Source: Celeribacter neptunius (GTDB taxonomy: Bacteria; Pseudomonadota; Alphaproteobacteria; Rhodobacterales; Rhodobacteraceae). Taken from it: DNA of 64,000 nucleotides. The notes under the pieces are model-generated. The model had not been told where the DNA came from. It ran no database searches and was given only the letters and a program-made list of their open reading frames with translations. The DNA is taken from positions 186,001 through 250,000 of the forward strand of contig NZ_FORH01000007.1 of the NCBI RefSeq assembly GCF_900113955.1, given 5' to 3'. The translations under genes were made by a program, and so were the position numbers. This document shows, in pieces, positions 1 to 64,000 of this stretch. Every line of letters starts with the position of its first letter. The stretch's first letter is position 1.

Positions 1-433
1 TCTTCTGCGCGCCATGCTCGGCGCCCATCGGACGGCGGGTGCCGCGGTTTTCTTCGAACCCCTTGAGCTCCTGTAAGGCGGTGAGCAATGTCCAGATCCG
101 GCTGTCGCGGAGCCGCATAAGCCCCCAGCCGCGCCCGGTCTTGGTCTCGAAAGTGACCCAGGCGGTGATCACGCCGTCCTCCTCGGCAGGGATCTCGCCC
201 GACTGGATCTCGAACTTGCCCGGGCGGGTGTGTTCGAGCTGGCTGCGCAACATGTCGGCGACACCTTCGGGGCCTTCGACCGTCTTCAGGTTCCAGCTGA
301 CCGCGACGAGATCACGCCAATAGCTGTCGGTCGCGAACAAGTCCGCGGCACGGTCGATATCGCCGCTCTCAAGGGCGGCGTTGAGGCTGTCGAGCACCTC
401 TTGGGTCTGGTTGGTTGCTGAACTGTCGAGCAT
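1..433 (-). CDS. Flavin-containing monooxygenase, N-terminal NTF2/SnoaL-like part (3' end outside window)
   Basis: Only the first ~144 residues lie in the window. The protein starts MLDSSATNQTQEVLDSLNAA and shows an NTF2/SnoaL-like fold pattern, followed by a WTLLTALQELKGFE stretch and RRPMGAEHG. From memory this linker typically joins the NTF2-like domain to the FAD/NADPH domain of bacterial flavin monooxygenases of about 600 residues, so I infer an FAD- and NAD(P)H-dependent monooxygenase continuing leftward. The ATG at 431-433 is preceded by a strong AGGAGGAG-type ribosome binding site. It lies downstream of, and in the same direction as, the AcoR-like regulator at 575-2344, with a perfect palindrome between them, suggesting that the regulator controls it. 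The catalytic half is not visible, so substrate is unknown. Confidence 0.65.
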   Translation of the reverse strand, partial: MLDSSATNQTQEVLDSLNAALESGDIDRAADLFATDSYWRDLVAVSWNLKTVEGPEGVADMLRSQLEHTRPGKFEIQSGEIPAEEDGVITAWVTFETKTGRGWGLMRLRDSRIWTLLTALQELKGFEENRGTRRPMGAEHGAQK

Positions 434-543
434 CGCATCTCCTCCTCTGTGCGTGTTGTGAGGGGAAGTATGGGGTTCTGAAACCGAGGCGATCCATGCC
501 CGCGACGGCAAACGGGCGAAGAAAAAGGGTCGTTGCAGCGCAG

Positions 544-563
544 CATGTTGCGCGCGCAACATG
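544..563. promoter_or_regulatory. Perfect 20-bp palindrome, candidate operator/activator site
   Basis: CATGTTGCGCGCGCAACATG is a perfect palindrome. It is nested inside a wider inverted repeat, GTTGCA at 532-537 and TGCAAC at 566-571. It lies between the end of the AcoR-like regulator gene (575) and the start of the monooxygenase gene (433), about 110 bases upstream of the latter. The spacing suits a dimeric activator site. Assignment to the neighbouring regulator is inference. Confidence 0.55.
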
Positions 564-574
564 GGTGCAACATT

Positions 575-2344
575 TCACTCAGGCGGGCGCAACCCGGCGG
601 CCCGCATCCGGCGCAGGATGGTCGAGCGGTTGACCCCGAAGCGTCGCGCCGCGCGGGCCATGTTCCAGTCGCAGGCGATAAGAACCTGTTCCAGCGATGC
701 CCAGGGGTTTGCCGGCGTGGCCGGTCCGTCCTCTGGTCCGTCCACCGGCCCGTCCGCAGGCTCGCAGCCGACCGGACTGGGCAAGTCGGGCAGGTCGATC
801 ACTGGTCCGACGCAAAGCGCGGCAGCGGTGTCGAGCACCTGTTCAAGCTCGCGGATATTGCCGGGCCAGGTCCGTCCCATCAGCTCGGCGCGCGCCGAGG
901 GCGACAGGCGGATCGTATCGGCGGCGTGGCGGCGCAGATGGCGCGACATCAGCCAGTCGAGGTCGCGCCGCATCCTGAGCGGCGGGACGCTGAGAATGCA
1001 GCCCGTCAACCGATGAAACAAGGTGCGCGGTAAGGCGATCCGGGCCGGATCAAGACAGCTTGTCGAAAGTGTGCGCAGGTCGGGCCTGCGGTCGAGCAGG
1101 CCGCTCAGCGCGATGGCCGTTTCGGGGCTCAACTCCTCGATCCGGCGCAGCATCAGCGTTGTCAGGCTCACCGTGTCCGGGCACAGTTCGGCGAGATCCT
1201 GCGGGGTCAGCGACGCGCATTCGAGGCTGATGAACCCCTGCGCCTTGCTCATCATGTGGATCGCGCGGGCGAGCTTGGTCTTGCCGGTGCCGGTCTCGCC
1301 CGTGATCAGCAGCGGCACCGTGCCCGGCGCCAGCCGTTCGGCCTGCCCCAAAAGGCGCGCCATTGCCGGATCGCCGCCACTCAGCCCGGCCAGCGCTCCG
1401 CCCCGTCGCATCCCGTGATGGGGCTGGCGCGGCGCCTTGGGCGCGATGGCATGGCCGAACAGGGCGCCGCCGTCGCGCATCTCGATCACCCGCTCTTCGG
1501 TGGGGCGGTCGCGCATCAGATCCGGCAGATCATCGACGCTCACGCTCAGCACCTCGTCGATCCGGCGCCCGAGGATTGGACCCGTTTCGGGGAACAAGCG
1601 GCGTGCGGCCCGGGTGTAGCCCAGCACGCGCCCCGCGCCGTCCAGGCGCACGGCGGCTTCGGGATCGACATCGAGGAATTCCGGGCTGGATGACAGTCGC
1701 AAGACCCAGTCGCGCGGGCTTTCCGCCATCAGATTGGCCATCTCGACGCGGCGCGCGGCCGAGGTCACGAGGCTCATCGCCAGGTTCTGACTGCTTTTGG
1801 GCGTGGGGGAGCGCAAAAGCGAGATGTCGAGCACGGCGGCCAATTGCCCGAGACTGTCAAAGATCGGCGCCGCGGTACAGGACAACGCCACATGCGCATT
1901 GCCGAAATGGTCGTCCTGATGCACGGTCACCGGTTCCTGCGTGACGATACAGGCGCCGACGCCACAGGTTCCGGCCAGATCCTCGGACCAGTTCGATCCG
2001 AGATACAGCCCGGCGTTACGCAGGTCCTCGGTAAACAGATCGTCGCCAAAATAGTCGACACAGACACCCTGGGCATTGGTCAGCAGCAGCACGTAGTTTT
2101 GGCCTGCGACCTGACGAAACAGCGATTGCAGCCCGGACCGTGCCGCCGCGATCATCCATTCGGCCTGTTTGCGGTGATCGCGCAACTCGCTCTCGGTCAC
2201 GATATAGGCCGGGTCCGAACGCATCGGGTCCATGCCGTATAGCTCCACGCAACGCCGCCAGGAGGCCGAGACAACACTGTCTCGCCCGGTCTGGCCGCCC
2301 TCGAGCACCTGTCCGATCTCTTCGATATGCCGTGCGTTTGTCAT
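575..2344 (-). CDS. AcoR-like Fis-family regulator with degenerate AAA+ domain (no GAFTGA)
   Basis: A 589-aa regulator in the AcoR layout: N-terminal GAF-like sensor region, AAA+ remnant, C-terminal Fis-type helix-turn-helix (MARAARRFGVNRSTILRRMR). Walker A is present (GETGTGKT near residue 345). The AAA+ domain is shortened: the ELFGY/GAFTGA loop that contacts sigma-54 and a recognisable Walker B are both missing, and the sequence passes from the Walker A helix almost directly to the sensor region ending in WPGNIRELEQ. Members that lack GAFTGA are generally thought to act without sigma-54. I chose the ATG at 2342-2344 (MTNARHIEEIG), where family-like sequence begins, over an upstream in-frame start. 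It probably controls the downstream monooxygenase. Confidence 0.8.
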   Translation of the reverse strand: MTNARHIEEIGQVLEGGQTGRDSVVSASWRRCVELYGMDPMRSDPAYIVTESELRDHRKQAEWMIAAARSGLQSLFRQVAGQNYVLLLTNAQGVCVDYFGDDLFTEDLRNAGLYLGSNWSEDLAGTCGVGACIVTQEPVTVHQDDHFGNAHVALSCTAAPIFDSLGQLAAVLDISLLRSPTPKSSQNLAMSLVTSAARRVEMANLMAESPRDWVLRLSSSPEFLDVDPEAAVRLDGAGRVLGYTRAARRLFPETGPILGRRIDEVLSVSVDDLPDLMRDRPTEERVIEMRDGGALFGHAIAPKAPRQPHHGMRRGGALAGLSGGDPAMARLLGQAERLAPGTVPLLITGETGTGKTKLARAIHMMSKAQGFISLECASLTPQDLAELCPDTVSLTTLMLRRIEELSPETAIALSGLLDRRPDLRTLSTSCLDPARIALPRTLFHRLTGCILSVPPLRMRRDLDWLMSRHLRRHAADTIRLSPSARAELMGRTWPGNIRELEQVLDTAAALCVGPVIDLPDLPSPVGCEPADGPVDGPEDGPATPANPWASLEQVLIACDWNMARAARRFGVNRSTILRRMRAAGLRPPE

Positions 2345-2596
2345 GGCACTTTTATGACGCGTCTTGCATGGCGCGTCGCCTCCCGGCGGGAGTGTAACAC
2401 ATGATGCGGCCAAACCCAGATGGGACAATGGTCGGATGGAATGGCGGCGGTCAAGCGCCGAGAAATCGGGGGCAGATCGCGTGTCGGATTGCTGCCATCC
2501 CCACAGACATGGCTGCGTGGCTTAAGCCAAACAGCCTCCGGTAAATCGGGCGCGCTTCAATCCTGATCTGTTGGCGGTTGGACGTTGGGCGTGCTT

Positions 2597-3358
2597 TCAG
2601 CAGTCGGAGACCACTTCGGTGTTCCAGTTTGAGCAGGCCTGAGAAAGATCGGCCGGGATCGGTTGGTCGGTGAAAAAGACGTCGATATCGGAAAGCGATG
2701 CGATCCGTGCGGGGGCACTTCTTGAGAATTTGGTGTGATCCGAGACAAGGAAGATTTTGCGCGATTGTCGCAGGATGGCCTGGCTCACGCTCACCTCTTG
2801 AATGTCGAAGTCGAGAAGATCTCCATCACGGTCGAGTGCGGAACAGCCGATGACCGCCAGGTCGAATTTGAATTTCCGGATGGTCTCGGCGGCCAGGTTG
2901 CCGACCAGCCCACCATCTGAACGCCGCAAATGCCCTCCGGTCACGATCACTTCGCAATTTCTGTTTCCGGCCAGGATGTTGGCAACATTCATATTGTTGG
3001 TGACGACCATCAGATCCTTGTGCTGCAACAACTCCTGCGCCACCGCTTCCGTGCTCGTCCCGATGTTGAGAAACAGTGAAATCCCGCTGGGAATACGTGC
3101 CGCACAGGCGCGCGCGATGGCGACTTTTGCATCCGCGTTCAGCTGTCGGCGATCTTCGTAACCGATGTTGATTGTGCCGGAGGCGAGCACCGCCCCGCCA
3201 TGCACGCGCTCGAGCCGCCCAAGTTCGGCCAGTTCAGACAGATCGCGGCGAATGGTCTGATGGGTCACGCCGAAATGCTCCGCCAGCCCTTCGACGGTGA
3301 CTTTGCCGGTCTTGCGGGCAATCTCGAGAATGACGGGATGGCGGAAATTGTTGGACAT
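2597..3358 (-). CDS. glpR: DeoR-family transcriptional regulator, glycerol regulon repressor
   Basis: A 253-aa DeoR/GlpR-family protein. The N-terminus has the DeoR helix-turn-helix (VTVEGLAEHFGVTHQTIRRD, about residues 19-38), followed by the sugar-phosphate-sensing DeoR C domain with NIGTSTEAVAQ and VTNN motifs. Family members repress glycerol genes and are released by glycerol 3-phosphate. The gene is divergent from glpD and shares a 234-bp intergenic region rich in TTTCG repeats. The ATG at 3356-3358 (MSNNFRHPVI) fits family N-termini better than the longer in-frame extension. Confidence 0.88.
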   Translation of the reverse strand: MSNNFRHPVILEIARKTGKVTVEGLAEHFGVTHQTIRRDLSELAELGRLERVHGGAVLASGTINIGYEDRRQLNADAKVAIARACAARIPSGISLFLNIGTSTEAVAQELLQHKDLMVVTNNMNVANILAGNRNCEVIVTGGHLRRSDGGLVGNLAAETIRKFKFDLAVIGCSALDRDGDLLDFDIQEVSVSQAILRQSRKIFLVSDHTKFSRSAPARIASLSDIDVFFTDQPIPADLSQACSNWNTEVVSDC

Positions 3359-3365
3359 GATATTC

Positions 3366-3531
3366 GGTTTTCTTCGTTTTTCACGGTTTCGTCGAAAAAA
3401 CGCGAAAATTGAATGCGAATCCAGATGATTTATCGCCGCAGCTGCGTGATTTTCGTGAAAATTCGTTCGCATCTGCGGAAATTGCGCATCTAAGCTGTTG
3501 ATTTCCTTAAATCGAAAATAAACGAAAATAT
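3366..3531. promoter_or_regulatory. glpR-glpD intergenic region with repeated TTTCG/CGAAA boxes (GlpR operators)
   Basis: The region between the divergent glpR and glpD genes is AT-rich for this genome and carries many copies of TTTCG or its complement. They include TTCGTTTTTC near 3373, CGTCGAAAAAACGCGAAAA near 3391-3408, TTTCGTGAAAATTCGTTCG near 3451-3469, and a direct repeat CGAAAATA-AACGAAAATA at 3513-3530. DeoR-family repressors commonly bind such repeats. Assignment to GlpR is inference from location. Confidence 0.6.
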
Positions 3532-3592
3532 ATGACTTGCGTTTATCTTTGTTTCGATCTTACGTTAGCGCCACAACTCGGGAGGAGAACCT

Positions 3593-5188
3593 GTGCGCGG
3601 AAACGAGAGCACATATCCGGTCGATCTTTTTGTGATCGGCGGCGGTATCAATGGCTGCGGGATCGCGCGGGACGCGGCGGGGCGGGGCTATTCCGTCACG
3701 CTTGCGGAGATGAGCGATCTGGCCTCGGCCACCTCCTCCGCCTCGACCAAGCTGTTCCACGGTGGATTGCGCTATCTCGAATATTTCGAGATCCGGCTGG
3801 TGCGCGAGGCGCTGATCGAGCGCGAAGTGCTCCTGCGTGCGATGCCGCATATCAGCTGGCCGATGAGATTTGTTCTTCCTTATCATAAGGATATGAGGTT
3901 CGAGTCGGAAACGCCGACCTCGAGGCTGCTCTCTGTCGTGATGCCGTGGATGAAGGGCCGCCGCCCGGCCTGGCTCATCCGGCTTGGGCTTTTCATGTAC
4001 GATCATCTGGGTGGTCGAAAGATCCTTCCCGGCACGACGACCGTCGATTTGCAGGGCACGCCCGAGGGGGCAGCTTTGCAGGAGCGCTTCGCCAAAGCCT
4101 ATGAATATTCCGACTGCTGGGTCGAGGATTCCCGCCTCGTGGTGCTCAATGCCCGCGATGCCGAGGCCCGCGGCGCCGCGATCCTGACCCGTACCAAGGT
4201 GCTCCGTGCCGCGCGCGAGGGCGATCTTTGGCGGATCGAAACGAAAGATATGGAAAATGGCGCGACGGCGACCCATTACGCCAAGATGCTGGTCAATGCC
4301 GGCGGGCCTTGGGTCGGTGATGTGATCCATGACAAGATCGACCTGCCATCGAAAGAGGGCGTGCGGCTTGTGCGCGGCAGTCACATCGTCACCCGCAAGC
4401 TTTATGATCACGACAAGTGCTATTTCTTTCAGGGCACCGACGGGCGGATCATTTTCGCGATCCCCTATGAGACGGATTTCACCCTGATCGGGACGACGGA
4501 TGCCGAACACAGCGACCCGTCCGAAAAGCCCTATTGCACGGATCAGGAGCGCGATTACCTGCTCGCCTTCGCCAACAAGTATTTCAAGGCGCCGATCAGC
4601 GCCGAGGATGTGGTCTGGAGCTATTCCGGTGTGCGCCCGCTCTATGATGACGGGGCCTCTTCGGCGACGGCGGCGACCCGCGATTACACGCTCAAGGTGG
4701 ACGCGACGGGCGGCGCGCCGGTGCTCAATATCTTTGGTGGCAAGATCACGACCTATCGCCGTCTTGCCGAAAGCGCGCTTGAGAAAATATCGGAACATCT
4801 GCCGGACACAAAGGGCCAGTGGACGGCAGGTGTGCCTCTCGCCGGTGGTGATTTCCCGGTGGACGGCGTGGACCGGCTGGTGACGGAACTGGGCGCGACC
4901 TACGCCTTTCTCACCCCGGCCTGGGCGAAACGCCTGGTGCGGGCCTACGGGACGGAAGCGCGCGAACTGCTCGGTGCGGCCGAGAGCGCCGAGGCGCTCG
5001 GGCGCGATTTCGGCGCGACGCTGACCGAGACCGAAGTGATCTGGCTGATGGAGCGCGAATATGCGCGCAGGGCCGAAGACATCGTCTGGCGCCGCTCGAA
5101 GCTCGGGCTGCGACTGGATGCGACGCAGATCGCGGATCTGGATGACTGGATGCAAAGCCACCGCGCACGGATGGCCGCCGCCGAATAA
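3593..5188 (+). CDS. glpD: Glycerol-3-phosphate dehydrogenase (FAD, respiratory)
   Basis: A 531-aa protein of the aerobic GlpD family. It oxidises sn-glycerol 3-phosphate to dihydroxyacetone phosphate and feeds electrons to quinone at the inner membrane. The N-terminal FAD Rossmann motif is VIGGGINGCGIARDAAGRGY, followed by the family stretch ASATSSASTKLFHGGLRYLE; later come LIGTTD and YSGVRPL, typical of FAD-dependent G3P oxidoreductases. Length is normal for the family. The start is a GTG at 3593 with a GGGAGGAG ribosome binding site just upstream. It is first in the glycerol operon, followed after about 40 bases by glpS, and is probably repressed by GlpR. Confidence 0.95.
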   Translation: MRGNESTYPVDLFVIGGGINGCGIARDAAGRGYSVTLAEMSDLASATSSASTKLFHGGLRYLEYFEIRLVREALIEREVLLRAMPHISWPMRFVLPYHKDMRFESETPTSRLLSVVMPWMKGRRPAWLIRLGLFMYDHLGGRKILPGTTTVDLQGTPEGAALQERFAKAYEYSDCWVEDSRLVVLNARDAEARGAAILTRTKVLRAAREGDLWRIETKDMENGATATHYAKMLVNAGGPWVGDVIHDKIDLPSKEGVRLVRGSHIVTRKLYDHDKCYFFQGTDGRIIFAIPYETDFTLIGTTDAEHSDPSEKPYCTDQERDYLLAFANKYFKAPISAEDVVWSYSGVRPLYDDGASSATAATRDYTLKVDATGGAPVLNIFGGKITTYRRLAESALEKISEHLPDTKGQWTAGVPLAGGDFPVDGVDRLVTELGATYAFLTPAWAKRLVRAYGTEARELLGAAESAEALGRDFGATLTETEVIWLMEREYARRAEDIVWRRSKLGLRLDATQIADLDDWMQSHRARMAAAE

Positions 5189-5230
5189 AGCCAAAGGCCA
5201 GAAACAACAAAGCGCGGGGAGGAGGACCTT

Positions 5231-6319
5231 ATGACGCTGGAACTGAAGGGCGTATCGAAGATCGTGGAGGGGCAGGTGCATATCGCCGCCACCGATCTTA
5301 CGCTCGAAAAAGGAACAATGAATGTTCTTTTGGGCCCGACCCTGTCGGGCAAGACCTCGCTGATGCGGCTGATGGCCGGTCTCGATCAGCCGAGTAGCGG
5401 CAAGATCTTCTGGCAGGGCCAGAATGTGACCGGCATGCGCGTGCAGGATCGCCGCGTCGCCATGGTCTATCAGCAATTCATCAACTACCCGTCGATGAGC
5501 GTCTATGACAACATCGCCTCGCCGATGAAGCTCCTGGGCGTGGATCAGGCCGAGATCGACCGCCGTGTGCGCGAGAGCGCGGATCTGATGAAGCTCACGC
5601 CCTTCCTCGACCGCAAGCCGCTCGAACTTTCGGGCGGGCAGCAGCAGCGCTGTGCTCTGGCGCGGGCCTTGGTCAAGAATGCCGGGCTGGTGCTTCTCGA
5701 TGAACCGCTTGCCAACCTCGATTACAAGCTGCGCGAGGAGTTGCGGGTCGAGATCCCGAAGATTTTCGAGGCCTCCGGCTCGATCTTTGTCTACGCGACG
5801 ACGGAGCCGGAAGAGGCGCTTTTGTTGGGGGGCAATACGGCGACGCTTTGGCAGGGCCGCGTGACGCAATTCGGGCCGACGCCCGAGGTCTACCGCCAGC
5901 CGGTCGATGCCACGACGGCGCGGGTGTTCTCCGATCCGCCGATGAATTTCCTGCAGATCTCCAAGACTGGTGAGCGGCTGATGTTCGGCGACGGGCAGAG
6001 CACCGTGGCGACGGGCAAGCTCGCCGAGCTGCCGGACGGGCGCTATATGGCCGGGTTCCGTCCGAACCATCTGGAAATTCTGCAACATACAGAAAATGCG
6101 ATGAAGTTCACCACGCACCTGCATGTGACCGAGCTCACCGGTTCGGAGACTTTTGTTCATCTCGATCACCACGGTGCGCGTTGGGTCGGGCTGATCCACG
6201 GGGTGCACGATCTCGAGATCGGTGCCGCGCTCGAGGTCTGGCTCGACCCGCGCCACGTCTATGTGTTCGGCGAAGACGGGGGGCTCGTCGCGCCCGCCGC
6301 CTACGCGATGGCGGCGTGA
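5231..6319 (+). CDS. glpS: Glycerol ABC importer ATPase GlpS
   Basis: A 362-aa ATP-binding subunit of a MalK-like carbohydrate ABC importer. Walker A is the variant GPTLSGKT near residue 37, the signature is LSGGQQQR near residue 135, Walker B is LVLLDEPLANLD, and a C-terminal TOBE-like regulatory domain follows. Two ATPases (this and the next gene), two permeases, a small DUF2160 membrane protein and a binding protein in this order match the glpSTPQUV glycerol uptake operon described in Rhizobium leguminosarum. The D-loop/H-loop region reads YATTEPEEALLLG, where many relatives have VTHDQ, so the switch histidine appears replaced. Confidence 0.9.
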   Translation: MTLELKGVSKIVEGQVHIAATDLTLEKGTMNVLLGPTLSGKTSLMRLMAGLDQPSSGKIFWQGQNVTGMRVQDRRVAMVYQQFINYPSMSVYDNIASPMKLLGVDQAEIDRRVRESADLMKLTPFLDRKPLELSGGQQQRCALARALVKNAGLVLLDEPLANLDYKLREELRVEIPKIFEASGSIFVYATTEPEEALLLGGNTATLWQGRVTQFGPTPEVYRQPVDATTARVFSDPPMNFLQISKTGERLMFGDGQSTVATGKLAELPDGRYMAGFRPNHLEILQHTENAMKFTTHLHVTELTGSETFVHLDHHGARWVGLIHGVHDLEIGAALEVWLDPRHVYVFGEDGGLVAPAAYAMAA

Positions 6320-6331
6320 GGAGGCGCGATC

Positions 6332-7417
6332 ATGGCAAGAATTACCCTCGACAATCTCGCGCATTCCTACAATCCGAACCCGGGCTCCGAGGCGGATTTC
6401 GCGCTCAAGGAACTCAATTACGACTGGGAAGACGGCGAGGCCTATGCGCTTCTCGGCTCTTCCGGCTGTGGCAAGTCCACGCTTCTGAACATCATCTCGG
6501 GGCTTTTGATGCCCTCGCAGGGGCGCATCCTGTTCGACGGCAAGGACGTCACCCACGCGCCGACCGCCGAACGCAATATCGCTCAGGTGTTCCAGTTTCC
6601 CGTGGTCTACGACACGATGACCGTGCATGACAATCTGGCCTTTCCGCTGCGCAACCGGGGCCGCGATGAGAGCTATGTTGCCGAGCGCGTTCAGGAAATC
6701 GCGCGCATGATCGGCATGGAAGACATGCTGCGCAAAAAGGCGCGCGGACTTGGTGCGGATGCCAAGCAAAAGATCTCTTTGGGCCGTGGCATGGTGCGCA
6801 AGGACGTGAACGCGCTTCTGTTCGATGAGCCGCTGACCGTGATCGACCCGCATATGAAATGGGAGCTCCGCACCCAGCTCAAGAAGCTGCACCACGATTT
6901 CGGTCACACGATGATCTACGTGACCCACGACCAGACGGAGGCGCTGACCTTCGCCGACAAGGTTGTCGTCATGTATGACGGCCGCGTGGTGCAGATCGGC
7001 ACGCCCGAGGAGCTGTTCGAACGTCCGGCCCACACATTCGTCGGTTATTTCATCGGCTCGCCGGGGATGAATGTGATTCCCGCCAAGGTGGTGGGGACAA
7101 CGGCCTATATCAACGGCTCCGAAGTGGCGCTTGGCGCGGGCTATGGCGCGCTTGATGGCAAGGTCGAGATCGGCGTGCGTCCGGAATTCGCGCGCCTCAC
7201 CGAAGGGGAGGGCCTGCCGGTCAAAGTGCGCCGTGTCGAAGATGCCGGCCGTCACAAGATCATCCGCGCCGAGTTCTTCGGTCAGGACATCAATATCATC
7301 GCCGGCGAGGACGATCCGGTGCGTGTCGACATGAACCGCGTCACCTTCGATGCGGCAAAGGTCAATGTCTATGCGAATGACTGGCGTGTGACGCCCGAAA
7401 GCGGGGAGGCCGCGTGA
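6332..7417 (+). CDS. glpT: Glycerol ABC importer ATPase GlpT (degenerate signature motif)
   Basis: A 361-aa second ATPase of the glycerol importer. Walker A is intact (GSSGCGKST near residue 43) and the H-loop is normal (YVTHDQTEAL). The ABC signature is replaced by LGADAKQKISLGRG where LSGGQ would be, and Walker B reads LLFDEPLTVIDP. GlpS has a good signature but lacks a normal switch histidine, so the two subunits look complementary and may form a heterodimer with one competent ATP site. The gene begins 12 bases after glpS stops and overlaps the following permease start. Confidence 0.9.
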   Translation: MARITLDNLAHSYNPNPGSEADFALKELNYDWEDGEAYALLGSSGCGKSTLLNIISGLLMPSQGRILFDGKDVTHAPTAERNIAQVFQFPVVYDTMTVHDNLAFPLRNRGRDESYVAERVQEIARMIGMEDMLRKKARGLGADAKQKISLGRGMVRKDVNALLFDEPLTVIDPHMKWELRTQLKKLHHDFGHTMIYVTHDQTEALTFADKVVVMYDGRVVQIGTPEELFERPAHTFVGYFIGSPGMNVIPAKVVGTTAYINGSEVALGAGYGALDGKVEIGVRPEFARLTEGEGLPVKVRRVEDAGRHKIIRAEFFGQDINIIAGEDDPVRVDMNRVTFDAAKVNVYANDWRVTPESGEAA

Positions 7418-8289
7418 TGCAACAGAAAACCACCAATCAAAAAGCCTGGTTCCTGGTTCTGCCGGTGCTGATCCTCGTGGCGTTTTCCGCCGTGATCCCG
7501 CTGATGACCGTGGTCAACTATTCCGTGCAGGACACCTTCGGCAACAACCAGTTCTTCTGGGCCGGGCTCGAATGGTTTCAGGAAATGCTCTCGGACGAGC
7601 GCATGTGGAACGCGCTTCAGCGTCAGCTGATGTTCTCGGGCATCATCCTCGCAATTGAAGTACCCTTGGGCATTTTCGTCGCGCTCAACATGCCGAAATC
7701 CGGCTTCTGGTCATCCTTCTGCCTCGTGGTCATGTCGCTGCCACTGTTGATCCCATGGAACGTGGTGGGCACGATCTGGCAGATTTTCGGTCGCGTCGAC
7801 ATCGGCCTGCTGGGCTACACGCTCGAGGCGCTGGGCATCGATTACAATTACACCCAGAACACGATTTCCGCCTGGATCACCATCATCGTCATGGATGTCT
7901 GGCACTGGACCTCGCTCGTGGCACTTCTGGCCTTTGCCGGGCTGAAATCCATTCCCGACGCCTATTATCAGGCGGCGCGGATCGATCAGGCGAACCGCTG
8001 GAAAGTGTTCCGTTTCATCGAGTTGCCCAAAATGATGGGCGTGCTGATGATCGCCATTCTGCTGCGCTTCATGGACAGTTTCATGATCTACACCGAGCCT
8101 TTCGTGGTCACCGGCGGTGGTCCGGGCAATGCGACGACGCTTCTGTCCATCGATCTGGTGAAAATGGCGCTGGGCCAGTTCGACCTCGGACCCGCTGCCG
8201 CCTTCTCGCTGATGTATTTCCTCGTGATCCTGTTGATTTCGTGGGTGTTCTACACCGTGATGGTCAACCTCGACAAAAAGGGCATGTAA
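7417..8289 (+). CDS. glpP: Glycerol ABC importer permease GlpP
   Basis: A 290-aa inner-membrane permease of the MalF/UgpA type. It opens with a hydrophobic segment (WFLVLPVLILVAFSAVIPLM) and contains the EAA-loop region around YYQAARIDQANRWKVFRFIE, which contacts the ATPases. About six membrane spans are evident. The ATG at 7417 overlaps the glpT stop as TGATG; a GTG one codon earlier (7414) is an alternative. It forms the translocation channel with GlpQ. Confidence 0.9.
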   Translation: MQQKTTNQKAWFLVLPVLILVAFSAVIPLMTVVNYSVQDTFGNNQFFWAGLEWFQEMLSDERMWNALQRQLMFSGIILAIEVPLGIFVALNMPKSGFWSSFCLVVMSLPLLIPWNVVGTIWQIFGRVDIGLLGYTLEALGIDYNYTQNTISAWITIIVMDVWHWTSLVALLAFAGLKSIPDAYYQAARIDQANRWKVFRFIELPKMMGVLMIAILLRFMDSFMIYTEPFVVTGGGPGNATTLLSIDLVKMALGQFDLGPAAAFSLMYFLVILLISWVFYTVMVNLDKKGM

Positions 8290-8290
8290 G

Positions 8291-9145
8291 ATGACGGACG
8301 CAACCGCCCACACACCCGCCGCCACCAAGCCGCGCAGCCTGCCCAAGGTGAACAGCCGCGCCGTGGTGATGACGCTCTATCTTCTGTTCCTTATGCTGCC
8401 GATCTACTGGCTGATCAACATGAGCCTGAAGACCAATGCCGAGATCCTGGGCAGTTTCTCGCTCTGGCCGCGCGATCTGACATTCGCCAATTACATCACC
8501 ATCCTCACCGACGAGGCGTGGTACATGGGCTATGTCAATTCGATGATCTACGTGGTGATGAACACGGTGATCTCATTGGCCGTGGCGCTGCCCGCCGCCT
8601 ATGCGTTTTCGCGCTACAATTTCCTGGGCGACAAGCACCTGTTCTTCTGGCTTCTGACCAACCGCATGGCACCGCCCGCCGTCTTTGCCCTGCCGTTTTT
8701 TCAGCTCTATTCCTCGATCGGGCTGTTCGACACCCATATCGCCGTGGCGCTGGCGCATTGTCTGTTCAACGTGCCGCTCGCCGTCTGGATCCTCGAGGGC
8801 TTCATGCGCGGCGTGCCGAAGGAAATCGACGAGACCGCCTATATCGATGGCTACGGCTTCGGACGGTTCTTCGTGAAGATCTTCATGCCGCTCATCGCCT
8901 CGGGCATCGGTGTGGCTGCGTTCTTCTGCTTCATGTTCTCCTGGGTCGAGCTGCTGTTGTCGCGCACGCTGACCTCGGTCGATGCGAAACCCATCGCCGC
9001 CACCATGACCCGCACCGTCGGTGCCGCAGGTGTCGATTGGGGCGTGCTGGCCGCCGCAGGGGTACTCACCATCGTGCCGGGCGCGCTCGTGATCTGGTTT
9101 GTCCGCAATTACATCGCCAAGGGCTTTGCCCTCGGGCGGGTCTGA
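8291..9145 (+). CDS. glpQ: Glycerol ABC importer permease GlpQ
   Basis: A 284-aa inner-membrane permease of the MalG/UgpE type. The first membrane span is TLYLLFLMLPIYWLINMSLK, and the EAA motif region is EIDETAYIDGYGFGRFFVKI before the last spans. It starts one base after the glpP stop, so the two permeases are translationally coupled. It should pair with GlpP as the heterodimeric channel for glycerol. The name follows the Rhizobium operon and is unrelated to the glycerophosphodiesterase also called GlpQ. Confidence 0.9.
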   Translation: MTDATAHTPAATKPRSLPKVNSRAVVMTLYLLFLMLPIYWLINMSLKTNAEILGSFSLWPRDLTFANYITILTDEAWYMGYVNSMIYVVMNTVISLAVALPAAYAFSRYNFLGDKHLFFWLLTNRMAPPAVFALPFFQLYSSIGLFDTHIAVALAHCLFNVPLAVWILEGFMRGVPKEIDETAYIDGYGFGRFFVKIFMPLIASGIGVAAFFCFMFSWVELLLSRTLTSVDAKPIAATMTRTVGAAGVDWGVLAAAGVLTIVPGALVIWFVRNYIAKGFALGRV

Positions 9146-9163
9146 TCAAAGGAGGATCAAGAC

Positions 9164-9436
9164 ATGGACTGGATGGCATGGACCTGGCCGACCGCCACAT
9201 TCTTCGCAACGATCGCAACGCTTCTGGTGATCTTCACCGTGCTGGCGATCAAATTTCCTGAAACGCCACGCATCGGCGTCTTGGGGATCGAGACCACGCG
9301 GGGGGATCGGCTGTTCATCACGCTTTTGGGCTCGGCCTTCATCAATCTGGCGTGGCTTGGCCTCGTCGGCACCACCCAGGCGCTCGCGCTGGTGGTGTGC
9401 CTGATCTTTGCTGCCATCGTGTTTCGCTGGGTCTGA
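9164..9436 (+). CDS. glpU: Small integral membrane protein GlpU (DUF2160)
   Basis: A 90-aa protein with three predicted membrane segments (about residues 8-28, 48-66 and 70-90). Its position between the second permease and the binding protein matches GlpU/DUF2160 of glycerol ABC operons. The biochemical role is unknown; a modulatory subunit of the importer is plausible. An AGGAGG ribosome binding site precedes the ATG. Confidence 0.85.
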   Translation: MDWMAWTWPTATFFATIATLLVIFTVLAIKFPETPRIGVLGIETTRGDRLFITLLGSAFINLAWLGLVGTTQALALVVCLIFAAIVFRWV

Positions 9437-9495
9437 GGAGGACCCGGGCGAGACCGAAAACACCGAACAACAAGGTTCACATAGGGAGGAAACCA

Positions 9496-11202
9496 ATGAA
9501 CCATCGTCTCAAGACAACAACCGCACTGGCGCTGGGGCTCGGCCTTTTGTCCGTGCCTGCTTTTGCCGACATGGAGGCGGCGAAAGCGTTCCTCGACGCC
9601 GAGATCGGCGATCAGTCGGCGCTGTCGCGCGCCGATCAGGAAGCCGAAATGCAGTGGTTCGTCGATGCCGCGCAGCCGTTTGCCGGCATGGAAATCAAAG
9701 TGGTCTCCGAGACCATCACCACGCATGAGTATGAATCTCAGGTGCTCGCACCCGCCTTCGAGAAAATCACCGGCATCAAGATCACTCATGACCTGATCGG
9801 CGAAGGCGATGTGGTCGAGAAACTCCAGACCCAGATGCAGTCCGGCGAAAACATCTACGACGCCTATGTCAACGATAGCGACCTGATCGGCACGCACTGG
9901 CGCTATCAACAGGTGCGCAACCTGACCGACTGGATGGCGGGTGAAGGCGCAGATGTGACCAACCCGGGTCTCGATCTCGACGACTACATCGGCACCCAGT
10001 TCACCACCGCGCCGGATGGCAAGCTCTACCAGCTGCCCGACCAGCAATTCGCCAACCTCTACTGGTTCCGCTACGACTGGTTCACCGATCCGGCGATCAT
10101 GGCCGACTTCAAGGCGAAATACGGCTATGATCTCGGGGTGCCGGTCAACTGGTCGGCCTATGAGGACATCGCGGAGTTCTTCACCGGTCGCAACATCGAC
10201 GGCGTCGATGTCTACGGTTCCATGGACTACGGCAAGAAAGACCCGTCTCTGGGCTGGCGCTACACCGATGCGTGGATGTCCATGGCCGGGATGGGCGACA
10301 AGGGTGAGCCCAATGGCCTGCCGGTCGACGAATGGGGCATTCGTGTGAACGAGAACTCCCAGCCCGTCGGCGCCTGCATGTCGCGTGGCGGTGCCGCCAA
10401 CAGCCCGGCAGCGGTCTATGCGGTCGAGAAAGCCATCGACTGGCTGAACAAATACTCGCCGCCCGCCGCGATGGGGATGACCTTCTCCGAGGCTGGCCCG
10501 GTTCCGGGTCAGGGCAATATCGCGCAACAGATGTTCATGTACACCACCTTCGTTGCACCTCTTGTCGACAGCCCGGCGGTGATGAACGGCGACGGCACGC
10601 CGAAATGGCGTCTCGCCCCCAGCCCGCATGGTGTCTATTGGGAAGACGGGATGAAAGTCGGCTATCAGGACGTGGGCTCCTGGACGCTGATGAAATCCAC
10701 GCCGGAAGACCGTGCCAAGGCGGCATGGCTTTATGCGCAATTCGTCACGTCCAAGACCGTGGATGTGAAGAAAGCCCATGTCGGCCTCACCTTCATCCGG
10801 GAATCCACCATCCAGCATGACAGCTTCACCGATCGTGCGCCGAAACTCGGTGGTCTCGTCGAGTTCTACCGCTCGCCGGACCGTGTGCGCTGGTCGCCGA
10901 CCGGCACCAATGTTCCGGATTATCCGAAGCTGGCCCAGCTGTGGTGGCAGAACATCGGCGACGCCATGTCCGGGGCGAAATCCGCTCAGGATGCGCTCGA
11001 CAGCCTCTGCGCCGACATGGAGAAGGTCATGGAACGTCTCGAACGTGCCGGCATTCAGGGCGACCTGGGCCCGGTCATGAACGACGAGAAAGACGCCTCC
11101 GAATGGCTCGCCATGGCGGGTTCGCCGAAACCGGCGATCGAGAACGAGCGTGAGGAGCCGAAAACCGTCTCCTATGACGAACTCGTGGCCTCCTGGCAGT
11201 AA
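9496..11202 (+). CDS. glpV: Glycerol-binding periplasmic protein GlpV
   Basis: A 568-aa extracellular solute-binding protein. It starts MNHRLKTTTALALGLGLLSV and has a Sec signal peptide ending near PAFA. The mature part has the sugar-binding-protein family pattern (ITHDLIGEGDVVEKLQTQMQ, FANLYWFRYDWF). The large size is usual for GlpV. The ATG at 9496 has an AGGGAGGA site just upstream; an earlier in-frame start lacks the signal peptide and is rejected. A GC-rich hairpin followed by TCTTTT ends the transcript about 20 bases after the stop. Confidence 0.92.
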   Translation: MNHRLKTTTALALGLGLLSVPAFADMEAAKAFLDAEIGDQSALSRADQEAEMQWFVDAAQPFAGMEIKVVSETITTHEYESQVLAPAFEKITGIKITHDLIGEGDVVEKLQTQMQSGENIYDAYVNDSDLIGTHWRYQQVRNLTDWMAGEGADVTNPGLDLDDYIGTQFTTAPDGKLYQLPDQQFANLYWFRYDWFTDPAIMADFKAKYGYDLGVPVNWSAYEDIAEFFTGRNIDGVDVYGSMDYGKKDPSLGWRYTDAWMSMAGMGDKGEPNGLPVDEWGIRVNENSQPVGACMSRGGAANSPAAVYAVEKAIDWLNKYSPPAAMGMTFSEAGPVPGQGNIAQQMFMYTTFVAPLVDSPAVMNGDGTPKWRLAPSPHGVYWEDGMKVGYQDVGSWTLMKSTPEDRAKAAWLYAQFVTSKTVDVKKAHVGLTFIRESTIQHDSFTDRAPKLGGLVEFYRSPDRVRWSPTGTNVPDYPKLAQLWWQNIGDAMSGAKSAQDALDSLCADMEKVMERLERAGIQGDLGPVMNDEKDASEWLAMAGSPKPAIENEREEPKTVSYDELVASWQ

Positions 11203-11215
11203 GCCTTTGCGATGA

Positions 11216-11247
11216 TCGAGGGGGCGGGGATTTCCCCGCCCTCTTTT
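11216..11247 (+). terminator. Rho-independent terminator after glpV
   Basis: GGGGCGGGGA at 11221-11230 can pair with CCCCGCCCTC at 11234-11243 around a TTT loop, followed by TTTT. It closes the glpD-glpV transcript and separates it from glpK. Confidence 0.75.
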
Positions 11248-11364
11248 CATCTGACACGCAACCGTCCCCTGTTCCGGCTCGCTGCTCTTTTCCGTCATGC
11301 GCTCATGGCCTAGCCTATGACCGAGCAGAGCGAATTCGCCGAAAGACCTTCCGGGAGGACACCC

Positions 11365-12849
11365 TTGACCTATATTCTCGCCATCGATCAGGGCACCACA
11401 TCGACCCGCGCCATCCTGTTCGACGACCGCCTGTCGGTCGCCCATACGGCGCAGGAAGAATTCGAACAGCATTTCCCGCAAAGCGGCTGGGTCGAACATG
11501 ATCCGTCCGATCTCTGGGCCACCACCGCCGCCACCTGTCGGGCGGTGATCGAGAAGGCCGGGGGGGATGCCAGTGCCATCGCCGCCATCGGCATCACCAA
11601 TCAACGCGAGACGACCCTGGTCTGGGACAGGCTGACGGGACAGCCGATCCACCGTGCGATCGTCTGGCAGGACCGGCGCACCTCGGATCTGTGCAAGGAC
11701 CTGAAAGCCGACGGGTTCGAGGAGGTGGTGACCGAAAAGACCGGGCTTTTGCTCGATCCTTATTTCTCCGCCACCAAGCTCAAATGGATCCTCGATCATG
11801 TCGAGGGCGCCCGCGACCGTGCGGCAAAGGGCGAGCTTTTGTTTGGTACGGTCGACAGCTGGCTGGTGTGGAAACTCACCGGCGGGGCGGTGCATGCCAC
11901 CGATGCCACCAATGCCGCGCGCACCATGCTCTTTGATATTCGAAAAGGGCGCTGGTCGACGACGATTTGCGAACGCTTCGACATTCCGATGGCGATGCTG
12001 CCCGAGGTGCGCGACTGCGACGCCGATTTCGGCGAGACCCGCCCCGATCTCTTTGGTCGCCCGATCCCGATCCGCGGCATCGCCGGCGACCAGCAGGCTG
12101 CCACCATCGGTCAGGCCTGTTTTGAGCCGGGCATGGTGAAATCCACCTATGGCACCGGCTGTTTCGCGCTTCTGAACACCGGCGAGACGCCGGTGCGCTC
12201 GCAAAACCGGCTTTTGACCACCATCGCTTACCGCATCGGGGGCAAGACGACCTATGCGCTCGAAGGCTCGATCTTTATCGCCGGTGCCGTGGTGCAATGG
12301 CTGCGCGACGGGCTGAAGATCATCCGTGAGGCGAAAGAGACACAGCCCCTGGCAGAAAAGGCCGATCCGACCCAGAACGTGGTGCTGGTGCCGGCCTTCA
12401 CCGGGCTGGGGGCGCCTTATTGGAATGCCGAATGTCGCGGCGCGGTCTTTGGCCTGACCCGCAATTCCGGGCCGGAGGAATTCGCCCGCGCAGCACTCGA
12501 GAGCGTCGGCTATCAGACCCGCGATCTTCTCGAGGCCATGCATGCCGATTGGCAGGGCGAAGCCACCACCGCACTCCGGGTCGACGGTGGCATGAGCGCC
12601 TCGGATTTCGCCATGCAATTCCTTTCCGATATCATCGACGCGCCGGTCGATCGCCCGAAAGTGCTCGAGACCACGGCGATGGGCGTGGCCTGGCTCGCCG
12701 GTCAGCGCGCCGGCGTCTATCCGGACATGGACGGGTTTGCCGCCACATGGGCACTCGACCGCACGTTCGAGCCGGATATGGACGCGGACACACGCAAAAC
12801 CAAATGCGACAGCTGGGCGCGCGCCGTCGACGCCACGATGCGGTTCTGA
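11365..12849 (+). CDS. glpK: Glycerol kinase
   Basis: A 494-aa FGGY-family kinase converting glycerol to glycerol 3-phosphate with ATP. The N-terminal phosphate motif is [17 protein letters not shown], the central family motif is [16 protein letters not shown] followed by KSTYGTGCF, and [11 protein letters not shown] lies near the C-terminus. I chose a TTG start at 11365, because a GGGAGGA site lies 5 bases upstream and the protein then begins [10 protein letters not shown] as in relatives. The in-frame ATG at 11317 would add an unusual 16-residue leader. Its stop overlaps the start of the next gene. Confidence 0.93.
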
Positions 12850-14018
12850 TGTCCGGGCTTGCCGAAAGCCTCGCCGCCGCTCCGGTCGCCGACATCGCCT
12901 TTACCGCGCCCGCGCGCAGTCTGATCGGGCGCGGCGCCAAGGATCAGGTCGCGGCTTTGGTGCGCGAGATGGGGCAGAGCGTCCTCTTGTTGCGCAGTGC
13001 CTCGGTCGCCTGGGCCGATGCGCTGCGTGCAGAGCTCGAAACGCTTGGCCTGAGCGTCACGGTGGTGACGGCACGGGGCGAACCGACCGCTGATCAGGTG
13101 CGGGACGGCGTGACACAGGCCCGCGCGGCCGGGGCCGATTGTGTGGTGTCGGTCGGAGGTGGCGCGGTGATCGATCTCGGCAAGGCGATTTCCGGCCTTT
13201 GCCCCTCCGAAGGCGATGTGATGGATCATCTGGGGCTTGGAGATGGCGCCGCCCCGAAACTCGCCACGCCGCTTCCCTTCGTGGCCATCCCGACCACTTC
13301 GGGCACCGGGGCAGAGGCCACCCGTAATGCGGTGATCGGCGTGCCGGAGCAGGGGCTCAAGATCAGCCTGCGCGACCCGCGCCTCGTGCCGGATCTGGCG
13401 GTGGTGGATGCCTCGCTCACAGATGGCCTGCCGAAAGACCTGACGCTCGCCACCGGGCTCGATGCGTTGACCCAGCTGATCGAGAGCTACCTGTCGAACC
13501 GCGCCAACCCCGTCACCGATGCGCTCGCGCGCGGGATGATTGCCGCCGCCGCCGCCGCGCTGCGCCTGTTGATGGCGGGCGAGGATGCGGTCGCGCGCGA
13601 CACCATGGCCAAGGCCAGTTATCTGAGCGGCCTCGCGCTTGCCAATTCCGGGCTTGGCATCGTGCACGGCCTGGCCGCCGTCATCGGCAGTCGCGGCGGC
13701 GCGCATGGCGCCATCTGCGGGCGGCTTTTACCTGCTGCCCTGACGGTGAACCGCGCCGCACTGGCAAGGGCAGGGATGTCGGTGGCGCGTTGCGATGAGG
13801 TCGACCGCTGGCTGCGCGACGGGTTCGGAACATCGCCTCGGGCGTTTATCGATGCACAGGGGCTGGCCTCTCTCGCCGAGCTGCATTGCGCTGCCCCGCT
13901 CTGGGATGACATGGCGCAACGTGCGTTGACGGCGTCATCGACACAGGCCAATCCCGTCCGGCTCAGCTTTTCCGACGTCAGGAGGATTCTCGAGATTTCT
14001 GGTGAAGCTGCTGATTGA
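12849..14018 (+). CDS. Iron-containing (group III) alcohol dehydrogenase
   Basis: A 389-aa group III alcohol dehydrogenase. The NAD(P) motif is VVSVGGGAVIDLGKAI, the family motif PTTSGTGAEAT is present, and metal-site regions are GLDALTQLIESYLS near residue 205 and GIVHGLAAVIG plus AHGAICG further on. The usual DALTH histidine is a glutamine, as in a subset of this family. Coupling to glpK (TGATG overlap) suggests a substrate among glycerol or C3 alcohols/aldehydes, but the sequence alone does not fix it. Confidence 0.8.
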   Translation: MSGLAESLAAAPVADIAFTAPARSLIGRGAKDQVAALVREMGQSVLLLRSASVAWADALRAELETLGLSVTVVTARGEPTADQVRDGVTQARAAGADCVVSVGGGAVIDLGKAISGLCPSEGDVMDHLGLGDGAAPKLATPLPFVAIPTTSGTGAEATRNAVIGVPEQGLKISLRDPRLVPDLAVVDASLTDGLPKDLTLATGLDALTQLIESYLSNRANPVTDALARGMIAAAAAALRLLMAGEDAVARDTMAKASYLSGLALANSGLGIVHGLAAVIGSRGGAHGAICGRLLPAALTVNRAALARAGMSVARCDEVDRWLRDGFGTSPRAFIDAQGLASLAELHCAAPLWDDMAQRALTASSTQANPVRLSFSDVRRILEISGEAAD

Positions 14019-14134
14019 GCGTCGTCAGAGTTTTGGGAAAGATGGCCGTTTGACCTGAGAGAGGGGCTGGCTCATCTGGTCGTCGTGATTGCGGTGGATT
14101 GGCGGTGACGCAGCGGCCTGCGGATTGGGGGCCT

Positions 14135-15121
14135 CTATCCGAGCGTCACAGGTTCCGGCACCAGGGTGACACCGAATTTGGCGCGCACCCGCCGGATCAC
14201 CTGATCGGCCAGGGCCTGAACCTCTGGCAAGGTCGCACGCCCGTGGTTGACGATGATCAGGGCATGGCCGGTGTGAATGCCGGCATCGCCGATCCGTAGG
14301 CCTTTCAACCCGCAGTGATCGATGAGCCAGGCCGCAGAGAGTTTGACGCCATCCGGGGTCGGATGTGCGGGCATCTCCGGGAGGGAGCGTAGAGTTTCCT
14401 GCGTGACGATGGGATTGTGAAAGAACGACCCGACATTGCCCAGCACCCGCCAATCCGGAAGTTTCGCCGCACGTTGCGCCAGAACCGCCTCTAGGATCGT
14501 CTCGGGTGTTTGCGGCGCGGGCAGATCGCGAAGCCCGACATAGCTCAGAACGGGGTGCCACGGGCGGGGCAGGCGCAAGGTCACCTGAGTGATGAGGTAG
14601 CGGCCCGGCGCGTCTTTGAACAGGCTGTGACGATAGCCAAAGCGACAGTCCGCCTTGCCCAGCGTGATCATGCTGTCCGCCCTGCGGTCATAGGCTTGCA
14701 AGCTCTCGAAAACATCGGAAAGCTCCATGCCATAGGCGCCGATGTTCTGGACCGGGGCCGCGCCGACCGTGCCGGGAATGCCCGCGAGGTTTTCCAGCCC
14801 GCCGATGTCCCGCGCCGTCAGCCGCGCGACCAGATCGGACCAGTCTTCGCCGGCCTGCGCCGTCACCCTGACGTGATCCCCGGGGCTGTCGTCCACGGAC
14901 CAGCCTTTGATCGCCATCACGCCCACCACCGCGTGCAGCCGGTCGGGCAAAAGGCAATTGCTCGCACTGCCAAGCAGGTGGAGCGGCAGGTTGAGCCGCT
15001 TCGAGAGGCGGGCGAGGTCGCGAATGTCCTCCGCCCGCGTCACCTCCGCGCCATAGCGGGCGCGGGAGGAAAAGCCGAAGCTGTTGCGGTGGGACAGGTC
15101 GAAATATTCGGTCAGGCGCAT
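14135..15121 (-). CDS. murB: UDP-N-acetylenolpyruvoylglucosamine reductase, type I MurB
   Basis: A 328-aa protein resembling E. coli-type (type I) MurB, which reduces UDP-GlcNAc-enolpyruvate in peptidoglycan synthesis using FAD and NADPH. FAD-binding region: GLENLAGIPGTVGAAPVQNI; substrate region: FGYRHSLFK; catalytic serine region: GNVGSFFHNP; near the C-terminus: LSAAWLIDHCGLKGLRIGDA. The ATG at 15119-15121 (MRLTEYFDLSHRNSFG) matches family N-termini. It is not beside other dcw genes here. Alphaproteobacteria generally carry a different MurB type in that cluster, so this may be a second copy. Confidence 0.85.
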   Translation of the reverse strand: MRLTEYFDLSHRNSFGFSSRARYGAEVTRAEDIRDLARLSKRLNLPLHLLGSASNCLLPDRLHAVVGVMAIKGWSVDDSPGDHVRVTAQAGEDWSDLVARLTARDIGGLENLAGIPGTVGAAPVQNIGAYGMELSDVFESLQAYDRRADSMITLGKADCRFGYRHSLFKDAPGRYLITQVTLRLPRPWHPVLSYVGLRDLPAPQTPETILEAVLAQRAAKLPDWRVLGNVGSFFHNPIVTQETLRSLPEMPAHPTPDGVKLSAAWLIDHCGLKGLRIGDAGIHTGHALIIVNHGRATLPEVQALADQVIRRVRAKFGVTLVPEPVTLG

Positions 15122-15137
15122 GGGGATGATCGAAGGC

Positions 15138-15818
15138 TCATCCGTGCGGGTCCGGCCGTGCGAGGTCGGCGGGTTCAGCTTCGGAGATGACATAGGTACA
15201 GCGGCGCCCGCCGCCGAGAATATGTTCCGCGCGTTCGATTTTGGCATGCGCACCGAGCACGGCATTGAACACCTCCATCTCGGCCCGGCAAAACCCCTGA
15301 CACACGCTTGCCGCAGCACAGATCGGACAGTGGTTTTCGATCAGGCGCAAGGTGCCGTCGCCGGGCTCCTCGACCGTGGCCATATAGCCTTCGTCATTGC
15401 GCAGCTCGGCCAGTTTGCGCACCCGTGCGGGCAGGTCGGTGCACTGGCTCATGGCACTGCGGTAGAGCGCTTCGGTGCCGGCCTCGCGGGCGGCAATGAT
15501 CCGTTCCAGCGCCTGCGGTCCGAGCACATCGGAAATGTTGTTCAGAATCTCGACCGTCAGCGCAGCATGGGTGTCCGGGAACCGCGACTGTGCCTTGTCC
15601 GACAGATGCCAATAGACCGCCGGGCGCCCGCGGCCGGCGGCGCGGCGCTCTTCGTTGACCAGACCGTCTTCGAGCAGCCGGGCGAGCTGTTGGCGTGCGG
15701 CCTCCCCGGTGATTTGCAGCTGTTTGCCAACCTGGGCCGAGGTCATTGCCCCGTGCATCTTGAGGATCATTAGGATGCGCTCTGAGGGCGCGCGGGGTGA
15801 CCAGGATGTCTGTTCCAA
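15138..15818 (-). CDS. SufR-like iron-sulphur transcriptional regulator
   Basis: A protein of about 226 aa with an N-terminal winged helix (MTSAQVGKQLQITGEAARQQ) of the ArsR/DeoR-like SufR type and a C-terminal cysteine cluster HCPICAAASVCQGFC (C-x2-C-x5-C-x3-C). The cluster could hold an Fe-S centre, so the protein probably senses iron-sulphur or oxidative status. I prefer a TTG start at 15818 because CAGGAGGA lies 7 bases upstream. An in-frame ATG at 15902 would add 28 residues but has no visible ribosome binding site. It is divergent from sodB, with palindromic elements between. Confidence 0.78.
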   Translation of the reverse strand: MEQTSWSPRAPSERILMILKMHGAMTSAQVGKQLQITGEAARQQLARLLEDGLVNEERRAAGRGRPAVYWHLSDKAQSRFPDTHAALTVEILNNISDVLGPQALERIIAAREAGTEALYRSAMSQCTDLPARVRKLAELRNDEGYMATVEEPGDGTLRLIENHCPICAAASVCQGFCRAEMEVFNAVLGAHAKIERAEHILGGGRRCTYVISEAEPADLARPDPHG

Positions 15819-15862
15819 AGCGGTGTCCTCCTGACGGTTTTCGGTGCCGGGCTTGTCTAGGC

Positions 15863-15920
15863 AATATTTTGCGCGATATTTTTCCAAGTCGTCGCTTGAC
15901 ATATTGCGCCCAATGTTTTT
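15863..15920. promoter_or_regulatory. Palindromic elements in the regulator-sodB divergent promoter region
   Basis: Two similar elements occur: AATATTTTGCGCGATATTTT (15863-15882) and CATATTGCGCCCAATGTTTT (15900-15919). The second holds ATTG-CGCC-CAAT, an interrupted palindrome. A TTGACA hexamer overlaps it (15896-15901) and a TAATAT occurs near 15939 before sodB. Binding by the neighbouring SufR-like regulator is inference. Confidence 0.45.
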
Positions 15921-15986
15921 CAAAGCGAATACTTGTTTTAATATCGTGGTGGCCGCGTTTTCGCAAGCCCCTGAAAGGAGATGCAC

Positions 15987-16589
15987 ATGAGTTTCGAACT
16001 TCCCGCCCTGAATTACGCTCACGCAGCTTTGGCCGCGCGCGGCATGAGCCAGGAAACGCTTGAGCTGCACCATGACAAGCATCACCAGGCATATGTCACA
16101 GCGCTGAACGGCTTCGTCGAGGCCAATGCGGACCTGCAGGGCAAGAGCCTCGAGGAGGTGATCGCGCTGACCTATGGCGACGATGCCCGCGCGCCGATTT
16201 TCAACAACGCCGGCCAGCACTGGAACCACATCCATTTCTGGAACGCGTTGTCGCCCAATGGCGGCGGCATTCCGGGCAAGCTGGAGACCAAGATCACCGA
16301 AGCCTTCGGCACGGTCGATGCGTTCAAGGCCGCGTTCAAAGCCGCCGCGATCGGGCAATTCGGCTCTGGCTGGGCCTGGCTGATCCAGAAAGCGGATGGC
16401 GCGCTCGCCGTGACCAAAACGCCCAATGGGGTGAACCCGCTCGCCACCGGCGAGGGCACGGCGCTTCTCGGTCTCGATGTCTGGGAGCACAGCTATTACG
16501 TCGATTTCCGCAATCGTCGCCCGGATTACACCACCAACTTCCTCGACAATCTCGCGAATTATGAATTCGCCGAGGCCAACTTGGCCTGA
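15987..16589 (+). CDS. sodB: Superoxide dismutase [Fe]
   Basis: A 200-aa Fe/Mn superoxide dismutase. Predicted metal ligands are H28 (ELHHDKHH), H81 (WNHIHFW), D164 and H168 (LDVWEHSYY). Q77, four residues before H81, occupies the position used by iron-type enzymes, so iron is favoured. Length matches bacterial SodB. The ATG at 15987 has AAAGGAG 6 bases upstream; an in-frame ATG at 15981 abuts that site and is less likely. No signal peptide is present, so the enzyme should be cytoplasmic. Confidence 0.95.
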   Translation: MSFELPALNYAHAALAARGMSQETLELHHDKHHQAYVTALNGFVEANADLQGKSLEEVIALTYGDDARAPIFNNAGQHWNHIHFWNALSPNGGGIPGKLETKITEAFGTVDAFKAAFKAAAIGQFGSGWAWLIQKADGALAVTKTPNGVNPLATGEGTALLGLDVWEHSYYVDFRNRRPDYTTNFLDNLANYEFAEANLA

Positions 16590-16652
16590 CCGAAACTGGC
16601 CTGACCGAAATCTGGTCTGATCGGACGACGCTCTCCAATCCGGCTGACCAGT

Positions 16653-16685
16653 CCCGCTCGCGTCCTCCGCGGGCGGGGTATTTTC
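16653..16685 (+). terminator. Candidate rho-independent terminator after sodB
   Basis: CCCGCTCGCG (16653-16662) pairs with CGCGGGCGGG (16668-16677) with one G-T pair and a 5-base loop, followed by GGTATTTTCCT. It lies between sodB and fdxA. Confidence 0.6.
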
Positions 16686-16713
16686 CTCTGCGCATCAAGA
16701 GACTGCTTTCCCG

Positions 16714-17052
16714 ATGACCTATGTCGTGCTCGAAAACTGTATCGCCTGCAAACACATGGACTGTGTCGAAGTCTGTCCGGTAGACTGTTTCTACGAAGGT
16801 GAGAACATGTTGGTGATCCACCCGGACGAATGTATCGACTGCGGAGTTTGCGAACCGGAATGCCCGGCCGACGCGATCCGCCCCGATACTGAGCCGGATG
16901 TCGAACAATGGGTTGAGATGAACCGAAAATACGCAGAGATATGGCCGGTGATCACCCAGATCGGGGTGCCACCGGAAAATGCCAAGGAGATGGATGGCGT
17001 GCCCAACAAGTTCGAGACATTGTTTTCGCCCAATCCGGGGAGCGGCTCATGA
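16714..17052 (+). CDS. fdxA: Seven-iron ferredoxin FdxA
   Basis: A 112-aa ferredoxin of the [3Fe-4S][4Fe-4S] Azotobacter FdI type. Cysteines C9, C17, C21, C25, C40, C43, C46 and C50 follow the [17 protein letters not shown] and [12 protein letters not shown] motifs, with an extra C12 as in relatives. A long C-terminal tail is normal for this class. Its last codons overlap the start of a flavin reductase gene (ATGA), suggesting that the two work in the same electron-transfer step. Confidence 0.93.
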
Positions 17053-17576
17053 GCCTTTTGCAAAGCCCGATATTGGACCCGACGTTTGAAAGCGATGTCG
17101 AGATGACGGATTTCCGCGATGCCATGGCGGCGCTGGCGGCGACCGCCTGTCTGGTGACCGCGGCTGACGGGGGGCTGCGGCTCGGCAGGACGGTGACGGC
17201 GGCTTTCTCCCTGAGCGCGCAACCGCCTGCGATCCTTGTTTCGATCGATGCCAGCGCGCCGCTCGCGGCGCTGATCCGCAAGCGTGCCGGCTTTTCCTTT
17301 GCCATCTTTGCTGAGGGGCAACAGGCCATCGCCGATGGCTTTGCCGGCAAGGTCCCGCAGGAGCATCGTTTCGAGCAGGGCACATGGGGCGATTGGCCGT
17401 CGGGGCACCCGCGGCTCGCACACGCCGTGGCCGCGATGGACTGCAGTGTGATCGGGGAGATCGAGCTGGACAGTCATATCCTGTTCGCCGGGGGACTCAC
17501 CAGGATTGGTCTGGATCGCACGGCGCGGCCCCTGGTCTGGCATCAGCGTCAGTATAAATCCGTCCAGCCCCTCTGA
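17049..17576 (+). CDS. Flavin reductase family protein
   Basis: A 175-aa protein of the flavin reductase-like (FMN-binding split barrel) family. Features: [20 protein letters not shown] at the N-terminus, the [20 protein letters not shown] flavin-binding segment, and [16 protein letters not shown] later. Relatives reduce flavins with NAD(P)H for two-component monooxygenases. It overlaps fdxA by 4 bases. No partner oxygenase is adjacent, so the acceptor is unknown. Confidence 0.85.
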
Positions 17577-17593
17577 GCGCGGTTGCTCGGGCT

Positions 17594-18187
17594 CTATCGG
17601 GGCATGTCCTCGGGGCGGTCGATGTCGCGCAGGTGATTTTCCGGCAAGGCCAGGCAGTGGTCCGTCGGAATGCGGCTGAGCCAGGACCGTGCGCCCTGAT
17701 CCGCCTCGACCCGGAGGATTTCCGGGACCCAGCGCGCGGGGAGCAATGCGGGGGGCAGGCGTGCCGGGCCGATCCGGGCACAGGCCGGTGCCCCTCTGGC
17801 GAGCAGTGCGTCAATATCTCCCCGTGCGACCCAGGGCATATCCGCGAGCAGGATCAGCACCTCGCCGATCCCCGGCGCGAGCCGGTGCAGCCCGGCTTTC
17901 AGGCTTGCGGATTGCGGGCCGCCTGCCGCCAGCCTGACGGTCGCCAACCCCGCGCGGGCTGCGAGATCGGCCACCTCATCCGAGGCGACAATCGCCAAGC
18001 GCTGTGCCGCCTCGGTGCCGGCGGCAAGGGTGAAAGCCGCGTTGGCCAGGGGGCTATCGCCAAGGTGGGCGAGCAGTTTGTCCTCCGGTCCGAACCGGCG
18101 CGACGCCCCGGCGGCGAGAACGATCACGGCGCGCGCTCTTGGCTCCGGGCGGCCTTCCTCCAGGCGGTTCTCAGTCGAGTTTGGCAT
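17594..18187 (-). CDS. MobA/MocA-like molybdopterin nucleotidyltransferase
   Basis: A 197-aa nucleotidyltransferase of the MobA-like/NTP_transf_3 family. The N-terminal nucleotide motif is VIVLAAGASRRFGPEDKLLA and the metal-binding region is LLADMPWV. Such proteins attach CMP or GMP to the molybdenum cofactor; the single-domain form beside xdhC is most like the cytidylyltransferase (MocA) used for xanthine dehydrogenase-family enzymes. The start at 18187 overlaps the end of xdhC by 17 bases. No molybdenum hydroxylase gene is visible nearby. Confidence 0.8.
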   Translation of the reverse strand: MPNSTENRLEEGRPEPRARAVIVLAAGASRRFGPEDKLLAHLGDSPLANAAFTLAAGTEAAQRLAIVASDEVADLAARAGLATVRLAAGGPQSASLKAGLHRLAPGIGEVLILLADMPWVARGDIDALLARGAPACARIGPARLPPALLPARWVPEILRVEADQGARSWLSRIPTDHCLALPENHLRDIDRPEDMPR

Positions 18188-19139
18188 ATTCGAAAACCTG
18201 CGCCAGAACCCCGGCGGCGATCGCATGTGGCGCGCGCGCATGGGCGACGAGGCCGAAGGGTTTGACCATTCTGTCGATCCGCTCCCATGGCAGGTCGAGG
18301 GCCGCCAGCGCGCGCTCGCGTGTGGCATGCGCCGCGGCACTGCCGAGCGCGCCGACGTAAAAGGCGGGGCTCGACAGGGCGTGAGCGAGCAGGGGTGGCT
18401 CCTTGTCATGATCGTGGAAGAACAATGCCACCGCAGAGCGTGCGTCCAGTTTCACCGTATCCGGCCAGCCCGGGCCGGTGAACGGATAGGCCTGTGGCGT
18501 GGCTTCGGTTTCAGGATTTATGTCCGGGCTGTACAAGACGGCTTCGATATCTGTGGCATTGGCCATTTCGAACAGCGCGCGGGCTTCCGGCCCCTTGCCG
18601 AAAATCACCAGACGAGGACGGGGGTGGAGCTCGAAGGTCTGACCTCCGGTTTGCGCCCCGCGGGCCAGGCGTCCGCTCACGAGGCGATTGTCCCTGGTGA
18701 TGGTGACGCGGATCGGTCGGCGCGCGCTCAGGCCGGCCAGGGCGTCGGTGATGACGAGGGGCTCCGGTCTCGGAATGAGCGTGATGTCGAGGCCGCCGCC
18801 ACAGGGCAGTTGCAGATCCATGAAGGGAGAGCCCCGACCATATCGCAGGCGTTTTCCCTGCCCCGAGGCCAAAGCCCCGCGCGCATGCAGGATCACATCA
18901 TCCTCGATACAGCCCGAGGATAGCGTGCCCCAGTGGTGACCGGTTTCCGAAATCACCATGGCGGCACCAAGCGGGCGATAGGACGGGCCTTCGACCCCGG
19001 TGACAATGGCCAGGCACAGGTCGTCTCGCAGAGCGTCATCACGTGCAAAAACGCGAAGCGGGACATCGGTTTCGCAGACCTGAATGGTCGTCGGGATCTC
19101 CGTCTGTGCGGTCCGTTCTGTTCTGTGCAACTCGTTCAT
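18171..19139 (-). CDS. xdhC: XdhC-family molybdenum hydroxylase maturation protein
   Basis: A 322-aa XdhC/CoxI-family protein. The N-terminal XdhC domain has GAAMVISETGHHWGTLSSGC followed by IEDDVILHARGAL, and the C-terminal Rossmann domain begins RLVIFGKGPEARALFEMA and ends with YVGALGS. Family members bind sulphurated Mo cofactor and deliver it to xanthine dehydrogenase or CO-dehydrogenase-like enzymes. The ATG at 19137-19139 has AAGGAAG upstream. It is first in a two-gene unit with the MobA-like gene. Confidence 0.85.
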   Translation of the reverse strand: MNELHRTERTAQTEIPTTIQVCETDVPLRVFARDDALRDDLCLAIVTGVEGPSYRPLGAAMVISETGHHWGTLSSGCIEDDVILHARGALASGQGKRLRYGRGSPFMDLQLPCGGGLDITLIPRPEPLVITDALAGLSARRPIRVTITRDNRLVSGRLARGAQTGGQTFELHPRPRLVIFGKGPEARALFEMANATDIEAVLYSPDINPETEATPQAYPFTGPGWPDTVKLDARSAVALFFHDHDKEPPLLAHALSSPAFYVGALGSAAAHATRERALAALDLPWERIDRMVKPFGLVAHARAPHAIAAGVLAQVFEYAKLD

Positions 19140-19564
19140 GATCTTCCTTGCGTGTCCATGCGCAGCGGCTGTCTTTCTCGATGCGCTCTGGGTCAGGTCT
19201 TGGTCGGTCTCCACCTCGGGGCCTTCTGCAGAGGGCTCCGGGGTGTCAGCTTGACGGTATTGGTCAGAATGTCCATCCGTAACCAACGGAGACGACCGGG
19301 AAGTCCGTGTTCATTTCCGCCCCGGCGCGGGGCCCAGTGCCGATGGCCTGCGCCCTGAGACGCGCGGCAAATACGCGCATCTTTTCTCTGTGTCTGGCTT
19401 GGGGTTCTGCTTATCATTCTGATTTTTAACAGTAATAACGTCACAATATATCCCGGCGTCCGATCCGGAACAAGCGCCGGAACGGGCGCGCGCTCTGGCC
19501 AAATCAGGCGTTTTCGTCTATCATAAAAAAGCAGCGCTTGATGCGCGAGACAGGAGGCGGGGCG
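19140..19564. other. Intergenic region between divergent xdhC and the exported-protein cluster
   Basis: About 425 bases with no convincing gene. The half nearer 19420-19450 is AT-rich (TTTTTAACAGTAATAACG) and may hold promoters for both directions. TATCAT at 19520-19525 could be a -10 for the rightward operon. No clear operator or RNA structure is seen. Confidence 0.4.
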
Positions 19565-20125
19565 ATGCGTCCGAGATTGATTTTGCCACTGCTCGCAGCC
19601 CTTTTTGCGACGGCGTCACAGGCCGAGACCTGTGCGGATTTCCCGGCCACGGAATTGGTGGATCATATGCGGATCTGTGTCAGTTCGGTCCTGCCACCGC
19701 AGGCGGGAAACCGCTATGGCCCCGCCAATCTGTTCGACGGGTCCGGCAATGCCTGGTGCGAGGGCGTGCCCGGGGTCGGCATTGGGGAGAGCGTGACGTT
19801 GCGCCTGCAGGGGGCCGGCGCCTTCCGGCAGGTGATGATCCGCAACGGCTACGCCAAATCGGACAAGGCGTTCTTTGCCAACGGGCGTGTGCGCCTGGCG
19901 GAGATTTCGACCGACCGTGCCGCGCCGGTGCTGGTCGAACTGCCCGATACCGCCACCCCGATCACCATCACCCTGCCGGGCAACCAGCCCGACACCCATC
20001 GGGTGATCCGGTTCAGGATCGTCGATGTCTACCCGGGTGCAAGATACAGCGACACCTGTCTCAGTCTCTTTGCGGCGGATCTGGAGCATGAACGTGACTT
20101 GGAATGGAGATCTCAAGGGTATTAG
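19565..20125 (+). CDS. Exported protein with NADase-type glycan-binding domain
   Basis: A 186-aa protein with a signal peptide (MRPRLILPLLAALFATASQA). The mature part resembles the discoidin-like NADase-type glycan-binding domain: YGPANLFDGSGNAWCEGVPG, then VMIRNGYAKSDKAFFANGRV and a conserved TCLSLFAADLE end. Cysteines suggest periplasmic disulphides. An AGGAGG site lies 7 bases before the ATG at 19565. It is first in a run of five coupled genes; its last 38 bases overlap the next gene. Molecular function unknown; likely envelope binding. Confidence 0.7.
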   Translation: MRPRLILPLLAALFATASQAETCADFPATELVDHMRICVSSVLPPQAGNRYGPANLFDGSGNAWCEGVPGVGIGESVTLRLQGAGAFRQVMIRNGYAKSDKAFFANGRVRLAEISTDRAAPVLVELPDTATPITITLPGNQPDTHRVIRFRIVDVYPGARYSDTCLSLFAADLEHERDLEWRSQGY

Positions 20126-20468
20126 CGCCATAGCGGCGCTTTTTCTGGCTGGCGCGGTTTGGGTGGGGGCGGCTTGGGCCGAGGCGGATGGGCCGGATTA
20201 TTTCCGGGTCGTCGATGTGGCGTCGAACGATGTGCTCAACATCCGCGCCGCCCCGACAGCGCGCGCCGCGAAGATCGGTGCGATCCCGCCCTATGGCGAC
20301 GGTATTCTCAATCACGGCTGCATCAATCAGATGAGCTATGCGCAGTGGCAGGCGGCAAGCCCCGCCGAGCGCGAGAAGGCCCGCAAACGGGTGTGGTGTG
20401 ACATCAGCTATCGCGGCATACGCGGCTGGGTCGCAGGGTGGTTCCTGGCCGAAGGGAGCCCACCATGA
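20088..20468 (+). CDS. Exported SH3-domain protein
   Basis: A 126-aa protein with an N-terminal hydrophobic signal (GISAIAALFLAGAVWVGAAW) and one bacterial SH3 domain (VLNIRAAPTARAAKIGAIPP through WVAGWFL). Two cysteines in the inserted loop may form a disulphide. Bacterial SH3 domains often bind peptidoglycan or peptides. The start lies inside the previous gene (38-bp overlap) and its stop overlaps the next start as ATGA. Role unknown beyond periplasmic binding. Confidence 0.7.
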   Translation: MNVTWNGDLKGISAIAALFLAGAVWVGAAWAEADGPDYFRVVDVASNDVLNIRAAPTARAAKIGAIPPYGDGILNHGCINQMSYAQWQAASPAEREKARKRVWCDISYRGIRGWVAGWFLAEGSPP

Positions 20469-23167
20469 TCGCTCGGTTGCTGATATGGCTGGCCGTGCTT
20501 CTCATGCCCGTCATGGCGGTGGCCGGAAACGGATATACGTTCAACGAGCGATTTCCGAGCAGCAAGCTCGAAGCCTTTGAAAACGCTGTCCGGAAGGTAA
20601 ACCCCGACTGCATGCCGTCGCCATATCCGCTGGAAGCCGAATTCTACCCGCTCAGGGTCGGCAAGGCCGCGCTCGCCAATTGTGGTTCCGATGAACAGGT
20701 GCGCAAATACAGCAAATATATCCTGCACCTGAAGGACAATCCCGCCGTCACTATCGGCATGCTCGATGATCTGAAGATCGACGCGGCGCAATGTGTGCTG
20801 AACACTTTCATCGATGCCGACTCCACGCTCAACGCCTATCAAAAGGACGATTACAAGTCGGTCGTGAACGCGGGGATCAGCGTCGCCAATTGGTATGGCC
20901 TTGTGAAGGGGCTGAGCCAGCTGCGCGCGGCCGATGCGGACAGTTTTCTGACGACGCTGATGTCGGCGCGCGAGCGCAATCTCGAACTTGCGGCGCTCTA
21001 TCATACGGATGTCGGCGGGCGGATATTGGATACGCTTCTCACCAAGCGCTACAAACACGTTCTGGCGCTGGGCTATTACCGCGAGCGCTGTGAGTACGAC
21101 GCGGCAGCTCTGGAGTTGGAAAACCTCCGCACGGCGACCTATGACGCCTGCGTTGAAGCCGGCCATGCCTACCGTCAGGCGGAGCGCAACCTGCGGCATC
21201 ACAGCTACACCTTTCGCCTGCCTCTCCAGGAGATTTCTGGAAATAACTTTCATGAGGAATTCGATCTTCTGGTCGATGCCCTCGAGAGCAAGATGCGGCT
21301 GTTGGAGCAGTTCGAGGACCATTATACCGAGCTGGAACAGCTCGACCGTGACCTGCCTCCCGAGGCGAAAACCTTCGCGGCGCGGCGCAAAGCGTATCGC
21401 ACGGCCTTCGATACGGCGCAAAAGGCGATTCCGACGGCGGCCAGCTGCCGGAAACTCGATCCGCTGACCGAGGCGCTGGCGCTTGCGAACGGCACCCGTT
21501 TTTCCTGTCGTCCCGCTTTCTACGGCGCGGGGGAGGATGCTCTGCCACATACCGATGAGCTTGTCGCGGCCTTGGCGCAAGAGGCTCGCACGCGCTCCGC
21601 CGCTTATTGGGCGCGACTGGACCGCATTCGCGGCCTGCACATGGCGTGCAAGACCGGCGAACGTGATCGCGAAATTGCCGCATTGCGCGAGGAGATGCGC
21701 ACGCATCCCGGCCTGCGCTATGACAGCGGCGCCTGCCACATGGTCGCACAGCCGCAGCTGGAGCAGGAGCTCGACCGGATGACGGCGGGTCTCCCCGAAC
21801 ATTGCCAGATGACAGCGGTCCCGCGCGACATCCTGCGTCTGCCCACCTCCGAGGCGGTGCGGGCGCTCGAAGAGGCGCGGCTTTTCGTCCTCGGTGCGCC
21901 AACCCGGGTGCCGCCGAAAGCCGATGAGCCCGAAGGTATCGTCGTCGACAGCGCTCCCGCGCCCGGGGAACCGGTCCGGGTCTGGACCGGGGTCGCTCTG
22001 ACCGTGACCGGCCCGCAGCCTGAGCCCGAGGAGGAACCCGAACTCGCCACCGTGCCGGCGATCCTCGGGCTGACCGAGGCCAAGGCGCTCAGCGCCCTGG
22101 CAGAGGCCGGGCTGAACGGGGTCGTGGGGAAACGGATTCCGGCGGATCGGCTGGAGCTGAAACCCGGCTTCGTCCATGCCGCCGTGCCAGGACCCGGACG
22201 CCCCGCGGCGATGGGGTCGGCGGTCTCGCTGACCGTGATCGGCCCGCGTCCGATGATCGATGTGCCGAGCCTCGCGGGGGCCAAGACCGAGGCGCAGGCC
22301 CAGGGTATCCTCGCCGAAGCGGGCTTTGTTCCCGGCCCCGCAGCGGCCGGACATCCCGCGCCCGAGGGCGAGGAGCCGGGCACATTCTATGACACGGATC
22401 CGCCCGGGCCGGGTCCGTACCCGATGTTCACGACATTGCGGCCTCTGGCCTTTACACTCCCCGCGCCGCCGGCCGAGCCGGAGATGCGCCCGGTGCCGCC
22501 GGTGAAGGGGCTGGAACCGGGCAAGGCGCAGGACATGATCCGCAAGGACGGGTTCTTTGAAGTCGGGACGGTGTCGGCCGGCAAACCGGCAACCGGCAAT
22601 GAGAAACCCGGCACCGTGCAATCCACCGCCCCCGGGATTGGCCAGCCGGCCCCCGAGGGCACGACGGTCGATCTGTTCGTTGCTGCGCCCGCCGTGGCAA
22701 TCGACGCCCCTGAGGACCCCGCGCAACCAGCCGAGCCGGCGCCGCTCGCGGCGGGGGACGGCGACTGGATGGGGTTCTGGGAATTGAGCGATTTCAGTGC
22801 CGACAGCGCTTCGGCACAGCAGAGCCTGTCGGAGGCCGTGTTGCGGTTCCGCGTCGAAAACGCCGATGGCAGGCTGATGTTCCGGCTCTACAGCAACCGC
22901 AACGGTGAATGGAAAAGGTTCATCAATTTTCCGGCTGACATCGACGACGGCGGCATATTGCGCGCAGACCCGAGTTTCCTGCGCGAGCTGGAGGCCAAGA
23001 TGCAGGCCGATGCCGCGAAAGGCGAGGTGGCACAGCTGACCAAGATGGTCTTTGGCGCATTGAAAGAGCTGGAAATGACCCGCAAAGGTGTCGCTTGCTC
23101 GATCCGGCTCTATGACGTGGGCGAAAGCCAGATGATCACGCTCGATGCCCGCTGCCGGCGGTTGTGA
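20465..23167 (+). CDS. Large exported PASTA-repeat protein of unknown function
   Basis: A 900-aa protein with a signal peptide (MIARLLIWLAVLLMPVMAVA). Residues about 21-450 form a cysteine-containing, helix-rich region with no family I recognise. Then come about four PASTA-like repeats: a degenerate one near 455-518, then near 525-590 (VPAILGLTEAKALSALAEAG), 595-665 (VPSLAGAKTEAQAQGILAEA) and 673-745 (PPVKGLEPGKAQDMIRKDGF). A C-terminal ~135-residue globular domain starts at GDWMGFWELSDFS. PASTA repeats usually bind muropeptides in Gram-positive kinases and PBPs, so a soluble periplasmic version with no kinase domain is unusual. Its stop overlaps the next start. Confidence 0.75.
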   Translation: MIARLLIWLAVLLMPVMAVAGNGYTFNERFPSSKLEAFENAVRKVNPDCMPSPYPLEAEFYPLRVGKAALANCGSDEQVRKYSKYILHLKDNPAVTIGMLDDLKIDAAQCVLNTFIDADSTLNAYQKDDYKSVVNAGISVANWYGLVKGLSQLRAADADSFLTTLMSARERNLELAALYHTDVGGRILDTLLTKRYKHVLALGYYRERCEYDAAALELENLRTATYDACVEAGHAYRQAERNLRHHSYTFRLPLQEISGNNFHEEFDLLVDALESKMRLLEQFEDHYTELEQLDRDLPPEAKTFAARRKAYRTAFDTAQKAIPTAASCRKLDPLTEALALANGTRFSCRPAFYGAGEDALPHTDELVAALAQEARTRSAAYWARLDRIRGLHMACKTGERDREIAALREEMRTHPGLRYDSGACHMVAQPQLEQELDRMTAGLPEHCQMTAVPRDILRLPTSEAVRALEEARLFVLGAPTRVPPKADEPEGIVVDSAPAPGEPVRVWTGVALTVTGPQPEPEEEPELATVPAILGLTEAKALSALAEAGLNGVVGKRIPADRLELKPGFVHAAVPGPGRPAAMGSAVSLTVIGPRPMIDVPSLAGAKTEAQAQGILAEAGFVPGPAAAGHPAPEGEEPGTFYDTDPPGPGPYPMFTTLRPLAFTLPAPPAEPEMRPVPPVKGLEPGKAQDMIRKDGFFEVGTVSAGKPATGNEKPGTVQSTAPGIGQPAPEGTTVDLFVAAPAVAIDAPEDPAQPAEPAPLAAGDGDWMGFWELSDFSADSASAQQSLSEAVLRFRVENADGRLMFRLYSNRNGEWKRFINFPADIDDGGILRADPSFLRELEAKMQADAAKGEVAQLTKMVFGALKELEMTRKGVACSIRLYDVGESQMITLDARCRRL

Positions 23168-23724
23168 TGCGCTGGCCGGGGATCATAGCCTCTCTGATCG
23201 CAGCGCCGCTTTGGGCCGGGGACTTGATTTGCCCAGCGATCAGCGGCGTGCCGCCGGGCTTCGGTTTCCTGGCGCCCGAGCTTGCGGTGCGTTTTGCCGC
23301 GCCGGTTTCCCCGGAGAGACCGGTCACGGAGACGCCAACCGACTGGATCGGATCATGGCGCATCACCCCGCCCGGGGGCGGCCCGGCGCCACTGAGCAGC
23401 CTCGAGATCCAATCGGAATTCGGTGCGCTCTGGCTGCGTTGGGACCCCGATCTATCCGATCCGTGCAGTGCCGACACCCGGATCACGGTCACGGCCACTG
23501 CTTTGCGGCTGAGCGGCGATCCGGAGGCGCTGACGGAGGCGCGTGCACTCGGCTTGATCCCGCCTCAGGAGGAGGCGCCGGACCTCATGTCCCCTGAGGC
23601 GCGTGCCGCGCTCCTGCGCAGCCTGACCCTGAGCCGCAGCGGCAAGCTTTGCTACCTGCGCTGGACCGGCCCGGACGGCCCCGCCGCGCTGCAATTTCTT
23701 TGTATTTTAGAAACAGGAGAGTGA
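23167..23724 (+). CDS. Exported hypothetical protein
   Basis: A 185-aa protein with a short signal peptide (MRWPGIIASLIAAPLWAGD). The mature part contains WIGSWRITPPGGG, SSLEIQSEFGALWLRW and a C-terminal KLCYLRWTGPDGP segment; I do not recognise the family. The GSWRI/LWLRW pattern resembles the C-terminal GFWELS domain of the preceding PASTA protein, hinting at a related beta-rich fold (inference). It overlaps the preceding stop as TGATG. Confidence 0.6.
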   Translation: MRWPGIIASLIAAPLWAGDLICPAISGVPPGFGFLAPELAVRFAAPVSPERPVTETPTDWIGSWRITPPGGGPAPLSSLEIQSEFGALWLRWDPDLSDPCSADTRITVTATALRLSGDPEALTEARALGLIPPQEEAPDLMSPEARAALLRSLTLSRSGKLCYLRWTGPDGPAALQFLCILETGE

Positions 23725-23729
23725 TCGAC

Positions 23730-25676
23730 ATGTTGCGCCCCCTTGCCCTGATGGCCCTGATGGCCCTGTTGAGCCTGCCGTTGAGCGCCCAAGCCGAGAT
23801 GATCGAGGGCAAGGTCGCATCGGTGGCCGAACAGGGGCGTGTCGAGATCACCTTGCCGGCGGGGCTCTCGGCCAATCCGGATGATCCGGTGACCTTGCTC
23901 ACCGATATCCCCGGGCTGGGGCTGACCGCGATCAGCACCCTTTGGCGGGTGGAGCAGGTCGAGGGCCAGCGTCTGATCGCCGTGCCCGAAGCGCCGCCCA
24001 CCGGCACTCCGCAGCCGGGCTATGTCGCCCGGATCGACAGCTCTGCGGCACAGCTCGGGGAGGCCGGAACGGAAGGGGCGCCAGCCGGCGCGGGTCTTGC
24101 TCAAAACGGCGAAGACGGTGGGACGGGGCATCTGCCGGATATTCCGCTCCGGCAGATCGACCCCTCACCGGCGGCCGAGAACCTGTATCTTGCGGCGCAG
24201 AACCTGATGTCCGAGGGGGATTTCGCGCAGGCCGCGCCCCTGTTGCGCGACGCCGCGCGGCAATATCACGGCCATGCGATGACGGAACTCGGGGCGCTCT
24301 ATGCATTCGGCATGGGGGTGCCGAAGTTGCACGATGCGGCGCTGGCCTGGCAGGAGCTGGCGGCGCAATATGGCGAGCCGGATGCCTATCTGCGTCTCGG
24401 ACTGATGCATCTGACCGGTCAGGGCGGTGCCACGGATATTCCGCTGGGCTCGGAAATGCTGCACAAGGCGGCCGCCTATGGCAGCGCCCAGGGCATGTAT
24501 CTTCTGGCCTTGCTCTATGAAGATGGCACCGGGGTCCCCGCCAGCGAACCGGAAATGGTCTCCTGGCTGCGCGAGTCGGCCGATTATGGCTACGCCCCGG
24601 CGCAATCGGTGGTCGGGCAGATCTATCTCGACGGCGATGCCGGGATGCCGGCGGATCGCGCATTGGCGCGTGAGTACCTGACGCGGGCAGCGGAGAACGG
24701 CCAGGTTGCGGCGATGGAGGTGCTGGCGGAGCTGCTTGCATCGAGCGATCCGGTGCAGGCCCGGTACTGGCGCGACGCCGCCTATGCCGCGCCGCCCAAT
24801 CCCGAGAATGAGGGGCTCTGTGTGCGGGACTGGGAATGCTACGATGCGGTCGAGCCGGCCGCACAGGCGCAGCAACCGGCGCAGTCACAGGCGCAACCAC
24901 AGGTGCCCGGGCCGGCAACCGCCGCCGAACCGGCACGGAGCACCCGCGAGGTGCAGGACTGTGACCGTTTGGCCGCTCATCCCTATGACGACGACCGTCC
25001 GGACCCGGCACTCGGCGTGGATTACAGCGGACTCGATGCGGCGCGGGCACTGGTGGCCTGCGAAGCCGCGATTGCGCGCTGGCCGGACAGTCGCCGGTTC
25101 CATGCCAATCTCGCGCGGGTGCAGCACAAGCTGGGCCAGCCGGCCAAGGCTTTCGACAGCGCCATGGTTGCCGCCGAGATGGGCAGCGCCCAGGGCATGG
25201 CCTTTATCGCGACCATGTATAAGAGCGGGATTGGCGTGGACCCCGACGCCGCCCGCGCCTTCTATTGGTTCGAACGCAGTGCGAATGCCGGCAATGTCGC
25301 GGCGATGATGTTCGCGGCCTCGATGACGATCAATCCCGACAGCCCGCACTATGATCCGGTCCGTGCCGCAGGCTTCTATCGCGCCGCCTCAGAGGCCGGC
25401 CACGCGGATGGCACGGCCAATCTGGGCGTTCTGTTCAACAACGGTCAGGGTGTTGGCTACGATCCGGCTCAGGCCGCCAGGTTGCTGCTCAGCGCATTGG
25501 AACGAGGGTCGCAAAAAGCCTATCAGGAGCTGCTCGTCGATTACGCTGGCCTGTCCCCCGACACCCGCAGGTCAGTGCAGCGGCTGTTGCAAACGCGCGG
25601 TCTCTATTCGGGCGGGATCGACGGCGCCTTCGGCCCGGCAACCCAGCGTGCGCTGCGCGCGGTACAGCGCGAGTGA
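23730..25676 (+). CDS. Exported Sel1-repeat protein with C-terminal peptidoglycan-binding domain
   Basis: A 648-aa protein with a signal peptide (MLRPLALMALMALLSLPLSA). The N-terminal ~130 residues are beta-rich (EGKVASVAEQGRVEITLP). Two blocks of Sel1/TPR-like repeats follow (about 165-350 and 425-610; for example AMTELGALYAFGMGVPKLHD, FIATMYKSGIGVDPDAARAF), separated by a Q/P/A-rich linker. The C-terminus is a PG_binding_1 domain (LLQTRGLYSGGIDGAFGPAT). It begins 5 bases after the previous stop. Sel1 blocks act as protein scaffolds and the last domain suggests cell-wall anchoring. Confidence 0.78.
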   Translation: MLRPLALMALMALLSLPLSAQAEMIEGKVASVAEQGRVEITLPAGLSANPDDPVTLLTDIPGLGLTAISTLWRVEQVEGQRLIAVPEAPPTGTPQPGYVARIDSSAAQLGEAGTEGAPAGAGLAQNGEDGGTGHLPDIPLRQIDPSPAAENLYLAAQNLMSEGDFAQAAPLLRDAARQYHGHAMTELGALYAFGMGVPKLHDAALAWQELAAQYGEPDAYLRLGLMHLTGQGGATDIPLGSEMLHKAAAYGSAQGMYLLALLYEDGTGVPASEPEMVSWLRESADYGYAPAQSVVGQIYLDGDAGMPADRALAREYLTRAAENGQVAAMEVLAELLASSDPVQARYWRDAAYAAPPNPENEGLCVRDWECYDAVEPAAQAQQPAQSQAQPQVPGPATAAEPARSTREVQDCDRLAAHPYDDDRPDPALGVDYSGLDAARALVACEAAIARWPDSRRFHANLARVQHKLGQPAKAFDSAMVAAEMGSAQGMAFIATMYKSGIGVDPDAARAFYWFERSANAGNVAAMMFAASMTINPDSPHYDPVRAAGFYRAASEAGHADGTANLGVLFNNGQGVGYDPAQAARLLLSALERGSQKAYQELLVDYAGLSPDTRRSVQRLLQTRGLYSGGIDGAFGPATQRALRAVQRE

Positions 25677-25715
25677 GCGCATGTCGCGCAGCTCTTGCAA
25701 GGGGGGCGGGGCAGC

Positions 25716-26561
25716 TCAGCACAGGTGCCGTGCCAGCATCGCCTCTAGCTCGGTTGTGTGGCACGCTGCCTCCTCCGGGCTCAGGTATCGGATCTCGACG
25801 GGTAACCCGGTGGCGGCCCGCAGCACCATCGCGATGACGCGCGTATGTTGGTCCTCCACGACAAACAACCCGCGATCCGGCGTGCGGCAGCGGTGCAGCT
25901 CGATAAAGAGGGGCAGGGCCTCTGGGCGCGGCCAAACACCATCGTCATCACCGGCATTTCCGGCGCGGGGCAGCATTGCCATCAGGGTCGCGGCGTCTTT
26001 TTGCACGGCGGGGCGCAGCGTCAGGCGGCCGTGCCGCAGGACGGGCGGGTGCAGCTGGAACCATTGCCCGGATGTCATCACATGGTCGTGGCAGGGCAGA
26101 GCGCGTCCTTCGACGTGAAAGAACATGCGCCTGCCCGCCGGACGACGCGCGAAGCCGAGGCGGGACAAGAGCGTCTGCGAGGGCAGGTTGTCGTCGCGAC
26201 AGGTGGCGATCAGCGGCGGCGCGGGGCGGGCAAAATGGGCGGTGATCGCGGTGCGTAGCGCCTGGGACATGATGCCATGACCGCGTGCGCTGCGATCGAG
26301 CCAGAACCAGAGATCGGGCACCAGACAGAGACCGCCGATCATGGTGCCGTCCTGTTCCACGATCCGCAGGCGATGCGCCGGGTCTTGGCCGATGGCCAGA
26401 ATGTCCTCTGCGTCGCGGTGCTCGAACGGTTGTCTTGCGGCCGCCATCCAGCGGGCGGTTTCCGGCTCGCCCAGCTGTTGCACAACCCCGTTCAGGTCGC
26501 TGACCGCCATCGGTCGCAGGCGTATGTCCGCGGTCTCGATCACCTCTGGAAAATCGCTCAT
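25716..26561 (-). CDS. GNAT-family N-acetyltransferase, two tandem domains
   Basis: A 281-aa protein. The N-terminal half is a RimJ/RimL-like GNAT domain (ADIRLRPMAVSDLNGVVQQL, then a degenerate acetyl-CoA loop RSARGHGIMSQALRTAI). The C-terminal half (RLTLRPAVQKDAATLMAMLP onwards) looks like a second, truncated GNAT repeat. The substrate is not predictable. The ATG at 26559-26561 (MSDFPEVIETADI) was chosen over an upstream in-frame start. It converges with the Sel1 gene. Confidence 0.75.
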   Translation of the reverse strand: MSDFPEVIETADIRLRPMAVSDLNGVVQQLGEPETARWMAAARQPFEHRDAEDILAIGQDPAHRLRIVEQDGTMIGGLCLVPDLWFWLDRSARGHGIMSQALRTAITAHFARPAPPLIATCRDDNLPSQTLLSRLGFARRPAGRRMFFHVEGRALPCHDHVMTSGQWFQLHPPVLRHGRLTLRPAVQKDAATLMAMLPRAGNAGDDDGVWPRPEALPLFIELHRCRTPDRGLFVVEDQHTRVIAMVLRAATGLPVEIRYLSPEEAACHTTELEAMLARHLC

Positions 26562-26933
26562 CGCGGTGCCCCACTCCCTTTTGATGCCCCTGGAGGCTCT
26601 CCCGGATCGGGGCACGAATCAAGGCCGCGATTCGTTTCCGCAGGCGCATTTCTGATATTCTGCGATGCGGAAAAATTATTTTGGAACAGAGCGTTACGTT
26701 CCCCTCTCACGGGGCGTAACGATATATTACAGATTCACCTTTTCTCGCAGAAACCCGCCGATAACCACCCGGTTTCATTTGCGGAGCCGGGAAGCTTGGC
26801 TAGTCTTTCCCAAACGCAAACAGTCGGAAGCTCGAGGGAGGAGAGGCCGATGGTTGACCCAACCGCACAGGTCGGAGAGGGCGTGCCTCAGGCGTCGTCA
26901 ACAGGGCTGACAGCAAGACTGACAGCAGGGCTG
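26562..26933. other. Intergenic region with a GTAACG inverted repeat
   Basis: About 370 bases without a supported gene; a short rightward open frame at 26665-26910 has no ribosome binding site or family pattern. It contains CGTTACG (26692-26698) and CGTAACG (26715-26721) flanking CCCC/GGGG arms, in an otherwise AT-rich stretch. The same GTAACG core recurs at 31448 and 31482 upstream of the monooxygenase operon. Confidence 0.4.
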
Positions 26934-27233
26934 TCAATTGGGCTTTCGTGCGCCCTGAGCATTGCTCATGACATCCCAGATCGCCGACAGGTCACCCGCC
27001 ATGCGGGCATGAACCTGCGCCAGGAGCCTGTCCCGCCGTGTCGCGGGCAGGGCATCGATCGTCAGGCGCGCGTTGCGCAAATCGTCGGGCGCGGCGGTCT
27101 CGATGGCCCTGTCTACCGCGGCGCGGCAGGCCTCATGGTCCTCGGTGTCGTCGCCCGCGGCATCGCTCTCGGAAAGAACCTGTTGCAGCGTTTTGAAAAA
27201 CCGGGTGTCGGCGGGGTCGTTCATCTGGGTCAT
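26934..27233 (-). CDS. Small hypothetical protein
   Basis: A protein of about 99 aa starting MTQMNDPADTRFFKTLQQVL; an alternative ATG lies three codons on at 27224, and a TTG at 27254 is possible. It is acidic and helix-rich (RAAVDRAIETAAPDDLRNAR), with no recognised domain. It is divergent from the small coiled-coil gene at 27287, so both may share a promoter. Its amino-acid usage looks like real coding sequence, but family support is lacking. Confidence 0.45.
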   Translation of the reverse strand: MTQMNDPADTRFFKTLQQVLSESDAAGDDTEDHEACRAAVDRAIETAAPDDLRNARLTIDALPATRRDRLLAQVHARMAGDLSAIWDVMSNAQGARKPN

Positions 27234-27286
27234 CGCGGCGGGGTCTCCGATCAATATTGTCTCGCCAGTGTCGTCGGGGCAGGATC

Positions 27287-27604
27287 ATGACAGGTCAATC
27301 CGGTGATCTCCATATCCTCCTCAGCGAACGGCTCGTGCTGATCCAGGCCATCGCCACCGCCAACAGCGAGCATTTGCGGCTCAACCAGATCGCCGGCGGC
27401 ATGATGATCCTCGATCAGAAGGACGCGCTCGACGGGGTGGAGGAGGGGGCAGAGGAAGGGCCAGAGCAAGATCGGCGCAACCAGGCGCGCGATGCAAATG
27501 ACACGGCGATAGACCAGTGCAGGGACCGGATCGCGGCGCTCGAGGCGCAGCTGGCGGATCTGGACCGGAAACTCGCAAAAGCTACGGAAGACCATTCAAA
27601 ATGA
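27287..27604 (+). CDS. Small coiled-coil hypothetical protein
   Basis: A 105-aa protein with a C-terminal coiled coil (RIAALEAQLADLDRKLAKAT) and an acidic linker (EEGAEEGPEQDRR). No signal peptide or known family. The ATG at 27287 follows AGGATC. Its stop overlaps the start of the WD40 gene, so the two are coupled and the products may interact. Confidence 0.55.
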   Translation: MTGQSGDLHILLSERLVLIQAIATANSEHLRLNQIAGGMMILDQKDALDGVEEGAEEGPEQDRRNQARDANDTAIDQCRDRIAALEAQLADLDRKLAKATEDHSK

Positions 27605-28737
27605 CACAGCACCTTTCCCCGCCGTCCCTGTCGCTCTTCGATCTGATCGCCCGATCGTGGCAGCTCGGGACCGAGGTCCGGGATCTTCAGTTCAATGTCA
27701 TCGGTTCCTCTGTGGCGGTCACCCTCGGCGACGGCACGCTCGCTTTCCTGCCCCTCAGGGATGCCGAGGACCCGGACATGAGAACGCGGATCGAGGCGGA
27801 TACCGGCCGCATGACCATTCGACCACGCGAGAAACCGCTTCCCCTCCCGGTTCGCAGTGACGGACCCGTTGCCGATGCGGGGCTCGGGATGTGCCGGGTG
27901 GCGCAGCAGGGGTTCGTCTTTGTCCATCATGACGGGCAGGAGATCTGGCGCGCCACGGCTAAGGGACAGTGCCTGCGGGTGGCCAAGGCGGGCGTCGCGC
28001 CGGTCACGGCCCTGGCGGCCCTGCCGAACAAGGAGGGGCTTCTGGTGGCGCGCGATGCCCGGCTCGAGGTCGTGGCGCCGGAAGATGGCAGCACGCTCCT
28101 GACGTCGGATCTGTCCCATGACATCCGGCTGATCGCTCCGGCGCCACGCGCCGGTCGGATCGCCTGTTGGGGGCCGGGACAGGTGACACTCCTCACGACC
28201 AACGGGCTGACGCCAATCGCCGAGATCGCGGTCGATGGTGAACCAACCAGCCTGCGCTGGTCTCCCGACGGGAGATGGCTGGTCGGCGGGTGCCGGGACA
28301 AGGCCCTGTTGCTGGTGGATGTCGAGACGGGACAGGCGGACCGGATCGTCGATTTTCCGGCGCCGGTCGCCGCCGTCGGTTTCAGTGACAAGGCCGGTGC
28401 GATGATCGCCTCCGGGGCGTTTCGCATCGTCGGCTGGCATTTGCCGGATTTGCCCTTCGGAGATCACGAGGGGGGGCCGGTCGAGACCGGCAAGCCCGGC
28501 TTGACCGTGGTCGAGACCGTCGCCGCGCATCCGACACGTGATCTGTGCGCCGCCGGCTATGCCAATGGCCTGGTCACGCTTTGCCAGATCGGCCAGCGCG
28601 AAGAGATGATGCTGCGCGAGGGGGGCGGCGCGCCGGTGACGGCGCTGGCCTGGTCGCCCGATGGCAAGCATCTGGCGATCGGAGCCGCCGGGGGGGAGGC
28701 TTCGATCGTCACCTTCCCGAAAACCATGTTCAAATAA
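27601..28737 (+). CDS. WD40-repeat beta-propeller protein
   Basis: A 378-aa cytoplasmic protein with WD40-like blades, clearest at SLRWSPDGRWLVGGCRDKAL and ALAWSPDGKHLAIGAAGGEA; weaker blades fill the rest, consistent with one six- or seven-bladed propeller. No catalytic domain is visible, so a protein-protein scaffold is likely. It is translationally coupled to the coiled-coil gene upstream (ATGA overlap) and followed by a 59-aa gene. Confidence 0.75.
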   Translation: MTQHLSPPSLSLFDLIARSWQLGTEVRDLQFNVIGSSVAVTLGDGTLAFLPLRDAEDPDMRTRIEADTGRMTIRPREKPLPLPVRSDGPVADAGLGMCRVAQQGFVFVHHDGQEIWRATAKGQCLRVAKAGVAPVTALAALPNKEGLLVARDARLEVVAPEDGSTLLTSDLSHDIRLIAPAPRAGRIACWGPGQVTLLTTNGLTPIAEIAVDGEPTSLRWSPDGRWLVGGCRDKALLLVDVETGQADRIVDFPAPVAAVGFSDKAGAMIASGAFRIVGWHLPDLPFGDHEGGPVETGKPGLTVVETVAAHPTRDLCAAGYANGLVTLCQIGQREEMMLREGGGAPVTALAWSPDGKHLAIGAAGGEASIVTFPKTMFK

Positions 28738-28756
28738 TTCTCAAGGGAGCGAGACC

Positions 28757-28936
28757 ATGACACAGACGCTGAGCACCGAAGAACAAAGCAAGGATCGCTA
28801 TTTCCAGCAACTGGCGAAGATCGCCGAGGAGATGATCGACGAGCATGGCAAGGATTTCGCCACCGGGGCCCTGATCCTCGCGGCGCAGTGGATCTCGCAG
28901 GGCCGGCTCGGCAAGGGCGAAGACCCCATGCACTAG
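28757..28936 (+). CDS. 59-aa hypothetical protein
   Basis: A 59-aa protein (start MTQTLSTEEQSKDRYFQQLA) with an amphipathic helical region and DFATGALILAAQWISQGRLG. A ribosome binding site GGGAGCGAG lies upstream of the ATG at 28757. It follows the WD40 gene by 19 bases and is probably its operon partner. No family recognised. Confidence 0.55.
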   Translation: MTQTLSTEEQSKDRYFQQLAKIAEEMIDEHGKDFATGALILAAQWISQGRLGKGEDPMH

Positions 28937-28992
28937 GCGTTATGCCTTGGGCGACCTGCACGAGACCGGGCACGACGCATGATTGTCATGCC

Positions 28993-29955
28993 CTAGTGAC
29001 GGCGCGCCTGTTCCTGAGCACGAGCTTCGGAAGCCGGCGCCGTCAAACTCTGGATCTGATCGATGAGAATGGCGCTGAGCGGCGCCGCGAGCGGGGCAAA
29101 TGTTCCGGGTGTTCCGGGCGCGCGCGCGCCTGTCTGGCGCAAAAGCCCGGTCAGTTCAGGCATCACAAGCTGCGCATAGGCACAAAGCTCATGAATTCGA
29201 AATGTCGCAAAATAGAGGCTGTCGTCGTTCAACAGGGTCTTGCCCTGCCGCGGCTCCGGGGAGGGAGCATGCAACAGGTTGCTGTGCACCGCCGTGCTGA
29301 GGACCGCGAGCACCGATTTGCGCCATTTGGCGTATTCCGTGTCTGCGGAATGATCGATCCCGGCGCTGTAGAGCTTTTCCGAGATTGCCCGGAAGGCGCG
29401 GCCCCCGGCGATGTGACGGCGCCAGAACTCATTGGTGTCCTCCGCCGTACGGCATTCGGAAAAGCGCTGGGCCAGTTTCGGACGGATGAGCAGCACCAGT
29501 GCCATGTCCACATCCTCCGAGAGCGAACGCGCGATCTGCATCGCGGGCAGCGGCAATTCGGTGAGGGCCAGAAGGCGCAGGGCGGTCATCTGTTCGCTCA
29601 GCCGCGCGGTGACGCCCGCAAGCCCGTGCCATTGCGCCGCCGACATCCCCTCGAGCCCGGCTGCGTGCCCCTCCGCCGCTGCGGCCTGCAAGGCGCGCAC
29701 CCAAAGCAGCGCCTGATCAAAGAGAAAGACCAGATCGACGGTGGCACTGTCGGTCGCGGCATCGAGACGCGGCACGGCGCGAAACCCGGAAAGGGTGCGA
29801 ATGCCCGCCCGCCAGTGGCTGTCGAAATCCAGCCCGCGCGCGGACCAGAGCTGTTTGACCCGGGCCAGAAGCTGCGGCGAGAGGTCGGGATAGGACATCT
29901 CCGGCGGTGTGTGAAACAGCGGGGCGACGGCCCCCGGGGGGATTTTCGTGCTCAT
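28993..29955 (-). CDS. Hypothetical protein divergent from the second rpoN
   Basis: A 320-aa cytoplasmic protein, mostly helical, with no signal peptide and no family I recognise. Distinct stretches are SHWRAGIRTLSGFRAVPRLD, a central YAKWRKSVLAVLSTAVHSNL and a C-terminal region rich in alanine and proline. A GAGGAG site precedes the ATG at 29953-29955. Only 83 bases separate it from the divergent sigma-54 gene, so shared regulation is likely. Confidence 0.6.
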   Translation of the reverse strand: MSTKIPPGAVAPLFHTPPEMSYPDLSPQLLARVKQLWSARGLDFDSHWRAGIRTLSGFRAVPRLDAATDSATVDLVFLFDQALLWVRALQAAAAEGHAAGLEGMSAAQWHGLAGVTARLSEQMTALRLLALTELPLPAMQIARSLSEDVDMALVLLIRPKLAQRFSECRTAEDTNEFWRRHIAGGRAFRAISEKLYSAGIDHSADTEYAKWRKSVLAVLSTAVHSNLLHAPSPEPRQGKTLLNDDSLYFATFRIHELCAYAQLVMPELTGLLRQTGARAPGTPGTFAPLAAPLSAILIDQIQSLTAPASEARAQEQARRH

Positions 29956-30038
29956 GGCGTCGAGGCTCCTCGCAACAACGCGAGAAGTGTAACCCGTGGA
30001 GCCGGAGTCTGGCCAGTGGTCTTGGCGGAGATCGGCGG

Positions 30039-31298
30039 ATGAGTTTTTCGACCAGATTGCAGATAGGGCAGGCGCCGGTCTTTCGGATGGGCCATGTGAT
30101 CAATGTGCTGCAAATGTCCGGTGCGGAGCTTGAGGATCATCTCATGCAGGCGGCGCGGGAGAACCCGTTTCTGGTGATGCGCAGGCGTCGGAATGCCGTG
30201 GTCCGGGCGGGCAATGCGCTCGACCTGCCCGATGTCGACCGTGCCGATGCGCCGACCAGTCTCTTTGACCATGTGCTGCGCGAACTGGCCGGGCTGCTCG
30301 CCCACGGCGGGGCGATGGAGCGGCTTGTCCTGGCACTTGTCGAGGAACTGGAGCCGTCGGGATGGCTTGGCCGCGGCGCGGCGGAGATCGCGGCGGAGCT
30401 GGGGCTGGCCGAGACCTTGGTCGCGCAGGCCCTGAGACTGGTTCAGCACCGGATTTCGCCGGCCGGGCTGTTCGCCCGGGATCTCGCCGAGTGTCTGCGC
30501 TTGCAACTGGAGGATCAGGGCTTGCGGGATGCCGAGATCGACAAGCTGCTCGATTGTCTCGAACTGCTCGAAACTGGCGGCCTCGCGGCGCTGACGGAAG
30601 CCACCGGGCTCTCCGGCGACAGGGTGGAGCATCATCTCGCACGGTTGCGTCGGCTCGATCCCAAACCGGGCGTCAGATTTTCGACTGACCTGACGCTGCT
30701 CCGGGCCCCCGATGTGCGGGTCGAGCCGCGCGGCGACGGCTGGATCGCCATCGTCAAACCGACCTTCGAAACAGAGGTCTCCGTGCTCCCGGAGGTGACC
30801 GGGGGCAGCTCGCCCGAACTGCGACTGGCGCTGAAACAGGCCCGCGCCCTCAAACAGGCGCTTGATCTGCGCAAAGGTGCTCTGGAGCAGATCATGCACT
30901 ACATGGTCGATGTTCAATCGGACTATTTTCGCGATGGCCCGGAGGCGCTGCACCCGCTTTCGCGATCTGTGATCGCGGAAGGAACGGGGTTTCATCTCAG
31001 CACCGTCTGCCGTGTGCTGAACGGTCTGCTGGTCGAAGGGCCGCACGGGATTTTCGAGGCCCGGATGCTCTGCGCCCAGACCGCCTCGCGTGGCGCCGAG
31101 GGCGGTCCGTCGAAACCCAGGGTGCTGTCGCGCCTGCGCGCCGCGCTCTCTGAGGAAAGCCCGGCCTGCCCCTTGTCCGATCAGGGGCTCGCCGATCGGC
31201 TCTGTGCCGAGGGGCTGAGGGTGTCGCGCCGCGTGGTGGCCAAATATCGTCACGAGCTTGGCTTCGCCCCGGCGTCACAGCGGCGCTTGCGGGCCTGA
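30039..31298 (+). CDS. rpoN: RNA polymerase sigma-54 factor, additional RpoN paralogue
   Basis: A 419-aa sigma-54 factor. Region I at the N-terminus reads FRMGHVINVLQMSGAELEDH then LMQAARENPF, the activator-responsive element. The core-binding region follows, then the DNA-binding helix-turn-helix, then an RpoN box SRRVVAKYR near residues 396-404 (the canonical box is ARRTVAKYRE). Region II is short and not strongly acidic. The genomic context is not the usual rpoN-hpf-ptsN neighbourhood, so this is probably an extra copy. It sits just upstream of a -24/-12 promoter and the monooxygenase operon. Confidence 0.88.
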   Translation: MSFSTRLQIGQAPVFRMGHVINVLQMSGAELEDHLMQAARENPFLVMRRRRNAVVRAGNALDLPDVDRADAPTSLFDHVLRELAGLLAHGGAMERLVLALVEELEPSGWLGRGAAEIAAELGLAETLVAQALRLVQHRISPAGLFARDLAECLRLQLEDQGLRDAEIDKLLDCLELLETGGLAALTEATGLSGDRVEHHLARLRRLDPKPGVRFSTDLTLLRAPDVRVEPRGDGWIAIVKPTFETEVSVLPEVTGGSSPELRLALKQARALKQALDLRKGALEQIMHYMVDVQSDYFRDGPEALHPLSRSVIAEGTGFHLSTVCRVLNGLLVEGPHGIFEARMLCAQTASRGAEGGPSKPRVLSRLRAALSEESPACPLSDQGLADRLCAEGLRVSRRVVAKYRHELGFAPASQRRLRA

Positions 31299-31339
31299 TC
31301 CCACCGCCCGAAATCCCCAGCCAATCCTGAAATTCCGAA

Positions 31340-31360
31340 CCGCCGCCCGCCGGCGGTTTT
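31340..31360 (+). terminator. Rho-independent terminator after rpoN
   Basis: CCGCCG (31340-31345), loop CCCGC, CGGCGG (31351-31356), then TTTT. It ends the sigma-54 gene transcript before the monooxygenase control region. Confidence 0.7.
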
Positions 31361-31625
31361 GCCGTTTTGAGACATGTCATCGCGGCGGGTCGCCGCCCGG
31401 GGAGAGCGCAGGGGAAACCGCGCGAGACCCTCTTGGGGACCTGCTGTGTAACGCTCTGCACCGGTCACTGTAAATGCCGGGCGTAACGTTCCGTGACACT
31501 GCCGTTCACCGCCTTGCGCAAGGGTTTTGGAAGCAGCGCAGCGCAAAAAAAATAATACAAAAATATACATAAATAACAGTGAGTTGTATGAAAATTTCAT
31601 GCTGCAGCTGCACATTTCCCTGCTC

Positions 31626-31641
31626 TGGAACCAGCCTTGCA
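31626..31641 (+). promoter_or_regulatory. Sigma-54 (-24/-12) promoter of the monooxygenase operon
   Basis: TGGAAC-CAGCC-TTGCA matches the consensus TGGCAC-N5-TTGCW with one mismatch, and the GG (31627-31628) and GC (31639-31640) elements are separated by exactly 10 bases. It is correctly oriented for the operon starting at 31884. Confidence 0.75.
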
Positions 31642-31883
31642 TGAAGAGAGGCATAACACGCGGTCACCCACCGGGGGATCGTACAAGAACGAAGGATCGG
31701 GAGGAAAATATCACCGGCACCGGTGGCACAGGCCACGGGGCGGTCCGGGTTGGATAGGACTCATCTCCACCTTTGCCGAGAACCCGTGTGGCGCGCGCCG
31801 ATGCCCGTCGCATGAACCGAAACGGCGAAAGCCGCCAAACGTGACCGGGAAACCGGGCTCAGAGCTTTAAGGAGGCTCATGGC

Positions 31884-33548
31884 ATGACTTTGACGCTTAA
31901 TAAGATCACGTCGCAACGTGGTATCTCGGTCGGGGAGGCGACCAAGAAGATCGCAGATCTGGGGTGGAACCCGTCCTATGTTCAGGAGGCTGCGACCTTC
32001 CCAACCGATTACAAGATCACCAAGGCGCCGCGCGACCCGATGAAACAGGTCCTGCGCTCCTACTTCCCGATGGAAGAGGAAAAGGACAACCGGGTTTACG
32101 GCGCGCTCGATGCGGCGCTGCGGGGTGACATGTTCCGCAATGTCGAACCGCGCTGGATCGAATGGATGAAGCTGTTCCTGGCGATCATTCCCTTTCCGGA
32201 AATCTCGGCCGCACGTTCGATGGCCATGGTGGCACGCCTGTCGCCCGGCGAGGACCTGCGCACCGGTTTCACCATGCAGATGGTCGATGAATTCCGCCAC
32301 TCCACGATTCAGATGAACCTGAAGAAATGGTACATGGAAAACTACATCGACCCGGCCGGGTTCGACATCACCGAAGAAGCCTTTGGCAAGTGCTATGCCA
32401 CCACCATCGGCCGCCAGTTCGGTGAAGGCTTCATCACCGGCGACACCATGACCGCCGCCTGCATGTACCTGACCGTGGTTGCAGAAACCGCCTTTACCAA
32501 CACGCTGTTCGTGGCCATGCCGTCGGAAGCGGCGCGCAATGGCGACTATGCGCTGCCGACCGTGTTCCTGTCGGTGCAATCGGACGAGAGCCGCCACATC
32601 GGCAATGGCCACTCGCTCCTGATGGCGGCGCTGAAGGAGCCGGAGAACCATCTGCTCTTGGAGCGCGACCTGCGCTATGCCTTCTGGCAGAACCACGCCA
32701 TCGTCGATGCCGCCATCGGCACCTTCATCGAATACGGCACCACCAACCGCGACAAGGAAAAGGAATCCTATGCGGAAATGTGGCATCGCTGGATCTTTGA
32801 AGACTACTACCGGACCTACATGCTGCCGCTCGAGAAATACGGCGTGAAGATCCATCACGACGATGTCCAGGAGGCCTGGAAGCGGATCACCGAGAAGAAC
32901 TATGTCCACAAGGTCGCGCAGTTCTTTGCGGTCGGCTGGCCGGTCAACTTCTGGCGCATCGAAGCCCAGACCGACAAGGATTTCGAGTGGTTCGAACACA
33001 AGTATCCGGGCTGGTACGCCGAGTTTGGCGAGTTCTGGAAATGGTACGACAAGCTGTCGAAACCGGGCGAGACGGTGATGACCTTCAACCAGGACACCGG
33101 CTATGTCTATCCGCATCGCTGCTGGTCCTGCCTGGTGCCTTGTCTCATTCGCGAAGACATGGTCGTCGACCAGATCGATGGTCAGTGGCACACCTTCGGT
33201 CATGAGCTCGACCGCTGGACCGCGGTCGAGGCCTTCGCGGACGAATACCAAGGTCGCCCGACGCCGGCCATGGGCAAGTTCTCGGGCAAGCGGGAATGGG
33301 AGACCGTCTATGACGGCTGGGATCTCGCCGATGCGATCAAGGACCTCAACTTTGTGCGCGAAGACGGCGAAACCCTGACCGCACAGCCGCATCTGCGCTT
33401 CGACAACAAGGACATGTGGAAACTCGAGCACGTTCGTGGCCACACGCTGCGCTCGCCGCTCAACATGCTGCGCGCCATGTCCGATGCCGAGCGCGAGGCC
33501 CATGTCGCGGAGTACCGCAAGGGCTTCACCATCAACGCCTGCAACTAA
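31884..33548 (+). CDS. mimA: Soluble di-iron monooxygenase hydroxylase large subunit (PrmA/MimA type)
   Basis: A 554-aa alpha subunit of a group 5-like bacterial multicomponent monooxygenase. The carboxylate-bridged di-iron ligands are all visible: E106, E136 and H139 (DEFRH), E201, E235 and H238 (DESRH), with the same 30/65/34 spacing as soluble methane monooxygenase. The sequence closely follows remembered propane monooxygenase PrmA (SYFPMEEEKDNRVYG, FPEISAAR, IGRQFGEGFITGD). Relatives in mycobacteria and Rhodococcus hydroxylate propane, acetone and phenol. First gene of the operon behind the sigma-54 promoter, with AAGGAGGCTC upstream of the ATG. Confidence 0.95.
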   Translation: MTLTLNKITSQRGISVGEATKKIADLGWNPSYVQEAATFPTDYKITKAPRDPMKQVLRSYFPMEEEKDNRVYGALDAALRGDMFRNVEPRWIEWMKLFLAIIPFPEISAARSMAMVARLSPGEDLRTGFTMQMVDEFRHSTIQMNLKKWYMENYIDPAGFDITEEAFGKCYATTIGRQFGEGFITGDTMTAACMYLTVVAETAFTNTLFVAMPSEAARNGDYALPTVFLSVQSDESRHIGNGHSLLMAALKEPENHLLLERDLRYAFWQNHAIVDAAIGTFIEYGTTNRDKEKESYAEMWHRWIFEDYYRTYMLPLEKYGVKIHHDDVQEAWKRITEKNYVHKVAQFFAVGWPVNFWRIEAQTDKDFEWFEHKYPGWYAEFGEFWKWYDKLSKPGETVMTFNQDTGYVYPHRCWSCLVPCLIREDMVVDQIDGQWHTFGHELDRWTAVEAFADEYQGRPTPAMGKFSGKREWETVYDGWDLADAIKDLNFVREDGETLTAQPHLRFDNKDMWKLEHVRGHTLRSPLNMLRAMSDAEREAHVAEYRKGFTINACN

Positions 33549-33628
33549 CCAACACTCCGGGTGCCGCAGCCGCGGCCCCGGACCCTCGGCACCGCGAAAA
33601 GGCGTGTGCCGTGTCCAGGGAGGAAAGA

Positions 33629-34687
33629 ATGACGGAAGTACATACCGTCCGATTAGAACCCGTTGGTGTGGAATTCGAGGTCGAAGAGGGGGAAACCATC
33701 CTCGACGCCGCATTCCGCCAGGGGATCGCGCTGCCGCATGGCTGCAAAGAGGGGCAATGCTCGGCCTGCAAATGCGTCCAGCTCGACGGCGAGACCGAGA
33801 TGCTGAAATATTCCACCTTCGCGCTGAACGAGATGGAACGGGACAGCGGCCATGTGCTGATGTGCCGGACCCTTGCCTACAGCGATGTCGAGATCGAATT
33901 GCTGAACTACGACGAGGAGGTGCTCTCGAAGTCCATCCCGGTGCGCCAGTTCTCCGGCAAGATCGTCGATTTCCAGAAGCTGACCCACGATATTCGCGGG
34001 GTTCAGATCGAGCTGGATGCACCTCTCAAATTCTGGGCGGGTCAATATGTCGACATCACGGTCAGGACCGAAGCGGGGGAGGAGATTACACGCTCGTTCT
34101 CCATGGCAAATTCGCCGAGCGAAACCCAAAAGCTCGGCTTCATCATCAAGAAATACCCCGACGGGCGGTTCTCCAACGAGCTTGACGACGGCGGCATCAA
34201 AGCCGGAGCCGAAGTCGAAGTCGAAGGGCCCTACGGAATGTGTTTCCGACGGGAAGACCGAGAAGGACCCGTGATCCTGGTGGGCGCCGGCTCCGGCATG
34301 TCGCCGGTCTGGTCGATCCTGAACGATCATATCGCAAGCGGTGAGGACCGGCCGGTCTATTTCTTCTACGGCGCAAGGGGCCGTGACGATCTGATCCTGC
34401 GCGACGAGATCGATGCGCTCACCGCTGCCAACCCGGCGATCGAATTCATCCCGGTGCTCAGCCATGCCGATGACGATGCCGAATGGACCGGCGAGCGCGG
34501 CTTTGTGCACGAGGCAGTCGACCGGCGGCTCAAGGCGCTCGGGATCGATGGCGAGGGCGATGTCTATGCCTGTGGTCCGCCGCCGATGATCGATGCGCTG
34601 ACGCCGGTGCTCTTCATGCACGACTTCGATACCGATCGCATTTTCTACGACAAGTTCACGCCCACTTCCGGTTCTTCGGGCCATTGA
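33629..34687 (+). CDS. mimB: Monooxygenase reductase component (2Fe-2S/FAD/NADH)
   Basis: A 352-aa electron-transfer subunit. The N-terminal plant-type 2Fe-2S domain has C39, C44, C47 (HGCKEGQCSACKC) and C79. The FAD domain has the RSFSMAN motif and the NAD domain has VGAGSGMSPVWSIL, with CGPPPMIDA near the C-terminus. It carries electrons from NADH to the hydroxylase. The start at 33629 has AGGGAGGA upstream; an earlier in-frame start runs back into the mimA gene and is rejected. The order A-B-C-D matches mim/prm operons. Confidence 0.94.
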   Translation: MTEVHTVRLEPVGVEFEVEEGETILDAAFRQGIALPHGCKEGQCSACKCVQLDGETEMLKYSTFALNEMERDSGHVLMCRTLAYSDVEIELLNYDEEVLSKSIPVRQFSGKIVDFQKLTHDIRGVQIELDAPLKFWAGQYVDITVRTEAGEEITRSFSMANSPSETQKLGFIIKKYPDGRFSNELDDGGIKAGAEVEVEGPYGMCFRREDREGPVILVGAGSGMSPVWSILNDHIASGEDRPVYFFYGARGRDDLILRDEIDALTAANPAIEFIPVLSHADDDAEWTGERGFVHEAVDRRLKALGIDGEGDVYACGPPPMIDALTPVLFMHDFDTDRIFYDKFTPTSGSSGH

Positions 34688-34734
34688 AAGCGGCCCGAAC
34701 GCTAGTGACGTGAAACCAACAAAGGGAGGCTACC

Positions 34735-35796
34735 ATGGTAGCAACATCTAGTTCAGTCGGCTCCGGTGCCGCAGGCGCCGCAGAGTTCGTCGGCTCGAAA
34801 AGCCGCAAATACAATTACTTCGAACCGCGCGGCCGGCGGGCGACCCATTACGAGGACGTCACCGTCGACGTGCAACCCGATCCCGAGCGCTATCTGATCC
34901 AGAACTGGATCATCGAGTTCGAAGGCGGCAAGGGCGGTGGTGCCTACCGCAAGGACAATACCGCCGCGCTGTCGAGCAACTGGCATGCGTTCCGCGCGCC
35001 CGATCAGGAATGGGAACGGACCCATTATCAGCGCCAGTCGAAGATCGAGACCATGGTTCAGAACGTCATCTCCAACGCCCGCAAGGCCGGTGCGCACAAG
35101 GTGTTCGACAAGGCCTGGCAGACGATCCTGCAAAAGCACCTGGGCGCCTGGAAACACGCCGAATTCGGCCTGGGCACCTCGCTCATGCAGGCGCAGCGCT
35201 ACGGCTACACGCAGATGATCAACAACGCCACGCTGACCAATTCGTCCTACAAGATGCGCCTGACCCAGGACATCACCCTGTATCTGGCCGAGATCGGCAT
35301 GGACAACGAGGGCTGGGACGACGAGCTCGGCAAGAAGACCTGGCTCGAGGATCCGATCTGGCAGCCCTGCCGTGAGGCGGTCGAGACGATCATGGGCTCC
35401 GAGGATTATCTCGAACAGTATTTCGCCATCAACATCGTGTTCGAACCGCTGGTCGGCGAGCTGATCCGCTCTGGCTTCTTCATGCAGGCGGCGGCGGCCA
35501 ATAACGACTTCATCACCCCCTCGGTGATCTCGGCGGCCGAGGCCGATTACGAGCGCAACCTCGCGAATACGGTCGATCTGATCTACCTGCTGGTTCACGA
35601 CGAAAAGCACGGCGAACACAATCGCATGCTGTTCAAGTCCTGGCTCGCCAAGCATGGCGCGCTGGCGGAAAAGGCGGCGGATGCGCTCCAACCGATCTGG
35701 TCGCAGCCGCATTCCAAACCGGTTTCCTACCACGACGTGAAAGAGGTCTCGCGCGAGCGTCTGGCCCAGATCCTCGCCGAACTCGGCCTCAATTAA
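34735..35796 (+). CDS. mimC: Monooxygenase hydroxylase small subunit
   Basis: A 353-aa beta subunit of the hydroxylase. It has the ferritin-like scaffold pattern of the family (AEFGLGTSLMQAQRYGYTQM, then INNATLTNSSYKMRLTQDIT) but not the paired ExxH ligand set, as expected for the non-catalytic subunit. It begins 47 bases after mimB, with AAAGGGAGG upstream. It should assemble with MimA as the dimeric hydroxylase core. Confidence 0.93.
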   Translation: MVATSSSVGSGAAGAAEFVGSKSRKYNYFEPRGRRATHYEDVTVDVQPDPERYLIQNWIIEFEGGKGGGAYRKDNTAALSSNWHAFRAPDQEWERTHYQRQSKIETMVQNVISNARKAGAHKVFDKAWQTILQKHLGAWKHAEFGLGTSLMQAQRYGYTQMINNATLTNSSYKMRLTQDITLYLAEIGMDNEGWDDELGKKTWLEDPIWQPCREAVETIMGSEDYLEQYFAINIVFEPLVGELIRSGFFMQAAAANNDFITPSVISAAEADYERNLANTVDLIYLLVHDEKHGEHNRMLFKSWLAKHGALAEKAADALQPIWSQPHSKPVSYHDVKEVSRERLAQILAELGLN

Positions 35797-35818
35797 TCAT
35801 CCAGACAAGGAGAACAAG

Positions 35819-36193
35819 ATGTCTAGCATAGCGCGCAACGCATCCAAGCAGAACATCTTCAAGTCGATGCAGGACATCGACATGACCTCGCGCGAGGTGT
35901 CGCACCAGTGTGGTGTGACGATGAACGACAGCGTCGAGGCCCGCGCCATCGCCGAGTTCATGGAAGAGAACAACCCCAATGTGACCGTCACCTACAATCC
36001 GGCGACGATCCGGATCGACGGCGAGGGCAAGCTGATCTTCAAGATGGATGAGATCACCGAATATCTCGGTCGCGAAATGACCGCCGAAATCTTCGAGGTG
36101 AACACCTCGACCCATTATGGCCGCATGGTCCGGGTCGACGACAACACCGTGATCCTCTTCGGCGACATGAACGAAGTGATGGAATACATCTAA
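35819..36193 (+). CDS. mimD: Monooxygenase coupling/effector protein (MmoB/DmpM family)
   Basis: A 124-aa cofactor-less regulatory subunit. The core matches the MmoB/DmpM family (VSHQCGVTMNDSVEARAIAE, then RIDGEGKLIFKMDEI). It binds the hydroxylase and tunes oxygen activation. It lies 22 bases after mimC. Length is slightly above the usual 90-115 residues because of an N-terminal tail. Confidence 0.92.
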   Translation: MSSIARNASKQNIFKSMQDIDMTSREVSHQCGVTMNDSVEARAIAEFMEENNPNVTVTYNPATIRIDGEGKLIFKMDEITEYLGREMTAEIFEVNTSTHYGRMVRVDDNTVILFGDMNEVMEYI

Positions 36194-36368
36194 GCGTTTT
36201 GCCCGGGGGCGGTTCACCCCTGTCCCCGGCTTTCCCGACAGACGCAGACCCGAGAACGATCCGGAGGACCGGCAGGCGGAGGAGCCTCGATGCCGCGATC
36301 CCGACCGGACGGGCCAGGCATCGAACCGGGCAATCAATCACAGCCACGCACACCCAGGGAGGGTCCCC

Positions 36369-37391
36369 ATGTATATCACACCCGAAGGCAAGGAAATTTT
36401 CGTTCTCGACGGTCACACCCATTATTGGGACGGCAGCCCCGAGAACCAGACCAATATCCACGGCAAGCAGTTCATCGACTGTTTCTATGCCTATCACACC
36501 AATTTGAGCCCGAAAGAGCATCTCTGGGAAAAGGCCCGGTTCGAGAAATATTCCGAAGACAACATCTATCGCGACCTCTTCGTCGACGGGCCGAATGACA
36601 TGGCAATCATTCAGACCACCGTGCTGTCGGATTTCTACGAGAACGGGTTTTCCTCGATCGAGCGCAGCTCGGCCATGGCGGAGCGCCATCCCGAACGCTT
36701 CATCGTCAACGGTTCGTTTGACCCGCGCGACGGCGAAAAGGCGCTGGAACAGATCCATTACATGAAGGAGACCTTCGATATCACCGGCGTGAAAATGTAC
36801 ACCGCCGAGTGGAACGGCGCCTCCAAGGGCTGGGCGCTCAACGATCCTCAGGCCTACAAGTGCTTCGAGCTCTGCGACAAGCTCGGTATCAAGAACATCC
36901 ATGTCCACAAGGGGCCGACGATCATCCCGCTGTCGAAGGATGCTTTCGATGTGCATGATGTCGATTACGCCGCCACCGATTTCCAGAACCTCAACTGGAT
37001 CGTCGAACATTGCGGCCAGCCGCGGATCGACGATTTCTGCTGGATCGCGACGCAGGAAACCAATGTCTATGGCGGGCTCGCCGTGGTGCTGCCCTTCATC
37101 CATTCGCGGCCGCGTTACTTTGCCGAGATGATCGCCGAGCTGCTCTGGTGGGTGGGCGAGGACAAGATCCTCTTCGGTTCGGATTACGCGATCTGGACGC
37201 CGCAATGGCTGGTCGAGAAATTCTGGAATTTCCAGATCCCCGACGACATTGCCGAAGAGCGCGGGGTGCAGCTGACCGACGCGATCAAGGAGAAGATCCT
37301 CGGTCTGAACGCCGCCAAGATCTATAACATCGATGTCGAGGCGAAGAAGAAACAGCTCGCCGGTGCACCGGTGCAGATCGCGGCGGAGTGA
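36369..37391 (+). CDS. Amidohydrolase-family protein of mim/prm operons
   Basis: A 340-aa metal-dependent hydrolase of the amidohydrolase_2 family. The N-terminal metal motif is GHTHYWDG (H16, H18), further ligand candidates lie in NIHVHKG, and the catalytic aspartate is in LFGSDYAIW near residue 270. Homologues occur at the same place in actinobacterial mim/prm clusters, where the protein is commonly annotated as an amidohydrolase without a proven substrate. A role in maturation or in metabolism of a product is possible. It follows mimD by 175 bases. Confidence 0.85.
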   Translation: MYITPEGKEIFVLDGHTHYWDGSPENQTNIHGKQFIDCFYAYHTNLSPKEHLWEKARFEKYSEDNIYRDLFVDGPNDMAIIQTTVLSDFYENGFSSIERSSAMAERHPERFIVNGSFDPRDGEKALEQIHYMKETFDITGVKMYTAEWNGASKGWALNDPQAYKCFELCDKLGIKNIHVHKGPTIIPLSKDAFDVHDVDYAATDFQNLNWIVEHCGQPRIDDFCWIATQETNVYGGLAVVLPFIHSRPRYFAEMIAELLWWVGEDKILFGSDYAIWTPQWLVEKFWNFQIPDDIAEERGVQLTDAIKEKILGLNAAKIYNIDVEAKKKQLAGAPVQIAAE

Positions 37392-37395
37392 TCGG

Positions 37396-38199
37396 ATGTT
37401 CGTTGCCCAATTGATGGCCGAACGGGAACTCGAGGTCTGGGACTGCCTTGCGGCAGTCTCCGATCCCGAGCTCGACGAGCCGATCACCGATTTGAACTTT
37501 GTCGAAGCCGTGAGCGTGAACGACGATCACACGGTCCGGGTCGAGTTCCGTCTGCCCACCTACTGGTGCTCGCCGAATTTCGCCTTTCTGATGGCTTTCG
37601 GCATCCGCAACGCGGTCATGGCGCTGCCCTGGGTGCGCGCGATGACCGTAGAGCTCAAGGATCATTGCTTTGGCGATGAGGTGAACGACGGGGTCAACAG
37701 CGGCCGCCCGTTCCATCAGATCTTTGCCGAGAATTGCGATGGGGCGGTGCTCGACGATGTGGTGGAGAAATTCATGGCCAAGGCCTTTGATCGCCGACAG
37801 GAAGCCATGCTTCTGGCGCTGAAGGCCAAGGACAGGCCGATTGCGGAGATCGTCTCGATGACGGTCGGGGCGTTGAAGAAGACCCATTTCACGGGTGAGG
37901 AGGCGTTCCGGCAGCTGCCGCGATATCTCGACATTCTGGCGGCGAAGGGCCTCGCTTTGACGGACCGCGACCCGGCCTTTCCGACCTGGCAGGGCGGGCG
38001 GATCTCGCCCGAGGCGCTGGGCCCGCATCTGCGGCGTCTGCGCAGCACCCGTCTGACGATGGAGTTCAACGGTGCGCTGTGCCGGGGACTGGCTCAGAGC
38101 CGCTACAAGGAGGTCGAAATCGGTATCGACGGGCCGACTTTGGTCGATTTCATCGCCGGCCGGGTGCCGCCCCGAGAGGCGCCGGAACCCGGCATCTAA
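37396..38199 (+). CDS. MIP18/DUF59-type metal-sulphur cluster assembly-like protein
   Basis: A 267-aa protein. Residues about 10-95 form a MIP18/DUF59 domain (DCLAAVSDPELDEPITDLNF and YWCSPNFAFLMAFGI), the family linked to Fe-S or metal-centre assembly. The C-terminal ~170 residues are an extension that I recognise only as typical of mim/prm-cluster proteins. It begins 5 bases after the amidohydrolase stop. Helping iron insertion into the hydroxylase, together with the next-gene chaperonin, is inference. Confidence 0.8.
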   Translation: MFVAQLMAERELEVWDCLAAVSDPELDEPITDLNFVEAVSVNDDHTVRVEFRLPTYWCSPNFAFLMAFGIRNAVMALPWVRAMTVELKDHCFGDEVNDGVNSGRPFHQIFAENCDGAVLDDVVEKFMAKAFDRRQEAMLLALKAKDRPIAEIVSMTVGALKKTHFTGEEAFRQLPRYLDILAAKGLALTDRDPAFPTWQGGRISPEALGPHLRRLRSTRLTMEFNGALCRGLAQSRYKEVEIGIDGPTLVDFIAGRVPPREAPEPGI

Positions 38200-38262
38200 G
38201 CGTCTAAATCACAACGAAAATGGGAGGAGGCCCAAGACTGCTTTGGGTCCAAGGAGGAAGAT

Positions 38263-39894
38263 ATGGCTAAACTCATGGTGCACGGCAAAAACGCCCGCAA
38301 ATGCCTCGCGCAGGGCGTGGCGCGGCTGGCGGCTGCGGTCGAACCGACGCTCGGGCCGAAGGGGCTCAACGCGATGGTGGATCGGCCGGTCGGAACCCCG
38401 ATGGTCACCCGCGACGGTGTGAGCATCGCATCCGAGATCGAATTGACCGACCGCTTCGAAAACATGGGCGCCCAGGTGGTGCGCGAAGTCTCAATGCAGA
38501 CCAACGATGTGGCCGGCGACGGCACCACCACCGCCATCGTTCTCGCCAATGCGCTGATCCAGAACGGCGTTGAGCTGACCGAGAACGGTGCCCGCCCGGT
38601 CGATCTGTGCCGCGGCATCGATCTCGCCGTGCAGACCATCGTCGAGGCGATCGATGCCTCGTCGCGCGATTGCGAGGAAAACCCGGATTATCTCGAAGCG
38701 GTTGCCCATGTCTCGGCCACCGATCCGAAACTCGGTACGCTGGTCGCCGAAGCCTATCGCCGGGTCGGGCGCGACGGGGTCATCTCGGCCGATTTCGGTG
38801 TGACGATCGACACCACCATGGAAGTGGTCGAGGGCATGTCCTTTGAGCGCGGCTACATTTCGCACCACATGGTGACGGATCGCGAGCATATGGAAGCGGT
38901 GCTGCGCCACCCGCTGATCCTGATGACGGATCAGAAGATCCTGAAACCCGACCTGCTCGACAATGCCCGCCGCATCGCCGACGCAGAAAACCGCCCGCTT
39001 CTGATCATCGCCGAAGAAATTGCCCCCGAGGTTGTGATCACGCTGTTGGAGAATGGCGGCGCCGGCAAATACCTGATCGTGCATCCGCCGGAATACGGCC
39101 ATTGGCGCACGGCGATGATGGACGATCTGGCCATCCTCACCGGCGGCGAGGTGCTGGCGCGTGATCTGGGCAAGAAGATCGAGAATGTCACCCGCGCCCA
39201 GCTCGGCGGCGCCGAGACGGTGCGCACCCATGCGTCGCACACCTCGATCCTGCGCGGCGAAGGCGACCCGGAAGCGATCCGCGCCCGCCGTGCTCAGGTG
39301 CAGCGCCAGCATGACGTGGCGCCGCCCAATATCGAAAAGGACAAGCTGCGCGAGCGCATGTCCAAACTCACCGGTGGCAGCGCGATCATCTATGCCGGCG
39401 GGTTCACCCCGGTGGAACAGAAGCGCACGATCCAGCTGGTCGAGGACGCGCTCTGTGCCCTGCGCGCCGCGGTCGAGGATGGTGTGGTGGCCGGTGGCGG
39501 CACCGCGCTGGCGCAGATCGCCCCCTGTCTCGATGGCCTGAACGTCTCGGGGGACATGGCGCGCGGCGTGGCCCTGGTCCGCTCGATCCTGACCCAGCCG
39601 GTGCGTCGGATCGCGCGCAACGCCGGGGCCGATGCCGACACCGTCTCCGACAAGGTCGTCAACGCCCCGAAGGATCATGGCTACAACGCCGCGACCGGCG
39701 AGTTCGGCGACATGTTCGAGGCCGGGATCATCGATCCCGCCCGGGTGCCGGCCAGCGCCCTGGTCAACGCCGCCTCCGTCGCGACGCTGATCCTGACCAC
39801 GGAAACGCTGATCGGCGATCTGGAAGAAGGCGAAGCCGACCCGACCGAGGGCCCCGCGCTCGGCGGCGGTGCCGAGCTTCTGGGGCGCAAATAA
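38263..39894 (+). CDS. mimG: Specialised GroEL-like chaperonin (MimG type)
   Basis: A 543-aa type I chaperonin. The equatorial ATP motifs are intact (TLGPKGLNA; NDVAGDGTTTA; GVVAGGGTAL). The apical domain is divergent: the substrate-binding helix region reads APEVVITLLENGGAGKYLIV instead of the GEALATLVVNTMRG type, and GYISHHMV replaces the usual GYLSPYF. The tail ends GGGAELLGRK rather than GGM repeats. No groES is adjacent. In Mycobacterium, MimG is required for productive folding of MimA; the same dedicated role is likely here. Confidence 0.88.
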   Translation: MAKLMVHGKNARKCLAQGVARLAAAVEPTLGPKGLNAMVDRPVGTPMVTRDGVSIASEIELTDRFENMGAQVVREVSMQTNDVAGDGTTTAIVLANALIQNGVELTENGARPVDLCRGIDLAVQTIVEAIDASSRDCEENPDYLEAVAHVSATDPKLGTLVAEAYRRVGRDGVISADFGVTIDTTMEVVEGMSFERGYISHHMVTDREHMEAVLRHPLILMTDQKILKPDLLDNARRIADAENRPLLIIAEEIAPEVVITLLENGGAGKYLIVHPPEYGHWRTAMMDDLAILTGGEVLARDLGKKIENVTRAQLGGAETVRTHASHTSILRGEGDPEAIRARRAQVQRQHDVAPPNIEKDKLRERMSKLTGGSAIIYAGGFTPVEQKRTIQLVEDALCALRAAVEDGVVAGGGTALAQIAPCLDGLNVSGDMARGVALVRSILTQPVRRIARNAGADADTVSDKVVNAPKDHGYNAATGEFGDMFEAGIIDPARVPASALVNAASVATLILTTETLIGDLEEGEADPTEGPALGGGAELLGRK

Positions 39895-39955
39895 GCCCTG
39901 CAACATATCGGGTCGCCGCGGATCGGCGGCCCGCTCAGCCAGAAGGAACCAGGAC

Positions 39956-40999
39956 ATGAAAGCAGCGAGACTCTACGAATACGATCCGGCCGTGAACGTG
40001 CAGCTGAAGATCGAAGATGTTGCCTCTCCCACGATCACCGCAGCCGATGAGGTGATCGTCAAGGTCGGTGCGGCGGGCTTGTGCCGCACCGATCTCCATA
40101 TCATCGAAGGCGTGTGGAAAGACATCATGGATCAGGGCGGCAATCTCCTGCCCTATATCATGGGCCATGAGAACGCCGGCTGGGTCGAGGATGTCGGCAG
40201 CGGTGTCACCTCGGTCAAGCCCGGCGATGCGGTGATCTGCCACCCGTTCAACGCCTGCGGCATCTGCCTGAACTGCCGGTATGGCCACGACATGTATTGC
40301 GATCACGGTCTCTTCCCGGGCCTCGGTCTCGACGGTGGCTTTGCCGAATATTTCAAGACCAACGAGCGCTCGGTGATCAAGCTCAACACCGGTATCACGC
40401 CGCTGTCGGTCGCACCGATGGCCGACGCCGGCATCACCGCCTACCGCGCCGCCAAGAAGGCCGCGAAACTGTTGAACCCCGGCGGTTATGTCGTGCTTCT
40501 GGGCATCGGCGGGCTCGGGCATATCGCGCTGCAGGTGCTCAAACACACCACGGGGGCCCGGGTGATTGCGGTCGATCAGGAACCGGCAGCGCAGGTTCTG
40601 GCCAAGGAGCTCGGCGCCGATATCGTCATCGCCGGCGGGGAGAACCTGGTCGAGGAGATCAAGGACCTGACCGGCGGCGGCGCCCATGTGGCGATCGATT
40701 TCGTCGGGGAATACGGCACCGAGAACCTGTGCTGGAAATTGCTGCGCCAGGGCGGCGAGCTGATCATGGTCGGCTATGGCGGCGAGGTGCGGGTGCCGAC
40801 GCTCGAACTTGTGGCCAACGAGATCAAGATCGGCGGCAGCCTGGTCGGCGATTTCGTCGAGCTGGTCGAGCTGATGGAGATGAACGCCGACGGCAAGGTG
40901 AAAATGCACCAGACCGAATACAGCCTCGACAACATCAACCTCGCGATCTCGGATTTCAAGGCGCGCAAGTTCACCGGGCGCGGCGTCATCGTTCCCTGA
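39956..40999 (+). CDS. Zinc-dependent NAD(P) alcohol dehydrogenase
   Basis: A 347-aa medium-chain dehydrogenase. The catalytic zinc region is GLCRTDLH and GHENAGWVEDVG; the structural-zinc cysteines are in CGICLNCRYGHDMYC; the cofactor motif is LLGIGGLGHIALQVLK. It probably oxidises the alcohol formed by the monooxygenase (for propane, 2-propanol or 1-propanol). It lies 61 bases after mimG, with AGAAGGAACC upstream of the ATG. Homologues occupy this place in prm clusters. Confidence 0.9.
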   Translation: MKAARLYEYDPAVNVQLKIEDVASPTITAADEVIVKVGAAGLCRTDLHIIEGVWKDIMDQGGNLLPYIMGHENAGWVEDVGSGVTSVKPGDAVICHPFNACGICLNCRYGHDMYCDHGLFPGLGLDGGFAEYFKTNERSVIKLNTGITPLSVAPMADAGITAYRAAKKAAKLLNPGGYVVLLGIGGLGHIALQVLKHTTGARVIAVDQEPAAQVLAKELGADIVIAGGENLVEEIKDLTGGGAHVAIDFVGEYGTENLCWKLLRQGGELIMVGYGGEVRVPTLELVANEIKIGGSLVGDFVELVELMEMNADGKVKMHQTEYSLDNINLAISDFKARKFTGRGVIVP

Positions 41000-41027
41000 G
41001 CCGGTCGCCTTCCTGACGACGGCCCCG

Positions 41028-41049
41028 TGGCCGACCTTCGGGTCGGTCA
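41028..41049 (+). other. Intergenic UUCG-tetraloop hairpin
   Basis: TGGCCGACC (41028-41036), loop TTCG, GGTCGGTCA (41041-41049): a 9-bp stem with one G-U pair and a very stable UUCG loop, without a T-run. It lies between the alcohol dehydrogenase and glyoxalase genes. It is more likely an mRNA processing or stability element than a terminator. Confidence 0.5.
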
Positions 41050-41076
41050 CCATTCCAACATTATCGCGAGGACACC

Positions 41077-41472
41077 ATGGCCAAATCCATCCATTCGATG
41101 ATCCGCGTTCTGGACGAGGCGCGCTCGGTCGATTTCTACCGCCGCGCCTTCGGGCTCGAGATCGCCGACCGGCTCGATTTTCCCGAATTCACCCTCATCT
41201 ACCTGAGCAATGACGAGGCCGGTTTCGAGTTGGAACTGACCGTCAACAAGGGCCGCGCCGAGCCCTACGATCTGGGCGATGGTTACGGCCATTTCGCCGT
41301 CTCGGTCTCGGATCTCGACGCCGAACATGCCCGGTTTGAAGCCGAGGGGCTCACCCCCCGCAAGCTGGTGGACTTTGCCCCGGCGGGCCGCCGCATCGCG
41401 CGGTTCTTTTTCGTCGCCGACCCCGATGGCTACCAGATCGAGGTGCTCGAACGGGGCGGCCGTTTTTTATGA
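41077..41472 (+). CDS. gloA: Glyoxalase I (lactoylglutathione lyase), VOC family
   Basis: A 131-aa VOC-family enzyme closely following GloA: HSMIRVLDEARSVDFYRRAF at the start, a FELELTVNKGR segment, the DGYGHFAVSV motif and DPDGYQIEVLE. The four metal ligands H, E, H, E are in place. It converts the methylglyoxal-glutathione hemithioacetal to S-lactoylglutathione. Its presence inside the oxidation operon suggests that methylglyoxal is formed there, for example from acetol. Confidence 0.85.
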   Translation: MAKSIHSMIRVLDEARSVDFYRRAFGLEIADRLDFPEFTLIYLSNDEAGFELELTVNKGRAEPYDLGDGYGHFAVSVSDLDAEHARFEAEGLTPRKLVDFAPAGRRIARFFFVADPDGYQIEVLERGGRFL

Positions 41473-41506
41473 ATTTTCCAGTCTGTTAAGGAGGAGACAG
41501 AGGACC

Positions 41507-42031
41507 ATGAACACCCTAGAGAGAAACCGGGGTCTGACCCGGCGCATGCTGTTGTCACGGGCCAGCGCGCTTGGCGCGAGCTTCGTCGTCGGCGCAGGCT
41601 TCATCGCCGCCGCGGATGCGGCCTGGGCGACCGAGACCCAGCACCTGAGCCCTGAAACCTTCGCGACACTGGTGCAGATGGCACGCGATATCTATCCGCA
41701 TGACCATGTCTCCGACGAATTCTATGTGATCGCCGTCAAGGGCTATGACACGGCAGAGGCCGCCGCCGATATCGAGGCGGGGATTGCCGCGCTCGATGGT
41801 GCCGCCCGGGGCCGCGGATATGCCGGTTATCTCGGCGTGGCCTGGGAACGCGACCGCGTCGAGCTTTTGCGCGCGATCGAGGAAAGCGTGTTCTTCCAGA
41901 GCATTCGCGGCGGGCTTGTCACCGGTCTCTACAACCAGAAGGCGCTCTGGCCGCTGTTTGGCTACGAGGGCGAAAGCTTTTCCCACGGCGGCTACATCAA
42001 TCGTGGCTTCGACGACATCAACTGGCTTTGA
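41507..42031 (+). CDS. Tat-exported gluconate 2-dehydrogenase subunit 3-like protein
   Basis: A 174-aa protein of the gluconate_2-dh3 family. A twin-arginine signal is visible (LTRRMLLSRASALGASFVV). The mature part has MARDIYPHDHVSDEFYVIAV and a C-terminal SFSHGGYINRGFDDINWL. Family members are the small subunits that fold with, and carry, a signal-less GMC flavoprotein through the Tat system. The flavoprotein gene follows 18 bases later. A strong AGGAGGA site lies upstream. Confidence 0.87.
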   Translation: MNTLERNRGLTRRMLLSRASALGASFVVGAGFIAAADAAWATETQHLSPETFATLVQMARDIYPHDHVSDEFYVIAVKGYDTAEAAADIEAGIAALDGAARGRGYAGYLGVAWERDRVELLRAIEESVFFQSIRGGLVTGLYNQKALWPLFGYEGESFSHGGYINRGFDDINWL

Positions 42032-42049
42032 GCAGGAGGAGAAGCACTC

Positions 42050-43621
42050 ATGTCTGCACCGTTTGACCATTCCGACGACAGTGTCGTCGTCATCATCGGC
42101 ACCGGCGCCGGGGGCGGCGTTCTCGCCAACGAGCTGGCGCAAAAAGGGGTGAGCGTCGTCTCGCTCGAAGCCGGCGGGCGCTACCTGCCGGAGGATTACA
42201 TCAATGACGAATGGGAGAGTTTCGGCCAGCTCGCCTGGACCGATGCCCGGACCACCAGCGGCGACTGGCGCGTGGCGCGAGATTTCCCCGGCCTGCCGAC
42301 CTGGATCGTCAAGGCGGTGGGCGGCTCTTCCGTGCACTGGGCCGGGGCGAGCCTGCGGTTCCAGGACCACGAATGGAAGGCCGCGACGACCTATGGCGAT
42401 GTGCCGGGCGCGAATCTTCTCGACTGGCCGATCGACGGCGCCGAGATGGCGCCCTGGTACGACAAGGCCGAGAAGAAGCTCGGCGTGACCCGCACCAATG
42501 GCTGGCCGGGCCTGCCGGGCAACAACAATTTCAAGGTGATGGAAGCGGGGGCCAAGGCGCTCGGTTATACCGAGGTCTCCACCGGGCGCATGGCGATCAT
42601 GAGCCACGAGGACGGTGACCGGACCATGTGCCAGCAGACCGGGTTCTGTTTCCAGGGCTGCAAATGGGGCGCCAAATGGTCGAGCGCCTATACCGACATC
42701 GAACAGGGCGAAGCCACCGGCAACCTCGAAGTGCGCATCAAGTGCCACGCGGCGCGGATCCTGCATGACGACAGCGGCAAGGTGACCGGCGTCGAATATT
42801 TCGACGAGAACGGCGATCTTCAGATGCAGGCGGCGCGCGTGGTCTGTGTCGCCGGCAACTCGATCGAGAGCCCGCGGCTCTTGCTGAATTCGGCCTCGCC
42901 GATGTTCCCCGACGGGCTGGCCAACAGCTCGGGCCAGGTCGGGCGCAACTACATGCGCCACACCACCGGGTCGGTCTACGCAGTCTTCGACAAGCCGGTG
43001 CGGATGTGGCGCGGCACCACCATGGCCGGGATCATCCAGGACGAGGCGCGGCACGATCCCTCGCGTGGCTTCGTCGGCGGGTTCGAGATGGAGACCGTCT
43101 CGGTCGGGCTGCCCTTTGCCGCCGCCTTTCTCGACCCGGGCGCCTGGGGGCGCGAGTTTGCCACGGCGCTCGACGGTTATGAGAACATGGCCGGGATGTG
43201 GATCGTCGGCGAGGACATGCCGCAGGAGACCAACCGCATCACGCTCAACGCCGAGGTCAGGGACCAGTTCGGCCTGCCGGCGCCGGATGTGCATTTCGAC
43301 GATCACCCGAACGATATCGCGATGCGCAATTATGCCTATGAGAGAGGTGCGGCGCTCTATGACGCGGTCGGGGCGACCCGGGTCTTTCCGACGCCGCCCT
43401 ATCCCTCGACGCATAATCTCGGCACCAACCGGATGTCGGAAAATCCGCGCGACGGTGTGGTGAACAAACATGGTCAGAGCCATGACATCGCCAACCTGTT
43501 CGTCTCGGACGGCTCGCAATTCACCACAGGTGCGAGCGAGAACCCGACGCTGACCATCGTCGCGCTGGCGATCCGCCAGGCCGAGTTCATCTCGGGCGCG
43601 ATGAACCGCGGCGAGATCTGA
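42050..43621 (+). CDS. GMC-family FAD alcohol/sugar dehydrogenase large subunit with Cys cluster
   Basis: A 523-aa GMC oxidoreductase without its own signal peptide. The FAD motif is VVIIGTGAGGGVLANELAQK, with the VKAVGGSSVHWAG family motif next. Catalytic histidine/asparagine candidates are in STHNLGTNRMS (near 454) and the C-terminal ASENPTLTI. C194, C200 and C204 form C-x5-C-x3-C, the same spacing as the [3Fe-4S] ligands of Burkholderia FAD-glucose dehydrogenase. With the preceding small subunit it should form a periplasmic alcohol dehydrogenase. No cytochrome c subunit gene follows. Confidence 0.87.
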   Translation: MSAPFDHSDDSVVVIIGTGAGGGVLANELAQKGVSVVSLEAGGRYLPEDYINDEWESFGQLAWTDARTTSGDWRVARDFPGLPTWIVKAVGGSSVHWAGASLRFQDHEWKAATTYGDVPGANLLDWPIDGAEMAPWYDKAEKKLGVTRTNGWPGLPGNNNFKVMEAGAKALGYTEVSTGRMAIMSHEDGDRTMCQQTGFCFQGCKWGAKWSSAYTDIEQGEATGNLEVRIKCHAARILHDDSGKVTGVEYFDENGDLQMQAARVVCVAGNSIESPRLLLNSASPMFPDGLANSSGQVGRNYMRHTTGSVYAVFDKPVRMWRGTTMAGIIQDEARHDPSRGFVGGFEMETVSVGLPFAAAFLDPGAWGREFATALDGYENMAGMWIVGEDMPQETNRITLNAEVRDQFGLPAPDVHFDDHPNDIAMRNYAYERGAALYDAVGATRVFPTPPYPSTHNLGTNRMSENPRDGVVNKHGQSHDIANLFVSDGSQFTTGASENPTLTIVALAIRQAEFISGAMNRGEI

Positions 43622-43701
43622 CACGCTGTTTTCCCGGTCCGATGCCTCGCGGGAGCCGGGCCGGGAGCTCTCTCAACCCCAAAGACACATCACAGGGATA
43701 G

Positions 43702-45909
<2,208 letters not shown>

Positions 45910-45946
45910 CCGCTTGCGGCGAAATTTGGCCGAGAGGCCTGACATC

Positions 45947-45970
45947 CCCGAACGCCGACCGGCGTTCGGG
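45947..45970 (+). terminator. Perfect 11-bp hairpin after katG
   Basis: CCCGAACGCCG (45947-45957) and CGGCGTTCGGG (45960-45970) form a perfect inverted repeat. No T-run follows, so it may be a weak or factor-assisted terminator or an mRNA 3' end stabiliser at the end of the oxidation operon. Confidence 0.5.
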
Positions 45971-46131
45971 ACCTCGGAATACAGGTCTCGTTTCAGCCCT
46001 TTAGGGGCGATTGGGCCTTGTTTTCAAGCTCTCACGGCATGTTCACTTTATCTGCATTTTCGCTTGATGCGACATTTTGACATAGCCTGGTGAGGGCCGA
46101 AGTGTTATCGTTTTCGATGGGAGGAATGCGC

Positions 46132-46701
46132 GTGGATATCTTTTCAAAGCGCGACGGTCCGCGTCCGGAGGACGTGCGGGCTAAGCGACTTATATCCGAA
46201 AATGCCGGCACGATCCGCAGACTGGCGGATCAGATCAGCAATGGCGGTTTCACGAAAATGCGCCAGGATGAAGCCCGGCGCAAACAGGCGCCCAAGCCCG
46301 ACGGCCTGCTCATCTATTCCATGTCCACGGCGGCAAGATCCGATGACCCGGACCCCTATGTCCGGGTGAGCCTGAGCGGCCGCGTCGCGCTTGTCGACAG
46401 CAACAACGGGCATCAGATCCAGTTGCTGGGGGAGCTGCGACGCAGCTTCGGCGCGCAGCGCTTTGTCCTGGCCACGGCGGCGAACGGATTTGTCTCTCCG
46501 GTCAGCGCAGAGATCGAGGCGGCGCTCACTCAGTACGAGGATGTCGAACTGGGGCCTGATTTCACGGAAAAAGACATCGTTCAGAAGTTTGGAGCCTGCC
46601 TGGGCCTGTCGGACAAATGGCAGGAGAACCGGGACGAACCAGAGCTCCAGACTGAGAAAGGGCACGGTATAGCCGAAGATGACTCGAGCGAGCTACTATA
46701 A
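46132..46701 (+). CDS. Hypothetical protein coupled to the AcoR/MimR-type activator
   Basis: A 189-aa protein of unknown family, starting (V)DIFSKRDGPRPEDVRAKRLI. It is charged, has no signal or membrane segment, and contains a central beta-rich part (YVRVSLSGRVALVDSNNGHQ) and an acidic tail. I chose the GTG at 46132 because GGGAGGA lies about 7 bases before it; an ATG at 46126 abuts that site and a GTG at 46090 has none. Its 3' end overlaps the activator gene by 23 bases, so the two are co-translated; a partner or modulator of the activator is possible. Confidence 0.65.
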   Translation: MDIFSKRDGPRPEDVRAKRLISENAGTIRRLADQISNGGFTKMRQDEARRKQAPKPDGLLIYSMSTAARSDDPDPYVRVSLSGRVALVDSNNGHQIQLLGELRRSFGAQRFVLATAANGFVSPVSAEIEAALTQYEDVELGPDFTEKDIVQKFGACLGLSDKWQENRDEPELQTEKGHGIAEDDSSELL

Positions 46702-48700
46702 GGGAAGCAAGCGCCAAAACCTGTCAAAGGCGGCGATCGTGTCGGACCGTTCCGCGGAACGCAACATACGTTCGGCCTGGGAAAGCTTTGTCACGGCGGA
46801 CCGGCCCGATGGCGTCAAGCCGGACCATGTCAGGGACGATATTCTGGCGTCCTGGCAGCGCAGCATGGATCTTGGCGTCGATGCCGGGACATTTGGCTCG
46901 CGCAAGATCACCGATGAGACCGAGGTCCTGTTGCGGCGAGAGCGCAACGCGCATCTGCGCAAGGCGGCCTCGGCGGCCTTCAAGCGATTGGAGCCTCATC
47001 TGAGCGACGCCAAGTCGATCCTGCTGCTGGCGGATGATCAGGGGGTGATCATCGATGCGATCGGAGACGAGTCCGTGCTCGACGAGGGGCAGGGGATCCA
47101 TCTCGAAATCGGCGGGCAATGGGATGAGAAGGTCATCGGCACCAACGGCATCGGCACGGCGCTGAGGACCGGAAAGCCGATGTATGTCCACGCCTCCGAG
47201 CATTTCGTCGAGGGGGTTCAGGCCTGGACCTGCGCCGGCGCGCCGATCCGCAACCCGTTCGATGACTCGGTCATCGGCGTTGTGGATCTCTCCGGCCCGC
47301 CCGATATCTTTCGCCGGCACAATGTCGCCCTGGTCCTGGCGGCGGCGCGTGAGATCGAGATCGCCCTGGCGGAACTGCAGCGACAGGACCGGACACAGCT
47401 GCTCGAGGCGTTCCTGCAATCCAAATACAGTCATAGCGACAATTCGGTTCTGCTGCTCGACCGCGAGGGGCGGATCCTGTTCCGGCGCGGGGTGGACGAA
47501 AAGACCTTTCCGGCCTCGGATCAGCTTCTGGTCGGCCACAAGCTGCTGCCCGACCCCGAAGCCGTTTCGGAAAAGGATCTGCCGTCTCTGTTGCCACCCA
47601 ACGTGGAAGCACAGGGCATGGAACGGCTCATTCTTGACAATTCCTATCGTGGCGCGGCGCTGTTTCTGCGCTCGGAACTGCCGAAAATGCGACCGGCGGG
47701 TGGCGGGCTGAGCATTCAGCCGCGCCGCGATGTTACCGAGGATGCAATCCGGATCATTGGCGCCTCGCCGAAAATGCTCGAGGCCATCGAACTGGCGGAA
47801 CGGGCGGCAAAGGTCAATGTCTCGGTGCTGATCCAGGGTGAGACCGGCGTCGGCAAGGAGCTTTTCGCGCGTCTGATCCACAGCCGTCTCGGTCGCGCGG
47901 ACGCGCCCTATGTGCCCGTCAACTGTGCCGCGGTCTCTGGCGATTTGATCGGCGCCGAGCTGTTCGGCTATGTCGATGGCGCCTTTACCGGCGCGGTGCG
48001 CGGCGGGCGGGCCGGCAAGTTCGAACAGGCCGATGGTGGATTGCTCTGTCTTGATGAAATCGGCGATATGCCGATTGAATTGCAGCCTTATTTGCTGCGG
48101 GCGCTGGAACAGCGTGCGATCTACCGCATGGGCGACAATACCCGGCGGCCGGTGGATGTCCGGCTGGTGGCGATGACCAACCGTGATCTGCGCTCCGAGA
48201 TCGACAAGGGCACGTTCCGCCGGGATCTGTTCTATCGCATTGGCGTGGTGACGATCGAGGTGCCGCCGCTCAGGGAACGCGGCAAGGACATCTCCGCCCT
48301 GATCGAACATTTCTCGGCCCATTACGCGGCACAGATCGGTCGGCCGCAGATGGCTTTCGCTGCCGACACGATCGATCTGCTCGAAAGCTACAGATGGCCG
48401 GGCAATGTCAGGGAGTTGCGGAATGTCATTCAGCGCATCTATCTCGTCGGCTCCGGTCCGGTCGTGTGCATCGGTGATCTGCCGCCGGAGTTGCGCGACG
48501 ATTTCGATGAGCCGGAGGCGGATTCTCTCGAGAGCATCCTGAGCGGCAATTCCGGAGATCTCGAAAGCATCGAGGCGAGCGCCATTCGCCGGACGATCCT
48601 CGCCGAAAAGGGCAATCTGACACGGGTCGCGGCGGTTCTCGGCATCTCGCGACCGACGCTTTATCGCAAGATGCGGCAATACCGCATCGATCGTGGCTGA
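46679..48700 (+). CDS. Sigma-54-dependent activator, AcoR/MimR family
   Basis: A 673-aa enhancer-binding protein. The N-terminal region has the AcoR pattern (ILASWQRSMDLGVDAG) and a GAF-type sensor with GTNGIGTALRTGKPMYVHAS. The AAA+ domain is complete: Walker A GETGVGKE near residue 387, GAFTGA near 434, Walker B LLCLDEIGDM, and WPGNVREL. The Fis-type HTH is at the C-terminus (LTRVAAVLGISRPTLYRKMR). It is competent for sigma-54 activation and is the likely activator of the -24/-12 promoter upstream of mimA. Relatives include MimR of mycobacteria and AcoR. Confidence 0.88.
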   Translation: MTRASYYKGSKRQNLSKAAIVSDRSAERNIRSAWESFVTADRPDGVKPDHVRDDILASWQRSMDLGVDAGTFGSRKITDETEVLLRRERNAHLRKAASAAFKRLEPHLSDAKSILLLADDQGVIIDAIGDESVLDEGQGIHLEIGGQWDEKVIGTNGIGTALRTGKPMYVHASEHFVEGVQAWTCAGAPIRNPFDDSVIGVVDLSGPPDIFRRHNVALVLAAAREIEIALAELQRQDRTQLLEAFLQSKYSHSDNSVLLLDREGRILFRRGVDEKTFPASDQLLVGHKLLPDPEAVSEKDLPSLLPPNVEAQGMERLILDNSYRGAALFLRSELPKMRPAGGGLSIQPRRDVTEDAIRIIGASPKMLEAIELAERAAKVNVSVLIQGETGVGKELFARLIHSRLGRADAPYVPVNCAAVSGDLIGAELFGYVDGAFTGAVRGGRAGKFEQADGGLLCLDEIGDMPIELQPYLLRALEQRAIYRMGDNTRRPVDVRLVAMTNRDLRSEIDKGTFRRDLFYRIGVVTIEVPPLRERGKDISALIEHFSAHYAAQIGRPQMAFAADTIDLLESYRWPGNVRELRNVIQRIYLVGSGPVVCIGDLPPELRDDFDEPEADSLESILSGNSGDLESIEASAIRRTILAEKGNLTRVAAVLGISRPTLYRKMRQYRIDRG

Positions 48701-48720
48701 TCCCGGGCGCGAGACGGCGG

Positions 48721-49185
48721 TCAGTCGAGCCTTGCCGGCAGGTGTTTGACCCGCCGGATCGGGATGGAGGATTCCAGTGAGGCGACACCGGGCAGCTTGG
48801 TCAGGCGACCGGTCAGAAACCGTTCGAATTCCGCCAGATCGGCGACGGCGACACGGAGCAGATAGTCGAAACTGCCGGTCATCAGCCAGCATTCGACAAT
48901 CTCGGGACAGTGCCGGACCTCGGTCTCGAATGCGACCAGCCGGTCGTCGATCTGCCGGTCGAGCCGGACCGAGATGAAGACGCTGAAACCATAACCGAGC
49001 CGAGCATCGTCGATCCGGGCATTGTAGCCGGTGATATAGCCCTCGGTCTCGAGCTTGCGCATGCGCCGGGCGCAGGGCGAGGGCGAAAGACCGACCCTGT
49101 CGCCCAGCTCCTGATGGGTGAGACGTGCGTCTCGCTGAAGCTCACGCAAGATCTTGCGATCGATTTCATCAAGCTCTTCCGACAT
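48721..49185 (-). CDS. Lrp/AsnC-family regulator (MdeR-like)
   Basis: A 154-aa Lrp/AsnC regulator: N-terminal HTH (DARLTHQELGDRVGLSPSPC) and C-terminal RAM ligand-binding domain (ECWLMTGSFDYLLRVAVADL). The ATG at 49183-49185 (MSEELDEIDRKILRELQ) gives the standard family length. It is divergent from the MdeB-like E1 gene with 130 bases between, the arrangement of mdeR and mdeB in Pseudomonas putida, so it probably senses an amino acid and controls that gene. Confidence 0.88.
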   Translation of the reverse strand: MSEELDEIDRKILRELQRDARLTHQELGDRVGLSPSPCARRMRKLETEGYITGYNARIDDARLGYGFSVFISVRLDRQIDDRLVAFETEVRHCPEIVECWLMTGSFDYLLRVAVADLAEFERFLTGRLTKLPGVASLESSIPIRRVKHLPARLD

Positions 49186-49315
49186 CTTCGCGGGTTTCCG
49201 TCTCAAATTTGCTTCTGTGCGCAGAATATCATCGCAAAACATCAAAAATGGCAATGATCTTGACGGCAAACGGCGTGCAAAATCCTGTACGCTGAGCGAA
49301 GCGAGGGAGGCCGGG

Positions 49316-51688
49316 ATGAATGACGAGACCGCATATCTGAAAACGATCGAACAGCGCCTTTTGTGGCTGTCGCACTGGATGATCCACGAGGCCAATCATA
49401 TCCGCCGGAAGGCGGATGGGATTAAGATCGGCGGGCATCAGGCCTCTTCGGCCTCGATGGTGTCGATCATGACGGCGCTCTATTTCTCCGCATTGCGGCC
49501 CGAAGACCGGGTTGCGGTCAAACCGCATGCGGCGCCGGTCTTTCACGCGATGCAATATCTGATGGGCCATCAGAGCCGGGAAAAGATGCAGAATTTCCGT
49601 GGTTTTGGCGGGGTGCAAAGCTATCCGAGCCGCACCAAGGACATCGACGATGTCGATTTCTCGACGGGCTCGGTCGGGCTCGGCGTCGGGATCACCGCGC
49701 TGGCTTCGATCGTGCAGGATTTCATTGCCGCCAAGGACTGGGGTGCGGACACGCGGATCGGTCGCATGGTCGCGCTGGTGGGCGATGCGGAAATGGATGA
49801 GGGCAATGTCTACGAGGTGTTGCAGGAAGGCTGGAAAAACAATCTGCGCAACACCTGGTGGATCATCGATTACAACCGCCAGTCGCTCGACGGGATCGTG
49901 CGCGAGGGGCTGTTTGCCCGGATCGAGAAGATTTTCGAGGCCTTCGGCTGGGAGGTGGTGAAGATCAAATACGGTGCCCTGCAACGCGCCGCGTTCACCG
50001 AGCCGGGGGGCGATCAGCTGCGTGCCTGGATCGATGCCTGTCCGAATGCCGAATACGCGGCCCTGACCTATCAGGGCGGCGCGGTCTGGCGCAAACGATT
50101 GCTCGACGATCTCGGCGATCAGGGCGATGTGACCGCGTTGATCGACCGGCGCTCCGACCGGGAGCTGGCGGCACTGATGGAGGGGCTCGGCGGCAATTGC
50201 GTCGAGACCATGGCCGAGACCTTCGCTGCCATCGATCATGACCGCCCGACCTGTTTTCTGGCCTATACGATCAAGGGCTGGGGCACGCCGATCGCCGGGC
50301 ACAAGGACAATCATGGCGGGCTGATGACCAAGGCGCAGATGGCCGGCTGGCAAAAGCATATGGGGGTGCCGGAAGGCGCGGAATGGGAGCCTTTCGCATG
50401 TGTTGAAGACCCGGCATCCCTGCGGGACTTCCTGTCACGCGTGCCGTTCTTTTCCGAAGCCCCGCGGCGTTATCACGATGCCTTTCTGCCGGTGCCGGAG
50501 ATCGGGATCTCGACGGATCGCGAACTGTCGACCCAGACCGCCTTTGGCAAGATCCTCGATGATCTGGCCAAAGGCGACAGCGCGCTTGCGGCGCGGATCA
50601 TGACCACCTCGCCCGATGTCACCGGCACCACCAGCCTCGGCCCCTGGGTCAATCGGCGCAGGCTTTTCGCGCGCGAGGAACTGCCGGATGCCTTCATCGA
50701 ACATCGCATCCCCTCGACCGCGAAATGGAATTTTGCCCCCGAGGGCCAGCATGTCGAGCTGGGCATTGCCGAGATGAATCTGTTCCTTTTGCTCGGGGCG
50801 GCGGGGCTTTCGCACAGTCTCTGGGGCAAGCGGATCATTCCCATCGGTACGGTCTACGATCCTTTCGTCAACCGCGGTTTGGACGCACTCAATTACGCCT
50901 GTTATCAGGATGCGCGTTTCATGATCGTCGGCACGCCCTCCGGTGTCACATTGGCCCCAGAGGGCGGGGCGCATCAATCCATCGGCACGCCGCTCATCGG
51001 CATGAGCCAGGACGGTCTCGCGGCGTTCGAACCGGCCTTTGCCGATGAGCTGTCGGTGATCATGGAATGGGCGTTCGACTATCTGCAACGCGATGGCGAG
51101 GGCGATCCGGACGAACGCACCTGGCTGCGCGATGAAACCGGGGGATCGGTCTACCTGCGCCTGACGACGAAACCGCTGGAACAGCCGGGCAAACGTCATG
51201 ATGAGGCCTTTCGGCAGGGCACGATCGACGGCGCCTATTGGCTGCGCCCGCCGGGGCCGAACTGTTCGGTTGTCATCGCCTATCAGGGCGCCGTGGCGGA
51301 CGAGGCCATCGCCGCTGCCGGAATGATCGGGGAATATCGCCGCGACGTGGCGGTGCTGGCGGTGACCTCGGCGGATCGTCTGAATGCCGGATGGACCGCG
51401 GCGCAGCGCGAGAGGGCGCGGGGCAACCCGGCGGCGCAAAGCCATGTCGAGCGCCTGTTGGGCGGTTTGCCCCGGCATTGCGCCATCGTCACCGTGATCG
51501 ACGGTCATCCCGCGACCCTGGCCTGGCTCGGCGCCGTGGTCGGACACAGGACGATCTCGCACGGTGTGGAACATTTCGGCCAGACCGGCAGCATCGGCGA
51601 TCTTGCGCGACATTTCCGCATCGACCGGACGGCCCTGGTCGCCTCGGTCGCGGCCATGACCGAGGGTCTCACACCGCGAGAACCGTGA
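49316..51688 (+). CDS. mdeB: Homodimeric 2-oxoacid dehydrogenase E1 component, MdeB-like
   Basis: A 790-aa thiamine-diphosphate enzyme of the homodimeric pyruvate dehydrogenase E1 (AceE) superfamily. Markers: GGHQASSASMVSIMTALYFS, the ThDP motif GDAEMDEGNVYEVLQEGWKN, and QHVELGIAEMNLFLLLG plus a transketolase-like C-terminal domain. It is shorter than AceE (about 890 aa) and lies next to an Lrp gene as for MdeB, which uses 2-oxobutyrate from methionine breakdown. No methionine gamma-lyase or E2/E3 gene is nearby, so the substrate may differ. The ATG at 49316 has GAGGGAGG upstream. Confidence 0.82.
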   Translation: MNDETAYLKTIEQRLLWLSHWMIHEANHIRRKADGIKIGGHQASSASMVSIMTALYFSALRPEDRVAVKPHAAPVFHAMQYLMGHQSREKMQNFRGFGGVQSYPSRTKDIDDVDFSTGSVGLGVGITALASIVQDFIAAKDWGADTRIGRMVALVGDAEMDEGNVYEVLQEGWKNNLRNTWWIIDYNRQSLDGIVREGLFARIEKIFEAFGWEVVKIKYGALQRAAFTEPGGDQLRAWIDACPNAEYAALTYQGGAVWRKRLLDDLGDQGDVTALIDRRSDRELAALMEGLGGNCVETMAETFAAIDHDRPTCFLAYTIKGWGTPIAGHKDNHGGLMTKAQMAGWQKHMGVPEGAEWEPFACVEDPASLRDFLSRVPFFSEAPRRYHDAFLPVPEIGISTDRELSTQTAFGKILDDLAKGDSALAARIMTTSPDVTGTTSLGPWVNRRRLFAREELPDAFIEHRIPSTAKWNFAPEGQHVELGIAEMNLFLLLGAAGLSHSLWGKRIIPIGTVYDPFVNRGLDALNYACYQDARFMIVGTPSGVTLAPEGGAHQSIGTPLIGMSQDGLAAFEPAFADELSVIMEWAFDYLQRDGEGDPDERTWLRDETGGSVYLRLTTKPLEQPGKRHDEAFRQGTIDGAYWLRPPGPNCSVVIAYQGAVADEAIAAAGMIGEYRRDVAVLAVTSADRLNAGWTAAQRERARGNPAAQSHVERLLGGLPRHCAIVTVIDGHPATLAWLGAVVGHRTISHGVEHFGQTGSIGDLARHFRIDRTALVASVAAMTEGLTPREP

Positions 51689-51787
51689 TCGCGGCAATGC
51701 GCGTGGGCCTTATGGCGCACGGAATGGCGCAGTCCCTTGAAGCGCGCGTCAGAAGTGTGCGGCAGATGGCTTCGCGCCGGGGGGATC

Positions 51788-52462
51788 TCATTTCTGCATC
51801 CGCTCGAAACTCAGCGAGATATGCCCCCGCCGCAGATGCCCCACCGCATCGAGATCGCCGAGTGTCAGCGCCTCGAGAATGTCCTGAACCTCGCGGGCGT
51901 AGATCTCGATCTCCTGTATCAGGTCGATCCGCGAGGCCGTGACCTGTTGCAGCCAGATCCGCGCGGTTCGGAAATACAGCCGTTCGGACATGGTGCGCAG
52001 CGGGGCATTCGCGGTCAGCTCCAGAAGTGTCAGGAACATGTCCCGGTCGAGCATCGAGAACTCCCTGGCCGAGGGGGCGGATTTGAGCGCCTCCGCCCGC
52101 GCCAGAAGCGCCCCGATCCGGGTCAGCAGGGCGGGGGTCGGTGGCACGGTGTCGAGCGAGGTCTGCAACAGCACCAGCTCCTTGCGCAGGCGATAGACCT
52201 GCGCCAGCTCCGCCATGTCCATATCGGTGACCATCGTGCCCACGCCATGCACCGAGATCACCAGCCCCTCGTCTTCGAGCCGGGCCAGGACCCGGCGCAG
52301 CGGGGTACGCGATATGCCGAATTCCTCGGCCAGTTCCACTTCCGACAGTTTCAGTCCCGGTGGATAGTCCAACAGGCAGATCCGGCTGCGAATCTCGCGG
52401 TGAATCTGGTCGTGGCGTTCGCGTGGCCGCAGGGGATCGCCAGAGGGCTCAGTCAGCGTCAT
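51788..52462 (-). CDS. GntR-family (FadR/FCD) transcriptional regulator
   Basis: A 224-aa GntR regulator: winged HTH with LKLSEVELAEEFGISRTPLR and a C-terminal helical FCD ligand domain (REFSMLDRDMFLTLLELTAN). It is the third gene of a doeA-argE-gntR unit, overlapping the argE-like stop by 14 bases. It is of the FadR type, not the MocR/aminotransferase type of EnuR known from ectoine loci. It probably senses a pathway intermediate. Confidence 0.85.
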   Translation of the reverse strand: MTLTEPSGDPLRPRERHDQIHREIRSRICLLDYPPGLKLSEVELAEEFGISRTPLRRVLARLEDEGLVISVHGVGTMVTDMDMAELAQVYRLRKELVLLQTSLDTVPPTPALLTRIGALLARAEALKSAPSAREFSMLDRDMFLTLLELTANAPLRTMSERLYFRTARIWLQQVTASRIDLIQEIEIYAREVQDILEALTLGDLDAVGHLRRGHISLSFERMQK

Positions 52463-53630
52463 GAGCGTGTCGTCCACCGTATATCTCTCCCAACCGGTCC
52501 AGCATGGCCAGAGACTGGCGGAGCTGATCAAGCGCGATATATTCATCCGGCTTGTGCGCCTGGTCAATGGAGCCGGGTCCGCAAATCACCGCCTGCATGC
52601 CGATTTTCTGGAACAATCCTGCCTCGGTGCCAAAGGGCACGAGACCTGCATGGTTGGCGCCGGTGAGGCGAAACACCAGATCGCGGGCGGCGTTCTCGTC
52701 CATCGGTGTGAGCCCCGCGACCTCGCCGATCACCTCGGTTTCGATCGCGGCATGTGAGGCCACCCGCCGCATCTCCGGCAAGAGCACGTCGCCGACATAG
52801 CTGGCAATCTCGCGTTTGACGAAGGTCATGTCGTCCTCCGCCACCGGCCGCATTTCCCACTCGAGCACCGCCTTGCCGGCGATCACGTTATGGGCATGGC
52901 CGCCCTTGAGGCCGCCGATGTTGATCGTGGTGTGCGGCGGGTCGAACCGTGATCCCTCGGGACAGCGCGCGATCAGAGCCCGGCGCAGGTCGAGCAACCG
53001 GTTGATATAGCGCGCCGCATATTCCACCGCGTTCACGCCCTTTTCCGGCGCCGATCCGTGCCCCTCTGCGCCTGTGAAAGTGACGGTATACTCGCAGCAG
53101 CCTTTGTGCCCTTCGATCACCCGCATGTCCGTGGGCTCCCCGATGAGGGCCATGGCCGGGCGGATCTCGCGCCCGCGCAGCACCAAGACGAGATCGCGCG
53201 CGCCGAGACAGCCGACCTCCTCGTCATGGGTGAAGGCGAAATGGATCGGCCGCTCCTGTGCCGCGGCTTTGAGCCGGTCGAGTTTGCTCATGCAGGTGGC
53301 GATAAACCCCTTCATGTCGCAGGTGCCGCGCCCATAGAGCCGGCCGTCCCGCTCGATCAGTCGAAACGGATCGCTGGTCCAGGGCTGGTCTTCGACCGGC
53401 ACCACATCCGTGTGACCCGACAGGACCAGACCGCCGGCGCGCTCCGGGCCGAGCGTGGCGAAGAGGTTGGCCTTTTGCCCGCTGGCGTCGGCCAGAACCT
53501 CCACCCGGGCGCCGGCGTCGTTCAGCCGCTCCGCGATATAGGAAATCGCGGCGAGGTTGCTATCGGAGGACACCGTGGGAAAGGCGATCAGATCGGCGAG
53601 AATATCCTTGCAGGTTCCAAGCGCGCTCAT
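52449..53630 (-). CDS. argE: ArgE/M20-family N-acetyl-amino-acid deacetylase
   Basis: A 393-aa zinc M20 peptidase-family deacetylase, most like acetylornithine deacetylase. Metal and catalytic residues are visible: LSGHTDVVP, GRGTCDMKG, THDEEVGCLG, and a C-terminal GSIDQAHKPDEY. It starts 3 bases after the doeA stop and is followed by gntR, so it is in the ectoine-hydrolase operon. There it may deacetylate N-acetyl-2,4-diaminobutyrate, one carbon shorter than acetylornithine, in place of the usual DoeB (inference). A general arginine-biosynthesis role is the alternative. Confidence 0.85.
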   Translation of the reverse strand: MSALGTCKDILADLIAFPTVSSDSNLAAISYIAERLNDAGARVEVLADASGQKANLFATLGPERAGGLVLSGHTDVVPVEDQPWTSDPFRLIERDGRLYGRGTCDMKGFIATCMSKLDRLKAAAQERPIHFAFTHDEEVGCLGARDLVLVLRGREIRPAMALIGEPTDMRVIEGHKGCCEYTVTFTGAEGHGSAPEKGVNAVEYAARYINRLLDLRRALIARCPEGSRFDPPHTTINIGGLKGGHAHNVIAGKAVLEWEMRPVAEDDMTFVKREIASYVGDVLLPEMRRVASHAAIETEVIGEVAGLTPMDENAARDLVFRLTGANHAGLVPFGTEAGLFQKIGMQAVICGPGSIDQAHKPDEYIALDQLRQSLAMLDRLGEIYGGRHAHDAD

Positions 53631-53633
53631 CGA

Positions 53634-54821
53634 TCAGTCTTTCACATAGAGCTTGCGCGGCACGTTGCAGAGCGTCTCCGCCGGTCCCTCGTCGCGGATC
53701 AGAATGGTCTCGGTGGTTTCCATGCCCCAGCCCTCCATCCACAGCCCTGGCATGAAGTGAAAGGTCATGCCCGGCTCCAGCACGGTCTCATCGCTGTCGC
53801 GGATCGAGACGGTATGTTCGCCCCAATCCGGCGGATAGGAACAGCCGACGGCATAGCCGGCGCGATTGGGGCGTTCGATCCCGACTTTCAGAAGCTCCGC
53901 ATTCAAAGCCCGGGCGATGTCGCAGGCCCGATTGCCGGCCCGGGCAACGTCGATCCCGGCATTCAGCCCCTCGGTCAGGGCCAGGCTCGCATCGACCATA
54001 TGTTGTGGCGGCTTGCCGAGAAACACGGAGCGGCACAGTGGCGCGTGATAGCGACGATAACAGCCCGATTGCTCGATGAAGGTCGCCTCGCCGGCCTTGA
54101 GCGCCTCACCGTTCCATGTGAGGTGCGGGGCGGAGGCATCTTCGCCCGACGGCAACATCGGCACGATGGCCGGATAATCGCCCCAGCTGTCCTCCTCGCC
54201 CTGAACCGAGGTCCGGTACAGCTCGCCCACCAGATCGTGTTTGCGCATGCCCGGCTCGATCAGTTCCATGGCGCGGCCGATCACCAGCTCGGAAATCCGT
54301 GCTGCCCGGCGCATGAAGCCAAGCTCCTCGTCGGACTTGATCAGCCTCTGCCAGTTCACCAGCGCCGAGGCGTCGATCAGCTCCGCCTCGGGCAGCCCCG
54401 CGGCCAGGATCGCATGGGCCTTTGCGGTGTAGAAATAGGTCTCCATCTCGACCCCGATGCGGGCATTGCCATGGCCCATGATCCTGAGGCGCGAAGCGAG
54501 ATCTTCCATCGGGTGCGAGACCTCGGATTGCACCATCGAGTCGTTGTAATGCAGGATGTGGTCTTCGTTCTCCATCCAGACGGTTCGGCGCGCGCCATTG
54601 GCATCCATGAACCGGCCCCACCAGAAGGGCTCCCCCTCCTGTGACAGGATCACGCCTTGATGGGTGTAGAACGACCAGCCGTCATAGCCGGTGAGCCAAT
54701 ACTGGTTCGACGGGTTGGTGACGAACAGCACATCGATCCCGGCGTCGGCCATGGCGGCGCGGGTCAGCCCGATGCGGCGGTCATATTCGGCGTGAGAGAA
54801 AGGGGCATTCTTGATCGGCAT
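53634..54821 (-). CDS. doeA: Ectoine hydrolase DoeA (M24 family)
   Basis: A 395-aa M24/creatinase-fold hydrolase. The N-terminus has FVTNPSNQYWLTGYDGWSFY and PFWWGRFMDANGARRTVWM, which I recognise as DoeA/EutD-specific; the C-terminal pita-bread domain carries FIEQSGCYRRYHAPLCRSVF and PGMTFHFMPGLW. DoeA opens the ectoine ring to N-acetyl-2,4-diaminobutyrate. The ATG at 54819-54821 (MPIKNAPFSHAEYDRR) is preferred. First gene of a leftward operon. No ectoine transporter is visible in the window. Confidence 0.85.
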   Translation of the reverse strand: MPIKNAPFSHAEYDRRIGLTRAAMADAGIDVLFVTNPSNQYWLTGYDGWSFYTHQGVILSQEGEPFWWGRFMDANGARRTVWMENEDHILHYNDSMVQSEVSHPMEDLASRLRIMGHGNARIGVEMETYFYTAKAHAILAAGLPEAELIDASALVNWQRLIKSDEELGFMRRAARISELVIGRAMELIEPGMRKHDLVGELYRTSVQGEEDSWGDYPAIVPMLPSGEDASAPHLTWNGEALKAGEATFIEQSGCYRRYHAPLCRSVFLGKPPQHMVDASLALTEGLNAGIDVARAGNRACDIARALNAELLKVGIERPNRAGYAVGCSYPPDWGEHTVSIRDSDETVLEPGMTFHFMPGLWMEGWGMETTETILIRDEGPAETLCNVPRKLYVKD

Positions 54822-55181
54822 GTCGGTCTCGCGTCTTGTGCACAACTTATGCGGTTATATGTAGGAGATCACCCTATTCACCCATAAATTCGGGTTTATT
54901 CGAGGTGGTAATCTTGACATTCAAGCGATTCACTTGGTGTTGTGTACATCAGTTGAGGCAAGCGCCTCTGCGGCGTCAAACAAAATCAACGAGAGAGCGC
55001 TGTGAAATCTGATCTGGATCGCCGTTTTGACGCGGCTTTGAGCGCCCGGTGCGGCGGCGCGGACCGTCGGGGACACCGCGATCGCTCGCCACGTCGTCCG
55101 CCACGTTGTACGCCATGCCGCCCGCCATGGCCCAGGCATTTGGGGGATGCAGCCCCGGTGATTTCCACGTAGCCTGACACC
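54822..55181. promoter_or_regulatory. Divergent control region between doeA and the DoeX-like regulator
   Basis: 360 bases with no supported gene. The doeA-proximal part is AT-rich and holds ATAAA-TTCGGG-TTTAT (54883-54898), an inverted repeat, and TTGACA at 54914-54919 on the rightward strand. The part from 54990 to 55150 is GC-rich, with repeated CGCCACGTTG/CGCCATG-like stretches and no recognisable element. Confidence 0.4.
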
Positions 55182-55667
55182 ATGATCAAACTCGACGCCC
55201 GTGATTTCGACATTCTGCGCGTTCTGGCCCGAGAGGGTCGGATTTCCAAATCCGTGCTTGCCGAAAAGATCGGTCTTTCGCCGACGCCCGCTTGGGAGCG
55301 GTTGAAAAAGCTCGAAAAAGCCGGGCTGATCGAGGGCTATCGTGCCGAGATCAACCTGCGCAAACTCGGCCCCTCGGTGACCGTGTTCGTCGCCGCCGAG
55401 CTGGCCGATCACACCCAGGCGTCGTTCCGGACCTTTGAGGCCTCGTTGCAGGCGCATGAAGAGATCGTGGCCTGCTGGGCGCTGGGCGGTGGCTTTGATT
55501 ACCTGTTGCAGATCGTCACCCGCGATATCGACGCCTATCAGCGGCTGATCGACACGCTTCTGGATGCCCGCATCGGAATTGCCCGCTATTTCACCTATAT
55601 CGTCACCAAACAGGTCAAGGGCGGAGGTCCGCCGCCGCTCGGTCTGTTCGCGGGGGACGGAGACTAG
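55182..55667 (+). CDS. Lrp/AsnC-family regulator, DoeX-like
   Basis: A 161-aa Lrp/AsnC regulator with HTH (GRISKSVLAEKIGLSPTPAW) and RAM domain (VACWALGGGFDYLLQIVTRD), plus a short glycine/proline C-terminal tail. It is divergent from doeA. In ectoine-degradation loci the same position is taken by DoeX/AsnC, which responds to diaminobutyrate-type intermediates. Assignment rests on family plus position. Confidence 0.82.
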   Translation: MIKLDARDFDILRVLAREGRISKSVLAEKIGLSPTPAWERLKKLEKAGLIEGYRAEINLRKLGPSVTVFVAAELADHTQASFRTFEASLQAHEEIVACWALGGGFDYLLQIVTRDIDAYQRLIDTLLDARIGIARYFTYIVTKQVKGGGPPPLGLFAGDGD

Positions 55668-55707
55668 CCCGATCGGAGGCCCGGATGTGGCGCGTCTGCG
55701 GGAATGT

Positions 55708-56640
55708 TCACCGTGGTCCCGGTTCGGTCTCGGATCGTGTGCGCCCGCTTTCCTGTTGCAGGAAGTCGAGAAAGCTCTGCGCCGCGGTGCTGAGGCGTTT
55801 GCCTTCGCGATGGAGCGCGTACCAGCGCCGGCGCAGCGGGAAGCCTTCGACATCGAGCACGACGAGCTCGCCCGCCGCCAGTTCCAGCCGCAGCGCGTGC
55901 AGCGACAGATAGGCGATGCCAAGCCCGGAAATCACCCCCTGTTTGATCGCATCGGCATCGTCGAATTCCATATGCGGAATCAGTTCGACATGGGCGGCCT
56001 GAAACAGTTTTTCGATGGCCTGCCGTGTCCCTGATCCGGGTTCGCGTCGGATGACATTCTCCTCGGCGATCCGGGAGAGCGGGATATGTTTTGTGCCGGC
56101 CAGCGGATGATCGGGACGGGCGACGAAGGTGATGACGTTTTCCAGAAACGGTTCGGCCTGCACCGGCTGACCCTGTGGCGGCTGGCCCATGATGTAGAGA
56201 TCGTCGGCATTGGCGCCGAGCCGGTCGAGAACGGTCTCGCGATTGGTGATCTGCAGCCGCGGTTCGACCTTCGGGTGGCGGCGTTTGAAATCGCCCAGGA
56301 GCTGCGGCAGGAAATATTTCGCGGTCGAGACCACGGCGATCGAAAGCGGTCCCGCGACCTCGTGTTTCATGTCCTCGAGCGCCACTTCCATCTCGCCCAG
56401 CCGGGCCAAAATATCGCGCGAGGCTGCGGCCACCTCTTCGCCGGCGCGGGTCAGATGCAGCCGCTTGCCGATCTGTTCGGTGAGCGGCAGGCCGATCTTC
56501 TCTTCGAGCGTCTTGACCTGCATCGACACCGAGGGCTGGGTCAGATGCACCTCTTCGGCGGCGCGGGTGATCGAGCCATGCCGCGCCACCGCCTCGAACA
56601 GGCGCATCTGCTGAAAGGTTGGCGGGATGAATTTTGTCAT
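55708..56640 (-). CDS. cbbR: LysR-type regulator of RuBisCO genes, CbbR
   Basis: A 310-aa LysR regulator. The HTH (ARHGSITRAAEEVHLTQPSV) is at residues about 19-38, followed by the effector domain with DDLYIMGQPPQ and GLGIAYLSLHALRLE, typical of CbbR. It is divergent from cbbL with 77-101 bases between, the standard arrangement in which CbbR activates the Calvin-cycle operon in response to metabolites. Three codons before the end it is proline/arginine-rich (TEPGPR). Confidence 0.93.
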   Translation of the reverse strand: MTKFIPPTFQQMRLFEAVARHGSITRAAEEVHLTQPSVSMQVKTLEEKIGLPLTEQIGKRLHLTRAGEEVAAASRDILARLGEMEVALEDMKHEVAGPLSIAVVSTAKYFLPQLLGDFKRRHPKVEPRLQITNRETVLDRLGANADDLYIMGQPPQGQPVQAEPFLENVITFVARPDHPLAGTKHIPLSRIAEENVIRREPGSGTRQAIEKLFQAAHVELIPHMEFDDADAIKQGVISGLGIAYLSLHALRLELAAGELVVLDVEGFPLRRRWYALHREGKRLSTAAQSFLDFLQQESGRTRSETEPGPR

Positions 56641-56717
56641 AAATAAACCTATATGTATTACATAAAAACAATCTAGTTTTCTGTATTTGATCGGTCAACT
56701 AGCCTCTTGGTCAATCG
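56641..56717. promoter_or_regulatory. cbbR-cbbL intergenic operator/promoter region
   Basis: AT-rich 77 bases. It contains the palindrome ATGTA-T-TACAT (56653-56663) and an inverted repeat CTAGTT (56673-56678) / AACTAG (56697-56702). LysR-type sites have such T-N11-A dyads. CbbR binding is inferred from location. Confidence 0.55.
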
Positions 56718-56741
56718 ATGACCGAATGGAGGATGGCCGAG

Positions 56742-58172
56742 ATGCCGAAGGATCATACGAAGTCCTACACCGCCGGGGTGAAGGAATACCGGGAAACCTA
56801 CTGGATGCCGGAATACGTGCCCTCGGCCACGGATTTCCTGGCCTGTTTCAAGATCATCCCGCAGGAAGGCGTGCCGCGCGAAGAGGCCGCTGCAGCGGTG
56901 GCCGCAGAAAGCTCCACCGGCACATGGACCACGGTCTGGACCGATCTCCTGACCGATCTCGACTATTACAAGGGCCGAGCCTATGCAATCGAGGACGTGC
57001 CGGGCAATGACGAGGCTTTTTATGCTTTCATCGCCTATCCGATCGATCTGTTCGAAGAAGGCTCCGTGGTCAACGTGCTGACCTCGCTCGTCGGCAATGT
57101 CTTCGGCTTCAAGGCGGTGCGCGCCCTGCGGCTCGAAGATGTGCGCATCCCGCTGGCTTATGTGATGACCTGCGGCGGACCGCCCAATGGCATTCAGGTC
57201 GAGCGCGATGTGATGAACAAATATGGCCGCCCCTTGCTCGGCTGTACGATCAAGCCCAAGCTGGGGCTCTCGGCCAAGAACTATGGCCGGGCGTGTTACG
57301 AGGGGCTGCGCGGCGGCCTGGATTTCACCAAGGATGACGAGAACGTCAATTCCCAGCCCTTCATGCGCTGGCGCCAGCGGTTCGATTTTGTCATGGAGGC
57401 GATCCAGAAGGCGGAGGCCGAGACCGGCGAACGCAAGGGGCACTACCTGAACGTCACCGCGCCGACGCCGGAAGAGATGTACAAACGCGCCGAATACGCC
57501 AAGGAGCTGGGTGCACCAATCATCATGCATGATTATCTCACCGGCGGCTTCACCGCCAACACAGGGCTCGCCAATTGGTGTCGCGACAACGGCATGTTGT
57601 TGCACATCCACCGCGCCATGCACGCCGTGCTCGACCGTAACCCCAATCACGGTATCCATTTCCGGGTGCTGACCAAGATGCTGCGCCTCTCGGGCGGCGA
57701 TCACCTGCACACCGGTACCGTGGTGGGTAAGCTCGAAGGCGATCGGGAGTCGACCCTTGGCTGGATCGACCTGCTGCGCGAGCGCTACGTCAAGGAGGAT
57801 CGCTCCCGCGGTCTCTTCTTTGATCAGGACTGGGGCTCGATGCCCGGCGCCTTTGCGGTCGCTTCCGGCGGTATCCATGTCTGGCACATGCCGGCGCTGG
57901 TGACGATTTTCGGCAATGACGCGGTGCTGCAATTCGGTGGCGGCACGCTGGGCCATCCCTGGGGCAACGCGGCGGGGGCCGCGGCCAACCGGGTGGCACT
58001 CGAGGCCTGTGTCGAGGCGCGCAATCAGGGGCGTCAGCTCGAGAAGGAGGGCAAGGACATTCTGACCAAGGCGGCCAAGTCGAGCCCGGAGCTCGCCACG
58101 GCGATGGAGACCTGGAAGGAAATCAAGTTCGAATTCGACACGGTCGACAAGCTCGATGTGCAGCACCGTTGA
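56742..58172 (+). CDS. cbbL: RuBisCO large subunit, form IA
   Basis: A 476-aa large subunit of ribulose-1,5-bisphosphate carboxylase. The carbamylated active-site lysine motif is [13 protein letters not shown], with [12 protein letters not shown] before it and [20 protein letters not shown] after. The N-terminus ([18 protein letters not shown]) and length fit form IA (green-like), not the longer form IC. Of three in-frame ATGs (56718, 56733, 56742), only the last has a properly spaced GGAGG. It heads cbbLSQO. Confidence 0.96.
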
Positions 58173-58248
58173 GTGAAAACTCCGGCCCCAAGGCAAGACG
58201 CTGCGGGGTCGGCATGAACTCAGTACAAAGATATGAAAGGACCGACCC

Positions 58249-58605
58249 ATGAGTGAAGTGCAGGATTACAAATCGTCGCTCTCCGATGTGAGCAGCCGCA
58301 AGTTCGAAACCTTTTCCTACCTGCCGGAAATGGATGCCGCCGGCATTCGCAAACAGGTGGAATATATCGTCTCGAAAGGCTGGAACCCGGCGGTGGAACA
58401 TACCGAACCGGAAAACGCCATGGACCATTACTGGTACATGTGGAAGCTTCCGATGTTCGGCGAGACCGATGTCGACCGCATCCTCTCGGAGGCCGATGCC
58501 TGTCATAAGGCGCATCCGAACAACCATGTGCGGCTGGTGGGCTATGACAATTACGCCCAGTCGAAAGGCGCCGAGATGGTGATCTACCGCGGCAATCCGG
58601 TCTGA
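58249..58605 (+). CDS. cbbS: RuBisCO small subunit, form IA
   Basis: A 118-aa small subunit. It follows the form IA pattern ([53 protein letters not shown]) and lacks the C-terminal hairpin extension of red-type (IC/ID) subunits. It assembles with CbbL as L8S8. The 76-base gap to cbbL contains a GGCCCC/GGGGTC inverted repeat that may tune relative expression. Confidence 0.96.
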
Positions 58606-58730
58606 GACACGGCCTGCGATTATATGCGGAAAAGACGGGGCAGGGGCCGATGGGCGCCGCCCCGGGACAGTCAGAACAGCAAAACAGTCTGAACAGAAAA
58701 AGGGCGCGAAAGCGTCCGGGGTGATCCGAA

Positions 58731-59540
58731 ATGACCAAACATGATGTGGACCAGTTCGCCGTGACCCGCGAGCCTTTCTACCGCGAGGTGGCGGGCGAGA
58801 TCGCGCTTTACGAAGCCGCCTATGCCCGCCGCATGCCGGTGATGCTCAAGGGGCCGACCGGCGCCGGTAAATCGCGTTTCGTCGAATATATGGCCTGGAA
58901 ACTCGGCCGGCCGCTGATCACCGTGGCCTCGAACGAGGATATGACCGCCTCGGATCTGGTCGGGCGGTTTCTCTTGGATAAAGACGGCACCAAATGGCAG
59001 GACGGTCCCTTGACCACCGCCGCGCGGATCGGCGCGATCTGTTATCTCGACGAGATCGTCGAGGCGCGGCAGGACACCACTGTGGTGATCCACCCGCTGA
59101 CCGATCACCGCCGCCAGCTGCCCTTGGACAAGAAGGGCGAGCTGATCGAGGCGCATCCCGATTTCCAACTCGTGATCTCCTACAACCCCGGCTACCAGTC
59201 GCTGATGAAGGATCTGAAACAGTCGACGAAACAACGCTTTGCCGCGCTGGATTTCGACTATCCGGAGGCGGCGCTGGAAAGTGAGATCGTTGCAGCCGAG
59301 ACCGGGGTCGACGCTAAGACCGCCGAGAAACTCGTCCAGATCGCCCATCGTTCGCGCAACCTGAAGGGCCACGGGCTGGACGAAGGTATCTCGACCCGGC
59401 TCCTGGTCTACGCCGGCCAGATGATCGCCCAGGGGGTCGATCCCAAATCTGCCTGTCAGATGACCTTGGTGACGCCGCTGACCGATGACCCGGACATGCG
59501 CGAGACGCTTCTGGCGGCGGTGGAGACCTTCTTCGTCTGA
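58731..59540 (+). CDS. cbbQ: CbbQ, MoxR-type AAA+ RuBisCO activase subunit
   Basis: A 269-aa AAA+ ATPase of the CbbQ/NirQ/NorQ family. Walker A is GPTGAGKS near residue 42, Walker B is [11 protein letters not shown], and the family motif [20 protein letters not shown] follows. With CbbO it forms the Q2O-type activase that removes inhibitory sugar phosphates from form IA (or II) RuBisCO. It lies 125 bases after cbbS. Confidence 0.93.
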
Positions 59541-59574
59541 CGCGGCTAGGCGGACCGATGCAGGAGGGGACATC

Positions 59575-61917
59575 ATGACACTTGATTCTGAAGATATGCG
59601 GGCCTGTTTTGCCAAGGCCCCGCCCGAGACCTTCGCCACTGTCGAGGCGGAGTTCCACGAGGCCGCAAGGGTGATGAGCGCCGCCGGGCTGGCCGATTAT
59701 ATGGAGGGCGCAAAAGCGCTCTGCGCCCTCGGGCGCGGCCATGATCTGGTGCTGGCCTATCTGGAAAACATGCCCGCCGTCGCCCGCGAATGCGGTGAGG
59801 ACGTGATCCGCGATTGCGTCGGGGCGGCGATGAAACTGAGCTCAATGACCTCGGGCGATGTGATCGCGCTCCTGTTTGCCTCCCTGCCCATGGCGGCGCG
59901 GCGTCTGGGTGATCCGGAATTGCTGCGCGGCTATCTTCAGCTCATCCATCAGCTCTCCGCCAAGGCGGCACGGGGCCTGCGCCCGATGTTGGGCGTGACC
60001 GACGAGCTTTTGTCCAAGCTCACCCTGTCGGGGCTGAAACGCTGGGCCAATTTCGGCGCCGAGGCCTATCGCCGCGACCTGCCGAACCTGACCAGGTATT
60101 TCGCGCTCGAAAGCGCCGATGCCAAGAAAATGCTGCAACAGGAACGCCGCGGCACGCTGTTCATCGACACCCAGCGCAAGTTGAATTTCTACCTGAGGGC
60201 GCTTTGGGCACGCGACTTCTTCCTGCGCCCGACGGCGGCCGATTACGACGGGTTTCGCCCCTATATCGACGGCCACGTGCTGCATCTGCCCGATGCGGTG
60301 GATGATCTCGGCGGGATCTCCGGTCATGATCTCTACCGGGCGATGACGGCGCATATGGCCGCGCATATCCAATATTCCAGCGCCGCGATCTCCGCCGAAC
60401 AGCTGACGCCGGCGCAGATGTTCTTCATCGGTATGATCGAGGATGCACGGGTGGAATATTGTGCCGCGCGGGCGTTCCCGGGGTTGCGAAAACTTTGGGG
60501 CCGCCTGCTGGCCCGACGGGTCGAGGCGCCGCCGGAGCATCCGACGGTGCTGGCACTGGAGCGGTTCGCTGAGGCGCTGGGCGATCCGGCCCTGCGGCTC
60601 GAGGCCCCGGCGCTCGATGCCTTGGCGGCAAAGTTCCATGCCGGGATCGGTGAGCTTGCCGAGGACAACCATTTCTCCTGGGAGCTCGGGCTGGAGCTTT
60701 ATCACATCTTCGCGGCGCGCCGGGATGTGCCGAGCCTGCGCATCCTCAATTCCCTGCGCATCCCCTATCGCGACGACAACCGATTTGTCTGGGAATTCGA
60801 GGAATTCAACTGGGACGAACATGGCGCGGAATATCTCCCGGCGAGCCAGCGGCAGATCCGCAAACATGTCTCGGTGCTGGAAATGGCGCATGAGGTCGAT
60901 GCCGAACTGGCCGGTGACGATGCCCAGGAAATCTGGGTCTGCAGCGACAATTTCATGCCCTATGAGGATGCCGGCGAGGCCAGCACCAGTTTCAACGACA
61001 TGTGGGGCAAGGACCCGATTTCGCCACCCTATCATTATCCCGAATGGGATTATCAGGTGCAGCTCTACCGTCCCGATTGGGCCACGCTCTTCGAGCATCG
61101 CGCGAAAAAGGGCGACCCTGGCGCGATCGATGAGATCCTGATCGAACACAAGCCGATCGCGCATCGCATTCGCCAGATCATCGACCTGCTGTCGCCCGCA
61201 GGCGTCCAGCGCATCCGCAATATGGAAGACGGCGATGAGATTGATCTCAACGCCGCGGTCGATGCGATGATTGCCATCCGCATGGGCGAACAGCCCAATC
61301 CGCGCATCACCATGCGCAATGTCATCACCTCGCGAGATCTGGCGGTGACCGTGTTGCTGGACCTCTCCGAAAGCACCAATGACACGATGGAGGGTTCGGA
61401 GAAGACCGTGTTGCAGCTGACCCGCGAGGCCGCCGCACTGGTCGCCACCGCGATCGAGGGCATCGGCGATCCTTTCGCCCTGCATGGCTTTGCCTCGGAC
61501 GGGCGCCATCAGGTGCAATACTATCGCTTCAAGGATTGGGGCCAGCCCTTTGGCGAGGCGGCCAAGGCGCGGCTCGACGGCATGATCGGCGGGCTTTCGA
61601 CCCGCATGGGGACGGCGCTGCGCCACGCGGGCGCGGGGCTGTTGAAACAGCCGGAGCGGCGCAAGTTGATCCTTCTGGTGACCGACGGCGAACCGGCGGA
61701 TATCGATGAGCGCGATCCGCAGCATCTGCGCCACGACACCCGAAAGGCGGTCGAGGAGCTGGCCGGCAAAGGGGTGATGACCTATTGCCTGACGCTGGAT
61801 CCCGAGGCGGATCGCTATGTCAAACGCATCTTTGGCGCCAACAACTACACCGTGGTCGACCACGTGGCGCGATTGCCGGAACAATTGCCGGTGCTCTTCG
61901 CGTCGCTGACCGGCTGA
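59575..61917 (+). CDS. cbbO: CbbO, von Willebrand A-domain RuBisCO activase adaptor
   Basis: A 780-aa protein. The long N-terminal helical region includes SGHDLYRAMTAHMAAHIQYS; the C-terminal VWA domain has the metal-ion-dependent adhesion site DLSESTND and later LVTDGEPADIDERDP. It bridges the CbbQ hexamer to RuBisCO. An AGGAGGGGA site fixes the ATG at 59575; an upstream in-frame start lies inside cbbQ. Length matches CbbO. Confidence 0.93.
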   Translation: MTLDSEDMRACFAKAPPETFATVEAEFHEAARVMSAAGLADYMEGAKALCALGRGHDLVLAYLENMPAVARECGEDVIRDCVGAAMKLSSMTSGDVIALLFASLPMAARRLGDPELLRGYLQLIHQLSAKAARGLRPMLGVTDELLSKLTLSGLKRWANFGAEAYRRDLPNLTRYFALESADAKKMLQQERRGTLFIDTQRKLNFYLRALWARDFFLRPTAADYDGFRPYIDGHVLHLPDAVDDLGGISGHDLYRAMTAHMAAHIQYSSAAISAEQLTPAQMFFIGMIEDARVEYCAARAFPGLRKLWGRLLARRVEAPPEHPTVLALERFAEALGDPALRLEAPALDALAAKFHAGIGELAEDNHFSWELGLELYHIFAARRDVPSLRILNSLRIPYRDDNRFVWEFEEFNWDEHGAEYLPASQRQIRKHVSVLEMAHEVDAELAGDDAQEIWVCSDNFMPYEDAGEASTSFNDMWGKDPISPPYHYPEWDYQVQLYRPDWATLFEHRAKKGDPGAIDEILIEHKPIAHRIRQIIDLLSPAGVQRIRNMEDGDEIDLNAAVDAMIAIRMGEQPNPRITMRNVITSRDLAVTVLLDLSESTNDTMEGSEKTVLQLTREAAALVATAIEGIGDPFALHGFASDGRHQVQYYRFKDWGQPFGEAAKARLDGMIGGLSTRMGTALRHAGAGLLKQPERRKLILLVTDGEPADIDERDPQHLRHDTRKAVEELAGKGVMTYCLTLDPEADRYVKRIFGANNYTVVDHVARLPEQLPVLFASLTG

Positions 61918-61932
61918 GCGGAGTGGGTCGGG

Positions 61933-62346
61933 ATGGCTGGGCGCTACACCAGGCATGAGGATCATCCGCCGCTCTCGGAGCGGCCCGAGGAGATCCCGGC
62001 GGAATGCTACAATTGCGCGCGACTGGCACTCATTCGCGGTGGTGGAGAGGAACCGCTCTGGCTGCCTCTGCCGGGGCTTTTGAGCCTGAAACTGGCGCTC
62101 ATGCCCGAAGCCTGGGTGGTGGCCGACTGGCGGCGCGGGCAGATGCCGCTGATCGTCTGGGCGGAGTTCCGTCCCGCCCCCGACCGCGGTCTGCATCAGC
62201 CGGTACCCTGTGCCCTGCGGAACTACACCGGTGCGGCGGAGCGGATTTTCCCCTCTGTTTGCCGGATCATGCAGCGCCAGCTGCGGGCGCATCTGACAGA
62301 GCCGGGAAGAGAGGCTCAGGTCCTTCCCTTGTCCGCCCGGTCGTAG
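61933..62346 (+). CDS. Hypothetical protein downstream of cbbO
   Basis: A 137-aa protein on the same strand, 15 bases after cbbO, so probably co-transcribed. It has no signal peptide. Notable are CYNCARLALIRGGG, a hydrophobic LWLPLPGLLSLKLALMPEAW stretch and three cysteines. I recognise no family; a RuBisCO-activation accessory is only a guess from position. Confidence 0.55.
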   Translation: MAGRYTRHEDHPPLSERPEEIPAECYNCARLALIRGGGEEPLWLPLPGLLSLKLALMPEAWVVADWRRGQMPLIVWAEFRPAPDRGLHQPVPCALRNYTGAAERIFPSVCRIMQRQLRAHLTEPGREAQVLPLSARS

Positions 62347-62494
62347 AAATCCTGCGCAAAACCGGGCAACATCATCGGCTCAGCGGGCGGGCTTGTCGTC
62401 TCTCGGCAGCCGTGTCTGGACGGCTGCCGGAAATCTGCTTGAGACTTGTCGGGGCGTGAGGCGGCACAGCGCGCGCAAAGCCGTTCTTATACGC

Positions 62495-63235
62495 TCAGAC
62501 CGAGGCTTGCAGCAGCTCTTGCGAATAGGCGTGCTGGGCCTGCATCCCGCGCAGCGCCGCGACATCCATGATCTCGACAATCTCGCCATGCCGCATCGCG
62601 GCCAGCCGGTCGCACATATGGCCGACCACCGACAGGTCATGGGAGACCATCAGATAGGTCAGGCCCCGGTCCTTGCGCAGATCGACCAAGAGATTGAGGA
62701 TCTCCGCCTGCACCGAGACATCGAGGGCCGAGGTCGGTTCGTCCAGCAGCAACAGTTTCGGTTCGGGCGCCAGCGCCCGGGCGATGGCGACGCGTTGTCT
62801 CTGCCCGCCGGAGAGCTGGTGCGGATAGCGGAAGCGGAATTTCTGCCCGAGCCCGACATCGTCCAACAGCTTGACCACGCGCGCGTCGATGTCACGGAAC
62901 CCGTGCAGCGCCAGGGTTTCGCCCAGCACCTGATCAACCGAATGGCGCGGGTGCAGCGAGGCATAGGGGTCCTGAAACACCATTTGCACGGTCTTGTAGA
63001 AGCTCTTGCGACGCTGTTTGCCGAGCCGTTCGCCATTGACCGTGATGCCGCCGGACCATTCGGGGGCAAGCCCGGTGATGGCGCGCAGGATGGTGGATTT
63101 GCCCGAGCCACTTTCGCCGACAAGGCCAAAGCTTTCACCCTCGGGTACGGAAAACTCCGCGCCCTTGACCGCGTCCACCCGGTTGTGGCCATGGCCGAAC
63201 CAGACGTCGAGCTGTTTGATTTCAAGCATATTCAT
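62495..63235 (-). CDS. Peptide-type ABC importer ATPase (DppF/OppF-like)
   Basis: A 246-aa ATP-binding subunit. Walker A is GESGSGKS, the signature LSGGQRQRVAIARAL, and Walker [15 protein letters not shown], with switch histidine SHDLSVV. It lacks the long C-terminal oligopeptide-ATPase extension of full-length DppF (about 320 aa), so it is a short form. The start overlaps the stop of the upstream ATPase gene as ATGA. Substrate unknown (peptides, opines or nickel are possible). Confidence 0.88.
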   Translation of the reverse strand: MNMLEIKQLDVWFGHGHNRVDAVKGAEFSVPEGESFGLVGESGSGKSTILRAITGLAPEWSGGITVNGERLGKQRRKSFYKTVQMVFQDPYASLHPRHSVDQVLGETLALHGFRDIDARVVKLLDDVGLGQKFRFRYPHQLSGGQRQRVAIARALAPEPKLLLLDEPTSALDVSVQAEILNLLVDLRKDRGLTYLMVSHDLSVVGHMCDRLAAMRHGEIVEIMDVAALRGMQAQHAYSQELLQASV

Positions 63236-64000
63236 GATCGTCCACTCACGCTTGGGGCCTCGGACCAGGCGGGATCGCGCTGCAGCACTTCGAGATGATC
63301 GCGCGGCGCGTCGAGCCGCGGCAGCGAATTCAGGAGCCCGCGGGTATAGGGATGTTTCGCCTCGTGCAGCTTGTCGGCCTCACAGACCTCGACGACGCGC
63401 CCGGCATACATGATCAGCACCCGGTCGCAGAAATCGGCGACGAGGTTCAGGTCATGGCTGATGAAGATCAGCCCCATGCCGCGCTCGCGCACGAGCTTGT
63501 CCATGATGTCCAGGACCTGACGCTGCACCGAGACATCGAGCGCCGAGGTCGGCTCGTCGGCAATCAGGATTTCGGGGTTGGGGATCAGCATCATGGCGAT
63601 CATGATCCGCTGGCCCATGCCGCCCGACATCTCGTGCGGATAGGCCCGCATCACCCGTTCGGGATCGCGGATCGACACCGCCTCCAGCATCTCGATCGAT
63701 TTGGCATAGGCTTCCGATTTCGAGGCTTTGGAATGCAGCCGGTAGGCTTCCATGATCTGATCGCCGATGGTCATCACCGGGTTGAGCGAGAATTTCGGAT
63801 CCTGCATCACCATGCTGATGCGCTTGCCGCGCACCTCGCGCATCTCCTTTTCGCTCAGCTGCAAAAGGTCCTGCCCTTCGAGCGAGATATGATCGGCCTC
63901 GACGACCCCCGGCGCCCGGATCAGGCGCAGGATCGAACGGCCGGTCATCGATTTGCCGGACCCGCTTTCGCCGACGATGCCGAGCCGTTCACGCCCCAGC
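63232..64000 (-). CDS. Peptide-type ABC importer ATPase (DppD/OppD-like), 5' end outside window
   Basis: At least 255 aa of an OppD/DppD-type ATPase. At the right edge the Walker A ([12 protein letters not shown]) is partly included; then [20 protein letters not shown], the variant signature [15 protein letters not shown], Walker [15 protein letters not shown], and the C-terminal [15 protein letters not shown] oligopeptide-transporter motif. The true start lies beyond position 64000. It is coupled to the following DppF-like gene; the permeases and binding protein are probably further right. Confidence 0.9.

Follow-up and report, generated by a model that had tools for sequence, protein, structure and literature searches.

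Textbook accounts usually present sigma-54 as a regulator of broad scope that works with many activators. The locus analysed here raises the question of whether a sigma-54 factor can serve as the private part of one operon. The window is a 64,000-nucleotide stretch of Celeribacter neptunius DNA (contig NZ_FORH01000007.1, positions 186,001 to 250,000), in which an rpoN gene, a mim-type monooxygenase gene set and a sigma-54 activator gene follow one another on the forward strand.

Gene content of the mim locus

The genes considered are as follows.

30039..31298, + strand: rpoN, a class I member of the mim-linked sigma-54 clade, the genome's sole rpoN; RpoN box VSRRVVAKYR
31884..33548, + strand: mimA-like, large hydroxylase subunit (PF02332)
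33644..34687, + strand: mimB-like, FAD/2Fe-2S reductase; open frame from 33416, so that the start is uncertain
34735..35796, + strand: mimC-like, small hydroxylase subunit (PF02332)
35819..36193, + strand: mimD-like, coupling protein (MmoB/DmpM)
36369..37391, + strand: amidohydrolase
37333..38199, + strand: FeS-assembly (PaaD-like) domain protein
38263..39894, + strand: GroEL-like chaperonin (Cpn60/TCP1)
39869..40999, + strand: zinc alcohol dehydrogenase; start uncertain
41077..41472, + strand: VOC/glyoxalase-fold protein
41507..42031, + strand: counterpart by position of the 'twin-arginine translocation pathway signal' protein of locus L326; no Pfam match
42050..43621, + strand: GMC oxidoreductase
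43705..45909, + strand: catalase-peroxidase (peroxidase by Pfam, katG by position in L326)
46090..46701, + strand: conserved protein adjoining MimR, no family assigned; start uncertain
46679..48700, + strand: MimR/AcoR-type sigma-54 activator with GAFTGA, the sole one found in the genome (domains, loop)

Alpha and beta hydroxylase subunits, reductase and coupling protein are present in the order A-B-C-D (31884-36193), forming a MimABCD-type set, and the long same-strand run to an activator that had been proposed earlier was confirmed from 31884 to 48700. Described mim/prm clusters have this order together with a GroEL-like chaperonin, an alcohol dehydrogenase and an AcoR-type activator, all of which are found here. 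This locus differs from them by the linked rpoN, by a leader RNA and by a MimD that scored 99.4 bits against the NCBIfam MimD equivalog, below its cut-off of 150. MimA is 64% identical to a plasmid homologue of Rhodococcus sp. JS3073, and the alkane/ketone substrate of the monooxygenase is presumed from homology. The predicted fold of the 46090-46701 product (pLDDT 72.9, pTM 0.43) matched nothing in the PDB at a threshold of E 0.001.

A single sigma-54 factor and a single GAFTGA activator

The coordinates and domains of rpoN agree with its earlier placement ahead of a -24/-12 element. The 419-residue product matched Sigma54 AID, CBD and DBD (PF00309, PF04963 and PF04552), all over the Pfam cut-offs. 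Against the TIGR02395 equivalog it scored 244.6 bits, under the cut-off of 277.35, and it is therefore a divergent protein that is assigned to sigma-54 by its domains and not by this equivalog. Compared with the canonical RpoN box ARRTVAKYR, both arginines are retained, with A replaced by S and T by V. Its closest named relatives are alphaproteobacterial, so the remark in the initial annotation that actinobacteria generally lack sigma-54 has no bearing on this gene.

The initial annotation had also called the gene second-copy-like and assumed a main rpoN elsewhere. The whole genome (4.4 Mb, 99.99% complete) has one PF04552 match, namely this gene, which contradicts that view. MimR has the domains of a bacterial enhancer-binding protein (GAF, AAA+ with Walker A and GAFTGA, and a Fis-type HTH), and the intact loop expected at the end of the gene run was found. 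It is the only one of the genome's ten activator-like proteins to have an intact GAFTGA. Exactly one GAFTGA activator was likewise present in each of the ten examined genomes whose sole rpoN is the linked one, and none was found in five rpoN-less relatives. With both rpoN and the activator being the only ones found in the genome, the case for a private system is stronger than had been proposed.

The promoter and upstream repeats of mimA

The following elements lie between rpoN and mimA.

31447..31505, + strand: probable MimR enhancer, TGTAAC and an imperfect repeat
31626..31641, + strand: predicted -24/-12 promoter, TGGAAC-N5-TTGCA (TGGAACCAGCCTTGCA), identified by motif and conserved place

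The motif by itself was dropped as evidence because TGGCAC-N5-TTGCW within one mismatch occurs at 105 places in the genome, about as often as the reversed pattern (90). Its position is informative: in the interval 55-71 nt 5' of an invariant leader block, 81 of 84 mim leaders have a site that matches at 8 or more of 11 positions (distance 56-69, mostly 60-63), and the same offsets shifted 150 nt farther upstream gave such sites in only 4 of 84. The near-consensus element noted earlier before mimA is thus conserved in place. A strict genome scan for TGGAAC-N5-TTGCM returned nine sites. The eight besides mim are within open frames of 181-853 codons and none of them has an upstream TGTAAC hexamer, so the scan yielded no second non-coding candidate.

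The candidate enhancer contains the single exact TGTAAC of the mimA upstream region (31447-31452) and an imperfect GTAACG...GTGACAC repeat (31483-31499). In 72 of 84 loci, TGTAAC or GTTACA occurs in the 260 bp that precede the promoter, compared with 409 of 4200 Markov sequences and none of 83 stretches farther upstream. Transcription of mim is predicted to start near 31652. A weak sigma-70-like match at 31527-31556 would allow mim to be read from a housekeeping promoter, with rpoN as a passenger. The near-fixed distance between the -24/-12 site and the leader RNA, which holds across RpoN classes, argues against this, and we regard it as highly improbable.

Recurrence of the rpoN-mim linkage

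An rpoN gene lies upstream of mimA in 43 of 80 related mim loci, in two arrangements. Marinovum algicola FF3 and Primorskyibacter sedentarius are examples of culturable relatives that share the layout of this locus and have one rpoN only. In a family sample of 248 genomes, a real rpoN was present in 77 and in all eight with mimA (hypergeometric p 7e-5), within 4 kb of mimA in six of these eight. In the RpoN phylogeny, the linked proteins form essentially one clade (49 rows, SH-aLRT 97); three non-mim rows fall inside it and one mim row (L121) outside. Three plasmids, from Ponticoccus, Gemmobacter and Paracoccus, carry the switch as well, and two of the three were typed as non-mobilizable. Of the earlier proposal of a self-contained sigma-54 switch, its own rpoN, GAFTGA activator, -24/-12 promoter and TGTAAC repeats stand, and the unit recurs in relatives and on plasmids; the second-copy status of rpoN does not stand. 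Private regulation of mim by the linked rpoN would be consistent with this pattern.

The same data bear on whether this is an ordinary sigma-54 in a lineage shorn of most activators, serving other promoters through non-canonical activators and adjacent to mim by chance. Protein L003 of this genome retains an AAA+ domain with a GAYPGA loop and might still work with sigma-54; GAFPGA proteins are present in three of ten mim genomes examined; and of 30 linked-rpoN genomes checked, 11 have further rpoN genes, the linked copy being the sole one in 19. However, the repeated linkage in two arrangements, the nearly mim-specific clade and the strict promoter scan speak for a dedicated factor, and altered-loop proteins persist in rpoN-less relatives as well. 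We therefore consider an ordinary sigma-54 unlikely here.

Scaled to MimA, linked RpoNs are somewhat more divergent than unlinked canonical ones: median ratios were 9.5, 14.5 and 13.3 for linked RpoNs of classes I, IIa and IIb, and 6.2 (10 pairs) and 7.8 (3 Roseibium pairs) for the unlinked, a control that is too small to establish faster evolution of a single-target RpoN.

Possible covariation between RpoN box and -24 element

The RpoN clade of the window combines a TGGAAC -24 element with the box SRR[VIM] in place of ARRT. For this comparison, L110, L112 and L115 were dropped as they had no promoter candidate, and L117 and L119 as they had no RpoN either. All 29 V/I/M boxes are paired with A in the -24 element, and the one class I box that has alanine at that residue (L107) is paired with C. 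These pairings suggest that box and element drifted together from the canonical pair. They may equally reflect shared ancestry with unchanged recognition, to which we give an even chance: the tree contains only two independent changes, and two Roseibium promoters have TGGAAT with a canonical RpoN (ARRT).

A structured leader RNA upstream of mimA

The mimA leader contains an element that had no part in the initial annotation.

31652..31781, + strand: conserved structured leader RNA (AAGAACGAAGG...ACCUUUGCC), match of model R1

It consists of a P1 hairpin (31660-31682), block 1 (31685-31696), a closing helix P2 (31690-31695 with 31770-31775) and P3 within P2. The agreement of its first base with the predicted transcript start was withdrawn as evidence because the 5' edge of the R1 match was set by an alignment cut, 34 nt before block 1.

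In the family sample, the element was found in all eight mimA genomes and in none of the other 240, upstream of one gene type only. Across 385 genomes of the class, the window genome and a weak partial match in G363 (21.8 bits) were the only matches. The element was not found in the mim loci of Azospirillum (L329), Caballeronia (L328), Methylocella (L332), Rhodococcus (L330), Granulosicoccus (L119) and Methyloligella (L142), or in L335 and L336. Rfam 15 gave one tRNA and nothing else at the gathering cut-off in six loci; at E up to 5 it gave two weak matches, both upstream of the element and none on it.

Across 63 leaders, 19 columns are invariant. The blocks could be DNA sites (an operator or a nucleoid-protein site) rather than RNA structure: they are nearly invariant, and hence only one of the six P2 pairs shows any variation, and RNAalifold by itself recovers only P2, with a covariation term of almost nil. 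Several observations oppose this reading. P2 substitutions preserve pairing (G-U to G-C twice, G-U to A-U once), and in Bradyrhizobium L331 both sides change, from A-U to G-C. P1 hairpins are predicted with differing arms (mean z -1.96; z < -1 in 74 of 84 leaders, compared with 12 of 84 control segments). P2 is predicted at >=0.5 in 73 of 82 cores and in 6 of 82 after the inner part is shuffled, a sign that the inner sequence favours P2; in the window's own leader it is predicted at 0.24 only. Compensatory changes are present in the proposed helices, and two-sided changes in P1 and P3 exceed shuffles. Two measures are unremarkable: for 'pairs with a change on both sides', 31 and 51 of 500 shuffles reached an equally high value, and for 'further pair types', 115 and 242 of 500 did so. 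About 30% of the P1 and P3 alignment cells are unpaired. A DNA-site origin is thus considered quite improbable.

The leader is a strong candidate for an RNA class not described before that has a single target gene, and it may regulate mim. Two further ideas about the leader found no support. Duplex energies for Shine-Dalgarno sequestration by block 2 are like those of shuffled sequences, and a hidden reading frame was rejected because inter-block lengths occur in all three residues modulo 3.

Proposed mechanism and comparison with known systems

The locus is probably a self-contained, single-operon sigma-54 switch with a leader RNA. MimR would bind TGTAAC-type repeats upstream of mimA and respond to an inducer by way of its GAF domain, and its GAFTGA loop would open the complexes that RNA polymerase and the linked RpoN form at 31626-31641. 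From about 31652 on, the transcript would carry the structured leader RNA ahead of mimA. As no further partner of either RpoN or MimR is recognisable in the genome, the sigma-54 regulon would be essentially this one operon, and the pair may be insulated. More tentatively, and somewhat against our expectation, the locus might be a single-promoter, horizontally mobile sigma-54 accessory with a naturally orthogonal box/-24 pair, in which a new-class leader RNA acts as a second, post-initiation check.

Chlamydia sigma-54 has a single activator, and the present system resembles it in combining one sigma-54 with one activator. The abstract of PMC7482065 describes control of many components by the Chlamydia factor, whereas one operon is proposed here. 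Cereibacter (Rhodobacter) sphaeroides has several sigma-54 factors tied to their own activator and gene set, with rpoN2 inside its target locus: PMC11999139 and PMC7277832 (citing Poggio 2002 and Domenzain 2011) assign RpoN1 to nif and RpoN2 to fla1, and pair RpoN3 with AprX. Those dedicated factors coexist, whereas the operon-linked sigma-54 here is the genome's only one, with one GAFTGA activator. In C. johrii, one of four rpoN genes is mim-linked. Cis-regulatory leader RNAs such as riboswitches and ribosomal-protein leaders share an invariant core with variable helices in the 5' leader; unlike these, the mim leader has no Rfam 15 family and precedes one gene type only. Among the matches listed in open-licence papers, no title concerns mim-rpoN linkage or a mim leader RNA; one paper, PMC11057499, contains both 'rpoN' and 'propane monooxygenase'.

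If the sigma-54 of this genome resembles one operon's private part, a one-promoter regulon could be studied as a whole, and insulated sigma-54/promoter pairs, if real, would be useful in synthetic circuits. The leader RNA has one target gene and occurs in marine and soil bacteria that can be cultured, which allows a direct search for its ligand or partner. The finding may also be relevant to RpoN4 of C. sphaeroides, on which no information was available according to a 2025 paper (PMC11999139).

Sigma-54 genes and the mim operon

The positions of rpoN, the -24/-12 site, the mimABCD-type genes and MimR stand as in the initial annotation; the features discussed here are as follows.

575-2428 (-), second AcoR-like GAF/AAA+/HTH protein; its AAA+ domain is degenerate and without GAFTGA
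27517-28737 (+), WD40 protein
28993-29955 (-), divergent 320-aa protein of no family, which with the WD40 protein precedes rpoN
30039-31298 (+), rpoN, the sigma-54 gene
31626-31641, -24/-12 promoter
31652-31781, leader RNA, not mentioned in the initial annotation
31884-36193 (+), mim, mimABCD-type soluble di-iron monooxygenase genes
46090-46701, conserved protein beside MimR
46679-48700 (+), MimR, AcoR-type sigma-54 activator
56718-58172, RuBisCO large-subunit gene

The same-strand run also encodes an amidohydrolase, a PaaD-like protein, a GroEL-like chaperonin, a zinc alcohol dehydrogenase, a VOC protein, a protein without a Pfam match, a GMC oxidoreductase and a peroxidase, besides the protein at 46090-46701, which has no assigned family. 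A mim cluster of near-identical gene order is annotated on the Ponticoccus alexandrii plasmid p-SCP4.

The protein at 46090-46701 has 17 relatives by phmmer among 87 loci scanned (e.g., L084:19618-20187 and L119:6606-7088), including loci without the leader RNA (L119, Granulosicoccus; L142, Methyloligella), and Pfam, NCBIfam and PDB-fold comparisons gave no match. A WD40-repeat protein and small neighbours are annotated beside mim clusters of several orders (L326:13819-16102, L328:12190-13815, L331:26434-27779, L337:198-1652). The RuBisCO gene, about 8 kb past MimR (region 55708-61917), is accompanied by a LysR-type regulator in divergent orientation and followed by a VWA-domain gene.

One sigma-54 and one GAFTGA activator

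The initial annotation proposed counting the rpoN genes; PF04552 matches once in the whole genome (4,395,428 bases, completeness 99.99%). PF00158 has 16 matching places, spread over 14 ATPases, of which ten are activator-like and four are of other kinds (Clp-like, MoxR-like and similar). Among the ten, GAFTGA was found only in MimR, the loops of the rest being changed, for instance to GAYPGA in L003, or absent. Ten further genomes have the mim-linked rpoN as their only one. Each of them has just one GAFTGA among its PF00158 matches (38 in all, E ≤1e-25), located on the contig that carries rpoN and mim. In five family genomes lacking rpoN, none of 16 matches at this threshold had GAFTGA. The whole detected sigma-54 system of this genome is the operon-linked one, with an undescribed leader RNA added. 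The reported bracketing of the operon by its own sigma-54 and activator is upheld, and is more striking than first described.

A dedicated RpoN as such is already known from C. sphaeroides, whose specialised RpoNs are covered in sections of PMC11999139 and PMC7277832. General sigma-54 counts are given in PMC12316311, and PMC4843759 deals with RpoH and serves as an analogy only.

Altered loops in activator-like proteins read GAFPGA (L211, L212, L213), GAFAGA (L214) and GAYPGA (L003). Such Pro/Ala-loop proteins were found both with the mim RpoN and in genomes lacking rpoN, and are possibly activators that have given up sigma-54.

Linkage and phylogeny of rpoN

In a family sample of 248 genomes, one per genus, PF04552 matched at E ≤1e-3 in 84, of which 77 were counted as real; in the seven left out, the sole match was short and had an E no better than 1e-4. 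All eight mimA-bearing genomes have a real rpoN (p 7e-5), within 4 kb of mimA in six; in G083 and G130 it lies on a different contig and scores high, like canonical RpoNs.

Among the best 80 of 589 MimA loci, where the nearest MimA relatives of the window belong to Natronohydrobacter, Tropicibacter and Sedimentitalea, rpoN lies upstream of mimA in 43. By title these are Rhodobacterales genera or the family, with L097 and L107 placed only to Alphaproteobacteria. The other 37 are chiefly Hyphomicrobiales and Roseibium, and also include Limibaculum, Granulosicoccus and two contigs with a nearby edge (L085, L117). We counted rpoN genome-wide for 33 of the 80 loci (L115 excluded), ignoring short matches with E ≥1e-4. 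A linked rpoN was present in 30 genomes and was the sole copy in 19; this copy was recognised as the linked one by identical sequence (16 genomes) or by coordinates (G251, G272, G279). The remaining three, all Roseibium, have one unlinked rpoN each.

The phylogeny that had been suggested (134 rows, a quick LG+G4 search with 40 open forks) placed the linked RpoNs, except L121, in one 49-row clade (SH-aLRT 97). Three of its rows are non-mim (L289, L302, L308), and L256, L258 and L296 are mim-linked going by coordinates. The RpoN of the window, nearest to that of a Roseicyclus MAG, belongs to a subclade of 30 rows (class I, support 100), in which rpoN is co-directional with mimA and 1.5-1.9 kb ahead. 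Taken with the MimA relatives named above, this affinity suggests an alphaproteobacterium of their group. At the 16 other linked loci, rpoN is divergent at 2.6-4.3 kb in 14 and co-directional at 2.4-2.9 kb in L108 and L110.

Promoter and RpoN box

A -24/-12 score of at least 9/11 was found upstream of mimA on the forward strand in 72/81 loci, compared with 2/81 on the reverse strand and 317/4050 Markov sequences. The repeat TGTAAC/GTTACA occurs upstream in 72/84 loci (151 sites in all), compared with 409/4200 Markov sequences and 0/83 stretches farther upstream. The pattern TGGAAC-N5-TTGCM has nine sites in the genome. The eight outside mim lie inside open frames of 181-853 codons (frames, not proven genes) and have no TGTAAC hexamer upstream; the only open frame over the mim site is a reverse one of 137 codons.

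PMC5505868 reports that the RpoN domain contacts the -24 element. This element is TGGAAC in almost all class I loci, and the fourth letter of the class I RpoN box (T457 as counted in the 477-residue chain) is V, I or M. With V/I/M boxes the tested -24 base is A in 29/29, and with T boxes it is C (15), A (2, Roseibium) or T (2); L107, a class I locus with alanine at this letter, has TGGCAC. The covariation comprises two independent changes only, each concordant, so joint drift of the box and the -24 element is a lead, not a proof.

A leader RNA tied to mim

The leader RNA is structured, is conserved in mim operons and has no Rfam match. Rfam 15 gave two weak matches in the leader region of the window (E ≤5), both upstream of the RNA element, and a single tRNA at the gathering threshold in six other loci. 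A covariance model of the leader (R1), built from 63 sources, matched 84/86 sources once each, 21 of them not in the model, and missed L119 and L142. R1 also matched every one of the plasmid loci outside the model (L326, L327, L331, L333, L337, L338). R1 has one match in the genome and, in the 248 family genomes, was found in precisely the eight with mimA, using filters that lose weak matches. It gave no match in more distant mim clusters, even those with a TGGCAC promoter (L329, Azospirillum; L142). The RNA is therefore tied to mim within a portion of the Alphaproteobacteria, regardless of the RpoN serving the promoter. A weak partial match (21.8 bits) was also seen at L334 (G363:C122:20132-20222), whose genome gave no MimA match at E ≤1e-100.

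The alignment contains two nearly invariant blocks across all RpoN classes, AAGAACGAAGGA (84/86 leaders, ≤2 substitutions) and ACCTTTGCC (82/86). The first starts 56-69, mostly 60-63, bases past the T of the -24 element, at about +35 of the predicted transcript. The layout is a P1 hairpin, AAGAA, and a helix P2 enclosing a variable domain, with P3 immediately within P2. P2, CGAAGG with CCUUUG, is paired in 84/84 aligned leaders, where G-U is replaced by G-C in two instances and by A-U in one; the Bradyrhizobium locus L331, whose sequence is outside the alignment, has the two-sided change CGAGGG with CCCUUG. For P1 and P3 together, two-sided changes numbered 117 cells vs a shuffled mean of 68 in an unfitted alignment, and 170 vs 91 in a fitted alignment, which leans toward structure; slid controls were below these counts. 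P1 segments were stabler than shuffles (mean z -1.96 vs -0.01 for a control segment). Three results count against structure: 67-72% of P1 and P3 cells pair, two of five measures did not stand out from shuffles, and RNAalifold by itself recovered P2 and not P1 or P3.

P2 was predicted at 0.5 or above in 73/82 cores, in 6/82 once the inter-block sequence was shuffled, and in 61/82 full leaders. In the window's own core the value was 0.24, with the best P2-containing fold 0.8 kcal/mol above the best fold.

A Shine-Dalgarno switch by the leader RNA was tested and not supported, and the coincidence of the first RNA base with the predicted transcription start was withdrawn as an argument.

Plasmid location

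rpoN and mim share a plasmid in Ponticoccus alexandrii (531 kb) and Gemmobacter fulvus (311 kb), both plasmids being typed as non-mobilizable, and in Paracoccus aminophilus (438 kb, typed as mobilizable). This location fits a possible mobility of the rpoN-mim cluster. In the mim operon of P. aminophilus pAMI4, an IS5-type element splits the reductase gene from the beta-subunit gene (L327:16925-17854).
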